A stretch of 64,000 nt of DNA. It comes from Limnomonas spitsbergensis (taxonomy: Eukaryota; Chlorophyta; Chlorophyceae; Chlamydomonadales). The position numbers were made by a program, and so were the translations under genes. Shown here piece after piece: positions 1 through 64,000 of the stretch. Location: the NCBI GenBank assembly GCA_037349105.1, contig JAYJMM010000035.1, positions 62,001-126,000 of the forward strand, in the 5' to 3' direction. Within the stretch, counting starts at the first letter, position 1, and every line of letters begins with the position of its first letter. The notes under the pieces were generated by a model that did not search any database, was not told the origin of the DNA, and was given only the letters and a program-made list of their open reading frames with translations.

Positions 1-107
1 CGAAGCAATCATTGAACGAGTATAACCTGTGCTGGTACTGCCGGGCAGGTTGCCACCAAGCCAAGAACTGCCCTGAGAAGAAGGAAAACAAGCCTCCTTC
101 CCAGTAG
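1..107 (+). CDS. gag: gag nucleocapsid C-terminus (partial), CCHC zinc knuckle
   Basis: Frame 3 reads through a CX2CX4HX4C zinc knuckle (Cys at bases 30-32 and 39-41, then His and a final Cys), followed by a Lys/Glu/Pro-rich tail and a TAG at 105-107. Such knuckles bind the genomic RNA during particle assembly. Only the last 34 codons lie in the window. The stop is in the same frame as pol: the codons run CAG TAG GAA and the frame then stays open to 4184. Either pol is made by readthrough of this TAG, or this copy has a stop at a former gag-pol fusion point. Confidence 0.75.
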   Translation, partial: KQSLNEYNLCWYCRAGCHQAKNCPEKKENKPPSQ

Positions 108-3100
108 GAATTTTTGCAGGAGGTATTCCCGGGTCCCCCTCCTGTCTCTAGATGTCATGTGTGCACTGCAGTTGAGAATCACGTGTCTGACTTGATGAAC
201 TCTAGCTTCCTGACGTACGACCGAGTGATTTGTAACGAACATTTGAATTGTACCTGCACGCTTCCAGTCATTCACTCCAACTCTCCAGACAAACACCAGA
301 TTTACGTTGCAAAAACCAGAAGCCAAGCCAGGCTTTATTTGAACAACAGACCCAACACCAGTTCATGTCTTCTAGTTTCCTCCAGACAAGCAGCAGGATT
401 ACAACCGCTACTCCAACACTCTTTCCTAGTCAAGAAATACGAATCCAGTTCAGCGCTTGGTACCGCTATGAATAAGGGTATGAAACCATCCCCAGTACTT
501 GCCTTTGTAATCCCAGCTGATACAAGAGAAACAGCCCAGTGTCGAGTTCTAGCCAAAATACAAGTTGATGATCGAGTCCAGATATTGCATACCAGCCAAG
601 ACAAGGATGTAAAACAAGATGGAAATCACCAAGATGGTGATGACCAGCCCCTAGCAGCAACCTACCACGGCCAAGCACATGGCAAAAACCTCAAGTGTCT
701 ATTTGATTCGGGGGCATCCTCATGTTTCATGGGAGCCAAACTTGCCAAGAAACTCGGACTCCAGATTCGTTCAAGTAAATATCGAGCAGTGGCCACTGCG
801 GCTGGTCGAGACTGTACTGTCCTAGGTTCTGCGAGTCTCACTGTTACGTTCGGCCGGACTGACTTTGAAGCTACAGTTCACATCCTCCCAGCGTTTCTCG
901 ATACCATTGATTTAATCATTGGCGAAGACTTCATGAAAACACACTCTTGTAATTTGCAGTACAGCCCAGACCAGTCTAGTCTCATGACCATCACTGACGG
1001 GGTCGTTCATGAGGTCTTGAATTCGTGTGTTTTACGTGGCACAGGTGCAGTACAGGTTGCTCATGCTGTGAAGACCACTTCTAGCCCAGCCGATCCGACC
1101 CATGACAATAACGCTGGACAGTGTGACGCTGAAGACGAATCCCGACCATGCCGTACACGTACGAAGACCGATCAAATCCCAGCTGGCCTTGCAGCCAAAT
1201 TACTCAAGTCTGGTCGCCACCGAGCATTCTTAGCTGTATTGACACCACAGGCTAGCGAACCAGACGAGGAGTTACAACCAGTACCAAATCCAGAAGGAGA
1301 ACTAGACCATAAAACCAGTCGAGAAAAACTAGCAAACTTGAACCATGTGCACCCAGACCAGCGTACAGCGATTACTTCACTGATCGACGAGTACGATGAC
1401 ATTTTTTCAGAAACCCCTCGAGCTGGCGGAGCGAAAGTCCCACCTCTAGAGCACACGATCGATCTGGTCGCTGGCGCTAAACCACCTTTTCGCAGGAACT
1501 TTCGTCTCTCTCCAGCCGAGTCTGAAGAACTCAAGAAACAGGTTGCCGAGCTACTTGACAAAGGAATCATCACCCCTGTCAACAGTCCTTATGGAGCCCC
1601 AGTCTTGTTCATCAAGAAACCAAATGGAGGACTTAGGTTCTGCCTTGATTACCGAGCCTTGAACGAACTAACTGTCAAACTACGCTACCCACTACCAAGG
1701 ATCGATGATCTTCTAGATGCAGCTCGCGGAGCTTCATGTTTCTCTTGTCTAGACATGGCAGGTGGCTTTCACCAACTGCTTATTTCCGAGGAAGACCAGC
1801 CCAAGACAGCTTTTGCTACACCCTTCGGCCATTATGCATGGCGTTGCCTGCCAATGGGTCTTTCGAACGCGCCCAGTCAATACCAGAGCACTGTCAATAA
1901 AATCTTTGCTGATCTAGCATTCGTCCTCATTTACATTGATGACATCATGATCCTGTCCCAGACACCAGAACAGCACCTCCAGCATTTAAGACAAGTGTTT
2001 GACAAAATACGAGAATCAGGACTGCAGGTCAAATTTTCCAAGTGCAAATTTCTGCAGGCTCAAGTCAAGTACCTAGGGCACATTCTTTCGAAAGAAGGTG
2101 TGGCTGCTGACCCAGACAAAATTCGAGCGCTTACCGAGTGGGAATTCCCGACCAGTGCAACAGGTGTCTTGCAATTTCTAGGCCTAGCAAATTACTTTCG
2201 CAAATTCATTCCGAACCTCTCCAGGCTGGCAGCACCCTTGTACCATTTGACCAAGAAAACCGTCCAGTTCTCAGGAGGAGCTGACGCTCTGTTGGCTTTT
2301 CAAGCTATCAAGGAAGCGTTAGCTTCGCCTCCAGTTCTTGCATACCCAGATCCAAACCAATCGTACGAACTCGTTTCAGATGCCTCCATCACTGGATGTG
2401 GTGCAGTGCTTACGCAACAAGGTCGACCTGTCGCGTACTTCTCTGCCAAGTTCTCACCTGCCGAGCGCAATTACACTACTGGCGAACAAGAACTCCTTGG
2501 AATTATCAAAGCTCTCAAGGAGTGGCGATGCTATCTAGAAGGCAGCAATGGCCTAAACATTGTGACTGATCACAACCCCCTGACATTTTTCTCCAAGCAG
2601 CCCACCCTGTCACGTAGGCAAGCAAGATGGAGCGAGTTCCTATCTCGATTCGAGTTCACTGTGAAGTACCGACCAGGTGCTACCAACCCAGCTGATTCCC
2701 TTTCCAGGTTGCCACACCAAGGACCTGCCCATGCTGCAATGCTATTTGCAATCACAGTTAACGAGTCATGCCCAGATTTCATGCAAAGAATCAAGAACGA
2801 GTCTAGCATTGATCCAGAATTCAAACTTTCCAGTAAAACTCGAGAATGGTCCTTTAGCAATGGCTACTGGTCTCATGCAGGCCTAGTCATTATCCCAGTA
2901 GCACTTCGACAAGAAGTCATTCGAGATCACCATGATTCACCCCTTGCAGGACATTTCAATTGGAAGACAACACTGGACCACATCAAACGCCAATTTTGGT
3001 GGCCCTCAATCCAGGCAGATGTACAAAAGTACGTCTCATCATGTGCCTCATGCCAGAGGAACAAGTCTGCAAACAAGAGGCCCTTTGGTCTAAACCAGCC

Positions 3101-4184
3101 ACTAGAAATCCCTGATTCCAGATGGCACACTGTCACCATGGACTTTGTGTTTGACTTGCCCCAGTCAGCCAGTGGTCATGATGGCATCATGGTCATTGTG
3201 GACAAGCTTACAAAGTTTGTTTGTCTAGCCCCAGTCAGGAAATCTAGCACATCTGAAGATGTTGCTCGAGTTTTCATCTCACATGTATTCCAGCATCACG
3301 GTTTTCCTAGAAACATCATTTCTGACAGAGATGTTCGATTCACTTCGTCATTCTGGAAGACCATGTGTCACCGCCTTGGTGTACAGCCCAGATTTTCAAC
3401 TGCTTTCCACCCCCAAACAGATGGTCAAACAGAGCGAATGAATCGAGTCGTCGAAGAAGTGCTTAGGCATTTCATTGATGGAAACCATGTCACTTGGGAA
3501 GAACTCCTACCAGTTGTTGCTATGTCCATTAACAATGCCAAGACCAGTACGACCAGGCACACCCCGTTCTACCTGAACTGTGGACGCAACCCGTATACCC
3601 CTTTGTCAATCGACATTCCAGACAAGCAAATTCCAGCTCTTGATTCAGTCTTCAGTGACCTGGATGACACTCTAGTTCAAGTTCAGAAACTATTACGAGC
3701 TGCGCAGGATCGCCAGTCGTCGTACGCTGACACGCGCTTCCGAGCACCTCACACTTTTCAAGCAGGTGACCAAGTTCTCCTGTCAACAAGAAACTTCAAG
3801 TTCCAGACCGGAGTTAAGAAACTTCATCCCAAGTATATCGGCCCAGTGACAATCCTGAGTTTAACTTCTGGTGGCAATGCTGCTAGGTTGCAACTACCCG
3901 AGAATTACACTCGAGTTCACCCAGTCTTCCACGTGTCACTCTTACGACAGTTCAAGCCCAGTACCAGTTCAAACCCAGTACCTGTCGAGCCTCAAGTCGT
4001 GGATGGTTTACCATTATACCAGGTCGAGTCGCTCTTGTCACATCGCATTCGACGAGTCGGCAAAAAGCGAGTCAAGCAGGTCCTAATCAAATGGCTTGGT
4101 TACGATGACACTCACAATTCATGGGAGCCACTCAAGAACCTGACTCCTGAATTACTCCTTGACGCTCAAAACCTTTTTGAGTAA
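108..4184 (+). CDS. pol: Ty3/gypsy pol polyprotein with C-terminal chromodomain
   Basis: Makes the enzymes that copy and insert the retrotransposon. Residue numbers count from base 114. The aspartic protease has its DSGA motif near residue 197. Reverse transcriptase spans about 450-640 with the YIDD catalytic motif at about 607. RNase H begins near 745, with its first Asp in SDAS and later TGEQE and TDHNP. Integrase has an HHCC zinc-binding region at about 939-985, then a DDE core (TMDF, SDRD, TDGQTERMNR). The last ~55 residues form a chromodomain (YxVESLL...IKWxGYD...SWEP), which in chromoviruses directs integration towards particular chromatin. There is no ATG at the start of the frame, which runs on from gag across one TAG, so translation must come from gag. 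All catalytic motifs look intact. Confidence 0.95.
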   Translation, partial: EFLQEVFPGPPPVSRCHVCTAVENHVSDLMNSSFLTYDRVICNEHLNCTCTLPVIHSNSPDKHQIYVAKTRSQARLYLNNRPNTSSCLLVSSRQAAGLQPLLQHSFLVKKYESSSALGTAMNKGMKPSPVLAFVIPADTRETAQCRVLAKIQVDDRVQILHTSQDKDVKQDGNHQDGDDQPLAATYHGQAHGKNLKCLFDSGASSCFMGAKLAKKLGLQIRSSKYRAVATAAGRDCTVLGSASLTVTFGRTDFEATVHILPAFLDTIDLIIGEDFMKTHSCNLQYSPDQSSLMTITDGVVHEVLNSCVLRGTGAVQVAHAVKTTSSPADPTHDNNAGQCDAEDESRPCRTRTKTDQIPAGLAAKLLKSGRHRAFLAVLTPQASEPDEELQPVPNPEGELDHKTSREKLANLNHVHPDQRTAITSLIDEYDDIFSETPRAGGAKVPPLEHTIDLVAGAKPPFRRNFRLSPAESEELKKQVAELLDKGIITPVNSPYGAPVLFIKKPNGGLRFCLDYRALNELTVKLRYPLPRIDDLLDAARGASCFSCLDMAGGFHQLLISEEDQPKTAFATPFGHYAWRCLPMGLSNAPSQYQSTVNKIFADLAFVLIYIDDIMILSQTPEQHLQHLRQVFDKIRESGLQVKFSKCKFLQAQVKYLGHILSKEGVAADPDKIRALTEWEFPTSATGVLQFLGLANYFRKFIPNLSRLAAPLYHLTKKTVQFSGGADALLAFQAIKEALASPPVLAYPDPNQSYELVSDASITGCGAVLTQQGRPVAYFSAKFSPAERNYTTGEQELLGIIKALKEWRCYLEGSNGLNIVTDHNPLTFFSKQPTLSRRQARWSEFLSRFEFTVKYRPGATNPADSLSRLPHQGPAHAAMLFAITVNESCPDFMQRIKNESSIDPEFKLSSKTREWSFSNGYWSHAGLVIIPVALRQEVIRDHHDSPLAGHFNWKTTLDHIKRQFWWPSIQADVQKYVSSCASCQRNKSANKRPFGLNQPLEIPDSRWHTVTMDFVFDLPQSASGHDGIMVIVDKLTKFVCLAPVRKSSTSEDVARVFISHVFQHHGFPRNIISDRDVRFTSSFWKTMCHRLGVQPRFSTAFHPQTDGQTERMNRVVEEVLRHFIDGNHVTWEELLPVVAMSINNAKTSTTRHTPFYLNCGRNPYTPLSIDIPDKQIPALDSVFSDLDDTLVQVQKLLRAAQDRQSSYADTRFRAPHTFQAGDQVLLSTRNFKFQTGVKKLHPKYIGPVTILSLTSGGNAARLQLPENYTRVHPVFHVSLLRQFKPSTSSNPVPVEPQVVDGLPLYQVESLLSHRIRRVGKKRVKQVLIKWLGYDDTHNSWEPLKNLTPELLLDAQNLFE

Positions 4185-4529
4185 CCAGCACTTGTCTAGT
4201 ATTCAAGGTCCATACCCCTAGTCCCAGATCGAGACCTAACTCTAAACCAGACCAGTCAGATTTTTTTTTTCTTTCTTTCTGAACCTTGTCTTGAATTCCT
4301 TTGAGAACCGATACTGCCCAGCCTGGCAAGCTGCTCAGATTTCACTTCTCGTTATAATTCAACCTAGATCCAGACTTGAGTTAATTTTTCCAGCGGACAA
4401 TCAAGTACTCTAGCAGTTCCAAGATAACTTGCTCCAGATTTCATGTTTGCATTTAATTGATTAAATACTGCAACATTCCGAGTTCCAGTTCACTAACATT
4501 TACCTTCCACCGCGCTCGGCACGCAGCCT

Positions 4530-4541
4530 AGGGGGGAGGTA
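4530..4541 (+). other. Polypurine tract (plus-strand primer)
   Basis: A G-rich purine run (AGGGGGGAGGTA) sits directly before the TG that opens the 3' LTR, 346 bases after the pol stop. This is the expected position for the RNase H-resistant primer of plus-strand synthesis. Confidence 0.75.
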
Positions 4542-4975
4542 TGTAATGGTCATGTAACCAGTACCCCAGAATTACCAGTCGCTGACGCGACCTGCCTTAC
4601 GTTATCGGCGCTTACGCTCCATACGGAAGTTGCAGGGTCGCCTGGCAAGCCCAGACCAGAACCCTCACGGGTTAAACCCTGCACCTCCCATATAAGCGAG
4701 CTCTGCTAGGCATCGGGAAGTCTCAGACGAGATCAATCCATCAGGCTCAATACCTGACTGTCCCACTATCAAATCTCTAGTCTCCAGCAGTCTCCCCTCG
4801 TGAGCACCTAGTCCCCCCTCAGTCAACTCTCCGACTACTCGTCTACCCTCAACACCGTCCCGGACTCCCCTTCACGTTCCTCTACTAGTGAGTCCCTGTC
4901 TAGATATAAGAGTCCTGCCCCCTAGGGCACCTAGGACCTCTTCAGCTTGAGTCAGCAGAAAAGTGCAAGCAAGGC
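4542..4975 (+). repeat. 3' LTR of the chromovirus
   Basis: The LTR begins with TGTAATGG straight after the polypurine tract. A TATA-like TATAAG lies at 4691-4696, as expected for the promoter, and a pyrimidine-rich segment follows. The right end is not clear. A CA lies near 4940 and the sequence changes character by about 4975. Without the 5' copy or a visible target duplication, the end could be off by tens of bases. Confidence 0.6.
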
Positions 4976-5500
4976 CAACATGCCCAATCGCAAGCCATTA
5001 CGCAGTCATGACGCAGGCAACAGCCATTAAAGCCATTACGCACCTTGTGCCCTTCCTCGGCCGTTGGGGCAGCGCCCGTTGAATCAGGCTCATCCGCCTG
5101 AAGAACATAAATTGAGAGGAGCCATGACAACATGCCCAATCGTTCGCCAAAGAGCAGGCAAATGACCATTAGGATTACAGCCCAAATCGCACCTGAAGGC
5201 CACGAACAGATTAACCAGGCAATCACACATTAGGGTCATAGAGTCCTTACGCCAAACACTCGCACGGTCTGTAGCAAGACCGGTTCGATCTGTCGCCAAG
5301 TCAAGCAACTATGGAAACAGTGAAGAGAGGCCGCTGTCATTGGACAATCAGGAAAAGAGAAGAGGCAATCCGTAGGTGCGCACCTGCGACTCTGAGGCAA
5401 TCGCGACAGCTGCAGGGGCAGCGGACGTTGAAGCATCCGCCGTAGCAGGCTCCTGGGCGAAAGAACAGGGCGCAGATGAATAAGGAGCTGAAGAAGACGA

Positions 5501-5822
5501 TTATGCAAAGGCAAATACCGTTGGGGCTGGCTTGGGCTTCTTGGAATAAGCCGCAGGCCAGGCAAGGTCTGCGGCAGGAAGTGCCTGGAAAGAAAAACAA
5601 CAACAATCAAATAAATTGAACACGACCAGGGCTGAATACAAAACACACCTTCTCGGCGCGTTGCTCGTCGACGCCGTGCCCCTGCAGGCATAAGACAGCA
5701 GGTGGGTTACTCATCGTTGGATCCAACAAATTACCGTCCTTGTCGAAGAATGCTTCCATTGAAACGGACAGCACTGAACTATGAATGCCGTCACGCTCGT
5801 AATGATGGCTCGCATGGTCCAC
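5501..5822 (-). CDS. Unrecognised two-exon fragment, possibly the 3' end of a gene or transposon ORF
   Basis: I do not recognise the product. Exon 5649-5822 encodes 58 residues including MEAFFDKDGNLLDPTM. It ends at an AAG|GTGTGT donor in phase 0. A pyrimidine-rich acceptor (CTTTCCAG) leads to exon 5501-5584, which keeps the frame for 27 residues and stops at TAA. The joined C-terminus is rich in Ala, Pro and Lys. After the stop, the same frame continues with an Ala/Ser-rich stretch to about 5385, so the TAA could be a mutation in a decaying element. It lies next to the retrotransposon LTR. Further 5' exons above 5822 cannot be identified. Confidence 0.3.
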
Positions 5823-8607
5823 AAACCATATGCCGTACAGATGGGGTGGATACGCTGGGAGAAGCCGATCCGACGGCTCGGAACGCTATCCAGTGTAGTA
5901 ACCCGGCCCATCTGTGTGGCTCAGAACGCTTTTCCAGTGTAGTAACCCAGAAGCCTGAATAGTAATCCAGAAGCTGTCTCCAGTTTCCCCGCCGCTTGCA
6001 GTCGAGGACCCTCGTTTGGAAACCCGGTAATGTTCCCGTTGGCCTGTTTGCCGTGGAAGCTGGTGATAAAACCGAAGGTTACTTTATTCGCACTTAATAA
6101 TATAGATGGGTCAGAGCGTTAGATGTTAGATGTAAGACGTTAGATTCCAGATTTTTCCAGCTCCAGTCACATCATTTTTGCGATACCAACGCCCTCGTGA
6201 GATAATTTGGGCGAACGAAGCAACCAAGGGAGAGAGTACACACCGAAACCGAAGTACCGAACACGAAACTCATCCGTGCCAATTCCATGGCCAGCAAATT
6301 AGTAAAATATCATTTGGTGATAGCAACGTCCATACGTTATTCAGGCCCATGCGGCCATAACAAAAAACAGGGGCGACGAGACAAGGCTACTACTCTGCCA
6401 TGCTCTTTCCACGGCAGTCAGCTCAGTCATGTCAGTCTTGATTGAGCTCCTCGATCTCGAATCGCCCTCTCCATCTTCTCGAGCATCTGTGACAGGTCTT
6501 GCGACATCGCTCAGGTCAAGTGATTTCGTTCGGCCTATTTTTTAACAGGAAGCCAATGGCAAACGTTCGCGCACCCGCAACACAGTATTCCCTATGCATC
6601 ATCACAAAGCTAAGCATCATGTCAAGTTTTAACGCATCAGGCTACCAGTATTCAGGGGCAGTGCGTGTTGCATTTCTGGAAATCACTGAGATGGCAACAT
6701 GCCGAATGGACTTCATGTGGATTCCTGGGTCGAACCCCTGGTCGAACTCACCGTCAGGACGTCCTTGCCGAGCTTGGTCGTGGCCATGAACTGCAATGAC
6801 AATGGCATTTGGTCTTGATCATGGGAGGTAACCAGGGCACGTAATTCAAAGCATGGCGTGTGCCGCGGCGCTCGCGCACAACAGTGGATTCCATCCAGTT
6901 GAACTCGATTGGAATTCACTCACCTCTCATGCCGACATTGCTGTTGCTTCCTTCCTTGCTTGTCCCTTCAGTCTCGCGTGTTCTGGCTCGCTCGCCTCCC
7001 CAACTTCTGCGTAACACAACACATCTTAATCAACGTGGCAACCTGGAGCAAAGCGTAACTCTTCATTTATTTCGACACTGTCGCCTCCACGCGCATCGTA
7101 GCCCATGTCCAGCGCCTCACCTAGTCACATCCGAGGCACCGATGCGTCAACAGTGTCGTCATGCATGGCGGATGCGACGACAGTGCCCACCTCCACTCGC
7201 GGCCGTCCTGCTCGTTGGCGCTCATATCAGCACGTTAGCTTATGGTCCTGTTTCCGGCAAGGCATGTCATTTGTTAGCCTTCAGGAACATATACGGGCGC
7301 ATTCCTTAGAAGTCCGTCACTCTTCCTCGCCCACGCGCCCCTCCGGACCCTGAAACCCTCTAACGCGTTAGAATCTAACGCTGTCCCTTACGACACTCAC
7401 CTGCATTATTATTATTGTATTGTATTATTATTGTATTGTATTATTATTGTATTATTATTCGCTACCTCGCTCTCCCTATCGTAGGCTGCCGAAGCCGAAC
7501 CCCTATTCCTGCCTTGATTTCCGCACCCATATATTCACACCTACATCATTGGTTGCTCTGGAATCTTCAAGACATTCATCATGCACCTCTTTCCTGTCTT
7601 TGGTACCGGTCCTTGGTACAGGATTCCACCCCTCCTTGTCCCTCCACTCAACAATTTCCAGCTCACACTGTCCAGTCTGCATTATCCATCCTGCTTCTCT
7701 GTCCTTTTGCTTGAAAATAGTCCGCCCGACTGCAGACTCGTAATCTTTCCTGATCCAGAGACCTGAGAAGCTTCTGACCTGCCATACCTCATGGTCCCAT
7801 TTTCCCTTCATGAATAAGGGTGTACCCTGGGGTGTACCGACCGGGGCTTGAGCGTCTTGTCGACCTGTACCACCCAAATTCACGCCATAAAGGCGTTTTT
7901 TTCTATTCTACGTGGCTGCTAGATTTTCTTATTCAAAACCTGTTGCCGGACCGTACTAATTTTTAGTCGCTGCGTCTTGGGGTCTACGGATTGGCGGTTG
8001 GGCAGCCAGGGCGAGCCAGGTCTCACATTTGTGAAGTCCAAGCAAAAATACGTTTGCTGCCCGGGCAGCCAGGTCGAATTTTCGATGCAGGTCGCCAGTA
8101 AGGTCTGCTTGTGCGGTGCTGGGATCCTGGCCTTGAGATGGACCTACATTGCCGGGAGACTGGTGTGGTTGACGTTCAGCTACCGGGTCGACAACCCGAG
8201 CATGTGAGATATCAAACAGATCGCCACCGAGACGTTTACTATGATCAGCATGAGGGATTTGGCGATGCAGCTGAACATGCCATGTATCTGCCATGCCTGC
8301 TTGGCAGACCGCATGCCTCCTTGGCTTCACAACTTCAAGAGCCACTTCCACATGTGGGCCGACCATGCAAACAGATGCGTCTTGCATGTGCGCCCCCTTT
8401 TTTCCCTGCCTTGTGCTCACCTCTCACCGGCCATGAATGCATCATGCCTCACCACTCACTAGCCAATAGCCATGCTGCAGATGCGAACCTATGTGCGTGC
8501 CACCTCACTGTTCCAGCCTGCCCCCTTCCTGATCCCCCTCTTGCATGCTTTTTGTTTTACTGGTCCGTGATTGCTGAAGGGCGCTTCAGATACAGATCAG
8601 CTGGATC
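5823..8607. other. Intergenic region between the LTR element and the TraB gene
   Basis: No coding exon with family support was found. The region holds short duplicated phrases near 5880-5970 (CCAGTGTAGTAACCC twice), repeated GTTAGATG motifs near 6110-6150, an ATT/GTATT microsatellite at 7405-7469, and several short frames that look like chance. The last 300-600 bases should include the TraB promoter, but no TATA box or other defined motif stands out. Confidence 0.4.
7405..7469 (+). repeat. ATT/GTATT microsatellite
   Basis: Interrupted runs of ATT and GTATT cover about 65 bases. It is low-complexity sequence and likely length-variable. Confidence 0.85.
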
Positions 8608-11600
8608 ATGGCCTGCAGCCAAGGGTCCGGTTCAGCAAGCCCTGTTTCTGGGTTTCCTGGCCGAAGGTGCTCTGTTGCGCACTGTTGAGTATATACAGTT
8701 GCTTGCCCCTCTTCGGCTGCAGGAAGCTGAGCAGCATCCCTCCCGACCTCTTTGACTACAAGGCCCTGGTGCCCCAGGCGGATCAGCTGCTGGCTGAGCT
8801 GCACCCCTCCGCAGACCCAATGCTCATCCAGGCACTTCGAGAAGGTGCGCTGGGAGCAAGGAGGCAGGAGGTGGGGGCTGCAGGCAAGAAGCAGCCTGGA
8901 AGAGGGCAGCAAAGAAGTGCTGGTGTAGACATGGATCTCATTGTAGCTGAACTGGTGGCATATGCATGGCATTCATTGGCGAGCCTGACCAGGCCAATTA
9001 GTATATCAGATATTATGTGTCCACGCATGGCTTTGGTTGCAACAGAAATGCCTGGCTCACACATGGTACTCGTTGCAGCCAAGACGACTTGCCCATGCAT
9101 GGCATGGTAGGTTGCAGCAGAAAAAACTGGCCCACGCATGGCATTTGTTACAACAGATGAGCAGACATGGCGCACTTGTGCCTGACGCTTCACCCATGCC
9201 TTGATCCCTGCTGAGGGTGAGATAGGAACCCCTCCTTAAGCACCTTCCCGCCCGCAGACAGATGGTGTTCACAGATTCAACCCTTGCGTTGGTGGTGCAG
9301 TCAGCTGGTGGCGGCAGATGTAGGCCAAGCCCTCTAGCCCAGTGCTCGGGTAGGGCCGGGTGCAAGCAGCTCAGTTATCATCCCAAAATGGGAATGGCAA
9401 TTTGTGCGATGCAGTTGCAGATCAGTTCAAAGTGCAGGGTTGCAAGATGTGAACCCTTTGGCTGGCAGCGTCTGGATCCGATCACGAATCCTTATCTCAG
9501 GCACCCCACACCCTCGGACAGTAATATTCCCCCAGCACTACCCGCTGAAATTATACCTACTGTAAATATAATATATCATTAAATGACCCCTCAGCTGTCC
9601 TTTATCTCTAGTGTTGCTGGAGCACCCAACAATGTTCACCCTCAGCGCTTCTCTTGAGTCTTGACCCCAATCCCGAACCTCTTCCCACTCTGACCCACCC
9701 ACCCTGGTCGGTCCATCCCTCTCCTGCTCCCAGGCTCCCTCGTCATCCTGCAGAAGAGCTCGCTTATCTCCCGTCTGGAAAGAGGTACACTCGAAGCGGG
9801 AGCAGCAACAGCCTCACGGGGAACACCAGGCAGTGCTGCAGATGCTGCTGATGCTGCAGTAGTGACTACGGCCTTGGGGTCCGTGTCGCCTGCAGCTGCT
9901 TCCCTCTGTAGCCTGTTGGACCCGGCCAGCCTGCAGCAGCTACCAGATGAGTTGTACCTAGTCGGCACGGCACATGTCAGCAAAAAGTCTGCTGAGCTGG
10001 CGTATCATGTAGTACGAGAGGTTGGCCCAGATGCAGTGGTTGTGGAGCTCTGCTGGTGAGGACGGGTCCAGTGCAGGGGTAGGGGGAAGGAGAGGTTGGG
10101 AGTGGAAAGGGGTGGAGGAAGTGAGGGCCAATGGAGGGGGGGAAGGGGAGAGTGTAGAGGGAAGTAGGGGGAGTGCAAGGCAAGCGGAAGCCGAAGTGCT
10201 GGGGTAAGGGAGGAATGGGGGTTATTGCATGGGGGGGGGTAGGGGCGCAAGTGCAGGGGGAAAGTAGGCATGGGGGCTAGTGCAGGGGGCAGGGAGGTAG
10301 GGAGACTTGTGTAGAGGGTGACTCAAGGACTTTCAGATGCCCATTCTTTTGTCTTCCATTGACCTCATCCTCGCTTGTGGCGTCAGGGACCGAGCCCCGC
10401 TGATGTTTTCGGAGCCAAGGCACCGGGACAGCCTTGACGGCTATCCAACATCCTCGCCAAGCGTCCCACAAGCCTTGCCGGAGGGCGCGGTTGTGATCAG
10501 CCCCGCCCCCGCCCCGTCCGCCGCTCCACGACCCCTGAGTTTTGGCGATTCTCTATCAAGAATTGCCACTGGTCTTAAGCAGGGAGGCGGGCTGCTGGAA
10601 ACGGTGCTGCAGGGCATGTACGCAACCATTGAGGGTGAGAGGATGAGCTTGGGGGAATGCATGGATACATTGGCGGCCTGCATGGGCATTACTTGAGAGC
10701 TAGGGTGCATGGAGGTATGCATGGGGATCGCATGGGGGCTGGCATAGAAGTGTGGAGGTCTTACTCCATGCAGGGAAAATATTGGTACATGGCTTTAAAT
10801 CACCATGGCTCTCCTCTCTCTCCTCATTGGCTGCCGAGGCTGATCTTTCAGCTGCAGCCTAAATTCCGAAGCCCAATGAATTGCTCCCGGCAGGCTCGCA
10901 TGAATACATGATAGCTCCTCCTACGCTCCTAGCAACCTTGGCCCGGGTTTGTTACCTCGTTATCAGCTTACGTGTTGCCTCCTCAAGCCAGTGTGTTGTT
11001 CCTTGCAGCCCAGCTGGGGACAACTGTTGGACTGGAATTCATAAGGACAAGACAGGCCATACAGGTGAGGGGAGGGTCATGCAGGTGAAGGGGGGACATG
11101 CAGGTGAAGGGAGGGCCATGCAGGTGAGGGGAGGGCCATGTAGGTGAAGGGGGGCCATGCAAGTGAGGGGAGGGCCATGCAGGTGAAGAGTGGCCATACA
11201 GGTGAGGGGAGGGCCATGCAGGTGAATGGGGGCCATGCAGGTGGGAGGAGGGCCATGCAGGTGAGGGGAGGGCCATGCAGGTGAGGGGAGGGCCATGCAG
11301 GTGAAGGGGGGCCATGCAGGTGAAGGGAGGGCCATGCAGGTGAGGGGAGGGCCATGCAGGTGAATGGGGGCATGCAGGTGAGGGAGGGCCATGCAAGTGA
11401 GGGGAGGGCCATGCAGGTGAAGGGGCGGGGCATGCAGGTAAAGGGGGACATGCAGGTGAGGGGAGGGCCATGCAGGTGAAGGTAGGCCATGCAGGTGAGG
11501 GGAGGGCCATGCAGGTGCAGGGGGGCATGCAGGTAAGGGGAGGGCCACGCAGGTGAGGGGAGGGCCATGCAGGTGAAGGGGGGCATGCAGGTGAAGGGGA

Positions 11601-14600
11601 GGGCCATGCAGGTGAGGGGAGGGCCATGCAGGTGAGGGGAGGGCCATGCAGGTGAGGGGAGGGCCATGCAGGTGAAGGGATGGCCATGCAGGTGGGGAGA
11701 GGGTTATGCAGGTGAGGGGATGGCATGCAGGTGAGGGGAGGGCCATGCCGGTGGAGGAGGCGCCATGCATGTGAGGGGAGGGTCATGCAGGTGATGGGAG
11801 GGCCATGCAGGTGAGGGGAGGGCCATGCAGGTAGAGGAGAGGGCTATGCAGGTGAATGGGGGCATGCAGGTGAGGGAGGGCCATGTAGTTGAGGGGAGGG
11901 TCATGCAGGTGAAGGGGGGGAGGGCCATGCAGGTGAAGGGAGGGCAATTCAGGTGAGGGGAGGGGCATGCAGGTGAAGGGGGGGCCATGCAGGTGAGGGG
12001 AGGGCCATGCAGGTGAGGGGAGGGTCATGCAGGTGAGGGGAGGGCCGTGCAGGTGAGGGGAGGGCCATGCAGGTGAGGGGAGGGCCATTTTTTAGGTGGA
12101 GGGAGGGTCATGCATGTGATGGGGGCTATATAGCTGAGATGTACCCGGCCATGAAGGCACACTGTTTGTTTCGTTTCCTCTCAGGACAATGTGCTGTCCA
12201 TTGCTGGCTACCTCCCGAGTCACAGCCAAGCAGTGCAGGAGCGCACCAAGGAGCTGCGGTTGAAGCACCCGGAGGGGTGGCTGGAGAAGCTGTGGAGGAG
12301 CGGCCGAGCGGAGTATGGACGATTTGTGTTGGGTGACCACTGCCAAAAGAGTGGGCCGCGGGGTGTTGAGGTGAGGGCCGGCCTGGACTGCACTGGACAC
12401 GAACGCAAAATGGGGAACTTAGGTTTCAAGCAAAGGCTGAGAACCACTGTAGCTGATTTAATTTGGGGATTTGAAATCCGTCTAGGGTGAAAAAATGTTC
12501 AATCTCCATTTGGAAGCAGGGCATGGAGTGGGCTCTGGATTCCATATTCGTTTTATTGGCTTTGGTCATGGAGCACAGTATGCTGCCCCACTCGGCCCCT
12601 CGTTTGCCTTTTTCTACTGTTTGTACCCCAGACCCTGTACGGTTGCATTTCACATGCCGGAATGATATGCAACATAACAATCCTTCACCTCAATTCTGAT
12701 ACTTTGCAACCCGAACCTGAACACGGAGCCCCAAAACTTGTGAAACCAGATGCGTTGTGTCTTGCCTCTTGCCTGCTGCCCACTGCTGCTTCAGTACACC
12801 ACCGTGCGCATGATTATGGAGCCCCCTTCCAACAAAGGACGCAAAGGCTCAGCACGCATCTACTACGGGGATGTGGGCGCCAAGGCCACGGTAGGGGGGG
12901 AGGGGGGGAGAAGGGTCAAGGCCACGGTAGGGAGGGGGAGAGGGGTCAAGGCCACGGTAGGGGGGGGGGGGAGGGGAGAGGGGTCAAGGCCACGGTAGGG
13001 GGGGGGGGGAGGGGAGAAGGGTCAAGGCCACGGTAGGGGGGGGGGAGGGGAGAGGGGTCAAGGCCACGGTAGGGAGGGGGAGAGGAGAAGGGTCAAGGCC
13101 ACGGTAGGGGGGGGGGAGGGGAGAGGGTCAAGGCCACGGTAGGGGGAGGAGGAGGGGATGTGGGCGCCAAGGCCACGGTAGGGGGGGGCAGGGGAGAAGG
13201 GTCAAGGCCACGGTAGGGGGAGGAGGAGGGGAGAGGGGTCAAGGCCACAGTAGGGGGGGGGAGGGGAGAGGGGTCAAGGCCACGGTAGGGGGGGAGGGGA
13301 GAGGGGTCAAGGCCACGGTAGGGGGGGGGGGAGGGGAGAGGGGTCAAGGCCACGGTAGGGAGGGGGAGGGGAGAAGGGTCAAGGCCACGGTGGGGGGGGG
13401 GGGAGGGGAGAGGGGTCAAGGCCACGGTAGGGAGGGGGAGGGGAGAAGGGTCAAGGTCACGGTAGGGGGAGGAGGAGGGGAGAGGGGTCAAGGCCACGGT
13501 AGGGAGGGGGAGGGGAGAAGGGTCAAGGCCACGGTAGGGGGGGGAGGAGGGGAGAGGGGTCAAGGCCACGGTAGGTGGGGGGAGGGGAGAGGGGTCAAGG
13601 CCACGGTAGGTGGGGGGAGGGGAGAGGGGTCAAGGCCACGGTATGGGGGGGGGGAGGGGAGAAGGGTCAAGGCCACGGGAGGGGGGGGGAGGGGGGAGGG
13701 GTCAAGGCCACGGTAGGGGGGGGGGAGGGGGGAGGGGTCAAGGCCACGGTAGGGGGGGGGAGGGGGGAGGGGTCAAGGCCACGGTAGGGGGGGGAGGGGA
13801 GAGGGGTCAAGGCCACGGTAGGGGGGGGGAGGGAGAGGGGTCAAGGCCACGGTAGGGGGGGGGAGGGGTCAAGGCCACGGTAGGGGGGGAGGGGGGAGAG
13901 GGGTCAAGGCCACGGTAGGGGGGAGGGGTCAAGGCCACAGTAGGGGGGGAGGGAGAGGGGTCAAGGCCACGGTAGGGGGAGGAGGGAGAGGGGTCAAGGC
14001 CACGGTAGGTGGGGGGAGGGGACAGGGGTCAAGGCCACGGTAGGGGGGGGGAGGGAGAGGGGTCAAGGCCACGGTAGGGGGGGAGAGGGAGAGGGGTCAA
14101 GGCCACGGTAGGGGGGGGGAGGGGAGAGGGGTCAAGGCCACGGTAGGGGGGGGGAGGGAGAGGGGTCAAGGCCACGGTAGGGGGGGGGAGGGAGAGGGGT
14201 CAAGGCCACGGTAGGGGGGGGGAGGGGAGAGGGGTCAAGGCCACGGTAGGGGGGGGGAGGGAGAGGGGTCAAGGCCACGGTAGGGGGGGGGAGGGAGAGG
14301 GGTCAAGGCCACGGTAGGGGGAGGAGGGGGAAGAGGGGTCAAAGCAACTGGAGGGGGGGAGGAGGGGAGAGGGGTCAAGGCCACGGTAGGGAAGGGGGAG
14401 GGGAGAGGGGTCAAGGCCACGGTAGGGGGAGGAGGGGGAAGAGGGGTCAAAGCAACCGGAGAGGGGGAGGAGGGGAGAGGGGTCAAGGCCACGGTAGGGA
14501 GGGGGGAGGGGAGAGGGGTCAAGGCCACGGTAGGGGGAGGAGGGGGAAGAGGGGTCAAAGCAACCGGAGGGGGGGAGGAGGGGAGAGGGGTCAAGGCCAC

Positions 14601-17028
14601 GGTAGAGAGGGGGAGGTGAAAGGGGTCAAGGCCACGGTAGGGGGGGGGGAGGGGAGAGGGGTCAAGGCCACGGTAGGGGGAGGAGGGGGAAGAGGGGTCA
14701 AAGCAACCGGAGGGGGGGGAGGAGGGAGAGGGGTCAAGGCCACGGTAGGGGGAGAAGAGGGGAGAGGGGTCAAGGCAACGGTAGGGGGGGAGGAGGGGAG
14801 AGTGTCAAAGCAACCGGAGGGGGGGAGGAGGGGAGAGGGGTCAAGGCCACGGTAGGGGGGGAGGGGGGAGAGGGGTCAAGGCCACAGTAGGGAGGGAGGA
14901 GGGGAGAGGGGTCAAGGCCACGGTAGGGGGGGAGGGGGGGAGAGGGGTCAAGGCCACGGTAGGGGGGGAGGAGGGGAGAGGGGTCAAGGCCACGGTAGGG
15001 GGGGAGGGGGGAGAGGGGTCAAGGCCACGGTAAGGAGGGAGGAGGGGAGAGGGTCAAGGCCACGGTAGGGGGGGAGGGGGGGAGAGGGGTCAAGGCCACG
15101 GTAGGGGGGAAGGAGAAGAGAGGGATCAAGGCCACGGTAGGGGGGGAGGGGGGTGAAGAAGGGAGAGGGTTCAAGGCTATGTGAGGTGGGAGGGGGATGA
15201 ACCTGTCCTTAGATGTGATATGATTTCAAGGCCCAGATTGGCTTCCGGCAAGATCCAGGCATACATGTACCTGAAAGACGTGTCGATGGCAAACGGAATG
15301 CCACTTTGTGCTGTCTTTCACATGGTGTACAGGGTGAAAGAGAAGATGACTATTTTTGCGGCCTCTCACACTATTGAATGCCTATTTTTGAACTTAAATT
15401 CAATACACTAGCTTGCAGCACGATCCCTCTGTGCACCATCTCCCAAGCCAAAGTTTATGTCTGACCCCTCAGCCCTACTGAGTGGCACTTGGCCCTTCTG
15501 TCTACCTTGTCGCAAAGTGCGCTCCTGTTGAGGCGTCCTGACCCGTTGACCCTCCGCCTTGTAGTGTTGATTATCGTGTATTTCCGCTATTATTCAGCGA
15601 CGTCACGACTTAAGGACAAGGGGGCCGGGTGCATCAAGCGCTGTTGCTGGGTTGCTTGTTGGCCATAGGCCTGTCAGGATTTGTTCCCCATCCACCCAAT
15701 GATGGCGGCCTAGACTTCCTCCGCCCTGTTGCCTCCCTCTCCCTCAGGTGCGCCGCTGCTGGGGTGTCCTGAGCCTCAGGGAAAAGGTGGGCTTCATCTG
15801 CAACCTCCTGTTTGGGAGCCTCTTCATCAAGCTGGATGAGGCGAAGCTCAACACCCTGCTACAGGTGAGCAGGGACAGGACAGGGACACCGTGAATGTGA
15901 AGGGCAGGTGTGGCCCGGGTGGGCGGGTCAAACTGGGAGGCTGACGGAGTCCCCATTGCAGGTTTCATGTCGTTTGCCAGGGACGCGGTGGGAGGGAAAG
16001 AGAGAGACATGGTCCTGGTGGGGTAGAAATGGAGTAGGGGCCGTGCTGGTGTCACCGTGGAAGGCGCTTCAGCGATAATTCAGGTACAGCATGGCCTATG
16101 GCTGGGGGGGGCTGGTAAAGGAAACCTGGCTGCTTGGGCCGTCAGCCATAGGCAGGTCAAGCTTGGGTCCCCCAAGGCCCAGTTGTGACTGCTCAGTGGC
16201 GATGGAAATTGGAAGCCCTACTTCGAAAAACACAGGGTAGTGCTGGAGCATCCGCGATGGAAGCCCTCTGATAACTCGCGCCCCAAACCCCTTTGAATGG
16301 CCTGCTGCTGTAGGAGGCAGGTAGCAGCCACATCGGGTTACCACGCCACCTGTTTGCCTCTCCCCTCTCACTTCTTTCAGTCTAGGATGTGGATCTGCTC
16401 ATCCTGGTGTGCTACCCTGGATCTCCTTCATACCCTGGATACCCTGGGTAACATGTCAAGGTGTGGTAGGGAAGGCCACCCCCCGCTGTCCCCCCCTCCC
16501 TTGCTCCCATCAGGAGGATATGTGGGAGCTCGTGAAGGAGATGGGGCATGAGTACCCGCAGCTCATGTGGCCGTTGTTGCATGAACGCAACATGCACCTC
16601 GCAGGTGAGGGACAAGAGCAAGGGCACGAGGAACGGGGCAGGCAGGTCTGGCATGAAGGGAAGATGCACGTCATACATCTTTATTTCGACTCATTGACTG
16701 CTGACCGTTTTGAAGTAGCTGCTGACTGATTATGTCACAAGCAAATGGTAGGCGAGGCAACAGCCCCGCCTGTGATTTTTGAAGGTGCTGAGCGTATGAG
16801 CCGCCAAGGAGTCTGTTTTCTGCCCGGCTGTAACATGCTCCTCGACCTCTTAAGTATTTATACTTCCTGCACCCACCTTCTCTGCCACCTTGACCGTCAG
16901 GTGCCATCGTTGCAGCGAAGCAGGGAGGCTTTCGCCGTGTGGTGGCCATCGTCGGGAAGGGGCATCTACCAGGCCTAGTTCACGCTCTCGTTACACCCCC
17001 GCACCCGGTCGCAGCTTTGGACCCTTAG
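8608..17028 (+). CDS. TraB-domain family protein (predicted 469 aa, ten exons)
   Basis: Predicted exons: 8608-8666, 8723-8844, 9734-10055, 10387-10634, 11009-11064, 12185-12370, 12795-12890, 15748-15864, 16514-16604, 16916-17028. Phase is kept at every junction and the total is 470 codons including TAG. The TraB core is clear: LVGTAHVSKKSAE then PDAVVVELC in exon 3, the YYGDVGAKAT/VRRCWGVLS segment across exons 7-8 (the family's GDR-x-TLxRxW region), HERNMHLA in exon 9 and VVAIVGKGHLPGL in exon 10. Eukaryotic TraB proteins sit on mitochondria or ER-mitochondrion contacts; their chemistry is unsettled. Two additions stand out: a Pro/Ala-rich stretch in exon 4, and exon 6 (62 codons), which falls inside the domain. 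Exon 1 and the exon 9-10 join are least certain. Introns 5 and 7 are filled by arrays of their own 5' splice junction. Confidence 0.8.
8930..9175 (+). repeat. Degenerate ~50-bp tandem repeat in TraB intron 2
   Basis: About five imperfect copies of a phrase like CACGCATGGCATTTGTTGCA, with a variable linker that often contains CAGA or CAGCA, occur inside the intron between TraB exons 2 and 3. It is too diverged for a copy boundary to be set exactly. Confidence 0.55.
11055..12105 (+). repeat. ~21-bp minisatellite made of the TraB exon-5 5' splice junction
   Basis: About 50 copies of a 19-22 base unit, GGCCATGCAGGTGAGGGGAG, start at the end of TraB exon 5. The true junction reads GGCCATACAG|GTGAGGGGAG, so each unit carries about ten bases of exon end plus the donor. 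Most copies keep CAG|GTGAGG or CAG|GTGAAG. The reverse-strand frames through the array are open because of unit composition and are not genes. Confidence 0.93.
12880..15180 (+). repeat. ~34-bp minisatellite made of the TraB exon-7 5' splice junction
   Basis: Roughly 60-70 copies of GTCAAGGCCACGGTAGGG plus a variable G/GGA run. The true junction is CCAAGGCCACG|GTAGGG at 12890/12891. One unit at about 13156-13181 keeps 24 exon bases (ending GTGGGCGCCAAGGCCACG), showing that the exon end was the template. A subfamily with CAAAGCAAC-[CT]GGAGG in place of CAAGGCCACGGTAGG appears from about 14340. The array fills most of the 2.86 kb intron. Confidence 0.93.
16085..16240 (+). repeat. Dispersed SINE-like repeat fragment in TraB intron 8
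   Basis: The segment contains CTGCTTGGGCC, a TCAGCCATAGGCAGG phrase and CAAGCTTGGGTCC, which match the family copy at 21590-21715 (GCTGCTTGGGCTAATGGCTG, CCAGCCAAGGTTTGGTCC). It is a degraded copy within an intron. Confidence 0.45.
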
Positions 17029-17699
17029 TAGGCTGACGGCCCTTCTCTTACACAGACCTCTGCTGAGCTATTTGAGAAGGGACACTGCCTAGTCGTATGC
17101 AAGCTCTGTCACGCAGCCGCATGCAACCGCAGCCGCCACCATTGACGGACTGTTGGCAACAGACTTCTGGCCTTGCTCTCACGCTGCACGTTGTTGACCT
17201 CTTTACTCGCCAGGTGGGGACTTAGCGTACTGCCTGGGCTTATGTTAGTAGGTGGTCAAGGCTTGGCCTTCATCAGGCCATTGACGGCCGCGGTACAGCC
17301 TGCCGAATGTGGGCTCGAAGCTTCAAAATAAGCACTGGTGACCCTGGGCCCTCACCCAGGGCCCAGACAGCTGACGGCAAAAACGCGATCATGGCACCTG
17401 GAGCGGGATGCTACAAAAGGACCAAGAGGAGGAGACTTCAAGGGCATTGGTAGTCCTGCAAGTAGGATGCAATTATGACAAAAGCAGGCGTTCTGATGGA
17501 ACACCTTCAGAAACGATGATAGCGTTGAACAGCCTGAGCCTGCAATACATCGTCTGTAAGCCCAGAAATAATGTGGAGGAGTGGTTTATTGCTGGGGAAG
17601 TGGAGAGGAGACCTTTATTATCTCCCTTCTTTATGTATGTGGCGACCTGTCTTGGTGGAGAGGAAGTTGCGCATTACCGCTTTGAGTGACTTGCAGCCT

Positions 17700-18720
17700 T
17701 ATGAAATTCCACATGTCAATGACATTACACTCTAAGCCCTGCTCAGAAAGGCTCGGGCGCATAGGTGCCCAAATAGGCGACCAACTGTCCCGTTGGAAGA
17801 AAAGAAAAGAGAGTAAGGGAAAGAGGGAAAGAAGGAGAAGAAAACAAAGGAGAGAAAAATACCCCCCCCCAAAAGGAAAAAGTAGCCCGAAGTATCCTTG
17901 TCCCCGTCAAGCCTATTCCCCAGGAAGGTAAAGAAAAGCAACAAAACTAGGCCTCAACAAAGCGTACGACGTCCGCAAGAAAAGTCAGAGCCTCCCATTC
18001 AAGCCTGCCCCGGTACAACTCTTGAAAGTCTGTGGCGCCCTCCGGGGGGCCTGCCCAACCTCTCTCCCTCAGCCTCTCTTTTAAACGCTAGGGCGCTGGA
18101 AGCAAACATGCAGCGCATCCTCCACATGCTCGCCATCTCCCCTTGCCGTTGGCAGCACCGTCCGTCACGCTGCTGGCCGTTGTGCCGTCCTCGAGTGTCA
18201 GCCGTGCTGACGGCGCCGAGCCGCAGCCTTAAGTTCGTGTGCACGCAGGCACACTCCCTTCGACTGGTCCGGCCCTTGGCCTGCGCCCGCCGTAGACTGA
18301 AACCAGGTGCGGTAGGCAGCCGCAGACCTGTGTTCTGTGGCAGGATCTCTGGGGTCCCTTCTGCCAGCTGCGTGTAGCTGCGCCCGCTTGTATGCTGCAT
18401 TAACTAGCGCTGACAACTTTAAGACAGGTAGCGGCTGCAAGTCAGTCACTGTCTGGCGCAGTTTGGGGACGGCTTATCCCAGCCCCAGCTCCTCCAAAGC
18501 ACCTGAAAATCCACTGCATCAAATGCGCCCCCCGGTGCCCTGCCTGACAGCAAGCTGCATGTCGGCCGCCATGGCTGCGGCCACAAGTGGGCTTTCTTGC
18601 TGGTGCGGCGTTGTAGAAGCCAAGTACATGCTGCCACCAACTTCGCTGTGACGGCTGGATCTGCAGCTCCCTCATGACCCTCCAACTGGAAGCGGACGAA
18701 GTTCCACATGTATGGGTGAT
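17700..18720 (-). mobile_element. Dispersed element copy A (conserved 3' end plus remnant ORF)
   Basis: Read on the minus strand, a decayed coding region (about 18709-18000) is followed by a pyrimidine-rich stretch and a conserved terminus that includes GCTCGGCCGCGTG-like sequence and ends near CATTGACATG at 17710. The coding remnant is related to the one at 50171-50640: both have a LALV-xxxY-xxAQL segment, a DP[RK]DPA motif and AYR-[TA]-WFQSTAG. Frames are broken in several places. Shorter copies elsewhere keep only the terminus, which fits a retroposon with 5' truncation. The element class is not established. Confidence 0.55.
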
Positions 18721-20076
18721 TAAAGGGCTAAGCTGTTGTTTGTTTTGTTGTCAGTACATGAAGTGTGGTTTCATATGACTAAGGGCATTCGCACTCCTGG
18801 CTACTGGCGCTACAGGATAATGCGTTTTAACTATTCCGACCTTTCGTTTTGAAACTTAAAATCTGTCTTGTTCGCGTCCAATGGGGAGATGTGTTGAGAG
18901 CTCCTTGTCTACTCAGATCTGCATTCCATTCCAAGGCCTCCAGTCAGCTCACGGCCTTCATAGCCTTTCAACCCTGCTGCTCGGAACAGTGACCTAGTTG
19001 GAGCGGCTGCTTCAATTGTTCAGCTCGTTGTGTTCAGTTGATGCAAGGGCTACAATACGCACACAGCTTTATATCCCAAGTATGATGGTGGATTAGGGGT
19101 AATCTACCCCTTGCTAACTTGCCCCCTTCATGGAGCACACATATCGGCATATCGCTCAACAAGGAAGGGTTCAAACATACGATCTTGCTTTGCATTCCAT
19201 TTTCAAGAGGCACAGCGATGGAGCAGCGTGGAAATGTTGATATGTAATCATGCAGGTAATGTACAGGTAAAAGAAAAGATATTCAAAGTCCAAAAGCTGA
19301 TTATAAATGTCACTTGTCATGACAATCGCAACCAGGATATTGAGGCAAAGACGCAGCTTTCAGTGGCCGCCATTATAAGAACAACGCAAATGGACAACCA
19401 GATCCCTCAAGATCCAGCCAGCAAAATTTAAAGATCTTGAACAGGATGAGTTGCAGCCCTGGTAGCCAGTCTCCCAAGCTTGGGTACCATGGTTATTCGA
19501 CAAGGCACGACATGCAAACATCAGGATCTGTTATTCAAGGTTCAAAATACTTGAACGCACACACGCACCACAGCGGTGGACAGAGCCTGTCTGTGCGCTT
19601 TGTGCGTTGTTTCTAATCTCATCAACCCTGTGTCCACTACGCAAAAACCAATTGAATCCTGCAAGACGCACATATCACAGCAGCATTGCACGAAATCAAT
19701 CAAAAAACCTGTAGCACCAGGAAGTGGCATGCCGCTTCACCCTCATGCATATACCTCAGTCAATGGCACAAACACAGCCCTCCAATGGGCGGATTATTTT
19801 AGTGAGCACCAGACCACCAATGGGCGGATTGGGACGTAACCCTTGACAGGCCTACGGCCCGTGGCCCTAGTAAAGACATTACACCTCGGATCCATGTTTA
19901 AAAAGTTCGGCCGCGTGGCCCAAGTAAAGGGCATGTTGCTCCAAGCCCTCTTGGCTGAAAGGCGGCCTGTAGCTGAATTGTAGCTTAATCACCTCAACAT
20001 GTCTAGTGCAGCACACTGAGGGCACGCAGCCAAGTGGGGATGTTAAATGGCAAGAAACCGCCGCCCTGCTGCTGCT
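18721..20076. other. Gene-free stretch with repeat fragments
   Basis: I see no exon with family support. The stretch holds short open frames without recognisable content and one SINE-like copy at about 19780-19985. Confidence 0.4.
19780..19985 (+). repeat. SINE-like dispersed repeat copy
   Basis: Contains TTATTTTAGTGAGCACCAGA followed by CCACCAATGGGCGGATT, then GTGGCCCAAGTAAAGGGCAT and GCTCCAAGCCCT. The first phrase recurs at 35866 and, inverted, at 38255. The second half recurs at 26035-26085 and 35965-36000. A related fragment with CCAATGGGC lies at 20905-20990. Confidence 0.6.
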
Positions 20077-20826
20077 CTACCACAGCACAGTAGCTCCGAC
20101 CGCTGCATCCAGAAGGTCTGTGAGGCTCTTTTTCAGCGTTGCGGTTTCAAAGCGCGGGGAGCTGGATGGCGACGCCACCAACGCATCGCCTTGCAGAGCC
20201 ACCGGCACCTCCAACCGGTCCTCACCCTGCTGGTTGAGGCCGCGCTCCCTGCCGTCATGCCCCTGGTTCCACAGTGCCTGGCTCTTCAGCATCTGGAGGT
20301 CGTGCCGCTTTGTCGCAGATGCTTGCTCCAGTTCCCGCAGCTGCTCGCGTAACAGCCTCTGACGCGGCTCTGAGCGTGGGCCCTCACTTAAGGCGCCACA
20401 CCGAGGGGGCTTGGCTGCCCGGCCGGAATTCCGCAGGCCCCGCCCCTCTGCCACCTTGGCGCTGCTCTTTGGTGTCCCCTGGCTGGTATTTGAGGCCACC
20501 GCCGAGCGTCTTTTGAGGGGCGTTGGGCTCCTGCTAGGGACCTGATGTGTCTCAGCTGCGCTCAGCAGGCGGGGTAGGGACTCTGGTCCCATCGCAGCTG
20601 CAGCGGAGGCTGACGAAGAGGATGCCTTCCCTAGATGACCTGCAGCTGAGGGACACGTTGCGGCTAACTGAGGCTGGATCCATATCTGCGTGGTGATGAG
20701 GCTGGAGGCGCTGCCCGCCTCGCATGCGGCCGTGGCGCTGGCACCCGTCCCCGCGCTCTTGGAAACCAGCTGAGCCCACATGCTGAAGAACTCTGGCTGG
20801 CACCTGAAAGGTTGGGATGAGAGCAA
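20077..20826 (-). CDS. Unrecognised 249-aa ORF with coiled-coil segment, possibly transposon-encoded
   Basis: A single open frame encodes 249 residues. I do not recognise a family. The N-terminal third is Ala/Ser-rich. The middle has basic Ser/Thr/Pro-rich sequence (SPTPLKRRSAVASNTSQGTP). Residues ~155-185 (LREQLRELEQASATKRHDLQ) look like a short coiled coil. Its setting among repeats, and the lack of introns in a region where real genes have many, suggest an element ORF, perhaps a gag/ORF1-like protein. It could also be a lineage-specific gene. Confidence 0.3.
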   Translation of the reverse strand: MLSSQPFRCQPEFFSMWAQLVSKSAGTGASATAACEAGSASSLITTQIWIQPQLAATCPSAAGHLGKASSSSASAAAAMGPESLPRLLSAAETHQVPSRSPTPLKRRSAVASNTSQGTPKSSAKVAEGRGLRNSGRAAKPPRCGALSEGPRSEPRQRLLREQLRELEQASATKRHDLQMLKSQALWNQGHDGRERGLNQQGEDRLEVPVALQGDALVASPSSSPRFETATLKKSLTDLLDAAVGATVLW

Positions 20827-20904
20827 CCAGCAGTATTGACTGAAAGATGCTTCAGCTGCATCTCAGACTAGGGTGGAGGAGGCCCAGTGCTGAACCTGCT
20901 GCTT

Positions 20905-22980
20905 GGAAGTGAAAGTGTGGTGCCAATGGGCCTTGTGGTGGCCGCCCAGTGCCCTGCCAAAGGTGGCCTGGTACGTAATGAGATAAACAAAAAGCCCGGC
21001 CTCTAGTCCTGCTCCATCAGGCATCTCAATCATCTTAACATAAGTTGATTCGGGTTTTTCCTTGTTTCCTTCTCAGCATCTGGCTGCCTGTTTCATCAGA
21101 TCCCCTTCAACACAGCATTGTTGATTGTATATACCATATTGCTGTAGGTGAAAGAATTAAGTAATCACCCAGATGTGACCCGACGCTGCATGTCTTACCG
21201 TCTGCAGCAGGAGACCTCTTCAGTTGCACCGACCCTTGCCATGCTGCCTGTCCATGCGCAGCAGATGCTGCAGCAGGAAAGGGGTGCATGGCGGATTCAT
21301 GTGCCGGTCGGTAATTCCCCACAGCAGAATAGGCAGGCAGAGCAGAAGGTAGCTTCAGTGAGTGCTGTTGTGTTCACTAGACCATTGGAAGGAGGGAGGA
21401 CCCGACAGTCAGAACAACCAGTGGGAACCAGCCCTGGCTGATGGTCCTAGCTTAGCAGTGCTTGATGCACCAGGCACTCCTGCCGCTGGACAGGATGCAG
21501 TGATGTACGGGATGTCAAGTGCGTGGGAAGTGGGCTAAAAGCAGCTTTGAAAACAAATATTTGCTTGTAGGTGCTTCTTCCACAGTTCAGCTACATCATG
21601 GCCCACAGCTATCTGGTCCTCCAAGCCCTGCTGCTTGGGCTAATGGCTGTAGGCCAGCCAAGGTTTGGTCCCCATCAGTCCGAATGGAGGCTGCCCAACG
21701 GCCCCCAAAGGTGAACAGGTGCACTAAACCGGTAAATAAGCAGCAATGGCTGCCGGTACTGGTAGGTCAGGTAAAGGCATTGCAGCGCCTGGCACTGCTG
21801 GCATGGTGCCTCCTAGTCGGCGCTATAGCCCTATTTCCCAGTCTTCGGAGCCCTGTCTTTGGCTGCAGGTACGGTCAGCATGTAACATTGACTATCCTAT
21901 AAGGCAAAAGTATGAACACGGGGAGGAGGTCGGGAGCGGGAGGTCACAGGGATTCGCAGCAGGGACAGGAGGGAGCGGCAGCGTAGGAGTTTAAAGCGAG
22001 CGCTTTTGTATGACGAAGACGTACATGGCGACTGCTTCATTAATGCACACATGTTGGGATGGACTCACATGCACGGATGTATCCACCCATTCCTCGGCAA
22101 ATTCGTTCCCCAGTGGTATCCGGTTGCTTCAATGCTGGAATTCCCTATCGCCAATGTAGTGGTGCCGTCGCATTCCATTGGCATTTCGATGTCGAACGAG
22201 GACGAAAGGTTGGAGCCCGATGGTCGGACCTCCTCCGAGGTGTCGGTTTCAAACTCTGATTGCTTTGCTGCGGAGTGCATACTGTGCGCCACGTTCTCAT
22301 GCGTAGAATGGAAATTCATAGTAGCGAATGGAATGACGAAGTTGGCGCACAGCCTCGTTGATGCTGGCGGTTACAATTTTCGGGTAGGGTGGTTGCCTCA
22401 GGGAGTCGCGGAGGCAGAGTTGTAGTGATTTGGAGAGCGCAGCACCTGGCTGGCCATTCAAGACCAGGTTTGGTAATTAGTGAATTTCACGGGCAAACTT
22501 GGCATACCACAGCGGGTTCAATCAGGGGAGCTTTGTCATGTACGTTGGCCGTGCGTGATGTTGCTAAATTGCAACCAGAAGCACAATTGCAACCAGAAAC
22601 AGACAGTGTAGAACTCACAGGCTCATACCGAAGCAATAACGGTACCTCGCTGATTTGTAGCCCAGGAGTGCATTGATGCAATGCAACCTACTGCTCATGA
22701 AGCATCAGGATTGGGCACTGATCATGCTTGCTTCCAAAGCTCCAGCGTGCAAGATCACCTTCCGGAGCGGGAAAGGGCAGGACCCCCCGACAGACGGTGT
22801 TTGAGACTTCCACGCTTTGTACTTGGGCAGGCTAGGGTGGGATGCTCTGACTTTTGTGGAGGACATGGTAGCTTTCGTTGATTCCTAGTCGTTTTAAAGG
22901 CCGAGGCTCCCTTTCTCCTTTTTTTCCGCCCAGCCTTTGAAGTGTCCCTCAACTTAATTTCCTCTTTCCGGGTTTGCCTG
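20905..22980. other. Gene-free stretch with repeat fragments
   Basis: Contains SINE-like fragments (20905-20990, 21590-21715, and a short one near 22430-22475) and an open frame at 22006-22425 (139 codons) that matches nothing I know and overlaps an equally open opposite frame. No supported exon. Confidence 0.35.
21590..21715 (+). repeat. SINE-like dispersed repeat copy
   Basis: Contains CTACATCATGGCCCACAGCT, CTCCAAGCCCTGCTGCTTGG and CAGCCAAGGTTTGGTCCCCA. Related phrases occur at 16085-16240 and 25930-26125. Confidence 0.5.
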
Positions 22981-22993
22981 GCGTTCTGCTTAG

Positions 22994-23018
22994 TACCGTA
23001 AAACCACTTAGACTCCGC
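22994..23018 (+). repeat. Left terminal inverted repeat of the 2.2-kb element
   Basis: TACCGTAAAACCACTT followed by AGACTCCGC is the inverted partner of the sequence at about 25170-25194, with one mismatch. Confidence 0.85.
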
Positions 23019-23273
23019 GCACCACCCCAAAAAAGATTTTTTTTTCGTCGCGCACCTAAAACAATTTAGAAAACGGTCGCAAAGCGACGAAATTTTAATT
23101 TAATTTAACGTCGCGCAGCAGGTAAATTAATTTAACATCGCGCATCACTGAAAATAATTTAAATTTTCTTCCCCGCAGCACTTTCAGCCAGTACAGTAAA
23201 ACTTAGTTAAAAGCCTGAAAGTCAGCAAAAGTCATCATACGGTACTCAAAATTCATCCACCTTTGGTACACGG

Positions 23274-23872
23274 TCAGCAAAAGTCAACATAGTCATCCTC
23301 CTCCTCCTCCTCCTCCTCCTCCTCCTCCGTCTCCTCCTCCTCCTCCTCCCACTCCCACTCCTCCTCCTCCTCATCCACCTGCTCCTCTTGCTCCTGATCC
23401 TCCAGAATCTCCTGACCCCCCTGATCCTCCAGATCCCCCTGATCCTCCTGATCCCCCTGATCATCCAGATACTCTAGATCCTCCTGATCCTCCGTGTCCT
23501 CCTCCCCCTCCTTCTCTGCCTGCTTCACCTTGGCCGCCTTGGTCTTGTTAGCCTGGTTTTGGGAGGGCGTCCAACAGGCCTCTTCTGCACCGGTGTCGCC
23601 AGCCCCATCGCACGGGCATCCTCATGAGCGACAGCCTCCGCCTCCTCCCTTCGCTTCCTTGCCTCTGCGTTCCTGGCCACCTCTTGTTGGCTGAGCTCAC
23701 TAGTTTTCTTAAAGATGTTTAATATGTATGGTTGTTTCATTGACCAAATCATGTCAGATGCAAGGCGCCGCATGGACATGGACACACAAACCGTATGTAC
23801 AACCGTTTTACAAACGGATTTTTGCTCGGCAAAGCGCTCTACGCCACCACTTACAAATGGCGTCGCCGTCAC
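23274..23872 (-). pseudogene. AT-hook plus acidic-tail ORF inside the TIR element, frameshifted
   Basis: The upstream frame (23872-23525) encodes a helical Glu/Arg-rich part and an AT-hook core, KRPVGRPPKT, a minor-groove DNA-binding motif. It then runs into an unlikely Arg/Pro end. One frame over, the next stretch (23528-23274, also open a little upstream) reads NKTKAAKVKQAEKEGEED and continues as an almost pure Asp/Glu tail. The two fit together if one base was gained or lost near 23557-23563, a run of T and G on the plus strand. An AT-hook followed by an acidic tail suggests a chromatin- or DNA-binding protein. No transposase core is seen. Confidence 0.45.
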
Positions 23873-23892
23873 CGTGCCATTTTGCCTCGAAC

Positions 23893-24132
23893 ATGAACAG
23901 TACTAGTACTAGGAAGCGTAAACTACCCAGGTCTATGCTCTTTAAACCCAAGAAGGAGGGGGGCGAGAAGGAGGAGGGCGAGAACAAGGAGGCAGAGAAG
24001 AAGGAGGCCGAGAAGAAGGAGGACGAGAAGAAGGAGGACAAGAAGAAGGAGGTGGAGGCGGATGAGGCGGAGGAGGAGGAGGGGGAGAAGGATGAGGAGG
24101 CGAGGGAGGCGAGGGAGGCTGAGGAGGATTAG
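23893..24132 (+). CDS. Lys/Glu-rich 79-aa ORF inside the TIR element
   Basis: Starts at ATG 23893 and encodes a basic N-terminus (TRKRKLPRSMLFKPKK) followed by alternating Lys/Glu and then almost only Glu/Ala/Asp. It is probably a disordered or single-helix polyampholyte. It is divergent from the AT-hook ORF. The composition comes largely from GAGAAG/GAGGCG repeats, so it may be low-complexity DNA rather than a selected protein. Confidence 0.3.
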   Translation: MNSTSTRKRKLPRSMLFKPKKEGGEKEEGENKEAEKKEAEKKEDEKKEDKKKEVEADEAEEEEGEKDEEAREAREAEED

Positions 24133-25169
24133 AAGGCCGAGCAGGCCAAGGATAGGCGTTGGCGATTCGACTGGCGAGCCTAATGGATGGAGGCTGAACT
24201 GAGCAGTAATGCTAGCTATGAGTACCGGTAGTGCTCATTTGAGTCATCAGTAGTGTTACTTTGCAGGGCTATTTGGGCACACATTGACAAGGATGACTGA
24301 ACGGATGTCGAATCAAACAGTCGCGATTTTTTTTTAAGTGTTGTAAGGGATCTCCTTCATGGGAGACTGTAAAAAAAGTGTGCCTAGAAAAAAAAAGTGA
24401 CTAAAAAAAAAAAAAAAAAAAAAAAACACGCGCAGCAGAACCTACTATGCCGGCCTGGACAGCTCACGTCGCTCAGCAGGCACCGGGCAGGCGATCAAAA
24501 GATGCGCATTGACATTGTGATTCTAATGCACTCAACGTCGAGTGTAGGCGATATGTATTCGAAAAGTTATTGCAGTCGCTGCGAATTGGGGGCCGATGAC
24601 ATCTCTCGCCGGCCAACCACCCATGCTACATACCGAAACGAGTGGCGACGCTCGGCATGCACGGCCTGGGTGGCAACGAAGTGTTATGCCGCAAGTGCGG
24701 CCTCGATTGAAAGCAGCGCATTAGCAATGTGGTTATATTTTACTCAACGTCGGGTGTAGGCGATGTGTATTCGTGAAGCTTTTTGGCCGCGCGGCGATGA
24801 CACCTCTCGCCCGCCACCCACCCAATCGACCGTGACTAATGCCGTACTGGTGTCAGTCGCTTACAGCCTAGCACCGACGATGCTGATCAAGCGGAGGTCG
24901 CGAGTTCGATACCTGCTGGTGTTAGCCGATGGTTATTCGCACCCGAAAGAAAACAACCCTGAAAAAGAGCGAAGGGTTCAAGAAGAGTAAAGACACCAAA
25001 AGAAACCCGGGAAAGGTGGCAAAGATCCCCACGATTTTTTTTAATTCATACCGCGCACCCCCAAAATAGTTGTTTGGGCACCTGACTGACGCTCCGCGCA
25101 GCGGCAATTTTCGAATTAATATTAGCGTGCAGCCATGTCCGCGCACCCCAATAATTATTTAATTACGAG

Positions 25170-25194
25170 CGGAGTCAAAGTGGTTTTACGGTAT
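25170..25194 (-). repeat. Right terminal inverted repeat of the 2.2-kb element
   Basis: Reads GCGGAGTCAAAGTGGTTTTA then CGGTA on the plus strand, the inverse of the left end at 22994-23018. Confidence 0.85.
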
Positions 25195-25259
25195 GTTAGT
25201 TTTTTTTCTCTTTGTTGATGGCTAAGTTCTGGACGGCCTGGAGTCTCTTCAGACTTCCT

Positions 25260-25405
25260 CTTTTTGGGGGGGGGGAGGTATTTTTTCTTCTCCATTTTCT
25301 GTCTGTTCCCTCCCTTTCTCCTCTAGCCTCAAGTTTCTTTTCCTTCCGACCACACTGTTGGGTGCATATGCGGCCGAGCTTTTCAGCATGGCCCAGAGGT
25401 GAAAT
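25260..25405 (-). repeat. Truncated copy of the dispersed element (3' terminus only)
   Basis: A pyrimidine-rich stretch is followed by ACTGTTGGGTGCATATGCGG, CCGAGCTTTTCAGC, GGCCCAGAGGTGAAATGTCA and TTGAC. This matches the 3' end of the copies at 17.7 and 49.9 kb. Confidence 0.65.
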
Positions 25406-25639
25406 GTCATTGACTGATCATCCATCAAGAATGTGCACACTTCAGCATTGTGGTAAGCAGGTGCATTCAACATCTTTAAGTGCTGGTTAATGACGTTGCA
25501 CCTCCGGGCCTAAATGAAGCTCGGCCAGCAAACTTCTCCAAGTACAAGTTCACAATTTAAGCATGGGTGGGAATCTAACCTATCATCATGTGTTGTACCG
25601 GTAGCAAGCAGGGCTGCAGCGGTGCGCAGATACTATTCC

Positions 25640-25866
25640 CGGGATACGCTTGCTGGCTTTTGTGGACTTTTCTTTTCTCAGAGGCTTTGTTGAGGGCTAC
25701 CCTCTAGTTGAACTCAGGTGTCGGACTTGGTCTTCACTGCCTTCCCGGCCTCTCCTTTTGTTCCTCCCCCCCCTCTTCCTTTTAGTGTCTCATGTTCTCC
25801 CTTCTGAACAGTTGGGCGCCCACGCGGCCGAGCTTTGAGCGGGCCCCGAGGTGTAACGTCATTGAC
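25640..25866 (-). repeat. Truncated copy of the dispersed element (3' terminus only)
   Basis: Includes AGGTGTCGGACTTGG, CCTTCCCGGCCTCTCCTTTT, GAACAGTTGGGCGCCCACGC, GGCCGAGCTTTGAGC and GGTGTAACGTCATTGAC. The same blocks occur, inverted, at 49920-50085. Confidence 0.7.
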
Positions 25867-25929
25867 CTACTATTACCGATACACGGTCAATCTTTGAAAA
25901 ATACGCAATAACATAAAAGCAAGGGCAGG

Positions 25930-26125
25930 CAGAGTTAGTCCATCAGTGTTTATTTCAGAGAGCGCCTGACTACCTTTTATGGGCAGTGTGTGAAGACCAA
26001 TGGGCTGATGAGGACCAAACCTTGATCGGCCCAAAGGCGGTGGCCCAAGGAACAGAGGTTGCTGCTCCAAGCCCTGCCAATCGTACCGTATGCTGGGTTC
26101 GTGGGTTGTAGCTGGAGTGTGGCTG
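25930..26125 (+). repeat. SINE-like dispersed repeat copy
   Basis: Contains GTTTATTTCAGAGAG, GACCAATGGGCTGATGAGGA, GGTGGCCCAAGGAACAGAGG and TTGCTGCTCCAAGCCCTGCC, ending with GTAGCTGGAGTGTGGCTGAA. It is colinear with the copy at 35866-36060. Confidence 0.6.
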
Positions 26126-26527
26126 AAGCACCCTAGAACAAAAAGGGGTCTGAAGCTTCTTATCAGGGTCTATCAGGGTGTCATCTTGCTGCTCACGAAC
26201 CCGGATATTAGGGCACAGGCAATCCACGCTGTCGAACAACATGCTTCGGCACCGTAGTTGGCTCGGTGCATGGGCTTAGGCACCATGAGCGCTTTGTGGC
26301 CACTGCAAGTATAGAAATCTGGCAACCGTGCCGTATTTTTCATACTTTTTGCAGTTTTAACATTCCATCCCATCAATACATCATGATTTCTGCGCGGCAG
26401 CAAGCCCTTCAGTATATGCACACATGGACGCTCAAGAAAGTCAATGTGTGCAGTTTTCCCCGCGAGCAGGAAAACTGCTACCTGTCTCATGCATTGAATA
26501 TGATCCTTACAAACCAGCTGCACACCC

Positions 26528-29500
26528 TCACACCGCAGCGTCAAGCCCTGGATCCCAAGGCTGCGGGCAGGTACACACTTTCAGGTGCCCCTTCAGGTCC
26601 GGGATGGTCCTGCAGGCTCTCTTGCACCCCACCCGGTGGCACCTCAGCTCCAGCTCCAACAAACGCTTCACCCCCGACCTGTCCACATGCCACCGGCCTG
26701 CTGCACCCCCCGCTTGCAGCGCTTGAACAACCAGGTGCAGCGGAACAAAGTAGGCCGTCGTGAAACTGTTCCAATGCTTCTTGTTTTTCAGGGAAGGCGA
26801 ATCGTAGTCCTGCAAGGGGCAGGGCGGGGCATCGGGTATCGGGTTTTGGCCGAGGGAGCACACGTCTAGACGGCGCGTCACGAGTCTTGAGAGGGGCCAC
26901 GGCAGGGTTACGGGCCACGGGTTTAGGGTTTAGGGTAAGGCACTTGTCGGGACAAAATTCAAACTCCTAGGAGGGTTCGGGTCTTGAGAAAAACATAAAA
27001 ACATTTCGTGACTGCGAGTCAAAGTCCTGCCATCGAGCAGGGCTTTGGGCAGTGAGGAGGGGGAGAGTGCACAGCTAGAAGCGGCCCCTCAGCTGGGTCC
27101 AAGACTGTGTTGGCAGGAGGTAACCCCAGGCATAAGGGTGCGGCTAATGGGGTGTTAAGGCATTTGGTGGCACAGAGATGCCGCATCTGTCCCTTCTTAT
27201 CAACGTCTGGATCAGCATCAGAACAGTATCGGTGCCATGCGATATAGAGAAACATTGATCCCACCTGATTTAATGCGTTCCCAGCCAGGGCACCTCCCCA
27301 TCTGAGCCCCCCCCTTCCCCCCCACACCTGGCTGATGACATGGAGGTGCAGCTGTGGCAGAGAAGGGATCTGATGGAAGCCTATCCGGAAGCACGGCGGG
27401 GCGGCGCCGGCGGTGGCGGTCCCCTCTGAGCTCAGACCCTGGATCCACTCCAAGGCCACCTGGAGCAGGTGCATGCAACATAGCATAGCGTTGAAAGAGG
27501 GCTGTAGCGCATGCTCTGTTTGTCCGGCCTACCTGAATCTTCAGTCTGATATAAAGTAGTTTAGCCTGGGGTGTGCATGTCTCGGCAGCCTCTATTTTTA
27601 ATTTCCTGTCCATGATGTTAGACATATCTGGGAGGGCCCTCCTCCTAGGGCTTCTCTGTCAGGATATCTCTCCACGCCTCAAAGCTGAGGACGCTCTCTA
27701 CATCAACAGCAACCGACCAGCATCCTGCCATGATTCTCAAGTCCCTGGCCAGGCCACCAGGGTTCATTCTAGGGTTCAAATGGCTTGCTTGTTCACACAT
27801 CACATCATCCACCCCTAGACATCCTGTCAGTCGGTGTGAATGATCGGGCTGTAAACACTCACATCTGCCCTCAGCAGCGCAGGTGATGGGTGCATGGCCC
27901 AGGAGCTGACCCTCTCCCCACCTTTTCCATGTGCTTCAGCAGCGGCAGGTGATGAGGCCGCAGGTCCTCCACGGACAGCAAGCCGAGGTCCCTGGCTACC
28001 ACCAGGCAATGGTGACGCGCCTTGGGGTACCTGCACCCGGGGGACGGCGGGGAGGGAGAGCAAGCAACTCGCAACAGGACACAGCTCGCAACAGGATGCA
28101 ACTCGCAACAGGACACAGCTTGCAGCATGACACAGCTTGCAACAGGACACTGCTCGCAACAGGACATAGCTCGCAACAGGACACAGCTCGCAACAGGACA
28201 CAACTTGCAACAGGATACAACTCGCAACAGGACACAACTTGCAACAGGACATAGATCGCAAGAGGCACAACTCGCAATAGGGCACAGCTTGCAACAGGAT
28301 ATAGCTCGCAACAGGATACAAATCAGCAATGTCTGTCATGTGTACCAGGGCGTATTGGCAGTACAATATTGTACTTCAAGTTTGGTTTCAGGTCCCTTGC
28401 ATGAGCCCCCCATAACTTACTTGTCCCCCATTACACGAGCCCCCCATGACTTACTTGTCCCCCATACGCAGGACCTGGTCATCCCACCAAGGCGCATCCA
28501 TCTGAGCCTGCCATTTTGCAGGGTCGTGTGCGTACTGCTGCAATGCACGCTGCCAGGCAGGCCCGGATGGCGCAGTGGTGGCTGCGGCTGGGCGTACTGC
28601 GGTAGACCCTGAGGGTGCAGAGGCCCTGACCCCGGGAGGTTGCGCCACAAACGGGCCATCCACTGGGCTTACAACCAGACGGTCGGGCGATCTCTCCATC
28701 CTAGGTCTCTTGGTGGCGTGGGAGGGGGCGTCCAGTCCTTGAGGGGAGAGAGGCTCTGCAGCCGACAAAGCCAAAGACCCTTCCTGGGGCTGCTGCTGCT
28801 GCTGGAGAGGGATCTCAGGGGTCGGCATTGGTTCCAGAGCCGCTTCAGCCAGCTTCTGCTGAGGTTGCTGCGGCTGCTGGACCTTGGGCTTGATGAGCCA
28901 CCTATCCATCAGGGTGCCGCTCTTTGGGAGAGGCACTCCAGGCCCCTTGCCCTTGCCAGCCTTCCCTATGTCTGCGGCTCCGGAGCCCTTCACAACTGGG
29001 GCATGCAGCCTGCCGGCGGACAGCTGCGGCTCTAAGCGGGCTAACCCCTCTCGCCAGCCCTCCTGCGGGAAGCGGCTCCAGGCCTGCAGGGCAGTCTCGG
29101 TTTCAGCCTCGGTGAGGCACACCAGCTGGCTACGGAGCCGCTCAGCGGCGCTGTCGGGCATGCCCCTTTGTATAAGCTCATTGGAGACCTGCCAGGGTTA
29201 AGGGATTAGGGTATATGGACCAGGGGGCATGTGATGGGTGCATGGACTGATGGGAGCATAGACCAGGGGTGTGTGATGGGTGCATGGACCAAGGGGTGCA
29301 TGGACTGATGGGTGCATGGACCAGGGGGGGCATGGACTGATGGATGATTATCTGCATGTCAGCTGCTTATTCCAGGCAGCAAGTAGGACATGACCGCAAG
29401 AGGGAATGACCTGGGGCCGCATGGGGGACGCGGTGGTTTCAGGCCTCTCAAGCTGTGTCTCCCAGCAGTCCTTCATGCAGTCATGTGACAGGGCAGGTGT

Positions 29501-32500
29501 GAAGGGGAGTAAGAGGCGTGCGTCCCACCTCTAGGGGCAGAGCATGGCTGGCCTGTCAGCAAACAATGAGGGGCCGAAGGATACAAAGGCCCCGGATTGA
29601 AACCCTGAATGAGTATTTGCGTTGACATTCATCACCAAGGCATCTTCAAGGGAGCTCCAGCCCTTAGCCTTGAACCCCAAACATTACTCACAACACCAAT
29701 CAAGGAGCGGTGCTCATATGAACAGCCGTTGCGTGCTGAGGAGGAGCTCTGGCAGCAAGGGGGGTCACGCCTATTGCATGCAAGCATCGCCTCATGCAGA
29801 CAGAGCTTGCGCCATACGGCCTATCCCATCAGCTGTACTGATCTTCTTTAAGCCTCCAAAGGTAATTCTATCAAGGCTTCACGAAATGCTTCAAAGCCCA
29901 TCCATATTGCCCCTGGCCCTACCTTATACACCACCCCTTTGGAGCTGGGGTTGGGTTTGAGGGAAGGGTGGTCTGTACGTGCCATGACCCGCTCCACACA
30001 CACATTGCCGCTGATCTGTAGGACCAGGACATGCACTTCACAGCCGTTTCTACAAAGGGGGGGGGGCAATTTGACGGGAACATGCAGTTCACAGCCGAAT
30101 CTACAGGGAGGGGGGGGGGGGAGCAAAAGTGCGGGGAACATACAGTTCGCAGCCGGTCTTGCAGGCGCATTTTGAAGGGTTCAAAAGAAATTGGCAGTGG
30201 AGGAGCGGTAGACTGTTGAGGAGCAGTTGGTAGTAGCTGCATCTAGAATGTTTGGACAATGGCAGACGCTGCAAACTCCCAGTGAGTGCTCCATGCTTGG
30301 AATGTCCTACGCACACGCATCACACCGCTCACGTCGTAGATGTCACTGGAGACGGTATGAGCAGGAGACACATGGACGCACCAGCACCACCAGCACCACA
30401 GGGGGCATGTTTTCAAGATTACTCTACTTAGAGCATGCATGATGTAAACAGAACCTGAGACATCTACCACGAGGTCTATACAGACGTCTTACGCACAAAG
30501 CGACTGGACTTGCCGTGGGGGAGGTGGAGTCTGAATTAATTGCTTTACTTTTTAGTTCGTGCCAGAATCAAACAGCATCCATTTTCTGGACACTTCATTC
30601 ACTTTGTCAGTGGGGGAGCCATTTCTTAACATGTTTGGAAACCTTGAAAATCTTCTTGTCAACAGGTTGGTTAGCTTGTATCATATTAAGAATTACGGAC
30701 ATACCCCCCCTTCCCTGCCCTGATCACCTGACCCCAAGTGCAACGAAGTCTGTCCTTTGCTCCCGTGTGTTGTTGCACCTGTTGAGTAGGCATGGGGTGA
30801 AGGGCCAAGGCTACATGCTCGCAGAAGGTACAGATAATTTAAAAGCTGTTAATCTCCCCTGCCGCCCATCTGCCGCCCATCAAAAGATGTTTGGAGGCTG
30901 AAATCTCTTCAGGGAAATCTCTGGCTTTCGGCCCATGAAGGCAGGTGCACCACCGTCAGACCCACCTCCCCTGGGGATGCGTCATATGAACTGCCAACCC
31001 ATAAAGTGTTATGGCTATGGGTCGCCATAGGGCAGAGCAGAGCCGTGGCCACACAGATAACTGTGATAGGCATGCCATGAGAGCACGCAGGCGTAGGCAT
31101 TCGATTCCTCCGACATCAGTCTCGCCTGGCATGCAACATCAACCATGGACGAGGGCGATTAATTCCGCCGATCTCGTCTAGGGCAATATAGTTTGGCCTT
31201 TGGCCAGGCTGGTGTCAAGGGCAGCCTATATGAGCTAGGGCAATTTATTCCACCTTCCCTGCTGGTGTCGAGGGGTGTCGCGGCATTCCAACGCCTTGCC
31301 AGGCAGCGCACATGAGTGCTTCTTCACCAGATCAACTAGCGCAATCTCAGCACCCACCCGCCCTCACAACAACAACAGGGGGGAGAGTCTCGGCTACACA
31401 CCACTGCCTTTATTGAAGTCACGCCAGCTGCAAGAAACACGGCCTTTGGTCAGGGGCCTTTGTTCTGGAGGGCCATTATTCTAGGGGGCCTTTCTTCTGG
31501 ATGGCCTTTGTCTGGATGGCCTTTGGTCTGGGGGCCTTTGTCTGGATGGCCTTGGGTCTGGATGGCCTTTGTCTGGATGGCCTTGGGTCTGGATGGCCTT
31601 TGTCTGGATGGCCTTGGGTCTGGATGGCCTTGGGTCTGGATGGCCTTGGATCTGGATGGCCTTGGGTCTGGATGGCCTTGGGTCTGGATGGCCTTGGGTC
31701 TGGATGGCCTTGGGTCTGGATGGCCTTGGGTCTGGGGGCCTTTGGTCTGGATGGCCTTTGGTCTGGATGGCCTTTGGTCTGGATGGCCTTTGGTCTGGAT
31801 GGCCTTTGGTCTGGATGGCCTTTGGTCTGGATGGCCTTTGGTCTGGATGGCCTTTGTCTGGATGGCCTTTGGTCTGGATGGCCTTTAGTCTGGATGGCCT
31901 TTGGTCTGGATGGCCTTTGGTCTGGAGGGCCTTTGGTCTGGATGGCCTTTGTCTGGATGGCCTTTGGTCTGGATGGCCTTTGGTCTGGATGGCCTTTGGT
32001 CTGGATGGCCTTTGGTCTGGATGGCCTTTGGTCTGGATGGCCTTTGGTCTGGATGGCCTTTGGTCTGGATGGCCTTTGGTCCGGAGGGCCTTTGTCTGGA
32101 TGGCCTTTGGTCTGGATGGCTTTTGGTCTGGATGGCCTTTGGTCTGGAGGGCCTTTAGTCTGGAGGGCCTTTGTCTGGATGGCCTTTGGTCTGGATGGCC
32201 TTTGGTCTGGATGGCCTTTGGTCTGGAGGGCCTTTGGTCTGGATGGCCTTTGGTCTGGATGGCCTTTGGTCTGGGGGCCTTTGGTCTGGATGGCCTTTAG
32301 TCTGGAGGGCCTTTGGTCTGGATGGCCTTTGGTCTGGATGGCCTTTGGTCTGGATGGCCTTTGGTCTGGATGGCCTTTGGTCTGGATGGCCTTTGGTCTG
32401 GAGGGCCTTTGGTCTGGATGGCCTTTGGTCTGGATGGCCTTTGGTCTGGATGGCCTTTGGTCTGGATGGCCTTTGGTCTGGATGGCCTTTGGTCTGGATG

Positions 32501-35500
32501 GCCTTTGGTCTGGATGGCCTTTGGTCTGGAGGGCCTTTGGTCTGGATGGCCTTTGGTCTGGATGGCCTTTGGTCTGGATGGCCTTTAGTCTGGATGGCCT
32601 TTGGTCTGGAGGGCCTTTGGTCTGGATGGCCTTTGGTCTGGATGGCCTTTGGTCTGGATGGCCTTTGGTCTGGATGGCCTTTGGTCTGGAGGGCCTTTGT
32701 CTGGATGGCCTTTGGTCTGGATGGCCTTTGGTCTGGATGGCCTTTGGTCTGGAGGGCCTTTGGTCTGGATGGCCTTTGGTCTGGATGGCCTTTGGTCTGG
32801 ATGGCCTTTGGTCTGGATGGCCTTTGGTCTGGATGGCCTTTGGTCTGGATGGCCTTTGGTCTGGATGGCCTTTGGTCTGGAGGGCCTTTGTCTGGATGGC
32901 CTTTGGTCTGGATGGCCTTTGGTCTGGATGGCCTTTGGTCTGGAGGGCCTTTGGTCTGGATGGCCTTTGGTCTGGATGGCCTTTGGTCTGGATGGCCTTT
33001 GGTCTGGATGGCCTTTGGTCTGGATGGCCTTTGGTCTGGATGGCCTTTGGTCTGGATGGCCTTTGGTCTGGGGGCCTTTGGTCTGGATGGCCTTTGGTCT
33101 GGATGGCCTTTGGTCTGGAGGGCCTTTGGTCTGGATGGCCTTTGGTCTGGATGGCCTTTGGTCTGGATGGCCTTTGGTCTGGATGGCCTTTGGTCTGGAT
33201 GGCCTTTGGTCTGGATGGCCTTTGTCTGGATGGCCTTTGGTCTGGATGGCCTTTGGTCTGGATGGCCTTTGTCTGGATGGCCTTTGGTCTGGATGGCCTT
33301 TGGTCTGGATGGCCTTTGGTCTGGGGGCCTTTGGTCTGGATGGCCTTTGGTCTGGGGGCCTTTGGTCTGGATGGCGTTTGGTGTGGATGGCCTTTGTCTG
33401 GATGGCCTTTGGTCTGGATGGCCTTTGGTCTGGATGGCCTTTGGTCTGGATGGCCTTTGGTCTGGAGGGCCTTTGGTCTGGATGGCCTTTGGTCTGGATG
33501 GCCTTTGTCTGGATGGCCTTTGGTCTGGATGGCCTTTGGTCTGGATGGCCTTTGTCTGGATGGCCTTTGGTCTGGATGGCCTTTGGTCTGGATGGCCTTT
33601 GGTCTGGGGGCCTTTGGTCTGGATGGCCTTTGGTCTGGAGGCCTTTGGTCTGGATGGCGTTTGGTGTGGATGGCGTTTGGTGTGGGGGGCCTTTGGTCTG
33701 GATGGCGTTTGGTGTGGATGGCCTTTGTCTGGAGGGCCTTTGTCTGGATGGCCTTTGGTCTGGATGGCCTTTGGTCTGGATGGCCTTTGGTCTGGATGGC
33801 CTTTGGTCTGGATGGCCTTTGGTCTGGAGGGCCTTTGGTCTGGATGGCCTTTGTCTGGATGGCCTTTGGTCTGGATGGCCTTTGGTCTGGATGGCCTTTG
33901 GTCTGGATGGCCTTTGGTCTGGATGGCCTTTGGTCTGGATGGCCTTTGTCTGGATGGCCTTTGGTCTGGATGGCCTTTGGTCTGGATGGCCTTTGTCTGG
34001 ATGGCCTTTGGTCTGGATGGCCTTTGGTCTGGATGGCCTTTGGTCTGGATGGCCTTTGGTCTGGATGGCCTTTGGTCTGGATGGCCTTTGGTCTGGATGG
34101 CCTTTGGTCTGGATGGCCTTTGTCTGGATGGCCTTTGGTCTGGATGGCCTTTGGTCTGGATGGCCTTTGGTCTGGATGGCCTTTGGTCTGGATGGCGTTT
34201 GTCTGGATGGCCTTTGGTCTGGGGGCCTTTGGTCTGGATGGCGTTTGGTGTGGATGGCGTTTGGTGTGGGGGGCCTTTGGTCTGGATGGCCTTTGTCTGG
34301 ATGGCCTTTGTTCTGGAGGGATTTTGGTCTGGAGGGCTTTTGTTCTGGAGGGCCTTTATTCTGGAGGGCCTTTGGTCTGGATGGCCTTTGTCTGGATGGC
34401 CTTTGGTCTGGGGGCCTTTGTCTGGATGGCCTTTGGTCTGGATGGCGTTTGTCTGGATGGCCTTTGTTCTGGAGGGCTTTTGTTCTGGAGGGCCTCTATT
34501 CTGGAGGGCCTTTGGTCTGGATGGCCTTTGGTCTACAGGGCCTTTGTCTGGATGGCTTTTGGTCTGGGGGCCTTTGTCTGGATGGCCTTTGGTTTGGAGG
34601 GCTTTTGGTCTTGGGGCCTTTGGTCTGGGGGGCCTGTAGCGGCGAGCCCTGTGACTTGTGACATCAACCGAAGGTCGGTCAAGGGTTGGTCCTCATTGGC
34701 CCATTGGTGGTCTCGTGTGCAAAACGGTGCACACCTTTTCCTTCCAGTCCATCATGTTCCTTCCTGTCCATGACCATGCGGTGCTTAAAGAAAGGAAGAT
34801 AGCCAGGCCACGAAGCACACGCCACGAGGAAGGAGGGATGGTCTCTTGGTGGCATGGGTCCAGGCCTCTTCCCCACTGCTTTACCATGAAAACTAGGACA
34901 TGCGTAAATTGTGCCCCACCCACCTGTCAATGATCACGCTGTGCCCCGCTGCCAGCGACCGCTGAGCCGCCTCAATGCACGCCTCACGCGTCCCTGGCTT
35001 GCCGGCTTTGATGGTGTCCTGACAGATGCACACCCATCGGCCCTCGGGGGAGGAAGCGACAAGATGATCAGCAGCAGTGCTCTTGCCTGGTGAGGGGTGA
35101 TCAAGTGGTAGGTGAGGGGTGAGTGAGGGGTGAGTGAGGGGTGAGTGAGCGGTGGGTGAGGGGTGGATGAGGGGTGAGTGAGTGGTGAGTGAAGGGTGGG
35201 TGAGGGGTGAGTGAGGGGTGGGTGAGGGGTGGGTGAGGGGTGAGTGAGGGGTGAGTGAGGGGTGGGTGAGGGTGAGTGAAGGGTGGGTGAGGGGTGAGTG
35301 AGGGTGAGTGAGGGGTGAGTGAGGGTGGGTGAGGGGTGAGTGAGGGGTGAGTGAGGGGTGAGTGAGGGGTGAGTGAGGGGTGGGTGAGGGGTGGGTGAGG
35401 GTGGGTGAGGGGTGAGTGAGGGGTGAGTGAGGGGTGAGTGAGGGGTGGGTGAGGAGTGAGTGAGGGGTGAGTGAGGGGTGGGTGAGGGGTGAGTGAGGGG

Positions 35501-37781
35501 TGGGTGAGGGGTGAGTGAGGGGTGAGTGAGGGGTGAGTGAGGGGTGAGTGAGGGGTGAGTGAGGGGTGAGTGAGGGTGAGTTAGGGTGAGTGAGGGGTGA
35601 GTGAGGGGTGAGTGAGGGGTGAGTGAGGGGTGGGTGAGGGGTGGGTGAGGGGTGGGTGAGGGGTGAGTGAGGGGTGAGTGAGGGGTGAGGGGTGGGTGAG
35701 GGGTGGGTGAGGGGTGAGTGAGGGGTGAGGGGTGGGTGAGGGGTGAGTGAGGGGTGAGTGAGGGGTGGGTGAGGGGTGAGTGAGGGGTGAGTGAGGGGTG
35801 AGGGGTGGGTGAGGGGTGAGTGAGGGGTGAGGGGTGGGTGAGGGGTGAGTGAGGGGTGAGGCTGTGTTTATTTCTGTGTGCACCAGACCACCTTGGGGAG
35901 GCTGCCGGGTGGTCACCAATCGTTTGATGGGGAACAAACCTCGACCAGCCAACAACCGGTAGCCCAAGCAACAGGGCATGCTGCTTCAAGCCTTCCCAGC
36001 CGTGGGCCAGATTGTGGCTTAAGCACAACTGTAGCACCCAACCAGCACCCCAGCACCCTAAAACAGTAGATTGAGTGGTAGGTGTTGATTTCCGTCAAGC
36101 TCGTTTTTTCTCTGTCAACGGGATTCTTCTGGTGTGACCAGGAGAGACAGGTTGATTGCGAGACAAGCAGGGAATGAAGCATCCGAAATAACATCACCGA
36201 GTGACAGTGTCCGGGGGCATTTGTGAAGGACTGAAGGATACCGTATTACGTGTTGAGCTAGATACAGACATATCACCTGTTTGGCAGAGACTTAAGGTGT
36301 AACGGGCTGCAGTAGATGCCAGACATAACGGGCTGCAGTACCTGTACATATCTAAGGAAGTTCAAGTCCAGTATCTTTCTAACGCCTCTCTCCCAATGTC
36401 AGTATTTAGGCTCTGGGTCTCTTGCAGAACAGTTGCATGAACATGGAATGCCTGTGCTCGTGATACGAATCCTTACTACAAGCAATCTGGGGGGTTCCCT
36501 GCGCCATTCACATGCGATGCGCGTGTGGCTGACATACGAATGGCAGTGCATGTACTGGCGGAGCTGCCCGAATAAGAGCCCCACATTAGCAGCTTTGCTG
36601 TGCGAGACATGCACCAGGAGGGAGCTGAGAGGCAGCACAGCAACCGATTGACCAGGATCCAAACATCTGTTGCTTGGACATACGCATACCCATATGTCAC
36701 ACTCCTACACCTCACAGGTCATCTGCCTCATTGCATTTGCACCTCCATCCTGGTGCACGCACCTCCATCCTGGTGCACGCACCTCCATCCTGGTGCACGC
36801 ACCTCCATCCTGGTGCACGCACCTCCATCCTGGTGCACGCACCTCCATCCTGGTGCACGCACCTCCATCCTGGTGCACGCACCTCCATCCTGGTGCACGC
36901 ACCTCCATCCTGGTGCACGCACCTCCATCTTGGTGCACGCACCTCCATCCTGGTGCACGCACCTCCATCCTGGTGCACGCACCTCCATCCTGGTGCACGC
37001 ACCTCCATCCTGGTGCACGCACCTCCATCATGGTGCTCGCACCTCCATCATCATAGCACTCACACAGGTTGCCTGCACATGCCACACACACACCTGATCC
37101 CGGTGGCCCAGCCAGGATGAGAATGAGGGGCTTCAGATCAGGCGGGACATTCTCCTGCTCAGGGCGGCCGCTCATCTCTCGAGGGGGGCCGGCATTGGGA
37201 GCTGAGCCGGCAGAAGGAGTGGGGCCAGCAGAGGGGGCAGGGCCAACAGGGGCTGCGAGGCCGGTAGATGGACCCATTGGACTGGGGTCGGCAGTGGCTG
37301 CGGGGTCGGCAACGGGAGCAAGCAGCTGCGTTGAGGTGCATGGTGCATCCAATCCATGCACCTGCAGTTTAATGGCTGTGGGGTTTGTGGGTTTGGGAAG
37401 GGCCGCATGAGAGGGTGTAGGTAGATCGGCAGTCTCAGTGCGTCCGTCCCTGGCTGGGATGACATCGGGGGCTGCAGCTGCGCTGATGCTGCTGTTCATG
37501 ATGGTGGGGTGCATGCGTGTTGTTGAGATGTCAGATTCGAAAGGTTTGAGGACTGTTCGTTTCGTTCTGTCGATATCTATTTCAGAATTAAGAGCATGCT
37601 GGAGCCGAAATGGGCTGAGGCTTTGGTCGGGATCTAGTGGGGTGGAAGATGTGGATCCGCCGCTGTTGGCGCAAGAGCAAGGGAGGAGGGACAGAGAAGG
37701 GATAAATTGTGTCGTCGCACGTATTGCAGAGATGATGTATGGGCCTTGGTTTCGTAAACGGCCCAACTTGGCTGTTTGCAT
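26528..37781 (-). CDS. APTX: Aprataxin-like protein: P-loop kinase + HIT + zinc finger
   Basis: Predicted minus-strand exons: 37781-37094, 35086-34924, 30049-29923, 29188-28455, 28030-27922, 27459-27328, 26809-26528; phase is kept throughout, 744 aa. Exon 1 has a long disordered Ala/Pro N-terminus ending in LILILAGPPGSG. Exon 2 completes the Walker A (GKST), then CQDTIKAGKPGTRE and HSVIIDR, like polynucleotide kinases. Exon 3 (VHVLVLQISGNVCVERV) continues that fold. Exon 4 ends in AWQRALQQYAHDPAKW, the HIT entry. Exons 5-6 hold the HIT domain (YPKARHHCLVVARD; catalytic HLHVISQ). Exon 7 has LKNKKHWNSFTTAYF and a Cys/His finger. Plant aprataxins (Arabidopsis bHLH140) share this order and remove AMP from abortive DNA ligation products. 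The segment usually found after IDR (CNLxxxQR) is missing, so an exon between 34.9 and 30.1 kb may be unplaced. Confidence 0.87.
28040..28330 (-). repeat. ~18-bp array directly upstream of the aprataxin HIT exon
   Basis: About 15 copies of GCAACAGGACACAGCTC-like units on the plus strand (CTGTTGCGAGCTGTGTCC on the transcribed strand). The array ends about 40 bases from the acceptor of the HIT exon at 28030. It is pyrimidine-rich in the sense of transcription. Confidence 0.85.
28401..28468 (-). repeat. Two-copy tandem duplication of an aprataxin 5' splice site
   Basis: On the transcribed strand, ATGGGGGACAAGTAAGTCAT (real junction, exon end at 28455) is followed 34 bases later by ATGGGGGACAAGTAAGTTAT. 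Both are followed by GGGGGGCTC. The duplicated unit covers the exon end and the whole donor, so there are two equally good donors. Confidence 0.9.
29923..30165 (-). repeat. Three-copy duplication of an aprataxin 3' splice site and exon start
   Basis: On the transcribed strand, three segments in a row have an AG acceptor followed by A-xx-CGGCTG[CT]GAA and [GC]TGTATGT or TGCATGT. Their acceptors are at 30158-30159, 30101-30102 and 30050-30051. The last opens the exon used in the predicted protein. Spacing is about 50-57 bases. The copies differ by several substitutions and each has a poly-C tract before it. Confidence 0.82.
31446..34635 (+). repeat. 3.2-kb minisatellite, 16-bp unit
   Basis: About 200 copies of GGATGGCCTTTGGTCT with 15-base variants (GGATGGCCTTTGTCT, GGGGGCCTTTGGTCT), a left-end variant with CCTTGGGTCT, and GGAGGGCC and GGTGTGGATGGCG forms to the right. 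It lies inside an intron of the minus-strand aprataxin gene. No frame of the unit contains a stop codon, so all three plus-strand frames stay open for hundreds to over a thousand codons. I regard these frames as non-coding. Confidence 0.95.
35091..35868 (-). repeat. ~12-bp array abutting an aprataxin 3' splice site
   Basis: About 65 copies of GGGTGAGTGAGG or GGGTGGGTGAGG (CCTCACTCACCC in the transcribed direction). The array ends at CCCCTCACCAG|GC, the acceptor of the P-loop exon at 35086. It provides an extremely long C/T-rich tract before that acceptor. A short AC-rich interruption lies near 35100-35110. Confidence 0.92.
35866..36060 (+). repeat. SINE-like dispersed repeat copy in an aprataxin intron
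   Basis: Starts GTTTATTTCTGTGTGCACCA then GACCACC, and continues with GTAGCCCAAGCAACAGGGCA, TGCTGCTTCAAGCC and GTGGCTTAAGCAC. Matches 25930-26125 and, inverted, 38065-38255. Confidence 0.65.
36740..37043 (-). repeat. 20-bp array, 15 near-identical copies, in aprataxin intron 1
   Basis: Fifteen copies of CACCTCCATCCTGGTGCACG, all but the edge copies and one C-to-T change identical. In the transcribed direction the unit is GGATGGAGGTGCGTGCACCA and contains a donor-like GAG|GTGCGT. The first copy lies about 55 bases inside the intron from the real donor (GATCAG|GTGTGT at 37094/37093). All frames are open because the unit has no stop. Confidence 0.95.
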
Positions 37782-38064
37782 CGTTCACGCGTTTCAAGAT
37801 CCCCAGGAGGGTCGCTCTTTAACTGCTGGAGCATGACACTCCCTCCAATGGCATGCGTACAAGCCAATGTACAGTCCGTATTTACGCCTCTGGACACATT
37901 GATCTGCGACGCAAGCTTAAGCAATGAGGTGGATGTTGGCCTGCCCCTTGGGCCGATAAGGCTTTAGTATCGAGAATAATAGGATTGTGTCGAAATGTCC
38001 ACTCTTGCTAGTTATTAGTGGACGGTTGGTTTTCTCTAGTCATGAGTTCATGACCCACCCGTGC

Positions 38065-38255
38065 CGCAGCCTTTATTACTGTTCAGCTGCATGACGCACA
38101 TGCGCACCATGCGGGCCTAAGGCTGGACCATGTGGGGCCATCCTTGATCCACCGGGCCTTAGGCTGGTCAAGTTCAGCATCAATTGGCCCCGTGGGAAAT
38201 CGGAAATGCCCATTGGCCACTCAAAGGTGGTCTGGTGCTTGCTAAAATAAACACA
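38065..38255 (-). repeat. SINE-like dispersed repeat copy
   Basis: On the minus strand it begins TTTATTTTAGCAAGCACCAG then ACCACC, includes GTGGCCAATGGGCATTTCC, and ends in GCAGCTGAACAGTAATAAAG. The start matches 19790 and 35866. Confidence 0.65.
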
Positions 38256-38279
38256 CAATAAAATGCTCAATTTCTGTAA

Positions 38280-39730
38280 CAGTACCAGTGACAGGGGCGA
38301 GGGGCGGCGAAAAAATCTAAAACACCCCATCATCGAAAGTTGTAGAGCTTGACGAAAGCTTTCCCTATCTGGTCTTCATATAATAATATTGTTTAGGCCC
38401 AGGGGGCTGGGAGTTATGGAGGGTCAAAGTGGGGGGGGGAGGGGGTGCAAAAAAAAACTTTTTGGTCACTGGTCTGTTGGTGCAAGGTTTGGTGGCGGAA
38501 CCCCTCTCAGCAGCCGGATATGACATCTTGTACTTCACAGGGTAGCGGGACTCGACTGCTACCGTGCCGTTGGTAGAGCCGTTGCCCACTTCCGTTTTGC
38601 ACAGGCCTGATGTCCTGTCGTCACACACAATGCCACAGATACCTCAGCACCACTTGGCTCTAAGCTACAGGCTGTCCCACAATGACGCAGCAAAATGTGC
38701 GCTCCGACGTGCAACCGCAAAGCTAGTAGCTTGGCTATCTTCCCACAGCACCTTGCACACTGTCGGCGCAACCCCAGCTACTGGTGGTCCATATTCTTGC
38801 TGAAGATCCTCCAACTCTTGGTGGTTGTCATTGCAAAGTGGCCAGGGTTTGGCATCACCGCCTCTGTACATTAGTTCCTCTCTTGCACTCTTTCCCCTGT
38901 TGGTGATTCCTTAGGGCCACTGGTTTGTCTGTGAATTTTAAGACCTTCCAACAATGCACACAGCAGATTGTCAATTTGCCATTGCTTAATTCATAGCAAC
39001 GCCAATGCAGCGACACCGAGTGAGTCTATAATGGGTGTACACACAACGGTGCATGTGGTTCCGGAGCCATGACACCCCCCCATGTCCAATTGCGTGCCAA
39101 GAGGGGGCTGGTATACTGTGTGGGATGTTTTATGATGCATATCTTTAATAAATGACATAAGGAATGCAACGGTGTGGCTTTCGTCTCAATCTGATGGTTA
39201 AAAAATGATACTGAATTTCTTTAAAACTCTTTTGTTTTTACCCCCATCCCCCCCCCATACTTTGACCCTCCATATCTCCCAGCCCCCTGGGCCAAAAACA
39301 ATTTTAAGACCAAATACGGGAAGCTCTCGTCAAGCTCTACACCTTTCGAGGATGGGGTGTATTCAGTTTGGTTTTGCCCCCCTCCCTCGGGTACGAATTC
39401 CTTTGTGCTGCTAAAGACAGCACTCGGGTATTCTCAATGAGATGCCTAGAGAAAAACCGCGTTTCTAAAATTTGTCATTTGGGGGTCACCCCTCCAGCCT
39501 GCCCCCCAACTTTGCCGCCCCTTTTCGACCCTTCTCCTCCCCATCCTGGGCCAAAACAATTAAAGACCAGATCTGAGTAGCTCACGTCAAGCCCTATAAC
39601 TTTGGAGGATAGCTCTCTGGAGGATAGGGTATATAATTTTACTTTTTGCCCCCTCTCGGAGATTACATCATTTTTAAGACACCAGATTGAGACGAGAGCT
39701 TCACCATTGCATTTCTTGTGGCATATGCTG
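38280..39730. repeat. Cluster of three related repeats in inverted and direct orientation
   Basis: A segment of about 170 bases with CTCCCAGCCCCCTGGGCC, GTCAAGCTCTACA and GATGGGGTGT occurs on the plus strand at about 39225-39400, in diverged form at about 39485-39665 (CATCCTGGGCCAAAACAATT, CACGTCAAGCCCTATAACTT), and inverted at about 38285-38460. A second pair is inverted across the middle: 39140-39205 (GCAACGGTGTGGCTTTCGTC) against 39665-39725 (GACGAGAGCTTCACCATTGC). Confidence 0.7.
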
Positions 39731-42374
39731 TCGATTTGCTTCATACAATGATACAATACAGCATGTTTGAGAAGCAGACCCCGTACACATCCCACTTTGG
39801 CAGAGTATGTGGCTCCGTAACCAAAACCACTGTAGGTATGCCCACTCTTGAGTCAAGCAGTAAACCTGTAGTTGCTATGGTCTAAGCAATAGCTGTAGTC
39901 TGAGACTTATGTTTGATGGTCTTAAAATGTGAACTCTTTTCCTAGTCCGCTGACTCCGTCACGCCCGTATCAGCAACTGATTGCCACGACATGTCTACCT
40001 TCCGGCTGCGCGATCCATTCATAGTGTTCGTCTCATGCAACAGTGTGTTAGCCCTGGCAGCCAGTGCTCAGGGCAGACATGCTCTCTGTCCCTACAGCTT
40101 AAGGGGGGCTGAGCAGCGTAGGCGAATTGACGCTGGAGCAGCTCCTGATGGAGGCAGCTATAGTGGCAGGGGTGCGCATGCACTTGAGTACTCCTGACGC
40201 GTCTTGAGGCTGATGGATCAGTTGCGTCCTTAGCGTGGGGTGGGAAAGTCGGTGTCACGCTCAAGGTTCCAACCCACAAGGTCACCTCTTTGCAATTTTA
40301 GCCTCCCCTTCTCCTGGTATCATTGCGACATTCGAGATGTCGACCCTGGACGGCACCTTGCCCACCCTGGTCAGTAGCTGACAGAGGCAGATGTGACGAG
40401 ATATGTTATTTGACATCTGTGAACCAGCTGCATTGAGAGACACCATTAGAGGCGGACGGCTGAGCTGATTGTCATTGACCCCTCTCACCCCTCTGACCCC
40501 TCTCACCCCTAGAAAAACAATAATTGTCACTGAGAGATTAAGGTTTGAATAGGTTGCGGAGGCGAGGGGGGGAGGCAGCCAGGGGGTGCTAAACATTAGT
40601 TACATGATGGGAGGCTTTGCTTTTTTCCCTCGTGAACAGGCGTATTACATTAATTCACCGATTTTCCCGAGGTCTACTTTGTCACCACAAGCCCCTCGGA
40701 TAGGTTTGACGGTCTCACTGCATGCATGGTGAGCCTTGCTACTCCGTTTCTCGTCTATGTCCCTATCGACTTGCCCCTCCGCAATGCTGCTCTTTACATC
40801 GCCGTGTGCCAATTTGTGGGTCCCTTGGATCGGCGATTTTCTTATTCTATGGTGCTTGAGCTACAGTTGGGTTACAATGGCCTTTGGCCCAGCCAAGGGG
40901 GCGCCCAACTGCCAAATTTGGATTAAGTAAACGAAATGAAAGAGGTGGTGTGTGGGAGGGGGTAAATGAAAGGTATTCTAAAATGGAAATAGAAAAGGCC
41001 TGGAAAAGTAAATGAAGTTCGAAGATTTTGCAGCCCCTCCACAAGTCCAGATTCCAGTTGACATACAATTAGCCTGGACATACCACCTAGGCCTTTCTCG
41101 GTAGAAGCTGTGAAAGTCTATGGGGGCACTGGTGCTGCAAGCCCTGATGCTCGCTCGGGCCAATAAACGTAGGCGGGTCAAGTGGTTCCAGCGGTTCCTA
41201 TCAGCCCAGATGTTTCCAGTCTGCCTTGTTACCTAGATGCCGCGAAGCCCTTCTGCCCTCTGTGGGGCGTGAAAGAAAATATGCCTCCCTTGGAGCGCTC
41301 GAGTTGGGGAGCAACTCTTGTCTAGTTACTTGCCTCAAGCTGATGGACCTGGCAACGGAGCCAGCAAAGCCCTGAAAGGTTTAGGACAGATTGTAGGTAA
41401 AGCTCCTGACACAAGAGTGGCCCATACTGTGTAAATCATCGGAGTTCTGTTTCTAACTTTCGAACTAATTCTGCATTACGATGATGTGCTCAGCGGCCCA
41501 TTTCTTGATTTATCGCCGGCCCGTCACTCCATGGCATGTCCAACGCTGCAGTTGTATTGTGTGCACAGCTTCAACAGGCCGATATGGAGCCACCACCATG
41601 TCCTGCTCCTTGGGCTACCCGCTGTTGATGGTGTGGTGACTGCTCTGCAGCGCTGCGCCCTGTCCAAGGTGCTGTCCAAGGTGCTCAGGTGCGCAATAAA
41701 AGCCCTAGAGACCCGCCAAAGACTCCGCGCACGTTTACTTATTTGGGGGGTGCTCAGAGTTGCTGCACGATATATCTTTATACCGATGTATATTATTTTC
41801 AGCAGGGTGCGCGGCGGGATAAAAAAAGATCGCTCACGCGCGATACCTCAAAGTACTGCTGACCTTGAAGGTTTTTCAGCATCTTCAGCCAGCTTGTGCA
41901 CTGATGCGCAAATTTCAAATAAATTAGAATCCATGACGTTTGGCCTGGCGCAAACGTTTTTTAGCGAAAGCATTTGCTATGCAACGAAAAAGAGAATTAA
42001 TTTCTTAGCGGGATTACGGGTACCGTAAAGCAGAAAAATAAACAGACAGCTTAAATTTTACATTCAAGTGCCAAACCTTTAAATCGCACATCAGGCCTTC
42101 AGGCTGATGCATTTCATGTAATGATATACTTGTGACGGGCAAGGTCAAAGAAATCGCCTCGCCTGCAGCGGTCCCACGCCTATCCATCTGCTCTACCTAT
42201 CCCCTGTGGCGGCTGCCCAATGCCCAGGCTTAATCTTGATACTGATGAAGACATCGGGTGGCAGGAGCCCAGGAGGCACTCAGAACAGCGTAGCAGCTTC
42301 CTTCAGGATCCCTTTTTTGTCTGGTACGGTACTTGCAAAAATAACAGAGGTAACTCCTTCAGGCTGCGTTAAGA

Positions 42375-42510
42375 ACAGTCAATGACGTCACACCTCTGGG
42401 CCCTGCTCAAAAAGGCTCGGCCGCATGGGCGCCTAACTGAAGGGTCGGGAGGAAAGAACTACACAAGCACAAGGGGGCAGGAAAAGGAGGAAAAGTGGGA
42501 AATAAAGAAC
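42375..42510 (+). repeat. Truncated copy of the dispersed element (terminus only)
   Basis: GTCAATGACGTCACACCTCT, GGGCCCTGCTCAAAAAGGCT and CGGCCGCATGGGCGCCTAAC match the terminus of the copies at 17.7, 25.7 and 49.9 kb, in the same direction as 49.9 kb. Confidence 0.7.
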
Positions 42511-42529
42511 GTTATGAACCGTGAAGAAG

Positions 42530-42682
42530 CCTCCCTAGGCCAGACAAGCCTCCCTAGGCCAGACAAGCCTCCCTAGGCCAGACAAGCCTCCCTAGGCCAG
42601 ACAAGCCTACCTAGGCCAGACAAGCCTCCCTAGGCCAGACAAGCCTCCCTAGGCCAGACAAGCCTCCCTAGGCCAGACAAGC
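42530..42682 (+). repeat. 18-bp tandem array, about 8 copies
   Basis: Copies of CTCCCTAGGCCAGACAAG, one with CTACCTAGG. Intergenic. The GAAGCCTCCCTAGGCCAGAC at its left edge is the first unit. Confidence 0.93.
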
Positions 42683-43169
42683 TGCCCTCAGGACAGCCAT
42701 GCCTTCTTCATGATTTTGTCTTCCCTAGTCTGAAGTGAAGGAAAAGGTAGAATTGGCCCAAGGACAACGGTAATGACAGTAGGTTAAAAGAGGTTCAGGT
42801 TTCCGAAAGAGGTGTAGGTGGCTGCCAGCATCAACCAGAAGGTGATAGGGCTGGTTGTTTGGGAGGCGTTTATGGTCGTACTCTCGTGATAGCTCTGATC
42901 CGTACGATCTGAAGGTGAGCTCAACAATGTGAATGGTACAGGTATATATGTAAAAGCTGTGCCTTTGGCGTAGCCCCCGAGGGACGTGTGAGCCCTGCAA
43001 ACTGTTGAGGTGTCCTAGGCTGTGTGTCCTGGCAGCAGTTGCCAAGTTTGTTACTACATCTAAGACTTCCGATGTCAAACTCAACTAGAAACCCAAACCC
43101 TATCCCTTTTCGTTCCTTTCAGTCACTCGGGTATTGGAGATGTAGAAGGTCTGCTCAGGCTGGCGAAGA

Positions 43170-43550
43170 AATGGTTGGCTGAATGATTAGGGATTGAGAA
43201 GAGGGAATAGGTGAGGTTAGGGATTGAGAAGAGGGAATAGGTGAGGTTAGGGATTGAGAAGAGGGAATAGGTGAGGTTAGGGATTGAGAAGAGGGAATAG
43301 GTGAGGTTAGGGATTGAGAAGAGGGAATAGGTGAGGTTAGGGATTGAGAAGAGGGAATAGGTGAGGTTAGGGATTGAGAAGAGGGAATAGGTGAGGTTAG
43401 GGATTGAGAAGAGGGAATAGGTGAGGTTAGGGATTGAGAAGAGGGAATAGGTGAGGTTAGGGATTGAGAAGAGGGAATAGGTGAGGTTAGGGGTTGAGAA
43501 GAGGGAATAGGTGAGGTTAGGGATTGAGAAGAGGGAATAGGTGAGGCCCT
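43170..43550 (+). repeat. 30-bp tandem array, about 12 near-identical copies
   Basis: Unit GATTGAGAAGAGGGAATAGG plus TGAGGTTAGG. Copies are identical except for one A-to-G change near 43492. Because 30 is a multiple of three and the unit lacks stops, the reverse strand has an open frame of a repeated decapeptide, probably by chance. The unit contains a donor-like TAG|GTGAGG, but no neighbouring exon was found. Confidence 0.95.
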
Positions 43551-44462
43551 GGGTGAGGCCACGGGCTAAAAGGATGTCTGGTCTGAAGCGTGAAAGCGTA
43601 TGAGGGCGGATATGAGGCTGCGTTGTAGAATTTTTGCTGAAAGGCACTATGAGGTAAATGTCGTGGAAACTGGAGGCATCCATAATTGTGTGTGGGGGGG
43701 GAAATAACTAAAAAAGGGAACCATCAGCAATGGCAGAGTAAACCTTGAGAGGGCCTGGCTGAGACGATAGATGTAGCAAGCTGCCAACTGGGAGCTGCCG
43801 AGACATAAAAAAATGTAACAACGAGTGCCCATACTTGCCAGCGGTGAGGAGGGGGTGGGAGGACAAATTGGGCACATCAGACCGCAGCAGTGCAATGACC
43901 AGCCATAGCGCCGGTATGATTAAGATTTTTGTTTACAAAGCTATCCTTGCAATTGCATAGCATAGTGAGACCCGCCCATTGGGATGGTTATTGAATGCAA
44001 GAAGCCTTGGAATGCCACATGTGATGACTTCGAATGGGGAGGGAGGATGCATGGAGCTCTTGGACGGAAAAGTAGGTCTTGCCTTGGGAGTTGGGAGGTG
44101 GAGATGAGGCAGTCAGGCACTGATAAAAGGGTACGAGAAGGTTTAATGGGCTGCGACGGATGATCAGGAGCACGTTAAAGAGAAACAAATTATCCTGAAA
44201 GTGCCTGATCTCACAAATCTAGATATTTCAACAGGATATTTCCGAGCCGCTACTATAGCTGCGGTTTCGACCGGTGGTTTCGACCAGGGGTCTAGGCTGT
44301 ACATATGATACGTAGGGTGCCTACTTAGTTTGCCCTCAGCAGCCGTAGGTCATCAAATCGCGTTACCGAATTCGATTGGATCACCTGCCTGGAACGTCCC
44401 AGCGTCGAAACTTCGAAAAATCAAACCTCGGAGCGACGTCCGGACCCAGCCAGGAGCTTGTA

Positions 44463-47400
44463 ATGGCATCCATGCACCAATCCGCTTACAGTGCTTTCAC
44501 AGGTGAATTCTTCACATCAACTTGTAGGCTGCACCAGTGCAAGTGCACCAACCGTCCATGTGGCGATAAGATGCCTGTTCGCAGAAACAGAAATAATTAG
44601 CCGACTGTTCGAATGCTAGACTGCGTTGCACCATGCTCATGCACTTGATCTGTCGCTCTTCGCTGCAGGTCGCCTCCACGGCCGTGCGTTGACAACCGGG
44701 GTACGATGCGTCGCTGCCACTCCGACGACGTTTGCCACCCCTAAGCCTTTTCCTCGCGTCAAGAAGGCCGTGCGCATGAACCCTCCCTACAATGTGCTCA
44801 TCACGGGCTCGACGAAAGGTGTGGGAGAACACTATCGGGGAAACACGTGACCCTCGCCTCGATCCCTCCATCCCGCAGCTGCTTCGAGCCGGTCCCCATT
44901 AGGTAGCCCGCGTATCTTCACATGGCTGCGGCCTAACTGCCTTCCGCCCTATCATGTCTTGCCCCCATCAGCCTGGTGTGCGCCCAGCGGCCTACTTGAT
45001 GTGGTCTGGTGCACAAAAATAAGAACTGCAGCGCTATTCTTCTCGTCATGCACTGCCATCCCCATCCTCCTCCAGTGTACCGCTCTCAGTCGAGCAGCTG
45101 AGCTTTAAGCGGGCCCAGAGGTGTAACGTTATTGACCGCTCTCAGTCCCATGCATGGCCCTTTGCCTCATCCTATTACTTACCTGCAGGTATGCAGCTGC
45201 CCCCAGTTGCATGCCATGCTGTCGACCTGTCTGACCTTGATGTCCTGTTAGGAGTTGGCCGAGCACTTGCCGAGGAGTTCCTGAGGAAGGGAGACTCAGT
45301 GGTTATCTCTTCTAGATCAGGTGTGTGTCTGTGCTGGTGGCCACTCACAGGCATCATAAGAACTATGTTAAATGTAGGGCATAAATGCGAGCTAGCGGGG
45401 CCTGCCAGCACCCGAATATAGGTATGTTATGATACACCTTGCTCAGACTGAGATCCATACATATGACACCTGCTACTAGCTTGTACATGCTGATACTGGT
45501 GTAGCACCATACTGGCAGGACATGCAACCCACCAGCCCTGAAAGCTTCCATGAATGAGAGCCTGGCCTTCATAATGCTTGCCCCATGCATGGCGCCTAGT
45601 CCAATGGCCTACCTGCCCCCTCTTGCATGACAGCCTGATACTGAAATTCTGTATGGAAGAAACATCTGAGTGCCAGTTTATTACGCGATTATGTCTTGTT
45701 CGTAGCATCATGCTTATATGTTGTTGGAGTACGAGCGATCTTGCAGTGCATCCGCACTCAGTGCACAGCATACGCTCAAGTTCATTTTTATAATAAGAAG
45801 GCCCCCTTGCCCCTTCACCCCTGCTGCCTTCATACCTGAGAAACACTTTGAACGCCTTGTGCACAGAGGAAAGGGTGCAGGCGGCTGTCTCTGAGCTGTC
45901 AGCGCAGTATGGAGAGGGCAGGGTGAAGGTACGTGAGGTTGTGTGTGGCAATTCGTGTGTGAATAAAGATGGTGTACGATGTTTTGCTGAGTTCATCATT
46001 CATTCGTCTTAGAAACTATTGATATGGATGTGTTCACAGAAAGCATAGTTTCACCTTGCTCACCCTACCATCCTGAGGCGACCGTTCGCCTCCCTCCAAC
46101 CGTTCGTCCCCCTTGAATCACTCGCCACTCCAGGGCATTTCTTGCGATGTCAAGCGGGCGCACGATGTTCGAGCACTGGCTAACTTTGCCAGGGCTGAGC
46201 TCGGGAGTGTGGACATTTGGTGAGTGCCGTCGATCGTAAAATCCCACCCTGAGCCAAGGACGCTCCTGCGGAAACAGCCATGGACGAGATGTAGATCTGT
46301 GATTTAGAGACGATCTATATAGTCCAAGATGGAGCTGATCTCAAACGTGATCCTTCGCATCGTCGAGGACGAAGGTGGAAAAAGGTTCACCCGCCGGCCG
46401 GCACCCCTTGAAACGTCATCACAGAAGTGTGGACACCTGGGGAGGGTTTTTCTACCTAGGGTACTCCACCAATTGAAGAGGGTGGCTGTCTTGCTGAGGC
46501 AGCAGACTGGGAGCATAATGGAGGGGAATGCATCGCAGAGAGCATCACGCAAGAGTGAACAGGCCGGGTGCATTGAACGCGATTGAAGAGAGCCTCCCTG
46601 CATGCCAGGGCCCATCAATATGTTTAGGGGAAGCCAGCTTCAGCCCTTCTCTCTGACCCACCTCCCCAAGCCCACAATCACACCACGCACTTCTGTCACC
46701 AGTCAGCCTTTTTTCCTGCTGTCAGCCGCAGAGCACTTACATCACATCAGCATCATAAACTGCCACTCCCTTGCGTGTAAAACCCTGAACCCTGACATGC
46801 ATGCAGGATCAATAACGCAGGCACCAATGCCTACAAATTCCTGCCCTTGACAGAGAGCAGTGATGACGACCTGATGGAGATCGTGCAAACGAATGTGCTG
46901 GGCATCATGCTGTGTTGTAGAGAGGTGGGTGGGGGGTGCAGACCTCCCTGATGGCCATTATACTGGGCTGAATCTTAAGCTCACGGGAATTTGAATGGCG
47001 CGTGGCGCAGCTGCAGGGAAGAGCACTACAACAATTTGTGGGCGCATTTGCGCAGGCCGTGCGCGTTATGAAGGAGCAGGATAACGGTGGCCATATCTTC
47101 AACATGGACGGTGCGGGCGCGGATGGGGATGCGACGCCCAAGTTTGCTGCGTATGGTGCCACCAAGCGTTGCCTTTCGCAGCTGGGGAAGTCCTTGCAGG
47201 CTGAGCTGGCGCAGGTATGAGATGGAACACCTTGGCAGAACCCAAAGTGATGTGTCTCTCCTGATCGGTGCAGTGCAATCCAGGATCTCTACCGGACGTT
47301 GAGCCCACAGCTCTGATATAGTGCCACTTCCTACTCTGGCCGCCCTTCACACGCAATGCACACCTTTGCAAATTGAAATAAACAATATGGAGTTTGTTGA

Positions 47401-48604
47401 GACCCTCCACCTGCCCCGCTCTTGATCCTCAGGCGCAAATCCACAGCGTTGGTATCCATAACCTGAGCCCGGGCATGGTCCACACTGAGCTGCTGATGGC
47501 AGGTCCGCACTCCTCTGTCACCAAGCTTTTCATCAACTGCCTTGGTGAGAGACCGCGTATGCCTGAGGGGGGTGATCTTATGGTTTGTGGGGATAAGAGA
47601 GGTTTTAGCCCAGGTAGCCCCGGGTCACCCGCCTCATGGGAGGGTGACTTGACTCAACTGCGGCAGTGAGAGGATCAACGACATGGGGAGGTATTCAATG
47701 TCCAAAGGCTTACAACACCACCAGATCCCTCTCCAACAAATACTGTCAAGGTGGCCCTTCACTACCGGTACTACTTTTCCAGCCGATCACCCGAGGAGTG
47801 CTCTAAGCCCCTACAGCCCTTAAGCCCCTACACCCTTCTGACCCTTTTCAGCGGATACTGCTGAGGAGGTCGCCGCGTTCCTCGTGCCCCGGGTGCGCCG
47901 GGTCCCGCTGGACAACGTCAGCCCGATCACGGGTGCCATTGGTCCGTCGTACGTCATGTACCTCACCAAGGCAAAGGCATTCTCTCAGATCTTTCTGGTG
48001 AGAAAAAGAAATGAACGGAATATCATGTAGTTACCTGGTGGCTATCAGGAGCTGGCAGTCCAATGGTTATTTAGTTTGCATCTTAGGCACTTGTGGCAAT
48101 CCACTAAGCAGCCAGCACTGAACTGCTATCCTGGATCGCCGTTGGGCCAGTGGCCCACGTCGCATGACCTTGGAGCATCTAGATTTCCTGGCAGTAGGCC
48201 GTGATGATGTTGTATGGAATCTTAAGCATAAGAGCATGTAAAAGAGGGGTCATATGCACGTAAAAGAGGGGTCATATGCATTTGTTTTAAATGTGTTTGC
48301 CGGTACTTTGAATGTTCTTTAGGATAGTTTATTATACCTGGCTTCAAGTTGACGAACAAGTAGGGTGTCCACACGGCCCAAGACGTACTTCTGCATAGGC
48401 TGTTGATGGTATCCCAAATTGATTTTGCCACACGCACCCCTGCCTAGCCATCAAGCCAGTCTTCTAGCCTTCAAGCCGAAGCAAACACGATTACCCTCCA
48501 AGCCCAGATTTCTTACCTTGTCACTCTTTGGCGCTCTTCCCCGTCCCTTGTGGTTGCAGAGGTTCCTGACAGGTAGCCGCAAGGACAGGTTCTGCAAGGA
48601 GTGA
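44463..48604 (+). CDS. NOL: NOL, chlorophyll(ide) b reductase (SDR family), 328 aa
   Basis: Reduces chlorophyll b towards 7-hydroxymethyl chlorophyll a with NADPH, the first step of chlorophyll b turnover and light-harvesting complex breakdown in plastids. Exons: 44463-44502, 44669-44818, 45252-45320, 45867-45928, 46134-46219, 46807-46924, 47056-47214, 47433-47544, 47852-47997, 48560-48604; phase is kept at all nine junctions. The N-terminus (MASMHQSAYSAF..., Ser/Arg/Thr-rich, no acids for ~45 residues) looks like a plastid transit peptide. SDR motifs follow: VLITGSTKGVGRALAEEF (nucleotide binding), ISRSEERV, DV in GISCDV, NNAGTNAY, and YGATK as catalytic Tyr/Lys. The C-terminal RRVPLDNVSPITG and final RFLTGSRKDRFCKE are typical of the NYC1/NOL branch. 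At 328 aa it fits NOL, not the longer membrane-anchored NYC1. No Ser lies between FNMDG and YGATK. Confidence 0.93.
45090..45140 (-). repeat. Fragment of the dispersed element terminus in NOL intron 2
   Basis: GAGCTTTAAGCGGGCCCAGA then GGTGTAACGTTATTGACC matches the terminus at 25800-25866. Its presence in an intron shows insertion into a transcribed region. Confidence 0.6.
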
Positions 48605-51600
48605 AGAGGGCTTTGCAGGCATCGCGGGTGTTTTAAATAGCCTTGGCAGACCTTATCCAGGGACATGTCGGGCGCCATGGCTGCTTCAAGCACCTCCTCC
48701 CATGCTTAGCGCACGGCCACTATGCACTGAAGGCATACTATGGGTAAGGAATAAAGAGCTCACCTTCGCACGGCCTGGCATGCGTCCAACCGCTGGAGGC
48801 AGTGTGGATTTTTGTCCCAAGTCCGTCGACAGCTGGTAAGATCTGTGGCGCTGCAGTTCCACATCAGGAGGTGGCTCTGGCAGTAGCAGCGGCTCTGGCT
48901 CTCGAGTCTAGGGCGCCAGATCCTTGGGAGAGAGCTGCCCGTGAACCAGAGGAACATCAGGAATCGTATCGTAGTATACTACTATACAGCTATACTAGTC
49001 TACTGCTATGGTGTTTCTGCTGTACGTCGCAGGAATGGGCACTGTGACTGGATTAAATGGGCATGTCCGGCTGGCAAATGTGAGGAAGGAGGGTTAGGGA
49101 GGAGATGCATATTTGGTTTGTTTGCCCATTGGTGCATTTGATGTGATGTGGGGTGTGGGGTGCTTGGAACATCCAAGGGGGACAGGGGTCCTGTTTTACA
49201 AGTGGTGCATGCAGTCTGTGGCTGGCAGCAGCGGGTGGCCCGCGCGCCCTAGTGGGGGTTCATGAGGCGGACCATCTGGGTTGCCCTTTTGCATGGTGTG
49301 CTGGGTCTGCAGGTGGCTGGCGCGCCTGAATGTGTGCGTGAGGTGGACCATCTCAGCTACAGTTTCTACTGGCTTGCATTGTGCGCATGCGGGGAGGCCT
49401 CTTCATTTCATTTAGTATGGCGGGAGACTGATTTTCATGATGTGTGTGAAGGGACCTTGGTGGGCGGTAGCAATTGCGGTAGCCCCTGGTTTTGGTGGGC
49501 GGTAGCCCCCTGTTTTGGATGGCCCAGTACTTGGGTTCTGGGCACTTGAGTTTAGGCATCAGTTGCCCCTTTTGCAGCCCTGGTATTTGTTGTTATTGCC
49601 CATGCTTTGTATACAAAGCATGCATATCTAGACACGTTCATCATTAGGGTGTTCTACCCCTTGTTTGTGCTGCTTATTTCCTTCGTGATGTGTTGTTTCC
49701 ATTACTCATATTCATCCTGCCGCATGGACAAGATGATAGGCGTGCCCAGCCTAGTGCTGCAAGGTTGCGTCTATCTATTATAAACAAAGCATGAGAGACT
49801 GAGCGTACAGCATTATTAGTTGTCGCCCTAGATGGCTGAATTGGATTGTGATTGTGATACAAACATTTGTAATATGGAAGTGTCTAAATCCGGAGTTTGT
49901 CCGGTGTTGCAACGTCAGTTTACAGGTGTTACGTTTTTGACCTGTGGCCCTGCTCAAAGCTCGGCCGCGTGAGCGCCCAACTGTTCAGAATGAGAAAAGA
50001 AGAAACTGAAAGGAAGAGGGGGGGGACGGAATAAAAGGAGAGGCCGGGAAGGCAAAGAAGCCCATGTCCGACACTTGAGTACTACTAGAGACTAGCCCTA
50101 AACTAGGCTTATGAAAAAAATGTAGGGCATCCTCCAACTGCTCGCTATCCCCCCGTGCCTAGGACAGCTGTCAGCAGCGTCCCTCTCGCCGCTGACTGTT
50201 GCGCCGTCCTCTGGCATCAGCCGTGCTGATCGCGACGAGCCGCAGTCGCGAATTTATGCGCACACAAGCACACTCCCTCTGGCTAGTGCGGTTCCTGGCT
50301 TGCGCTAGCACGGTACCCGCCGTGGACTGGAACCAAGCGCGGTAGGTCGCCGCAGGGTCCTTGGGATCCTCACCGCTGCTTGCGTCCAGCTGTGCTTGCT
50401 CGTAGGTTGTGTCAACGAGTGCCAACACCTCTGTGACGGGTAGGCCCTGTAGGGCAGCTGCTGCCGCGCGCAAGGTGGGGTGACTGCCCCCCGCTCCAGC
50501 TCTAATGCACCCAGCAGATCAGAGCACCAGGTGCGGCCGCCAGTGCCCTGGCTGATTGCAAGCTGCATATCTGCAGCCATGGCTGGAGCCATGAGAGGGC
50601 TGTATTGCTGCCCCGCAGGTGCCACCGCTGCATTGTAGAAGCAGAGGATCCACCGCGGCAGTGTGTAGGACTGTGTACCCTGCCAAACGTCATGAATCGA
50701 TGAGTGACTCTAGATTTATTAGGGCATGGTGAATGGCCGTTGATTAGTAAGTGCCTCAGCCCGTCAAGAGTCCTCTCATTGTTCTCTCCTCCAGACCGTT
50801 GTCCTTCTCCTGAGTGGGTAGTAAATTTGCAAGCCATCTAAGCCGTGGACACGTGGAAATCTTGAGATGAAGGAAGAGGGGCTAAAACCACACTGGATTT
50901 TAACAGCCCAGCATCATTTGATGCTTAAGACATGTGCCCGTAAAACGGTACATGCCCTCCATACGCAAAGACAGGGAGTCGAAAGAAGTTGCCCCCATGG
51001 GCAAGCAAACAAGACATTGCCAACTGGACAACTTATACTTGTCCAACACCAGGCTATACAAACCACATGCCATGATGTAGCCCAATCATCGCTATAACAC
51101 CATCAATACCGGTTAGTGACGATACTCCTCCGATACTCCTCTGGGCCCTGCTTAAATATAGCCTGGCCACGGCCAATACCGTTTTTGACATTCCAAGTCT
51201 TGAAGGCTTAAAAGCTCACTGAGGGACATGACATACAATTCATACTGGGACCTAACAAGGTGTGCTGGGACTTTTCAAGGTGTAGCTTGAGTACCGTGCT
51301 TAGTGTGCAAGCTTTGCCCCGTGCAAGGTTTGAACCTGAAGGGATGGGGTAGTTACTAGACACAGGTGAAGCCCTGCACTAAATAAGGTAGATAACATCC
51401 TTGACCTGGTGCGTTACCTGGTGTGCATGTTTTCCTCTCCCTGTTCTCACAACTCTGCATATTATCCCTGCCCGTCTCTTTCGAAAAGGCCTGATACAGT
51501 CGCTGCATTACCAATGACAAAGACAACAAGACCAGGGAAATATGCTTTTACAACAACTATGCATGCTCGCCTTTTTAAAACAAGTCCAGCCTTATCTTTG

Positions 51601-51678
51601 GCCGTTGAAAATAGTCCAGCCTAACCTTTGGCCGTGATCACATTATTCACATCGCTTTCCACCCTGTCCAGCCTAACC
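48605..51678. other. Intergenic region between the convergent NOL and UFC1 genes
   Basis: Contains both 3' flanks. Apart from the element copy at 49.9-50.7 kb I see no supported gene. GCCTGACA-like and GTTTAGTATGG phrases repeat loosely around 49200-49560, with repeated TGGTGGGCGGTAGC near 49458-49505. A fragment of the dispersed element terminus (CTCTGGGCCCTGCTTAAATA) lies at 51140-51165, and repeated GTCCAGCCTAACC phrases at 51580-51685. Confidence 0.4.
49915..50700 (-). mobile_element. Dispersed element copy B (remnant ORF plus conserved 3' terminus)
   Basis: On the minus strand an open stretch (50625-50171, in two frames) encodes a segment with LALVDTTYEQAQL and AATYRAWFQSTAG, related to the copy at 18.0-18.5 kb. 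It is followed by GTCGGACATGGGC, a pyrimidine-rich run and the shared terminus GAACAGTTGGGCGCTCACGC then GGCCGAGCTTTGAGC. Frames are broken, so this is a dead copy. I could not assign it to a known transposon class. Confidence 0.6.
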
Positions 51679-54600
51679 CTAAACCTTGGCTGTGATCACA
51701 CCGCTCTCCACCATATAGGGCACCTCCGCCGCCAGCCAGGGAGCAAGACCGAGGCAGAGCGCATGGGCGATGCCGAAGTGGGGGCTGATCGGGGAGGAAG
51801 GGAGGGAGGGGAGGAGAGTGGGCTGATCGGGGAGGATGGGAGGGGCGGGGAGGGAGCTGATTAAGGAGGGAGGGGAATGAGTGGAGAAGAATGGAGGGGG
51901 CTGATCGGGAGGGTGGGAGGGGTGGGAGGGAGCTGATTGGGGAGGGAGGGGAATGAGTGGGGAAGGAGGGCAGGGGGAGCTGGAAGGAGGCTGATTGTGT
52001 GGGGAAGGAGGCCCAGGAGGGAGCTAAGCGGGGAGAGAGGAGCAGGGATGGATGGAGGGGGCTTTGTGCTATAGAGAGTGGGAGGGAGGGGGCTGAGCGC
52101 TGAGGGTGGGAGGGACTAAGAGGAAGGGAGAGGCGGTGAGGGTGCTGAAGGGGGACGCAAGGAAGGAGGGCGGCGAGGACGGGGAGGGGTGGGCACTGGG
52201 CAGGGGGCTGAGCGGGGAAAGAGGCACATAATTGAAGTGTAATTGGGGGTAACGGTCATGTTGATTTTCTGAATTTTTGATCACACAAATGTAAAGAAAT
52301 CTAAAAGTACGGAGCAAGTACCCGGATCCTTTACGAGATGGAAATAATCCAGGACATGAAAGCCGTTATATTGGTGTATCTTTGATAGACCAGTGCGCGT
52401 TTATCCCCACAAAATCCTGGGGCATCAGCTAGGGGCATCATGCAAAACGGAATGGCCCACCATTCCACTGCAAGGGAGAACCGAGGAGAGGAGGGGGAAA
52501 TCTGGGGTTAAACCCTTCATCCAAAGACCTAAACCCCATCTAGGGCAGGGACAGTCCACACTATCCTGACTTACTTTTCAAAATAAGGCACAGGGCTGTG
52601 AGCCTGGTTGATGGCCCGCCACATGCTAGTGGAGGAAAATGTTCATATGCACACCAGCCTACCTAGCCCCGCTACTGCCCCGCTACAGCCCAAGTGCCAA
52701 TATTTCATTGAAGTCCATAGAAACTACCAGTAACATTCGAAAATCAAGGAAAAACAAAGAAAACACGACTGGAAAGAACTCATACGAGCTGCCTATCACC
52801 CCCCACACCGCCCACTCACGTATTTTTGGCCCACAGAGGTTTGAAGTGCACGGTGAGGCAGATCTGCATGAATACAGGTGTCAACACGTCATGCGGGTCC
52901 CAGGGGCGTACCAAAGGTTTTAAGCGCACACCGTCAAGCAAATCAGGTGGGCCCCAGGCAGGGGCATGTCAGGTATGATGCCGATGGCCAGTCGGCGGGT
53001 CAGACAGACTCACGTGGGTCATGTCAGGTGGGTCAGGCCGGTCAGGTGGTTCATGTCAGGCGGGTCAGACAGACTCAGGTGGGTCATGTCAGGTGGGTCA
53101 GGCCGGTCAGTGGGTCATGTCAGGCGGGTCAGGCGGGTCAGGTGGTAACTTGTCGAGCAGTAGCTGTGGTGGCACGTCAGGCAGTGGCGGAGGTGGCAGC
53201 ATGTGAGGCGGTGGCAGTGGTGGGTGAGGCGGGTTTCAGGCAGTGCCAGGGGGGAAGCTCTGAGGAGGGCGTGCATGAGGCCGACTGCCAGTATTATGCT
53301 CAAGGCGCACCAGGCCAGTCCACCAGGTGGCACATCAGGTGGGTCCCAGGCAGGGCAAGGCAGGACAAGGCAAGGCAAGGTGCAGCACCCACATCCACTG
53401 GCAAGGCCATCAGACGGGTCCCAGGCAGGGCAGTGCCCCTGATCCCCCGGTCAAAATGCGTTTCTTCACCCTCACTTCCCTACCACAGTATATCCTAGCC
53501 ATGTTCACCTTAAGCTATATCTTAACATGCTTACCCTCAGTGTGTCTACCCCTCCCCCAACCAGTCCATCATGCCCATGCTCCCCCCTCTCCCCCCTCAC
53601 CTTCCCCCCTCGGTACATCTTTGCCGTCTTGCCCTCGAGCTCCGGCAGCTCTATCTCCGGCGCGGTGGCGGGGTACGTTGCTGGGATCTCAAACTGGAAA
53701 TCGAACTCGTACTTTATCAGGTTATGGACATACCTTGTGGGGTGGGTGGGGTCATGATCAGCGCACTGCAGTACAATGGAGCTGAATCCAGTCGAGCTGA
53801 ATTGAGCTGAACTTGATTGAGATAAATTGAGCTGAATCTGATTGAGCTGAATCCAATTGAGCTGAATTGAGCTGAATCTGATTGAGATCAATTGAGCTGA
53901 ATCTGATTGAGCTGAATCCAATTGAGCTGAATTGAGCTGAATCTGATTGAGATAAATTGAGCTGAATCTAATTGAGATAAATTGAGCTGAATCTAATAGA
54001 GCCGAATCCAATTGAGGGGAATTGAGCTGAATCTAACTGAGATGAATTGAGCTGAATCTGATTGAGCTGAAACCAATTGAATCGGGTCAAGGACCCACAT
54101 GACAAGGTGAGAGGCGCTGTTAGTATAATTTATTTTCCAGCGCAGGTTGGCTACAATTCAGCCCAAGTCAGGTTATTTACCAGCACTTCCCCTTCCTAGG
54201 CCTTACCAGCACTTCCCCTTCTTAGGCCTTACCAGCACTTCCCCTTCCTAGGCCTTACCAGCACTTCCCCCTTCCTAGGCCTTACCAGCACTTCCCCCTT
54301 CCTAGGCCTTACCAGCACTTCCCCTTCCTAGGCCTTACCAGCACTTCCCCCTTCCTAGGCCTTACCAGCACTTCCCCCCTCCTAGGCCTTACCAGCACTT
54401 CCCCCTTCCTAGGCCTTACCAGCACTTCCCCTTCCTAGGCCTTACCAGCACTTCCCCTTCCTAGGCCTTACCAGCACTTCCCCCTTCCTAGGCCTTACCA
54501 GCACTTCCCCTTCCTAGGCCTTACCAGCACTTCCCCCCTCCTAAGCCTTACCAGCACTTCCCGCTCCAGTTCTGGCCGTTATTCTGAGGCGGTGACACCG

Positions 54601-55939
54601 TGAACCAGTCTGAGTCCGAGGCCTTGTTCAGTTGGATGTACTGAATCAGCGCATGCAGCTCCTGGGAAAAGGGGATAGATAAGAAGGTGGGGCTTCAAGA
54701 CTCCCTCATGACAACGAGACAATGGTGCTATTTTTTCATATTAGCTTCACTTTTTTGAACCACCAGTGGCTACTTCTCCTATGTTTGGAAAAGTCCTGAA
54801 GTCTTACCGAGCAGTGCTAGCCCCCCCCTCCTTTAGGGGAAGCTGCAATTCTTCTATAATAAATTACAGTTGCTCGACAGAACAGTCGATGTACAGAATC
54901 AGCGCATGCAGCTTCTGGAAAAGGAGTGCTGCAAGGTAGGTGGCCAGCACACATTGTTTTACATCAGATAACTCTGCATACTGCTCTTCAGATCCTAAAC
55001 ACCAACTGGAAAGAGCTGCTGGGGTATCAATGTAGGGGCTCAGGCACAGGCCTAGGCCGGAGGCGCTAGCAGGTGTCGAAAAGCACTAGGAGGCAGGCAG
55101 GGGCAAAGAGCGCCCTAAAAGCCACGAGGTTGGTGGATCACAGCTGGCTGTGAATGGCATGTAAGCATGGCATGGCACATAAAGAATTTAAAGCTTGTGC
55201 ATGGCATCGCACATGGACATGTAAGCTTGTGCATGGCATGCTACATGGGCAAGTGTAAGCTTGTGCATGGCATGCTACATGGGCAAGTGTAAGCTTGTGC
55301 ATGGCATGGGGCACAGGCAAGGAAAAGCTTGTGGGCATGGCACATGTACAAGTAAGAGCTAGTGCATGGCATGACCTTGAACAAGGAAAAGCTAGAGCAC
55401 AGCATGGCACATGGACATGTAAGCTTGTGCAGGGCACGGCGTCTGGACAAGTAAAAGCTTGTGCATGGTATGGCACTTAGCCGTAAACATTAAGCAGGGT
55501 GTGACGCATGGACGTGTAGGCTTGTGCGTGGCACTGCTCATGGGTGTGTAAGCTTGTGCGGTGCATGGCGCATGGACGTGTAGGCTTGTGCAGCACTGCT
55601 CATGGGTGTGTAAGCTTGTGCAGTGCATGGCGCATGGACGTGTAGGCTTGTGCAGCACTGCTCATGGGTGTGTAAGCTTGTGCGGTGCATGGCGCATGGA
55701 CAAGTGGAATTTGTGAATAGTATGGCGCATGGACGAATAAGCATGTGCAGAAATGATACATGTACAAATAAAAGCTTGAGCATGGCATGGCGCATGAAGA
55801 TTCCCTGGGGATCAGCTTTCAAGGTTACCTGTTTGAGCCTGCCCTCCCATCCCTCTTTGTCGCGGGGCCCAGCGTTGATGGTCAGGAGCGGTATCTGCTG
55901 CACCGCAGCCTTGGTGCTGGAGCCAAAGGACTCGGACAT
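51679..55939 (-). CDS. UFC1: UFC1, UFM1-conjugating (E2) enzyme, 167 aa
   Basis: Takes UFM1 from the E1 UBA5 as a thioester and passes it, with UFL1, to targets such as ER-bound ribosomes. Minus-strand exons: 55939-55829, 54661-54552, 53733-53601, 52863-52820, 51784-51679; phase is kept and the total is 504 bases. The 167 aa equal the length of human UFC1. Landmarks: [16 protein letters not shown] near the N-terminus; SDWFTV and [15 protein letters not shown] across the exon 2/3 join; [20 protein letters not shown] and MYRGGK; then [14 protein letters not shown] with the catalytic Cys at residue 120; and [18 protein letters not shown] at the C-terminus, very close to land plants. Exon 4 has only 44 bases yet holds the active site. 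Every intron contains a tandem array. Convergent with NOL, divergent from the lyase-like gene. Confidence 0.95.
51780..52220 (-). repeat. Irregular array carrying copies of the UFC1 exon-5 3' splice site
   Basis: The real acceptor reads CCCCGATCAG|CCCCCAC on the transcribed strand (exon start 51784). Going into the intron, CCCGATCAGCCC-like sequence recurs at about 51833-51843 and 51900-51910, with weaker forms (CAATCAGCTCCC, CGCTCAGCCCCC) near 51855, 51940, 51990, 52095 and 52210. The linkers are C/T-rich. Unit spacing is uneven, roughly 40-70 bases. Confidence 0.75.
52890..53430 (-). repeat. Tandem and scattered repeats in UFC1 intron 3
   Basis: From about 52980 to 53160 a 19-30 base motif, GGTCAGGCGGGTCAGGTGG or GTGGGTCATGTCAG, is repeated. 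A second phrase, GGTCCCAGGCAGGGC (or GGGCCCCAGGCAGGGGC), occurs near 52945, 53340 and 53417, with CAGGTGGG or CAGACGGG before it. Neither resembles the flanking splice junctions. Confidence 0.75.
53770..54095 (-). repeat. AT-richer tandem repeat in UFC1 intron 2
   Basis: About 12 copies of GATTGAGATAAATTGAGCTG or GAATCCAATTGAGCTGAAT phrases, unit roughly 18 or 36 bases. It lies between exon 3 and the splice-junction array of the same intron. Confidence 0.85.
54170..54565 (-). repeat. 26-bp array made of the UFC1 exon-2 5' splice junction
   Basis: Fourteen copies plus the real junction. Transcribed-strand unit: GGGAAGTGCTGGTAAGGCCT followed by AGGAAG. The real junction is GGGAAGTGCTG|GTAAGG at 54552/54551, so each unit holds 11 exon bases and an intact donor. 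Copies differ mainly in a C-run length (26 or 27 bases). Confidence 0.95.
54880..54930 (-). repeat. Copy of the UFC1 exon-2 3' splice site and exon start in intron 1
   Basis: Transcribed strand: CTTTTCCAG|AAGCTGCATG then CGCTGATTCTGTACATCGAC. The true exon 2 begins CTTTTCCCAG|GAGCTGCATG then CGCTGATTCAGTACATCCAA. About 36 of 40 bases match. The copy lies 254 bases upstream and has no matching exon 3' end, so it is a decoy acceptor. Confidence 0.9.
55140..55795 (-). repeat. Degenerate ~35-47-bp array in UFC1 intron 1
   Basis: About 15 copies centred on GTAAGCTTGTGCATGGCATG with CACATGGAC or CTCATGGGTGT linkers. A higher-order unit (about 64 bases, with GCATGGCGCATGGACGTGTA) repeats exactly at about 55560-55700. 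Confidence 0.88.
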
Positions 55940-56305
55940 TTCAGAGGCTCGTGGACGTTGTCGAAAAAATGAGAGGCAACTGGGGAGCGAAGCAGTGGCG
56001 TGGGGCCAGGGTCGTAAAAAACAGTGGGCGCTTGCCGTGCGGTCCAAAATACTAGGAAACTGAAGTTTCTCTTAGGGAGAACGTTGGTTTCCAGTACTGA
56101 TAACGGACTGGCAACTGGCGATTGTTTTAATTAAACTGAAAGAATGTGAGTCGTGATCGATGTGATCTTAACCAGAACGCTAACAGTTACAGAATTTGAT
56201 GCTTTCGTCTGGGGCGCTCCGTCGAGAGTTGGCCGCGAAGCTGCGATCCGGGTTCAGGAGCCACCGGGCCCTAAACGAGGCTGATGCGCACCCCCTTGCC
56301 ACCCT
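55940..56305. promoter_or_regulatory. Short divergent intergenic region between UFC1 and the lyase-like gene
   Basis: Only 366 bases separate the UFC1 ATG (minus strand, 55939) from the first possible ATG of the lyase-like gene (56306), so both promoters and 5' UTRs must share this interval. No TATA box is obvious. An AT-richer stretch lies at about 56125-56145 (TTTTAATTAAACTGAAAG). A bidirectional promoter is inferred from spacing alone. Confidence 0.5.
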
Positions 56306-59300
56306 ATGTTGCTTGTGAGGAGACACGTCCCCTTCGCGATCACACAAATCATAAGGCAAATGGCTTCAGCGGCGGCGAAGCCCTTCACCGTCGGCGGTAT
56401 CGGCGCACAGCCGTCCCTGGACGACGTCGTGAGCATCGCGCTATCGCAGGTGCGTGTTAGATCTGCCATGCAGCCGACACGCCATGAGACACGCACCCCC
56501 CCTCCGAATTCAAAACTTGCATGTTCGCCCCACGCAAGTAAGTGTATCTCCTTACAGCAGTTCGAATCGTCTACCCCGCGCAGGTGACCGTGCAGTTGGA
56601 CCCTGCGGGAGCAGACCGCGTGAAAAAACTGTCCCCATCACCCAAGCTGTTCCAGGCTGAGGAGGTGAGCACTATGGGTGTTTTTTAAACCTATGCGGTA
56701 CCACTGGGGCGCACCTAATGTGGAAATCAGGCCACTGGCACTGCACAGAACCTTTTCACCCACAAACACAACACCCCATGCATGACCATGCGAGGCCGAC
56801 ATCATACCGCCATGCCCCCCGCATGCTGTCCGATGGTGCGGCGTTCTTACCAGTGATAACAAGGGTCGAGCGGAAGCGGAAAAGTACATCCTTCATAGGT
56901 TATTAGGATTGTTGTACGTACAAGACATAGGGCCCATCGCACCTTTCCATTTAGACTATTTAGCACAGGCTGCTAATTCAATGAGGACGGAAATGAACAA
57001 TTGCTAATGCAGAGGGTTCAGAAGTCGGGTATTCCCCAGTTCCCAAAGCACCGAAAACTCCGCGATCGTGTTATCTAAACAAGGCCATGCAGCATGTATC
57101 TCTTATCCCTTAACCTCCGCCCTGATCCGAGGCCATTAGAGCCGGCAGATGAAGCGGCGGGTTGTGATAGACCTTGGTTCTGCTCGTTTGCTGATAGGTC
57201 TGTACCCTGGCATGATTCAGCAGAGCCAATCAGATCCGGCAAGTCCAATCAGAGTCAGCAGATGCGGCCGTTGGATCCAGTACTTAGAAGAGGGATGTGC
57301 ATGGATCTCTGTCGTTGCTGATATCTCTGAAGTCTGAAATATGATCTGAGGTAGCAGATGTGGCTGGGGCAACAGATGAGACAGAGAGAAGAGCAGGGCC
57401 CTGGATCTGGTTGCTGTGCTGCGTGCCTGCGTCCATGCCCTATGGGTAGCCACGTCTCTGAGCCGGATCTGAGTAGTTGAGTCTCTTAAAGGATGGAGTG
57501 TCCATAAGGCCATATCCCCCCTCCCTGCCTGCTGCAAGGATGTGTAGATGAGTGGAAACAATCCAGGTTGTGGAAGTTGAGAAAGGCAAGAAGAATTACA
57601 TCGGGATCGGCACGGAAAAACAAATTTCTCCATGTCACAGAAGAAAGGTCTTAGGTGTAAGGGTGAAAGGCTGAGCATCAAGCAGTGAGACTTCCAATAA
57701 CCCCACCTCAACAGCTTGCCGCAAGCCACCGTGTTCCCATGCTTACTTCAGTGCGCACCCAACCCCCTTTTAAGGCTGCCCGGTTGCCAACTTTGAGCCA
57801 ATGCTTGACCTGGGCAGGCCTCTGGCTGATGGCCCTAGCCACTGAGTGCTCGTCTCAGCGTTCTAATGTTTGCTCCTTTCTCCTTTCGGGCTGGAATCAG
57901 ATTATTCCTAGATTTGCAGAAGAACAGAATCTCCCCCCCGCTGGCCTCCCCCTGCTTTCCTGACTCCACCCCCTCTCGCCTCTTACCAATGGCCGGCCCC
58001 TGCCAGCAGCAGCGCTTTTCTTTTCAGTCTCTCCCCTCCAGTCTCTGCACTCCCCGACCCCTCTCCCACCCGGACATCCATTGCAGGCCCAGCTAGGGAT
58101 GTTCATCAGCCGCAGTAATGGTGGTGACCAGCCGCAGGCAGCATGTGATGTGCAGCCCCTGACTCCCCCCCCTCTCTCCCCCCTTTTGCCCATGCTAGAC
58201 CCCGGCCAGTGGTGTGGAGCAGGCTCAGGTTGGCACCGCCCTGAGCGTGCCACAGGTCCGCGCTATCATGGCAACCAAGCTGCTCACACTGATGAACGGA
58301 CGCAGCGGTGTGCGACTACAGGTCAGCGATGTAGCTGAAGTGTGGCTGAAGGGTAGCTGAAGCGTGTAAAACTAAGCAGTGCTGCAGGCACGTCCCCAAT
58401 GCCAAGCATTATGATCAATACCCGTAATACCTGTTTAGCGTTGTACACTGTAGAGGGCTGGTCTCTGTGCGACTTGCTGCCACCCCGCCGTCCCTTCCCC
58501 CCCTCCAGGTGTGCGACTACCTTGTGGCACTGCTCAACGCGGGCGCAGTGCCTGCGGTCTCGACCGGCTCCGGAGGCGAACCTGAGGCTGCTCTCCTCAG
58601 GCATCTGGCGGATGCGTGCCATGGTGCAGGTGTCAGCTGTGGCGCCATTGTGCCGCCGGGACTCAGTGCGACAGAGCGGGCGGCGGTGGAGAGCGGGGCA
58701 GCAGGTAGCGCAGGAGTGTCGGCCTTGACGGTCCCGGTGAGATGTAGGGCTCAGGGTGTAGGGTCAAGATAATAGGGCTCAGGAAATATGGCACAAGGTG
58801 TAGGGTGATGATTGATGGTCCTGCGGAGGTCTAGGTTGAGGGTTTAGGTTGGAGGTCGTGCCGGTTGTTGGTGAAGTGTTGGTTGGAGGTGTGGGGTGTA
58901 GGGTGTCAGCAACACATTGAACTACTGGAGTGTTACAGTGATTGGGTGATTCAATTAATTTGGTTTAAAAATGAATTAAAAAGCTTGGTGATTAAATTTT
59001 GGTACAAAGATGTGGCATTTATTTAGAGGTGATTACGAGTGAGGTTTATTAAAAGTTTCCTTTTACATCATTGATTTTACCGTTCTGATTGTCCATGAGG
59101 CAGCTCCTCATGAGCAATAAGACTGACACATGTTTTGCGCTACTCCCTGCGCACTGTGGTCGCCTCAGTGGATGTGTCATCCATGCTTTTTGTAATCCTT
59201 GGAATCCATATCCTGAGGGCTGACTTGTGATTGTCGTGGTTGTGCAGGCTGCCAAGCGGCTGCTATCGCTCGCCAGTGCCGTCGCCGCACTCTCCGTCGA

Positions 59301-62300
59301 GGCCATCGGAGCCCAGGTGTGGGCTGAGGGTCGAGGGTTCAGGAGCATCAGGGACCTGTTGTAGGCCAAGGTTTGATTTGTATGCGGGTTAAGGATCTTG
59401 TTTTTGGGGACCTCAAAGCCCAGGTCAAGGTCAAAGGGTCAAGGGGCACTGGTACACAGGTGCAGCTTACGTGCTAAGGGCTCAGGTGTCAAGCCTGCCT
59501 CTGCTTCTACAGATCCGGCTACATGAAACATATTACATGAGGTGCTCAGCTGCAAGAGCGCGTTTCTCCACCTCCTCCCCCTGCTCCTCCTACTCCCTCG
59601 CTTGTCCCCCCCCCCCTCTCCACTTCCTCCTCCTGCTCCTCCTACTCCCTTGCTATTCCCCGCCTCCCCCACTCCCGCCTGTTTCTCTCCCCCCCTTGCT
59701 GCCAGTGATAGTTTAGTGATGTTCGTTTTTCATTGTTGGGCACCGGTACTGAAATATTCGAAAGGAGCACTGCAGGCGCGGAAAAAATCTATTCTCAGCT
59801 GTTTTCGCTTGTTTTCGGGATATTTTCTTTACTGCCTGACTGTGTTGTACCTCGAGACCGATAATTGTCCGATACTGTGTTTCGGTACAAGTCGTACCCG
59901 GTACCGACTATAAAGCCACTGTTTTCTGCCCACCCACCCCGCCTCCCCCCGATTTCCCCCACAGATCAAGGTGTATGATGCGGATTACATCGAAGCGCTC
60001 GGCTACAAGAGCGCGGTGGGTGTGGCGGATGAGCTCCGCACTCTGCTGGAGGGCTCTAAGCGCACATCCACACTCAAGGGCGGGGAAGAGCTGCCCCACT
60101 TCAGCCTGGCACCACAGGTGAGGGCGGATGTGCTTCCTAAAGATGAAACCTTAACCCTGAACCCTGACTGTAGATTTGCTTTGCCTTCCCTCATAAATAA
60201 CCTTCTTTGGGGTTGAGGGATCCATGAATATATGAAGTATCGATTGACATCGCAATACTTCAGTCATAAAATAATGCAGGTTTTGGTCGAAAGGGCCTGA
60301 GGGCAGCATTACATGAAATTAGTTTCCTATACCCTTGCTCTAACCTACACTGACATTCCTCTTACAGTTCTGACACACTTGTGTTGCCTTGTCTCACCCT
60401 GTCCCACACTTGTCTCACTCTTCCCTCACACTTGTACCTCACAGAGGCTTGGCGCTGCTGCCGAGGCGGTGGCGGCGGCATATCAGGCGGTACGGTCTGA
60501 GGTACAATCTGAGGCGCAGGCTGCCAAGGCCGGGTGCCCGCTGCCTCCTTCCCCGGTGATGGCGCCGGCATTGCTGGAGATGGGCCGGGCGCTGCTGGTG
60601 GTCGGACAGGGATGTGTGGCGCGGGCTCAGAGGGTGGCGCAAGGGCAAGCGCTCGGCATGGTGCGTTTGGGGGGGGGGAAGGGGGCGCATGGGCAAGCGC
60701 TCGGCATGGTGCGTTTGTGGGGGGGGCGTATGGGCAGGCGCTCGGCATGGTGCGTTTGGGGGGGGGGGCGCAAGGGCAAGCGCTCAGCATGGTGCGTTTG
60801 GGGGAGGGGCGCAAAGGCAAGCGCTCGGCATGGTGCGTTTGGGGGAGGGCGCAAGGGCAAGCGCTCGGAATGGTGCGTTTGGGGGAGGGGCGCAAGGGCA
60901 AGCGCTCGGCATGGTGCGTTTGAGGGGGGGGCGCATGGGCAAGCGCTCGGCATGGTACGTTTGGGGGAGGTCGCATGGGGAAGGGCTCGGCATGGTGCGT
61001 TTGGGTGGGGGGGCGCATGGGCAAGCGCTCGGCATGGTGCGTTTGGGGGGGGGGGCGCAAGGGCAAGCGCTCGGCATGGTGCGTTTGGGGGGGGGGGGGG
61101 GGCGAAAGGGCAAGCGCTCGGCATGGTGCGTTTGGGAGGGGGGCGAAAGGGCAAGCGCTCGGCATGGTGCGTTTGGGGGGGGGGGCGCAAGGGCAAGCGC
61201 TCAGCATGGTGCGTTTGTGGGTGGGGGGCGCATGGGGAAGGGCTCGGCATGGTGCGTTTGGGGGGGGGCGCATGGGCAAGCGCTCGGCATGGTGCATTTG
61301 GGGGGTGGCGCAAGGGCAAGCGCTCGGCATGGTGCGTTTGTGGGGGGGGGGCGCATGGGCAAGCGCTCGGCATGGTGCGTTTGGGGGAGGGCGCAAGGGC
61401 AAGCGCTCGGAATGGTGCGTTTGTTAGGGGGCGCATGGGGAAGGGCTCGGCATGGTGCGTTTGGGGAAGGGCGAATGGGGAAGGGCTCGGCATGGTGCGT
61501 TTGTGCGGGGGGCGCATGGGGAAGGGCCCGGCATGGTGCATTTGGGGGGGGGGGCGCATGGGGAAGCGCTTAGCATGGTGCGTTTGTGGGGGGGGGGCAT
61601 GGGAAAGCGCTCGGCATGGTGCGTTTGTGGGGGGGGCGCAAGGGCAAGCGCTCGGCATGGTGCGTTTGGGGGGGGGGGCGCAAGGGCAAGCGCTCTGCAT
61701 GGTGCGTTTGGGTCGGGGGGCAAGCAAGCGCTCGGCATGGTGCGTTTGGGGGGAGGAAGGGGGCGCAAGGGCAAGCGCTCGGCATGGTGCGTTTTGGGGG
61801 GAGGGAGGGGCAAGCAAGCGCTCGGCATGGTGTGTTTTGGGGGGGAGAGGGGCAAGCGCTCGGCATGGTGCGCTTGGGGGGAGGGAGGGGCAAGCGCTCG
61901 GCACGGTGCGTTTGGGGGGGGGGGGGGGGGCAAGCGAGTGCTCAGCATGGTGCTTTTGGGGGGGAGGGGTGGGGCAAGCGCTGGGCATCGTGCGTTTGGG
62001 GGGAGGGGTGGGGCAAGCGAGCGCTCGGGATGGTGCGCTTGGGGGGAGGGAGGGGCAAACGCTCGGCACGGTGCGTTTGGGGGGAGGGGAGGGGCAAGCG
62101 CTCGGCATGGTGCGTTTGGTGGGGGGAGCGGCAACTCCATGCAGGGGATGGGAGACTGGAGAGGGAGCTGCTGAGGGAGGAAAAAGGGAAAAGAGAGGAA
62201 GACGGTTTAGAAGACAAAATAACAAGTGGTATACAAATCTGCCTGAGGAGGAAATAACACAGGACAAAAGTAAGCTCTGAGATGATCACCTTCTGTACCA

Positions 62301-63726
62301 GCACTGGTCTATGAGGCAGAAGAACAAGAGCAACATCCTTCATGATCCCCATCCCATCCGTGCTGCTGCTGCAGGGTGACGCGCAGCTGGAAGTTGGAGG
62401 CTGCCTGGAAGCTGCCCGTCTGCTTGTGGTGGCTGCAGGCACTCGGCTGCTGGGTGCTGGACCGGGGGACGCCTCCCCAAGTACGTGGTTTAGGTCCAGG
62501 GTACAAGTGGCTCCCTCCTTGAATGCAGGGCTGGGGGGTGCCTCCTCAAGTACGTGGCTTAGGTTCAAGGTTGACATGGCCTTCTCCTTCGGTGCTGGGC
62601 CTGACAGTGTCCTTCCATAAACATACAACATAAACACTTGCACCCTGTCATACTCATTCAAGGGCTGCATGTGCTTAACCCTTGACCTTCATCCCCTAAA
62701 CCCTAAACCCTCCCTTTCCACCCACCAGGCGTCCAGGCAGCTCTGGCCGCCTCAGCCGCACTTGACGCCGCTGCCAAGGCCGTGGCATTAGAGGCCACCG
62801 CCGCCGTCGCCACACTCCGCCTCGTCGAGGGACCGCCATCGGCAGCTGCTGCGCAGCCCGCAGCCGTTGTCGCAGACGCTGAGGCACCAGCCGCCGCCGC
62901 CACGGGTGCCGAGGCCAAGTCTGCCGGCGCCGCCGGTGCGGTGGACAAGGCCAAAGACAAGAAGGCCAAGGGCAAGGGCGGGGGTGCTGCGGGGATGGTG
63001 CTGGGCAAGGTGAGGGGAGTCTCCTCAAACCCCTTAACCCTATCATAGGTAAGGCGAGACGGGCCTCCTAAAAACTGTGTATTGCTAAGGACACAGAAGC
63101 CACTATCCCGCTTCAGCCATACTTACGCTCCAGCTACACTGCAGGTTCTGCTGGATCATCGGCCGGTCAGGGTTCAGGTCCCTATCAACCCCCAGTGTTG
63201 GCTGCCCCCTTATTGAGGTAGTCTGGGATGCACTGAACATGACACTGGTGCAACTGTCCACCTGCCTGTGGGTGTAGAGGGCCTTTGCGCTTCGACCCGC
63301 CTCCAGCCCCACTGGAGCCACACTTCAACAAATCGGTTCAGTCGACATATCTTCAGGGCATGCACGCCATCTGAACCATGGATTGGCCTTGGCCCTAAAT
63401 AAGGGTTGGGTTCTTAATGTAAGGGGCTGTACAACAAAACACCCTCATCGACCCCCATCACCCCCATGACCCTTATCACCCTCAATCAGGGGACAACCGT
63501 GGTGAGGGCGTGGATCGAGGCAGCAGCCGCCGCCGCTGCCGTGGATGGATCAACGACACTCCCCGCCCCGCCTGCCGCTGATGCTGCCTTGGCCACCTCT
63601 CCCTCGCTTGCCTCTGACGAGCTTGTGTTGCGCGCCTGGCAAGGCTGCTGCTTGGCGTTGCAGCCGCTCGGGCCAGACTGCGCCCGGCTGATGGAGGAGG
63701 TCAGGGCGGTGCTGGAGGCAAACCAG
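56306..63726 (+). CDS. Aromatic amino acid lyase-fold protein lacking catalytic motifs (3' end beyond the window)
   Basis: Predicted exons: 56306 (or ATG 56360)-56449, 56584-56664, 58087-58149 (donor uncertain), 58199-58321, 58509-58736, 59248-59316, 59965-60117, 60445-60660, 62375-62480, 62729-63009, 63490-63726; phase is kept, about 550-567 codons so far. The histidine/phenylalanine ammonia-lyase fold is recognisable in order: VTVQLDPAG, VRAIMATKLLTLMNGRSGVR, YLVALLNAGAVPAV, ALSVEAIGAQ...VADELRTLLEGS, and HFSLAPQRLGA. The features these enzymes need are not there: no Tyr-loop YG-xxTGFG, no Ala-Ser-Gly for the MIO cofactor (the site reads TGSGGEPEAALLRHLA), no NGTQ, and the Arg of SLRxxPQ is missing. 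I infer a non-catalytic relative. From the upstream ATG the start MLLVRRHVPFAITQIIRQ could be an organelle presequence. Confidence 0.7.
60636..62125 (+). repeat. ~38-bp array made of the lyase-like gene's 5' splice junction
   Basis: About 40 copies of GGCGCAAGGGCAAGCGCTCG followed by GCATGGTGCGTTTGGGGG, with a variable G run. The real junction is GCTCGGCATG|GTGCGTTTGG at 60660/60661, so each unit contains about 25 exon bases plus the donor. Later units vary (AGGGGCAAGCGCTCGGCACG, with AAGCAAGCG or CGAGCG insertions). Long frames on both strands through this array are by-products of the unit composition. Confidence 0.93.
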
Positions 63727-64000
63727 GTGCGCCCTCTGCCGCTTATGGACGCCGCATCTGTAAGGAGGGCATATCTGGGGAATGGGGAGGGTATCAGCAA
63801 GTGTGCTTTCCTCCCGAGTTAGTGGGCTGGACAGCCTTTCCGAGTAAGCTTCTCACTCTCGGAGGGAAATCCAAGAGCGAATACGAATCTGGCGGAATGC
63901 GCAATTTTGTTTGCTTAGACACTGGGCTGCCGCCCTACCCATCCTCTCTCGCTCTTTCCTTCCCCGGAGAAGGTCAGGGGCGGTAAATGCTGCTAACTAA
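63727..64000 (+). other. Intron start of the lyase-like gene at the window edge
   Basis: After the CAG|GTGCGC donor at 63726/63727 no further exon is recognisable before the window ends. The rest of the gene lies beyond. Confidence 0.5.

What the first reader, a model, noticed from the sequence alone, without database searches (positions are those of the whole stretch)
11055..62125. Synthesis: splice-junction-templated tandem duplication as a genome-wide habit
Seven independent cases in three of the four intron-rich genes: donors in TraB introns 5 and 7, UFC1 intron 2, the lyase-like gene and aprataxin; acceptors in aprataxin and UFC1 introns 1 and 4 (counted by gene end). Units differ in sequence and length but share the rule of exon edge plus splice site. 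Tandem duplication at AGGT is a known proposed route to intron gain; here it seems to expand existing introns. Possible drivers are slippage or R-loop breakage at G-rich donors, or selection for redundant splice sites. NOL, with ten exons, shows none, so it is not universal.
Basis: partly seen in the sequence, partly recalled or inferred. Interest (0 to 1): 0.9.

Follow-up and report, generated by a model that had tools for sequence, protein, structure and literature searches.

The report
Algal introns echo their exon edges
In this green alga about one sampled intron in three contains decayed, same-direction copies of the edge of its own neighbouring exon, best explained by frequent local tandem duplication that now and then runs over an exon boundary, and this offers natural material for asking how a cell tells a true splice site from near-copies of it.

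Summary
The observation largely holds and is wider than reported; the proposed cause is not supported. In the window five donor cases are real (TraB "5" and "7", UFC1 2, lyase, aprataxin) and two acceptor cases (UFC1 1; UFC1 4 weakly). The aprataxin acceptor array lacks AG and exon. I sampled 132 introns of this 260-Mb chlamydomonadalean genome: 28 in the window, 104 outside, nearly all in chaperonin and HisRS genes. Exon-only 40-nt edges matched their own intron above 200 pieces of other genes' introns in 20 (donor) and 28 (acceptor) of 132; either in 42 (window 5 of 28, outside 37 of 104). Reversed-intron control: 3 and 1. Exon interior: 3 and 5 of 118. Copies are head-to-tail, usually about 120 nt away, 68-94% identical. 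Junctions are repeated about as often as random intron positions (27 and 24 against 22.5 of 122). Outside the window there is a mild excess, absent for junction windows at the strictest identity but not for wholly exonic acceptor windows (7 against 3.5 of 95). Donor G content and reading frame show no effect. Best reading: fast generic local tandem duplication, tolerated across exon edges because the outermost sites serve.

The parts
11055..12124 (+). TraB-family gene, donor array (20-nt unit, about 52 copies) made of exon end GGCCATACAG plus gtgagggg; intron 11065-12184
   Evidence: in the exon-only test 3 of 200 null pieces score as high
12881..15153 (+). TraB-family gene, donor array (about 36-nt unit, about 65 copies) made of exon end CAAGGCCACG plus gtaggg; intron 12891-15747
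54177..54562 (-). UFC1 intron 2 donor array (26-27-nt unit, about 15 copies) with exon end GGAAGTGCTG plus gtaagg; intron 53734-54551
   Evidence: exon-only test 2 of 200
60632..62126 (+). Aromatic-lyase-like gene donor array (about 40-nt unit, about 35 copies) with exon end CAAGCGCTCGGCATG plus gtgcgtttg; intron taken as 60661-62374
   Evidence: acceptor 62374 chosen by reading frame only
28407..28466 (-). Aprataxin-like gene: exon end ATGGGGGACAA plus gtaagt present twice, 34 nt apart; intron 28031-28454
   Evidence: junction inside the DcpS_C match; exon-only test not significant (23 of 200)
54874..54933 (-). Copy of the UFC1 intron 1 acceptor and the first ~40 nt of exon 2, about 250 nt upstream of the real one; intron 54662-55828
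51816..51977 (-). UFC1 intron 4: repeats with CCCCGATCAG|CCCCC next to the acceptor; only five exonic C
   Evidence: exon-only test not significant (22 of 200)
35090..35860 (-). Pyrimidine-rich 11-nt array abutting an aprataxin-like acceptor; unit lacks AG and exon sequence, so not a junction copy
58307..58520 (+). Lyase-like intron 58322-58508: the same 13 nt (GGTGTGCGACTAC) lie at the end of the upstream exon and at the start of the downstream exon
   Evidence: by reading; significance not tested

Best explanation
Introns of this alga undergo frequent local tandem duplication: units of about 20-150 nt, copied head to tail and then left to decay. The process is largely blind to splice sites. 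When a unit happens to span an exon edge, the event is tolerated because the intact exon and its splice site stay at the outer edge and the copy lies inside the intron, where it is removed. The intron lengthens and carries fossil copies of the exon edge with pseudo-splice sites. Inside exons the same events are purged. The window's high-copy G-rich arrays are the extreme cases. Shown: the copies, their orientation, spacing, decay, depth into the exon, and rates at junction, intron interior and exon interior. Inferred: the molecular step (slippage or unequal exchange) and use of the outermost sites in RNA.
For: Exon-only 40-nt edges recur in their own intron in 20 (donor) and 28 (acceptor) of 132; reversed-intron control 3 and 1 of 132; exon interior 3 and 5 of 118. 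Windows along 122 introns: junction and interior alike, falling to 5 of 112 for exon bases 41-80 and 0 of 103 for 61-100 on the acceptor side, and to 3 of 110 and 0 of 101 at the same depths on the donor side. Junction 27 and 24 against 22.5 at random intron positions; at the strictest identity 5 and 3 against 7.8 (all 122 introns). Regular spacings such as 105/209/317 and 121/240/360/480; median nearest copy 121 nt (17 donor sides) and 116 nt (27 acceptor sides). Splice dinucleotides in copies look neutral: GT kept 42 of 49 (0.74 expected), AG 24 of 39 (0.70 expected); nearest distances are multiples of 3 in 4 of 17 and 12 of 27. Spliced coding sequence has 15 of 2199 repeat windows, introns 1525 of 6494, of which outside the window 777 of 4687. 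Exon models of four genes align to solved proteins: UFC1, CCT6, a cpn60 and HisRS; 12 of their 22 introns carry edge copies.
Against: At looser identity junctions exceed random positions: either edge 45 against 33.0 of 122; in non-window introns 38 against 24.3 of 95, 0 of 2000 draws as high. Non-window donors still show 9 against 5.2 (p 0.04) at the next-to-strictest cut, and wholly exonic acceptor windows number 7 of 95 at the strictest cut, where a random intron position gives 3.5. The circular-shift test agrees (non-window donor 22 against 15.8, p 0.02; acceptor 21 against 15.9, p 0.06). I attribute this to the exon being frozen by selection; that is not proven and the counts are small. 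Unannotated flanks also hold big arrays (1063 of 3522 windows, 960 of them in four stretches), while window intergenic sequence is poor (104 of 2255), so whether the process is generic or intron-biased is open. In paired paralogous introns 6 of 36 sides are hit in both copies, against about 2 if independent; shared ancestry or local propensity could cause it. At one counted HisRS junction (L028 3206) the human protein is 9 residues longer. No RNA data.
Confidence: 0.66

Rival explanations
1. Junction-preferred origin: splice sites, or breaks linked to splicing or transcription there (R-loops, G-rich donors), template or attract the duplications.
For: Non-window introns: donor 22 and acceptor 22 of 95 against 16.0, p 0.03 each; 14 and 15 against 9.3 at a stricter cut; wholly exonic acceptor windows 7 against 3.5 at the strictest. 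Five donor cases lie in one 64-kb window.
Against: Over all 122 introns no significant excess at either end taken singly (p 0.11 and 0.38), and none for junction windows at the strictest cut, 3 and 3 against 3.5 of 95 and 5 and 3 against 7.8 of 122. Donor-hit introns are no richer in G than others, 0.365 against 0.354. Exon copies remain detectable longer than intron copies.
Confidence: 0.21
2. Selected function: redundant or decoy splice sites, or pseudo-exons, regulate splicing.
For: Copies often keep GT (42 of 49). Use of a second UFC1 donor would put a stop codon straight after Trp (TGG TAA), so unproductive splicing is conceivable (by reading).
Against: AG kept in only 24 of 39, no more than neighbouring bases predict; distances show no clear reading-frame preference; interior intron sequence is repeated about as often.
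Confidence: 0.06
3. The introns were born by tandem duplication of exon segments holding AGGT (Rogers model).
For: The L012 intron at 8109 is largely copies of the downstream exon start, the first beginning soon after the donor.
Against: Intron start resembles next exon start above the 99% null in 2 of 132 (L012 8109 and L020 7612); intron end resembles previous exon end in 1 of 132. Edge hits are mostly one-sided: 36 of 42 hit introns have only one edge hit.
Confidence: 0.04
4. Artefact: gene-finder errors, low complexity or assembly error.
Against: Null pieces come from introns of the same genome and the reversed-intron control gives 3 and 1 of 132. Four genes were checked against solved proteins. 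Copies are decayed and differ, unlike assembly duplication.
Confidence: 0.03

Closest known systems
Tandem repeats near intron-exon junctions in Chlamydomonas and Volvox (PMC3887541; abstract and passages seen)
   Same: Same group of algae; tandem repeats densest in introns and more frequent toward intron ends
   Different: In the passages I saw it counts repeats and motifs by position; they do not describe units that contain exon edge plus splice site, nor decayed copies of the flanking exon
[quoted passage not shown] potato RdRp, PMC4974935; abstract and introduction read)
   Same: Tandem duplication across an intron-exon boundary; splice signals come from the duplicated piece
   Different: There a new intron arises; here the copies lie inside an existing intron and the signature of gain is rare among the introns tested
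Fission-yeast genes with multiple 24-bp AGGT repeats crossed by an intron (Zhu and Niu 2013, as reported in the introduction of PMC4974935; original not seen)
   Same: An array of short units with splice motifs around one intron
   Different: Units there are exonic and two genes are named; here about a third of sampled introns, with exon-edge units next to conserved exons
Introner-like elements (named in the introduction of PMC4974935; features otherwise recalled)
   Same: Repeats that lie in introns and carry splice sites
   Different: Introners are a family dispersed over many genes; here each intron repeats its own exon edge

Membership tests
Intronic minisatellite / local tandem repeat | Head-to-tail copies with regular spacing | tested here: met
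   TRF arrays in window; spacings such as 105/209/317 and 121/240/360/480; reversed control low
Intronic minisatellite / local tandem repeat | Copy number variable within the species | not testable with these tools
   No second allele seen: one TraB exon matched only itself in the assembly; no population data
[quoted passage not shown]
   2 of 132 and 1 of 132 above the 99% null
[quoted passage not shown]
   No relative's genomic DNA held for this genome (stated in the answer)
Introner-like element | Same sequence in introns of many genes | tested here: not met
   Exon edges match their own intron above pieces of other genes' introns in the hit introns; one exact 20-mer of the TraB unit was found 30 times, each within this window's array
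   27 and 24 against 22.5 of 122; mild excess in 95 non-window introns (22 and 22 against 16.0), none for junction windows at the strictest cut, but 7 against 3.5 for wholly exonic acceptor windows

The most novel reading that the evidence does not exclude
In this alga, and perhaps in its order, introns grow chiefly by duplication in place, so often across exon edges that about a third of introns carry fossil copies of the neighbouring exon with near-identical splice sites, and the exon edge is a mildly preferred substrate. Correct splicing must then rely on something beyond the local site, such as position next to the true exon.
Probability: 0.27. Interest if true: 0.8.

Novelty: new variant of a known kind. 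Interest (0 to 1): 0.62.

Why it matters
Where intron length comes from is an old question, and tandem repeats toward intron ends in volvocalean algae have been reported, without this anatomy in the passages I saw (PMC3887541). Here the source can be read: part of the added sequence is the exon itself, with a clock (decay of a copy against a conserved exon). It also supplies many natural competitions between a true splice site and nearby copies, some identical over 20 bases or more, which makes the rule of splice-site choice testable. Seven paper searches listed nothing whose title or abstract start describes exon-edge copies as a common content of introns; most subscription journals are not in that library.

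Tried and rejected
Junction hotspot: not adopted as main cause after the profiles and the position tests, but not excluded. The 'either edge' figure is not used, because circular shift puts the two ends side by side; one search uses two independent random positions. G-rich donors as driver: no difference. Intron gain: rejected for nearly all introns tested. Selection on the copies' splice dinucleotides: none seen. A second haplotype of the window: one TraB exon finds only itself. Other loci come in pairs about 82-88% identical in shared blocks, used as paralog pairs: 18 intron pairs, 36 sides, 6 hit in both, 6 in one only, 24 in neither; in 3 of the 6 one-sided cases the intron with the copy is the longer. 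These pairs also mean that the 132 introns are not all independent.

First boundaries placed from protein matches were sometimes wrong (L012 8127 became 8109). The gene finder recovered 13 of 20 such introns exactly in five loci. It also predicts exon-edge copies as small pseudo-exons; introns next to such weak exons (score under 12) and introns under 150 nt were dropped before the count of 132. Of the predicted genes only those in 17 named locus-strands (chaperonin and HisRS loci, with some neighbouring predicted gene parts such as in L018) with mean exon score of 18 or more were used; predictions in L026, L027 and L029-L033, on the other strands, and one weak L013 model were left out. So the outside sample is biased to two gene families. 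The intron-against-intergenic comparison gave no clear answer. Passages of PMC8226300 and PMC2830987 were also seen; those shown do not mention exon-edge copies.
Full report
WHAT THE WINDOW SHOWS. The window is part of contig 35 of a 260-Mb assembly of 124 contigs. By CCT5 protein its best named matches include Sanguina, Astrephomene, Chlamydomonas and Haematococcus at 79-81% identity, with unnamed or transcript matches up to 85%, so it is taken to be a chlamydomonadalean green alga. The five donor cases are as described, and the units contain the last 9-15 exon bases plus the donor. UFC1 and TraB boundaries at the arrays are fixed by protein alignment without a gap there. Of the acceptor cases, UFC1 intron 1 is clear, UFC1 intron 4 is weak, and the aprataxin one fails because the unit has no exon sequence.

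GENOME TEST. Guided by the chaperonin matches I took 18 loci of 10 kb, two of them near the window, plus L009 beside the window and five arbitrary loci. A first pass with 45 introns placed by protein matches showed many strong copies in genes unrelated to the window. For example, one CCT4 intron of about 600 nt consists largely of repeated copies of the downstream exon's first 50 bases, and a CCT6 intron holds six copies of its upstream exon's end, mostly at about 120-nt spacing.

With a small gene finder the set grew to 132 introns of at least 150 nt: 28 in the window and 104 outside. Using exon bases only, so that the splice consensus cannot help, 20 donor and 28 acceptor edges of 132 matched their own intron above all 200 same-length pieces of other genes' introns; about 0.7 each would be expected by chance. 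The reverse complement gave 3 and 1, exon interiors 3 and 5 of 118. At least one edge was hit in 42 of 132 introns, 5 of 28 in the window and 37 of 104 outside, in 13 of 17 locus-strands; 6 introns had both edges hit. The test misses short exon parts: TraB '5', UFC1 2 and aprataxin do not pass it (3, 2 and 23 of 200 null pieces as good). In four genes aligned to solved proteins 12 of 22 introns are hit: UFC1 1 of 4, CCT6 4 of 7, HisRS 3 of 6, cpn60 4 of 5. Those alignments have few gaps; one falls at the last CCT6 junction (1 residue) and one at a HisRS junction (9 residues).

ANATOMY. Copies are in the same orientation, the nearest typically 116-121 nt away, reach a median 32 (17 donor sides) or 42 (27 acceptor sides) bases into the exon, and are 68-94% identical. 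In 122 introns the rate of repeated 40-nt windows is about 15-21% inside the intron and 20-22% astride the junction. It then falls: on the acceptor side 20 of 122 for exon bases 1-40, 15 of 121 for 21-60, 5 of 112 for 41-80 and 0 of 103 for 61-100. On the donor side it is 11 of 122, 5 of 119, 3 of 110 and 0 of 101. Coding sequence itself has almost none: 15 of 2199 windows.

IS THE JUNCTION SPECIAL? Over all introns, junction windows (27 donor, 24 acceptor of 122) are close to random intron positions (22.5; p 0.11 and 0.38), although either edge is hit in 45 against 33.0 for two random positions. Outside the window there is a mild excess, 22 and 22 of 95 against 16.0, either edge 38 against 24.3; at the next cuts 14 and 15 against 9.3, then 9 and 6 against 5.2. 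At the strictest cut junction windows show none (3 and 3 against 3.5; all introns 5 and 3 against 7.8), but wholly exonic acceptor windows number 7. Because the exon half of a junction copy is held constant by selection, old junction copies stay recognisable longer than intron-intron copies; I think this explains the excess but have not proved it, and a modest preference remains possible. Hit donors are not richer in G.

ARE THE COPIES USED OR SELECTED? GT is kept in 42 of 49 and AG in 24 of 39 aligned copies, near what neighbouring bases predict, and distances fall in all three frames (12, 8, 7 for acceptors; 4, 5, 8 for donors). This fits neutral debris. That the cell splices at the outer sites is inferred from protein continuity, not from RNA.

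EXPANSION OR BIRTH? The mark of intron birth by tandem duplication is above the 99% null in 2 and 1 of 132, and hit introns are longer (median 650 against 452 nt, p 0.01). In 18 intron pairs of paralogous genes, 6 of 36 sides are hit in both members, 6 in one only and 24 in neither; some copies match the partner's exon better than their own, which suggests that they are old, and others match their own better, so they are recent or homogenised.

LIMITS. There is no RNA and no sister genome. Whether the process is intron-biased is unsettled: window intergenic sequence has 104 of 2255 repeat windows, introns 1525 of 6494 (748 of 1807 in the window, 777 of 4687 outside), but some unannotated flanks are dense satellites (1063 of 3522).

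PRIOR WORK. A survey of 31 species reports that in C. reinhardtii and V. carteri tandem repeats are densest in introns and commoner toward intron ends (PMC3887541, abstract and passages). Tandem duplication across an intron-exon boundary is known as a route of intron gain in single cases (PMC4974935, abstract and introduction). In seven searches I saw no listing that describes flanking-exon copies as a common content of introns.

Noticed in passing
1-4200: A long pol-like reading frame that looks like protease, reverse transcriptase, integrase and a chromodomain-like end: a Ty3/gypsy-type retroelement, by reading only.
   Followed up: no
31441-34628: A 16-nt satellite, about 200 copies (GGCCTTTGGTCTGGAT), within the span of the aprataxin-like gene.
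   Followed up: no
58307-58520: The same 13 nt occur at the end of one lyase exon and at the start of the next, a target-site-like direct repeat around a 187-nt intron.
   Followed up: no
L028 4539-4685 and 5859-6113; L011 8457-8645; L018 7262-7484; L012 9849-10000; L026 3060-3208: A dispersed element of about 140-250 bp, roughly 76-95% identical between loci, partly inside predicted introns.
   Followed up: no
17690, 25400, 25840, 42390, 45110 (approximate): Several scattered stretches resembling GGCTCGGCCGC...CAGAGGTGTAACGTCATTGACC in both orientations, perhaps a short interspersed element; by eye only.
   Followed up: no
L009 1900-10000: Next to the window a HisRS-like gene runs into repeat-rich sequence; in L009 383 of 494 sampled windows are local repeats, apparently a giant repeat-filled intron.
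   Followed up: partly
L016/L017, L020/L021, L022/L023, L024/L025: Chaperonin genes come in pairs on different contigs about 82-88% identical in shared blocks, suggesting an old genome duplication or hybrid origin.
   Followed up: partly
L026: A CCT1-like chaperonin stretch with stop codons in one of its two family matches, perhaps a pseudogene.
   Followed up: no
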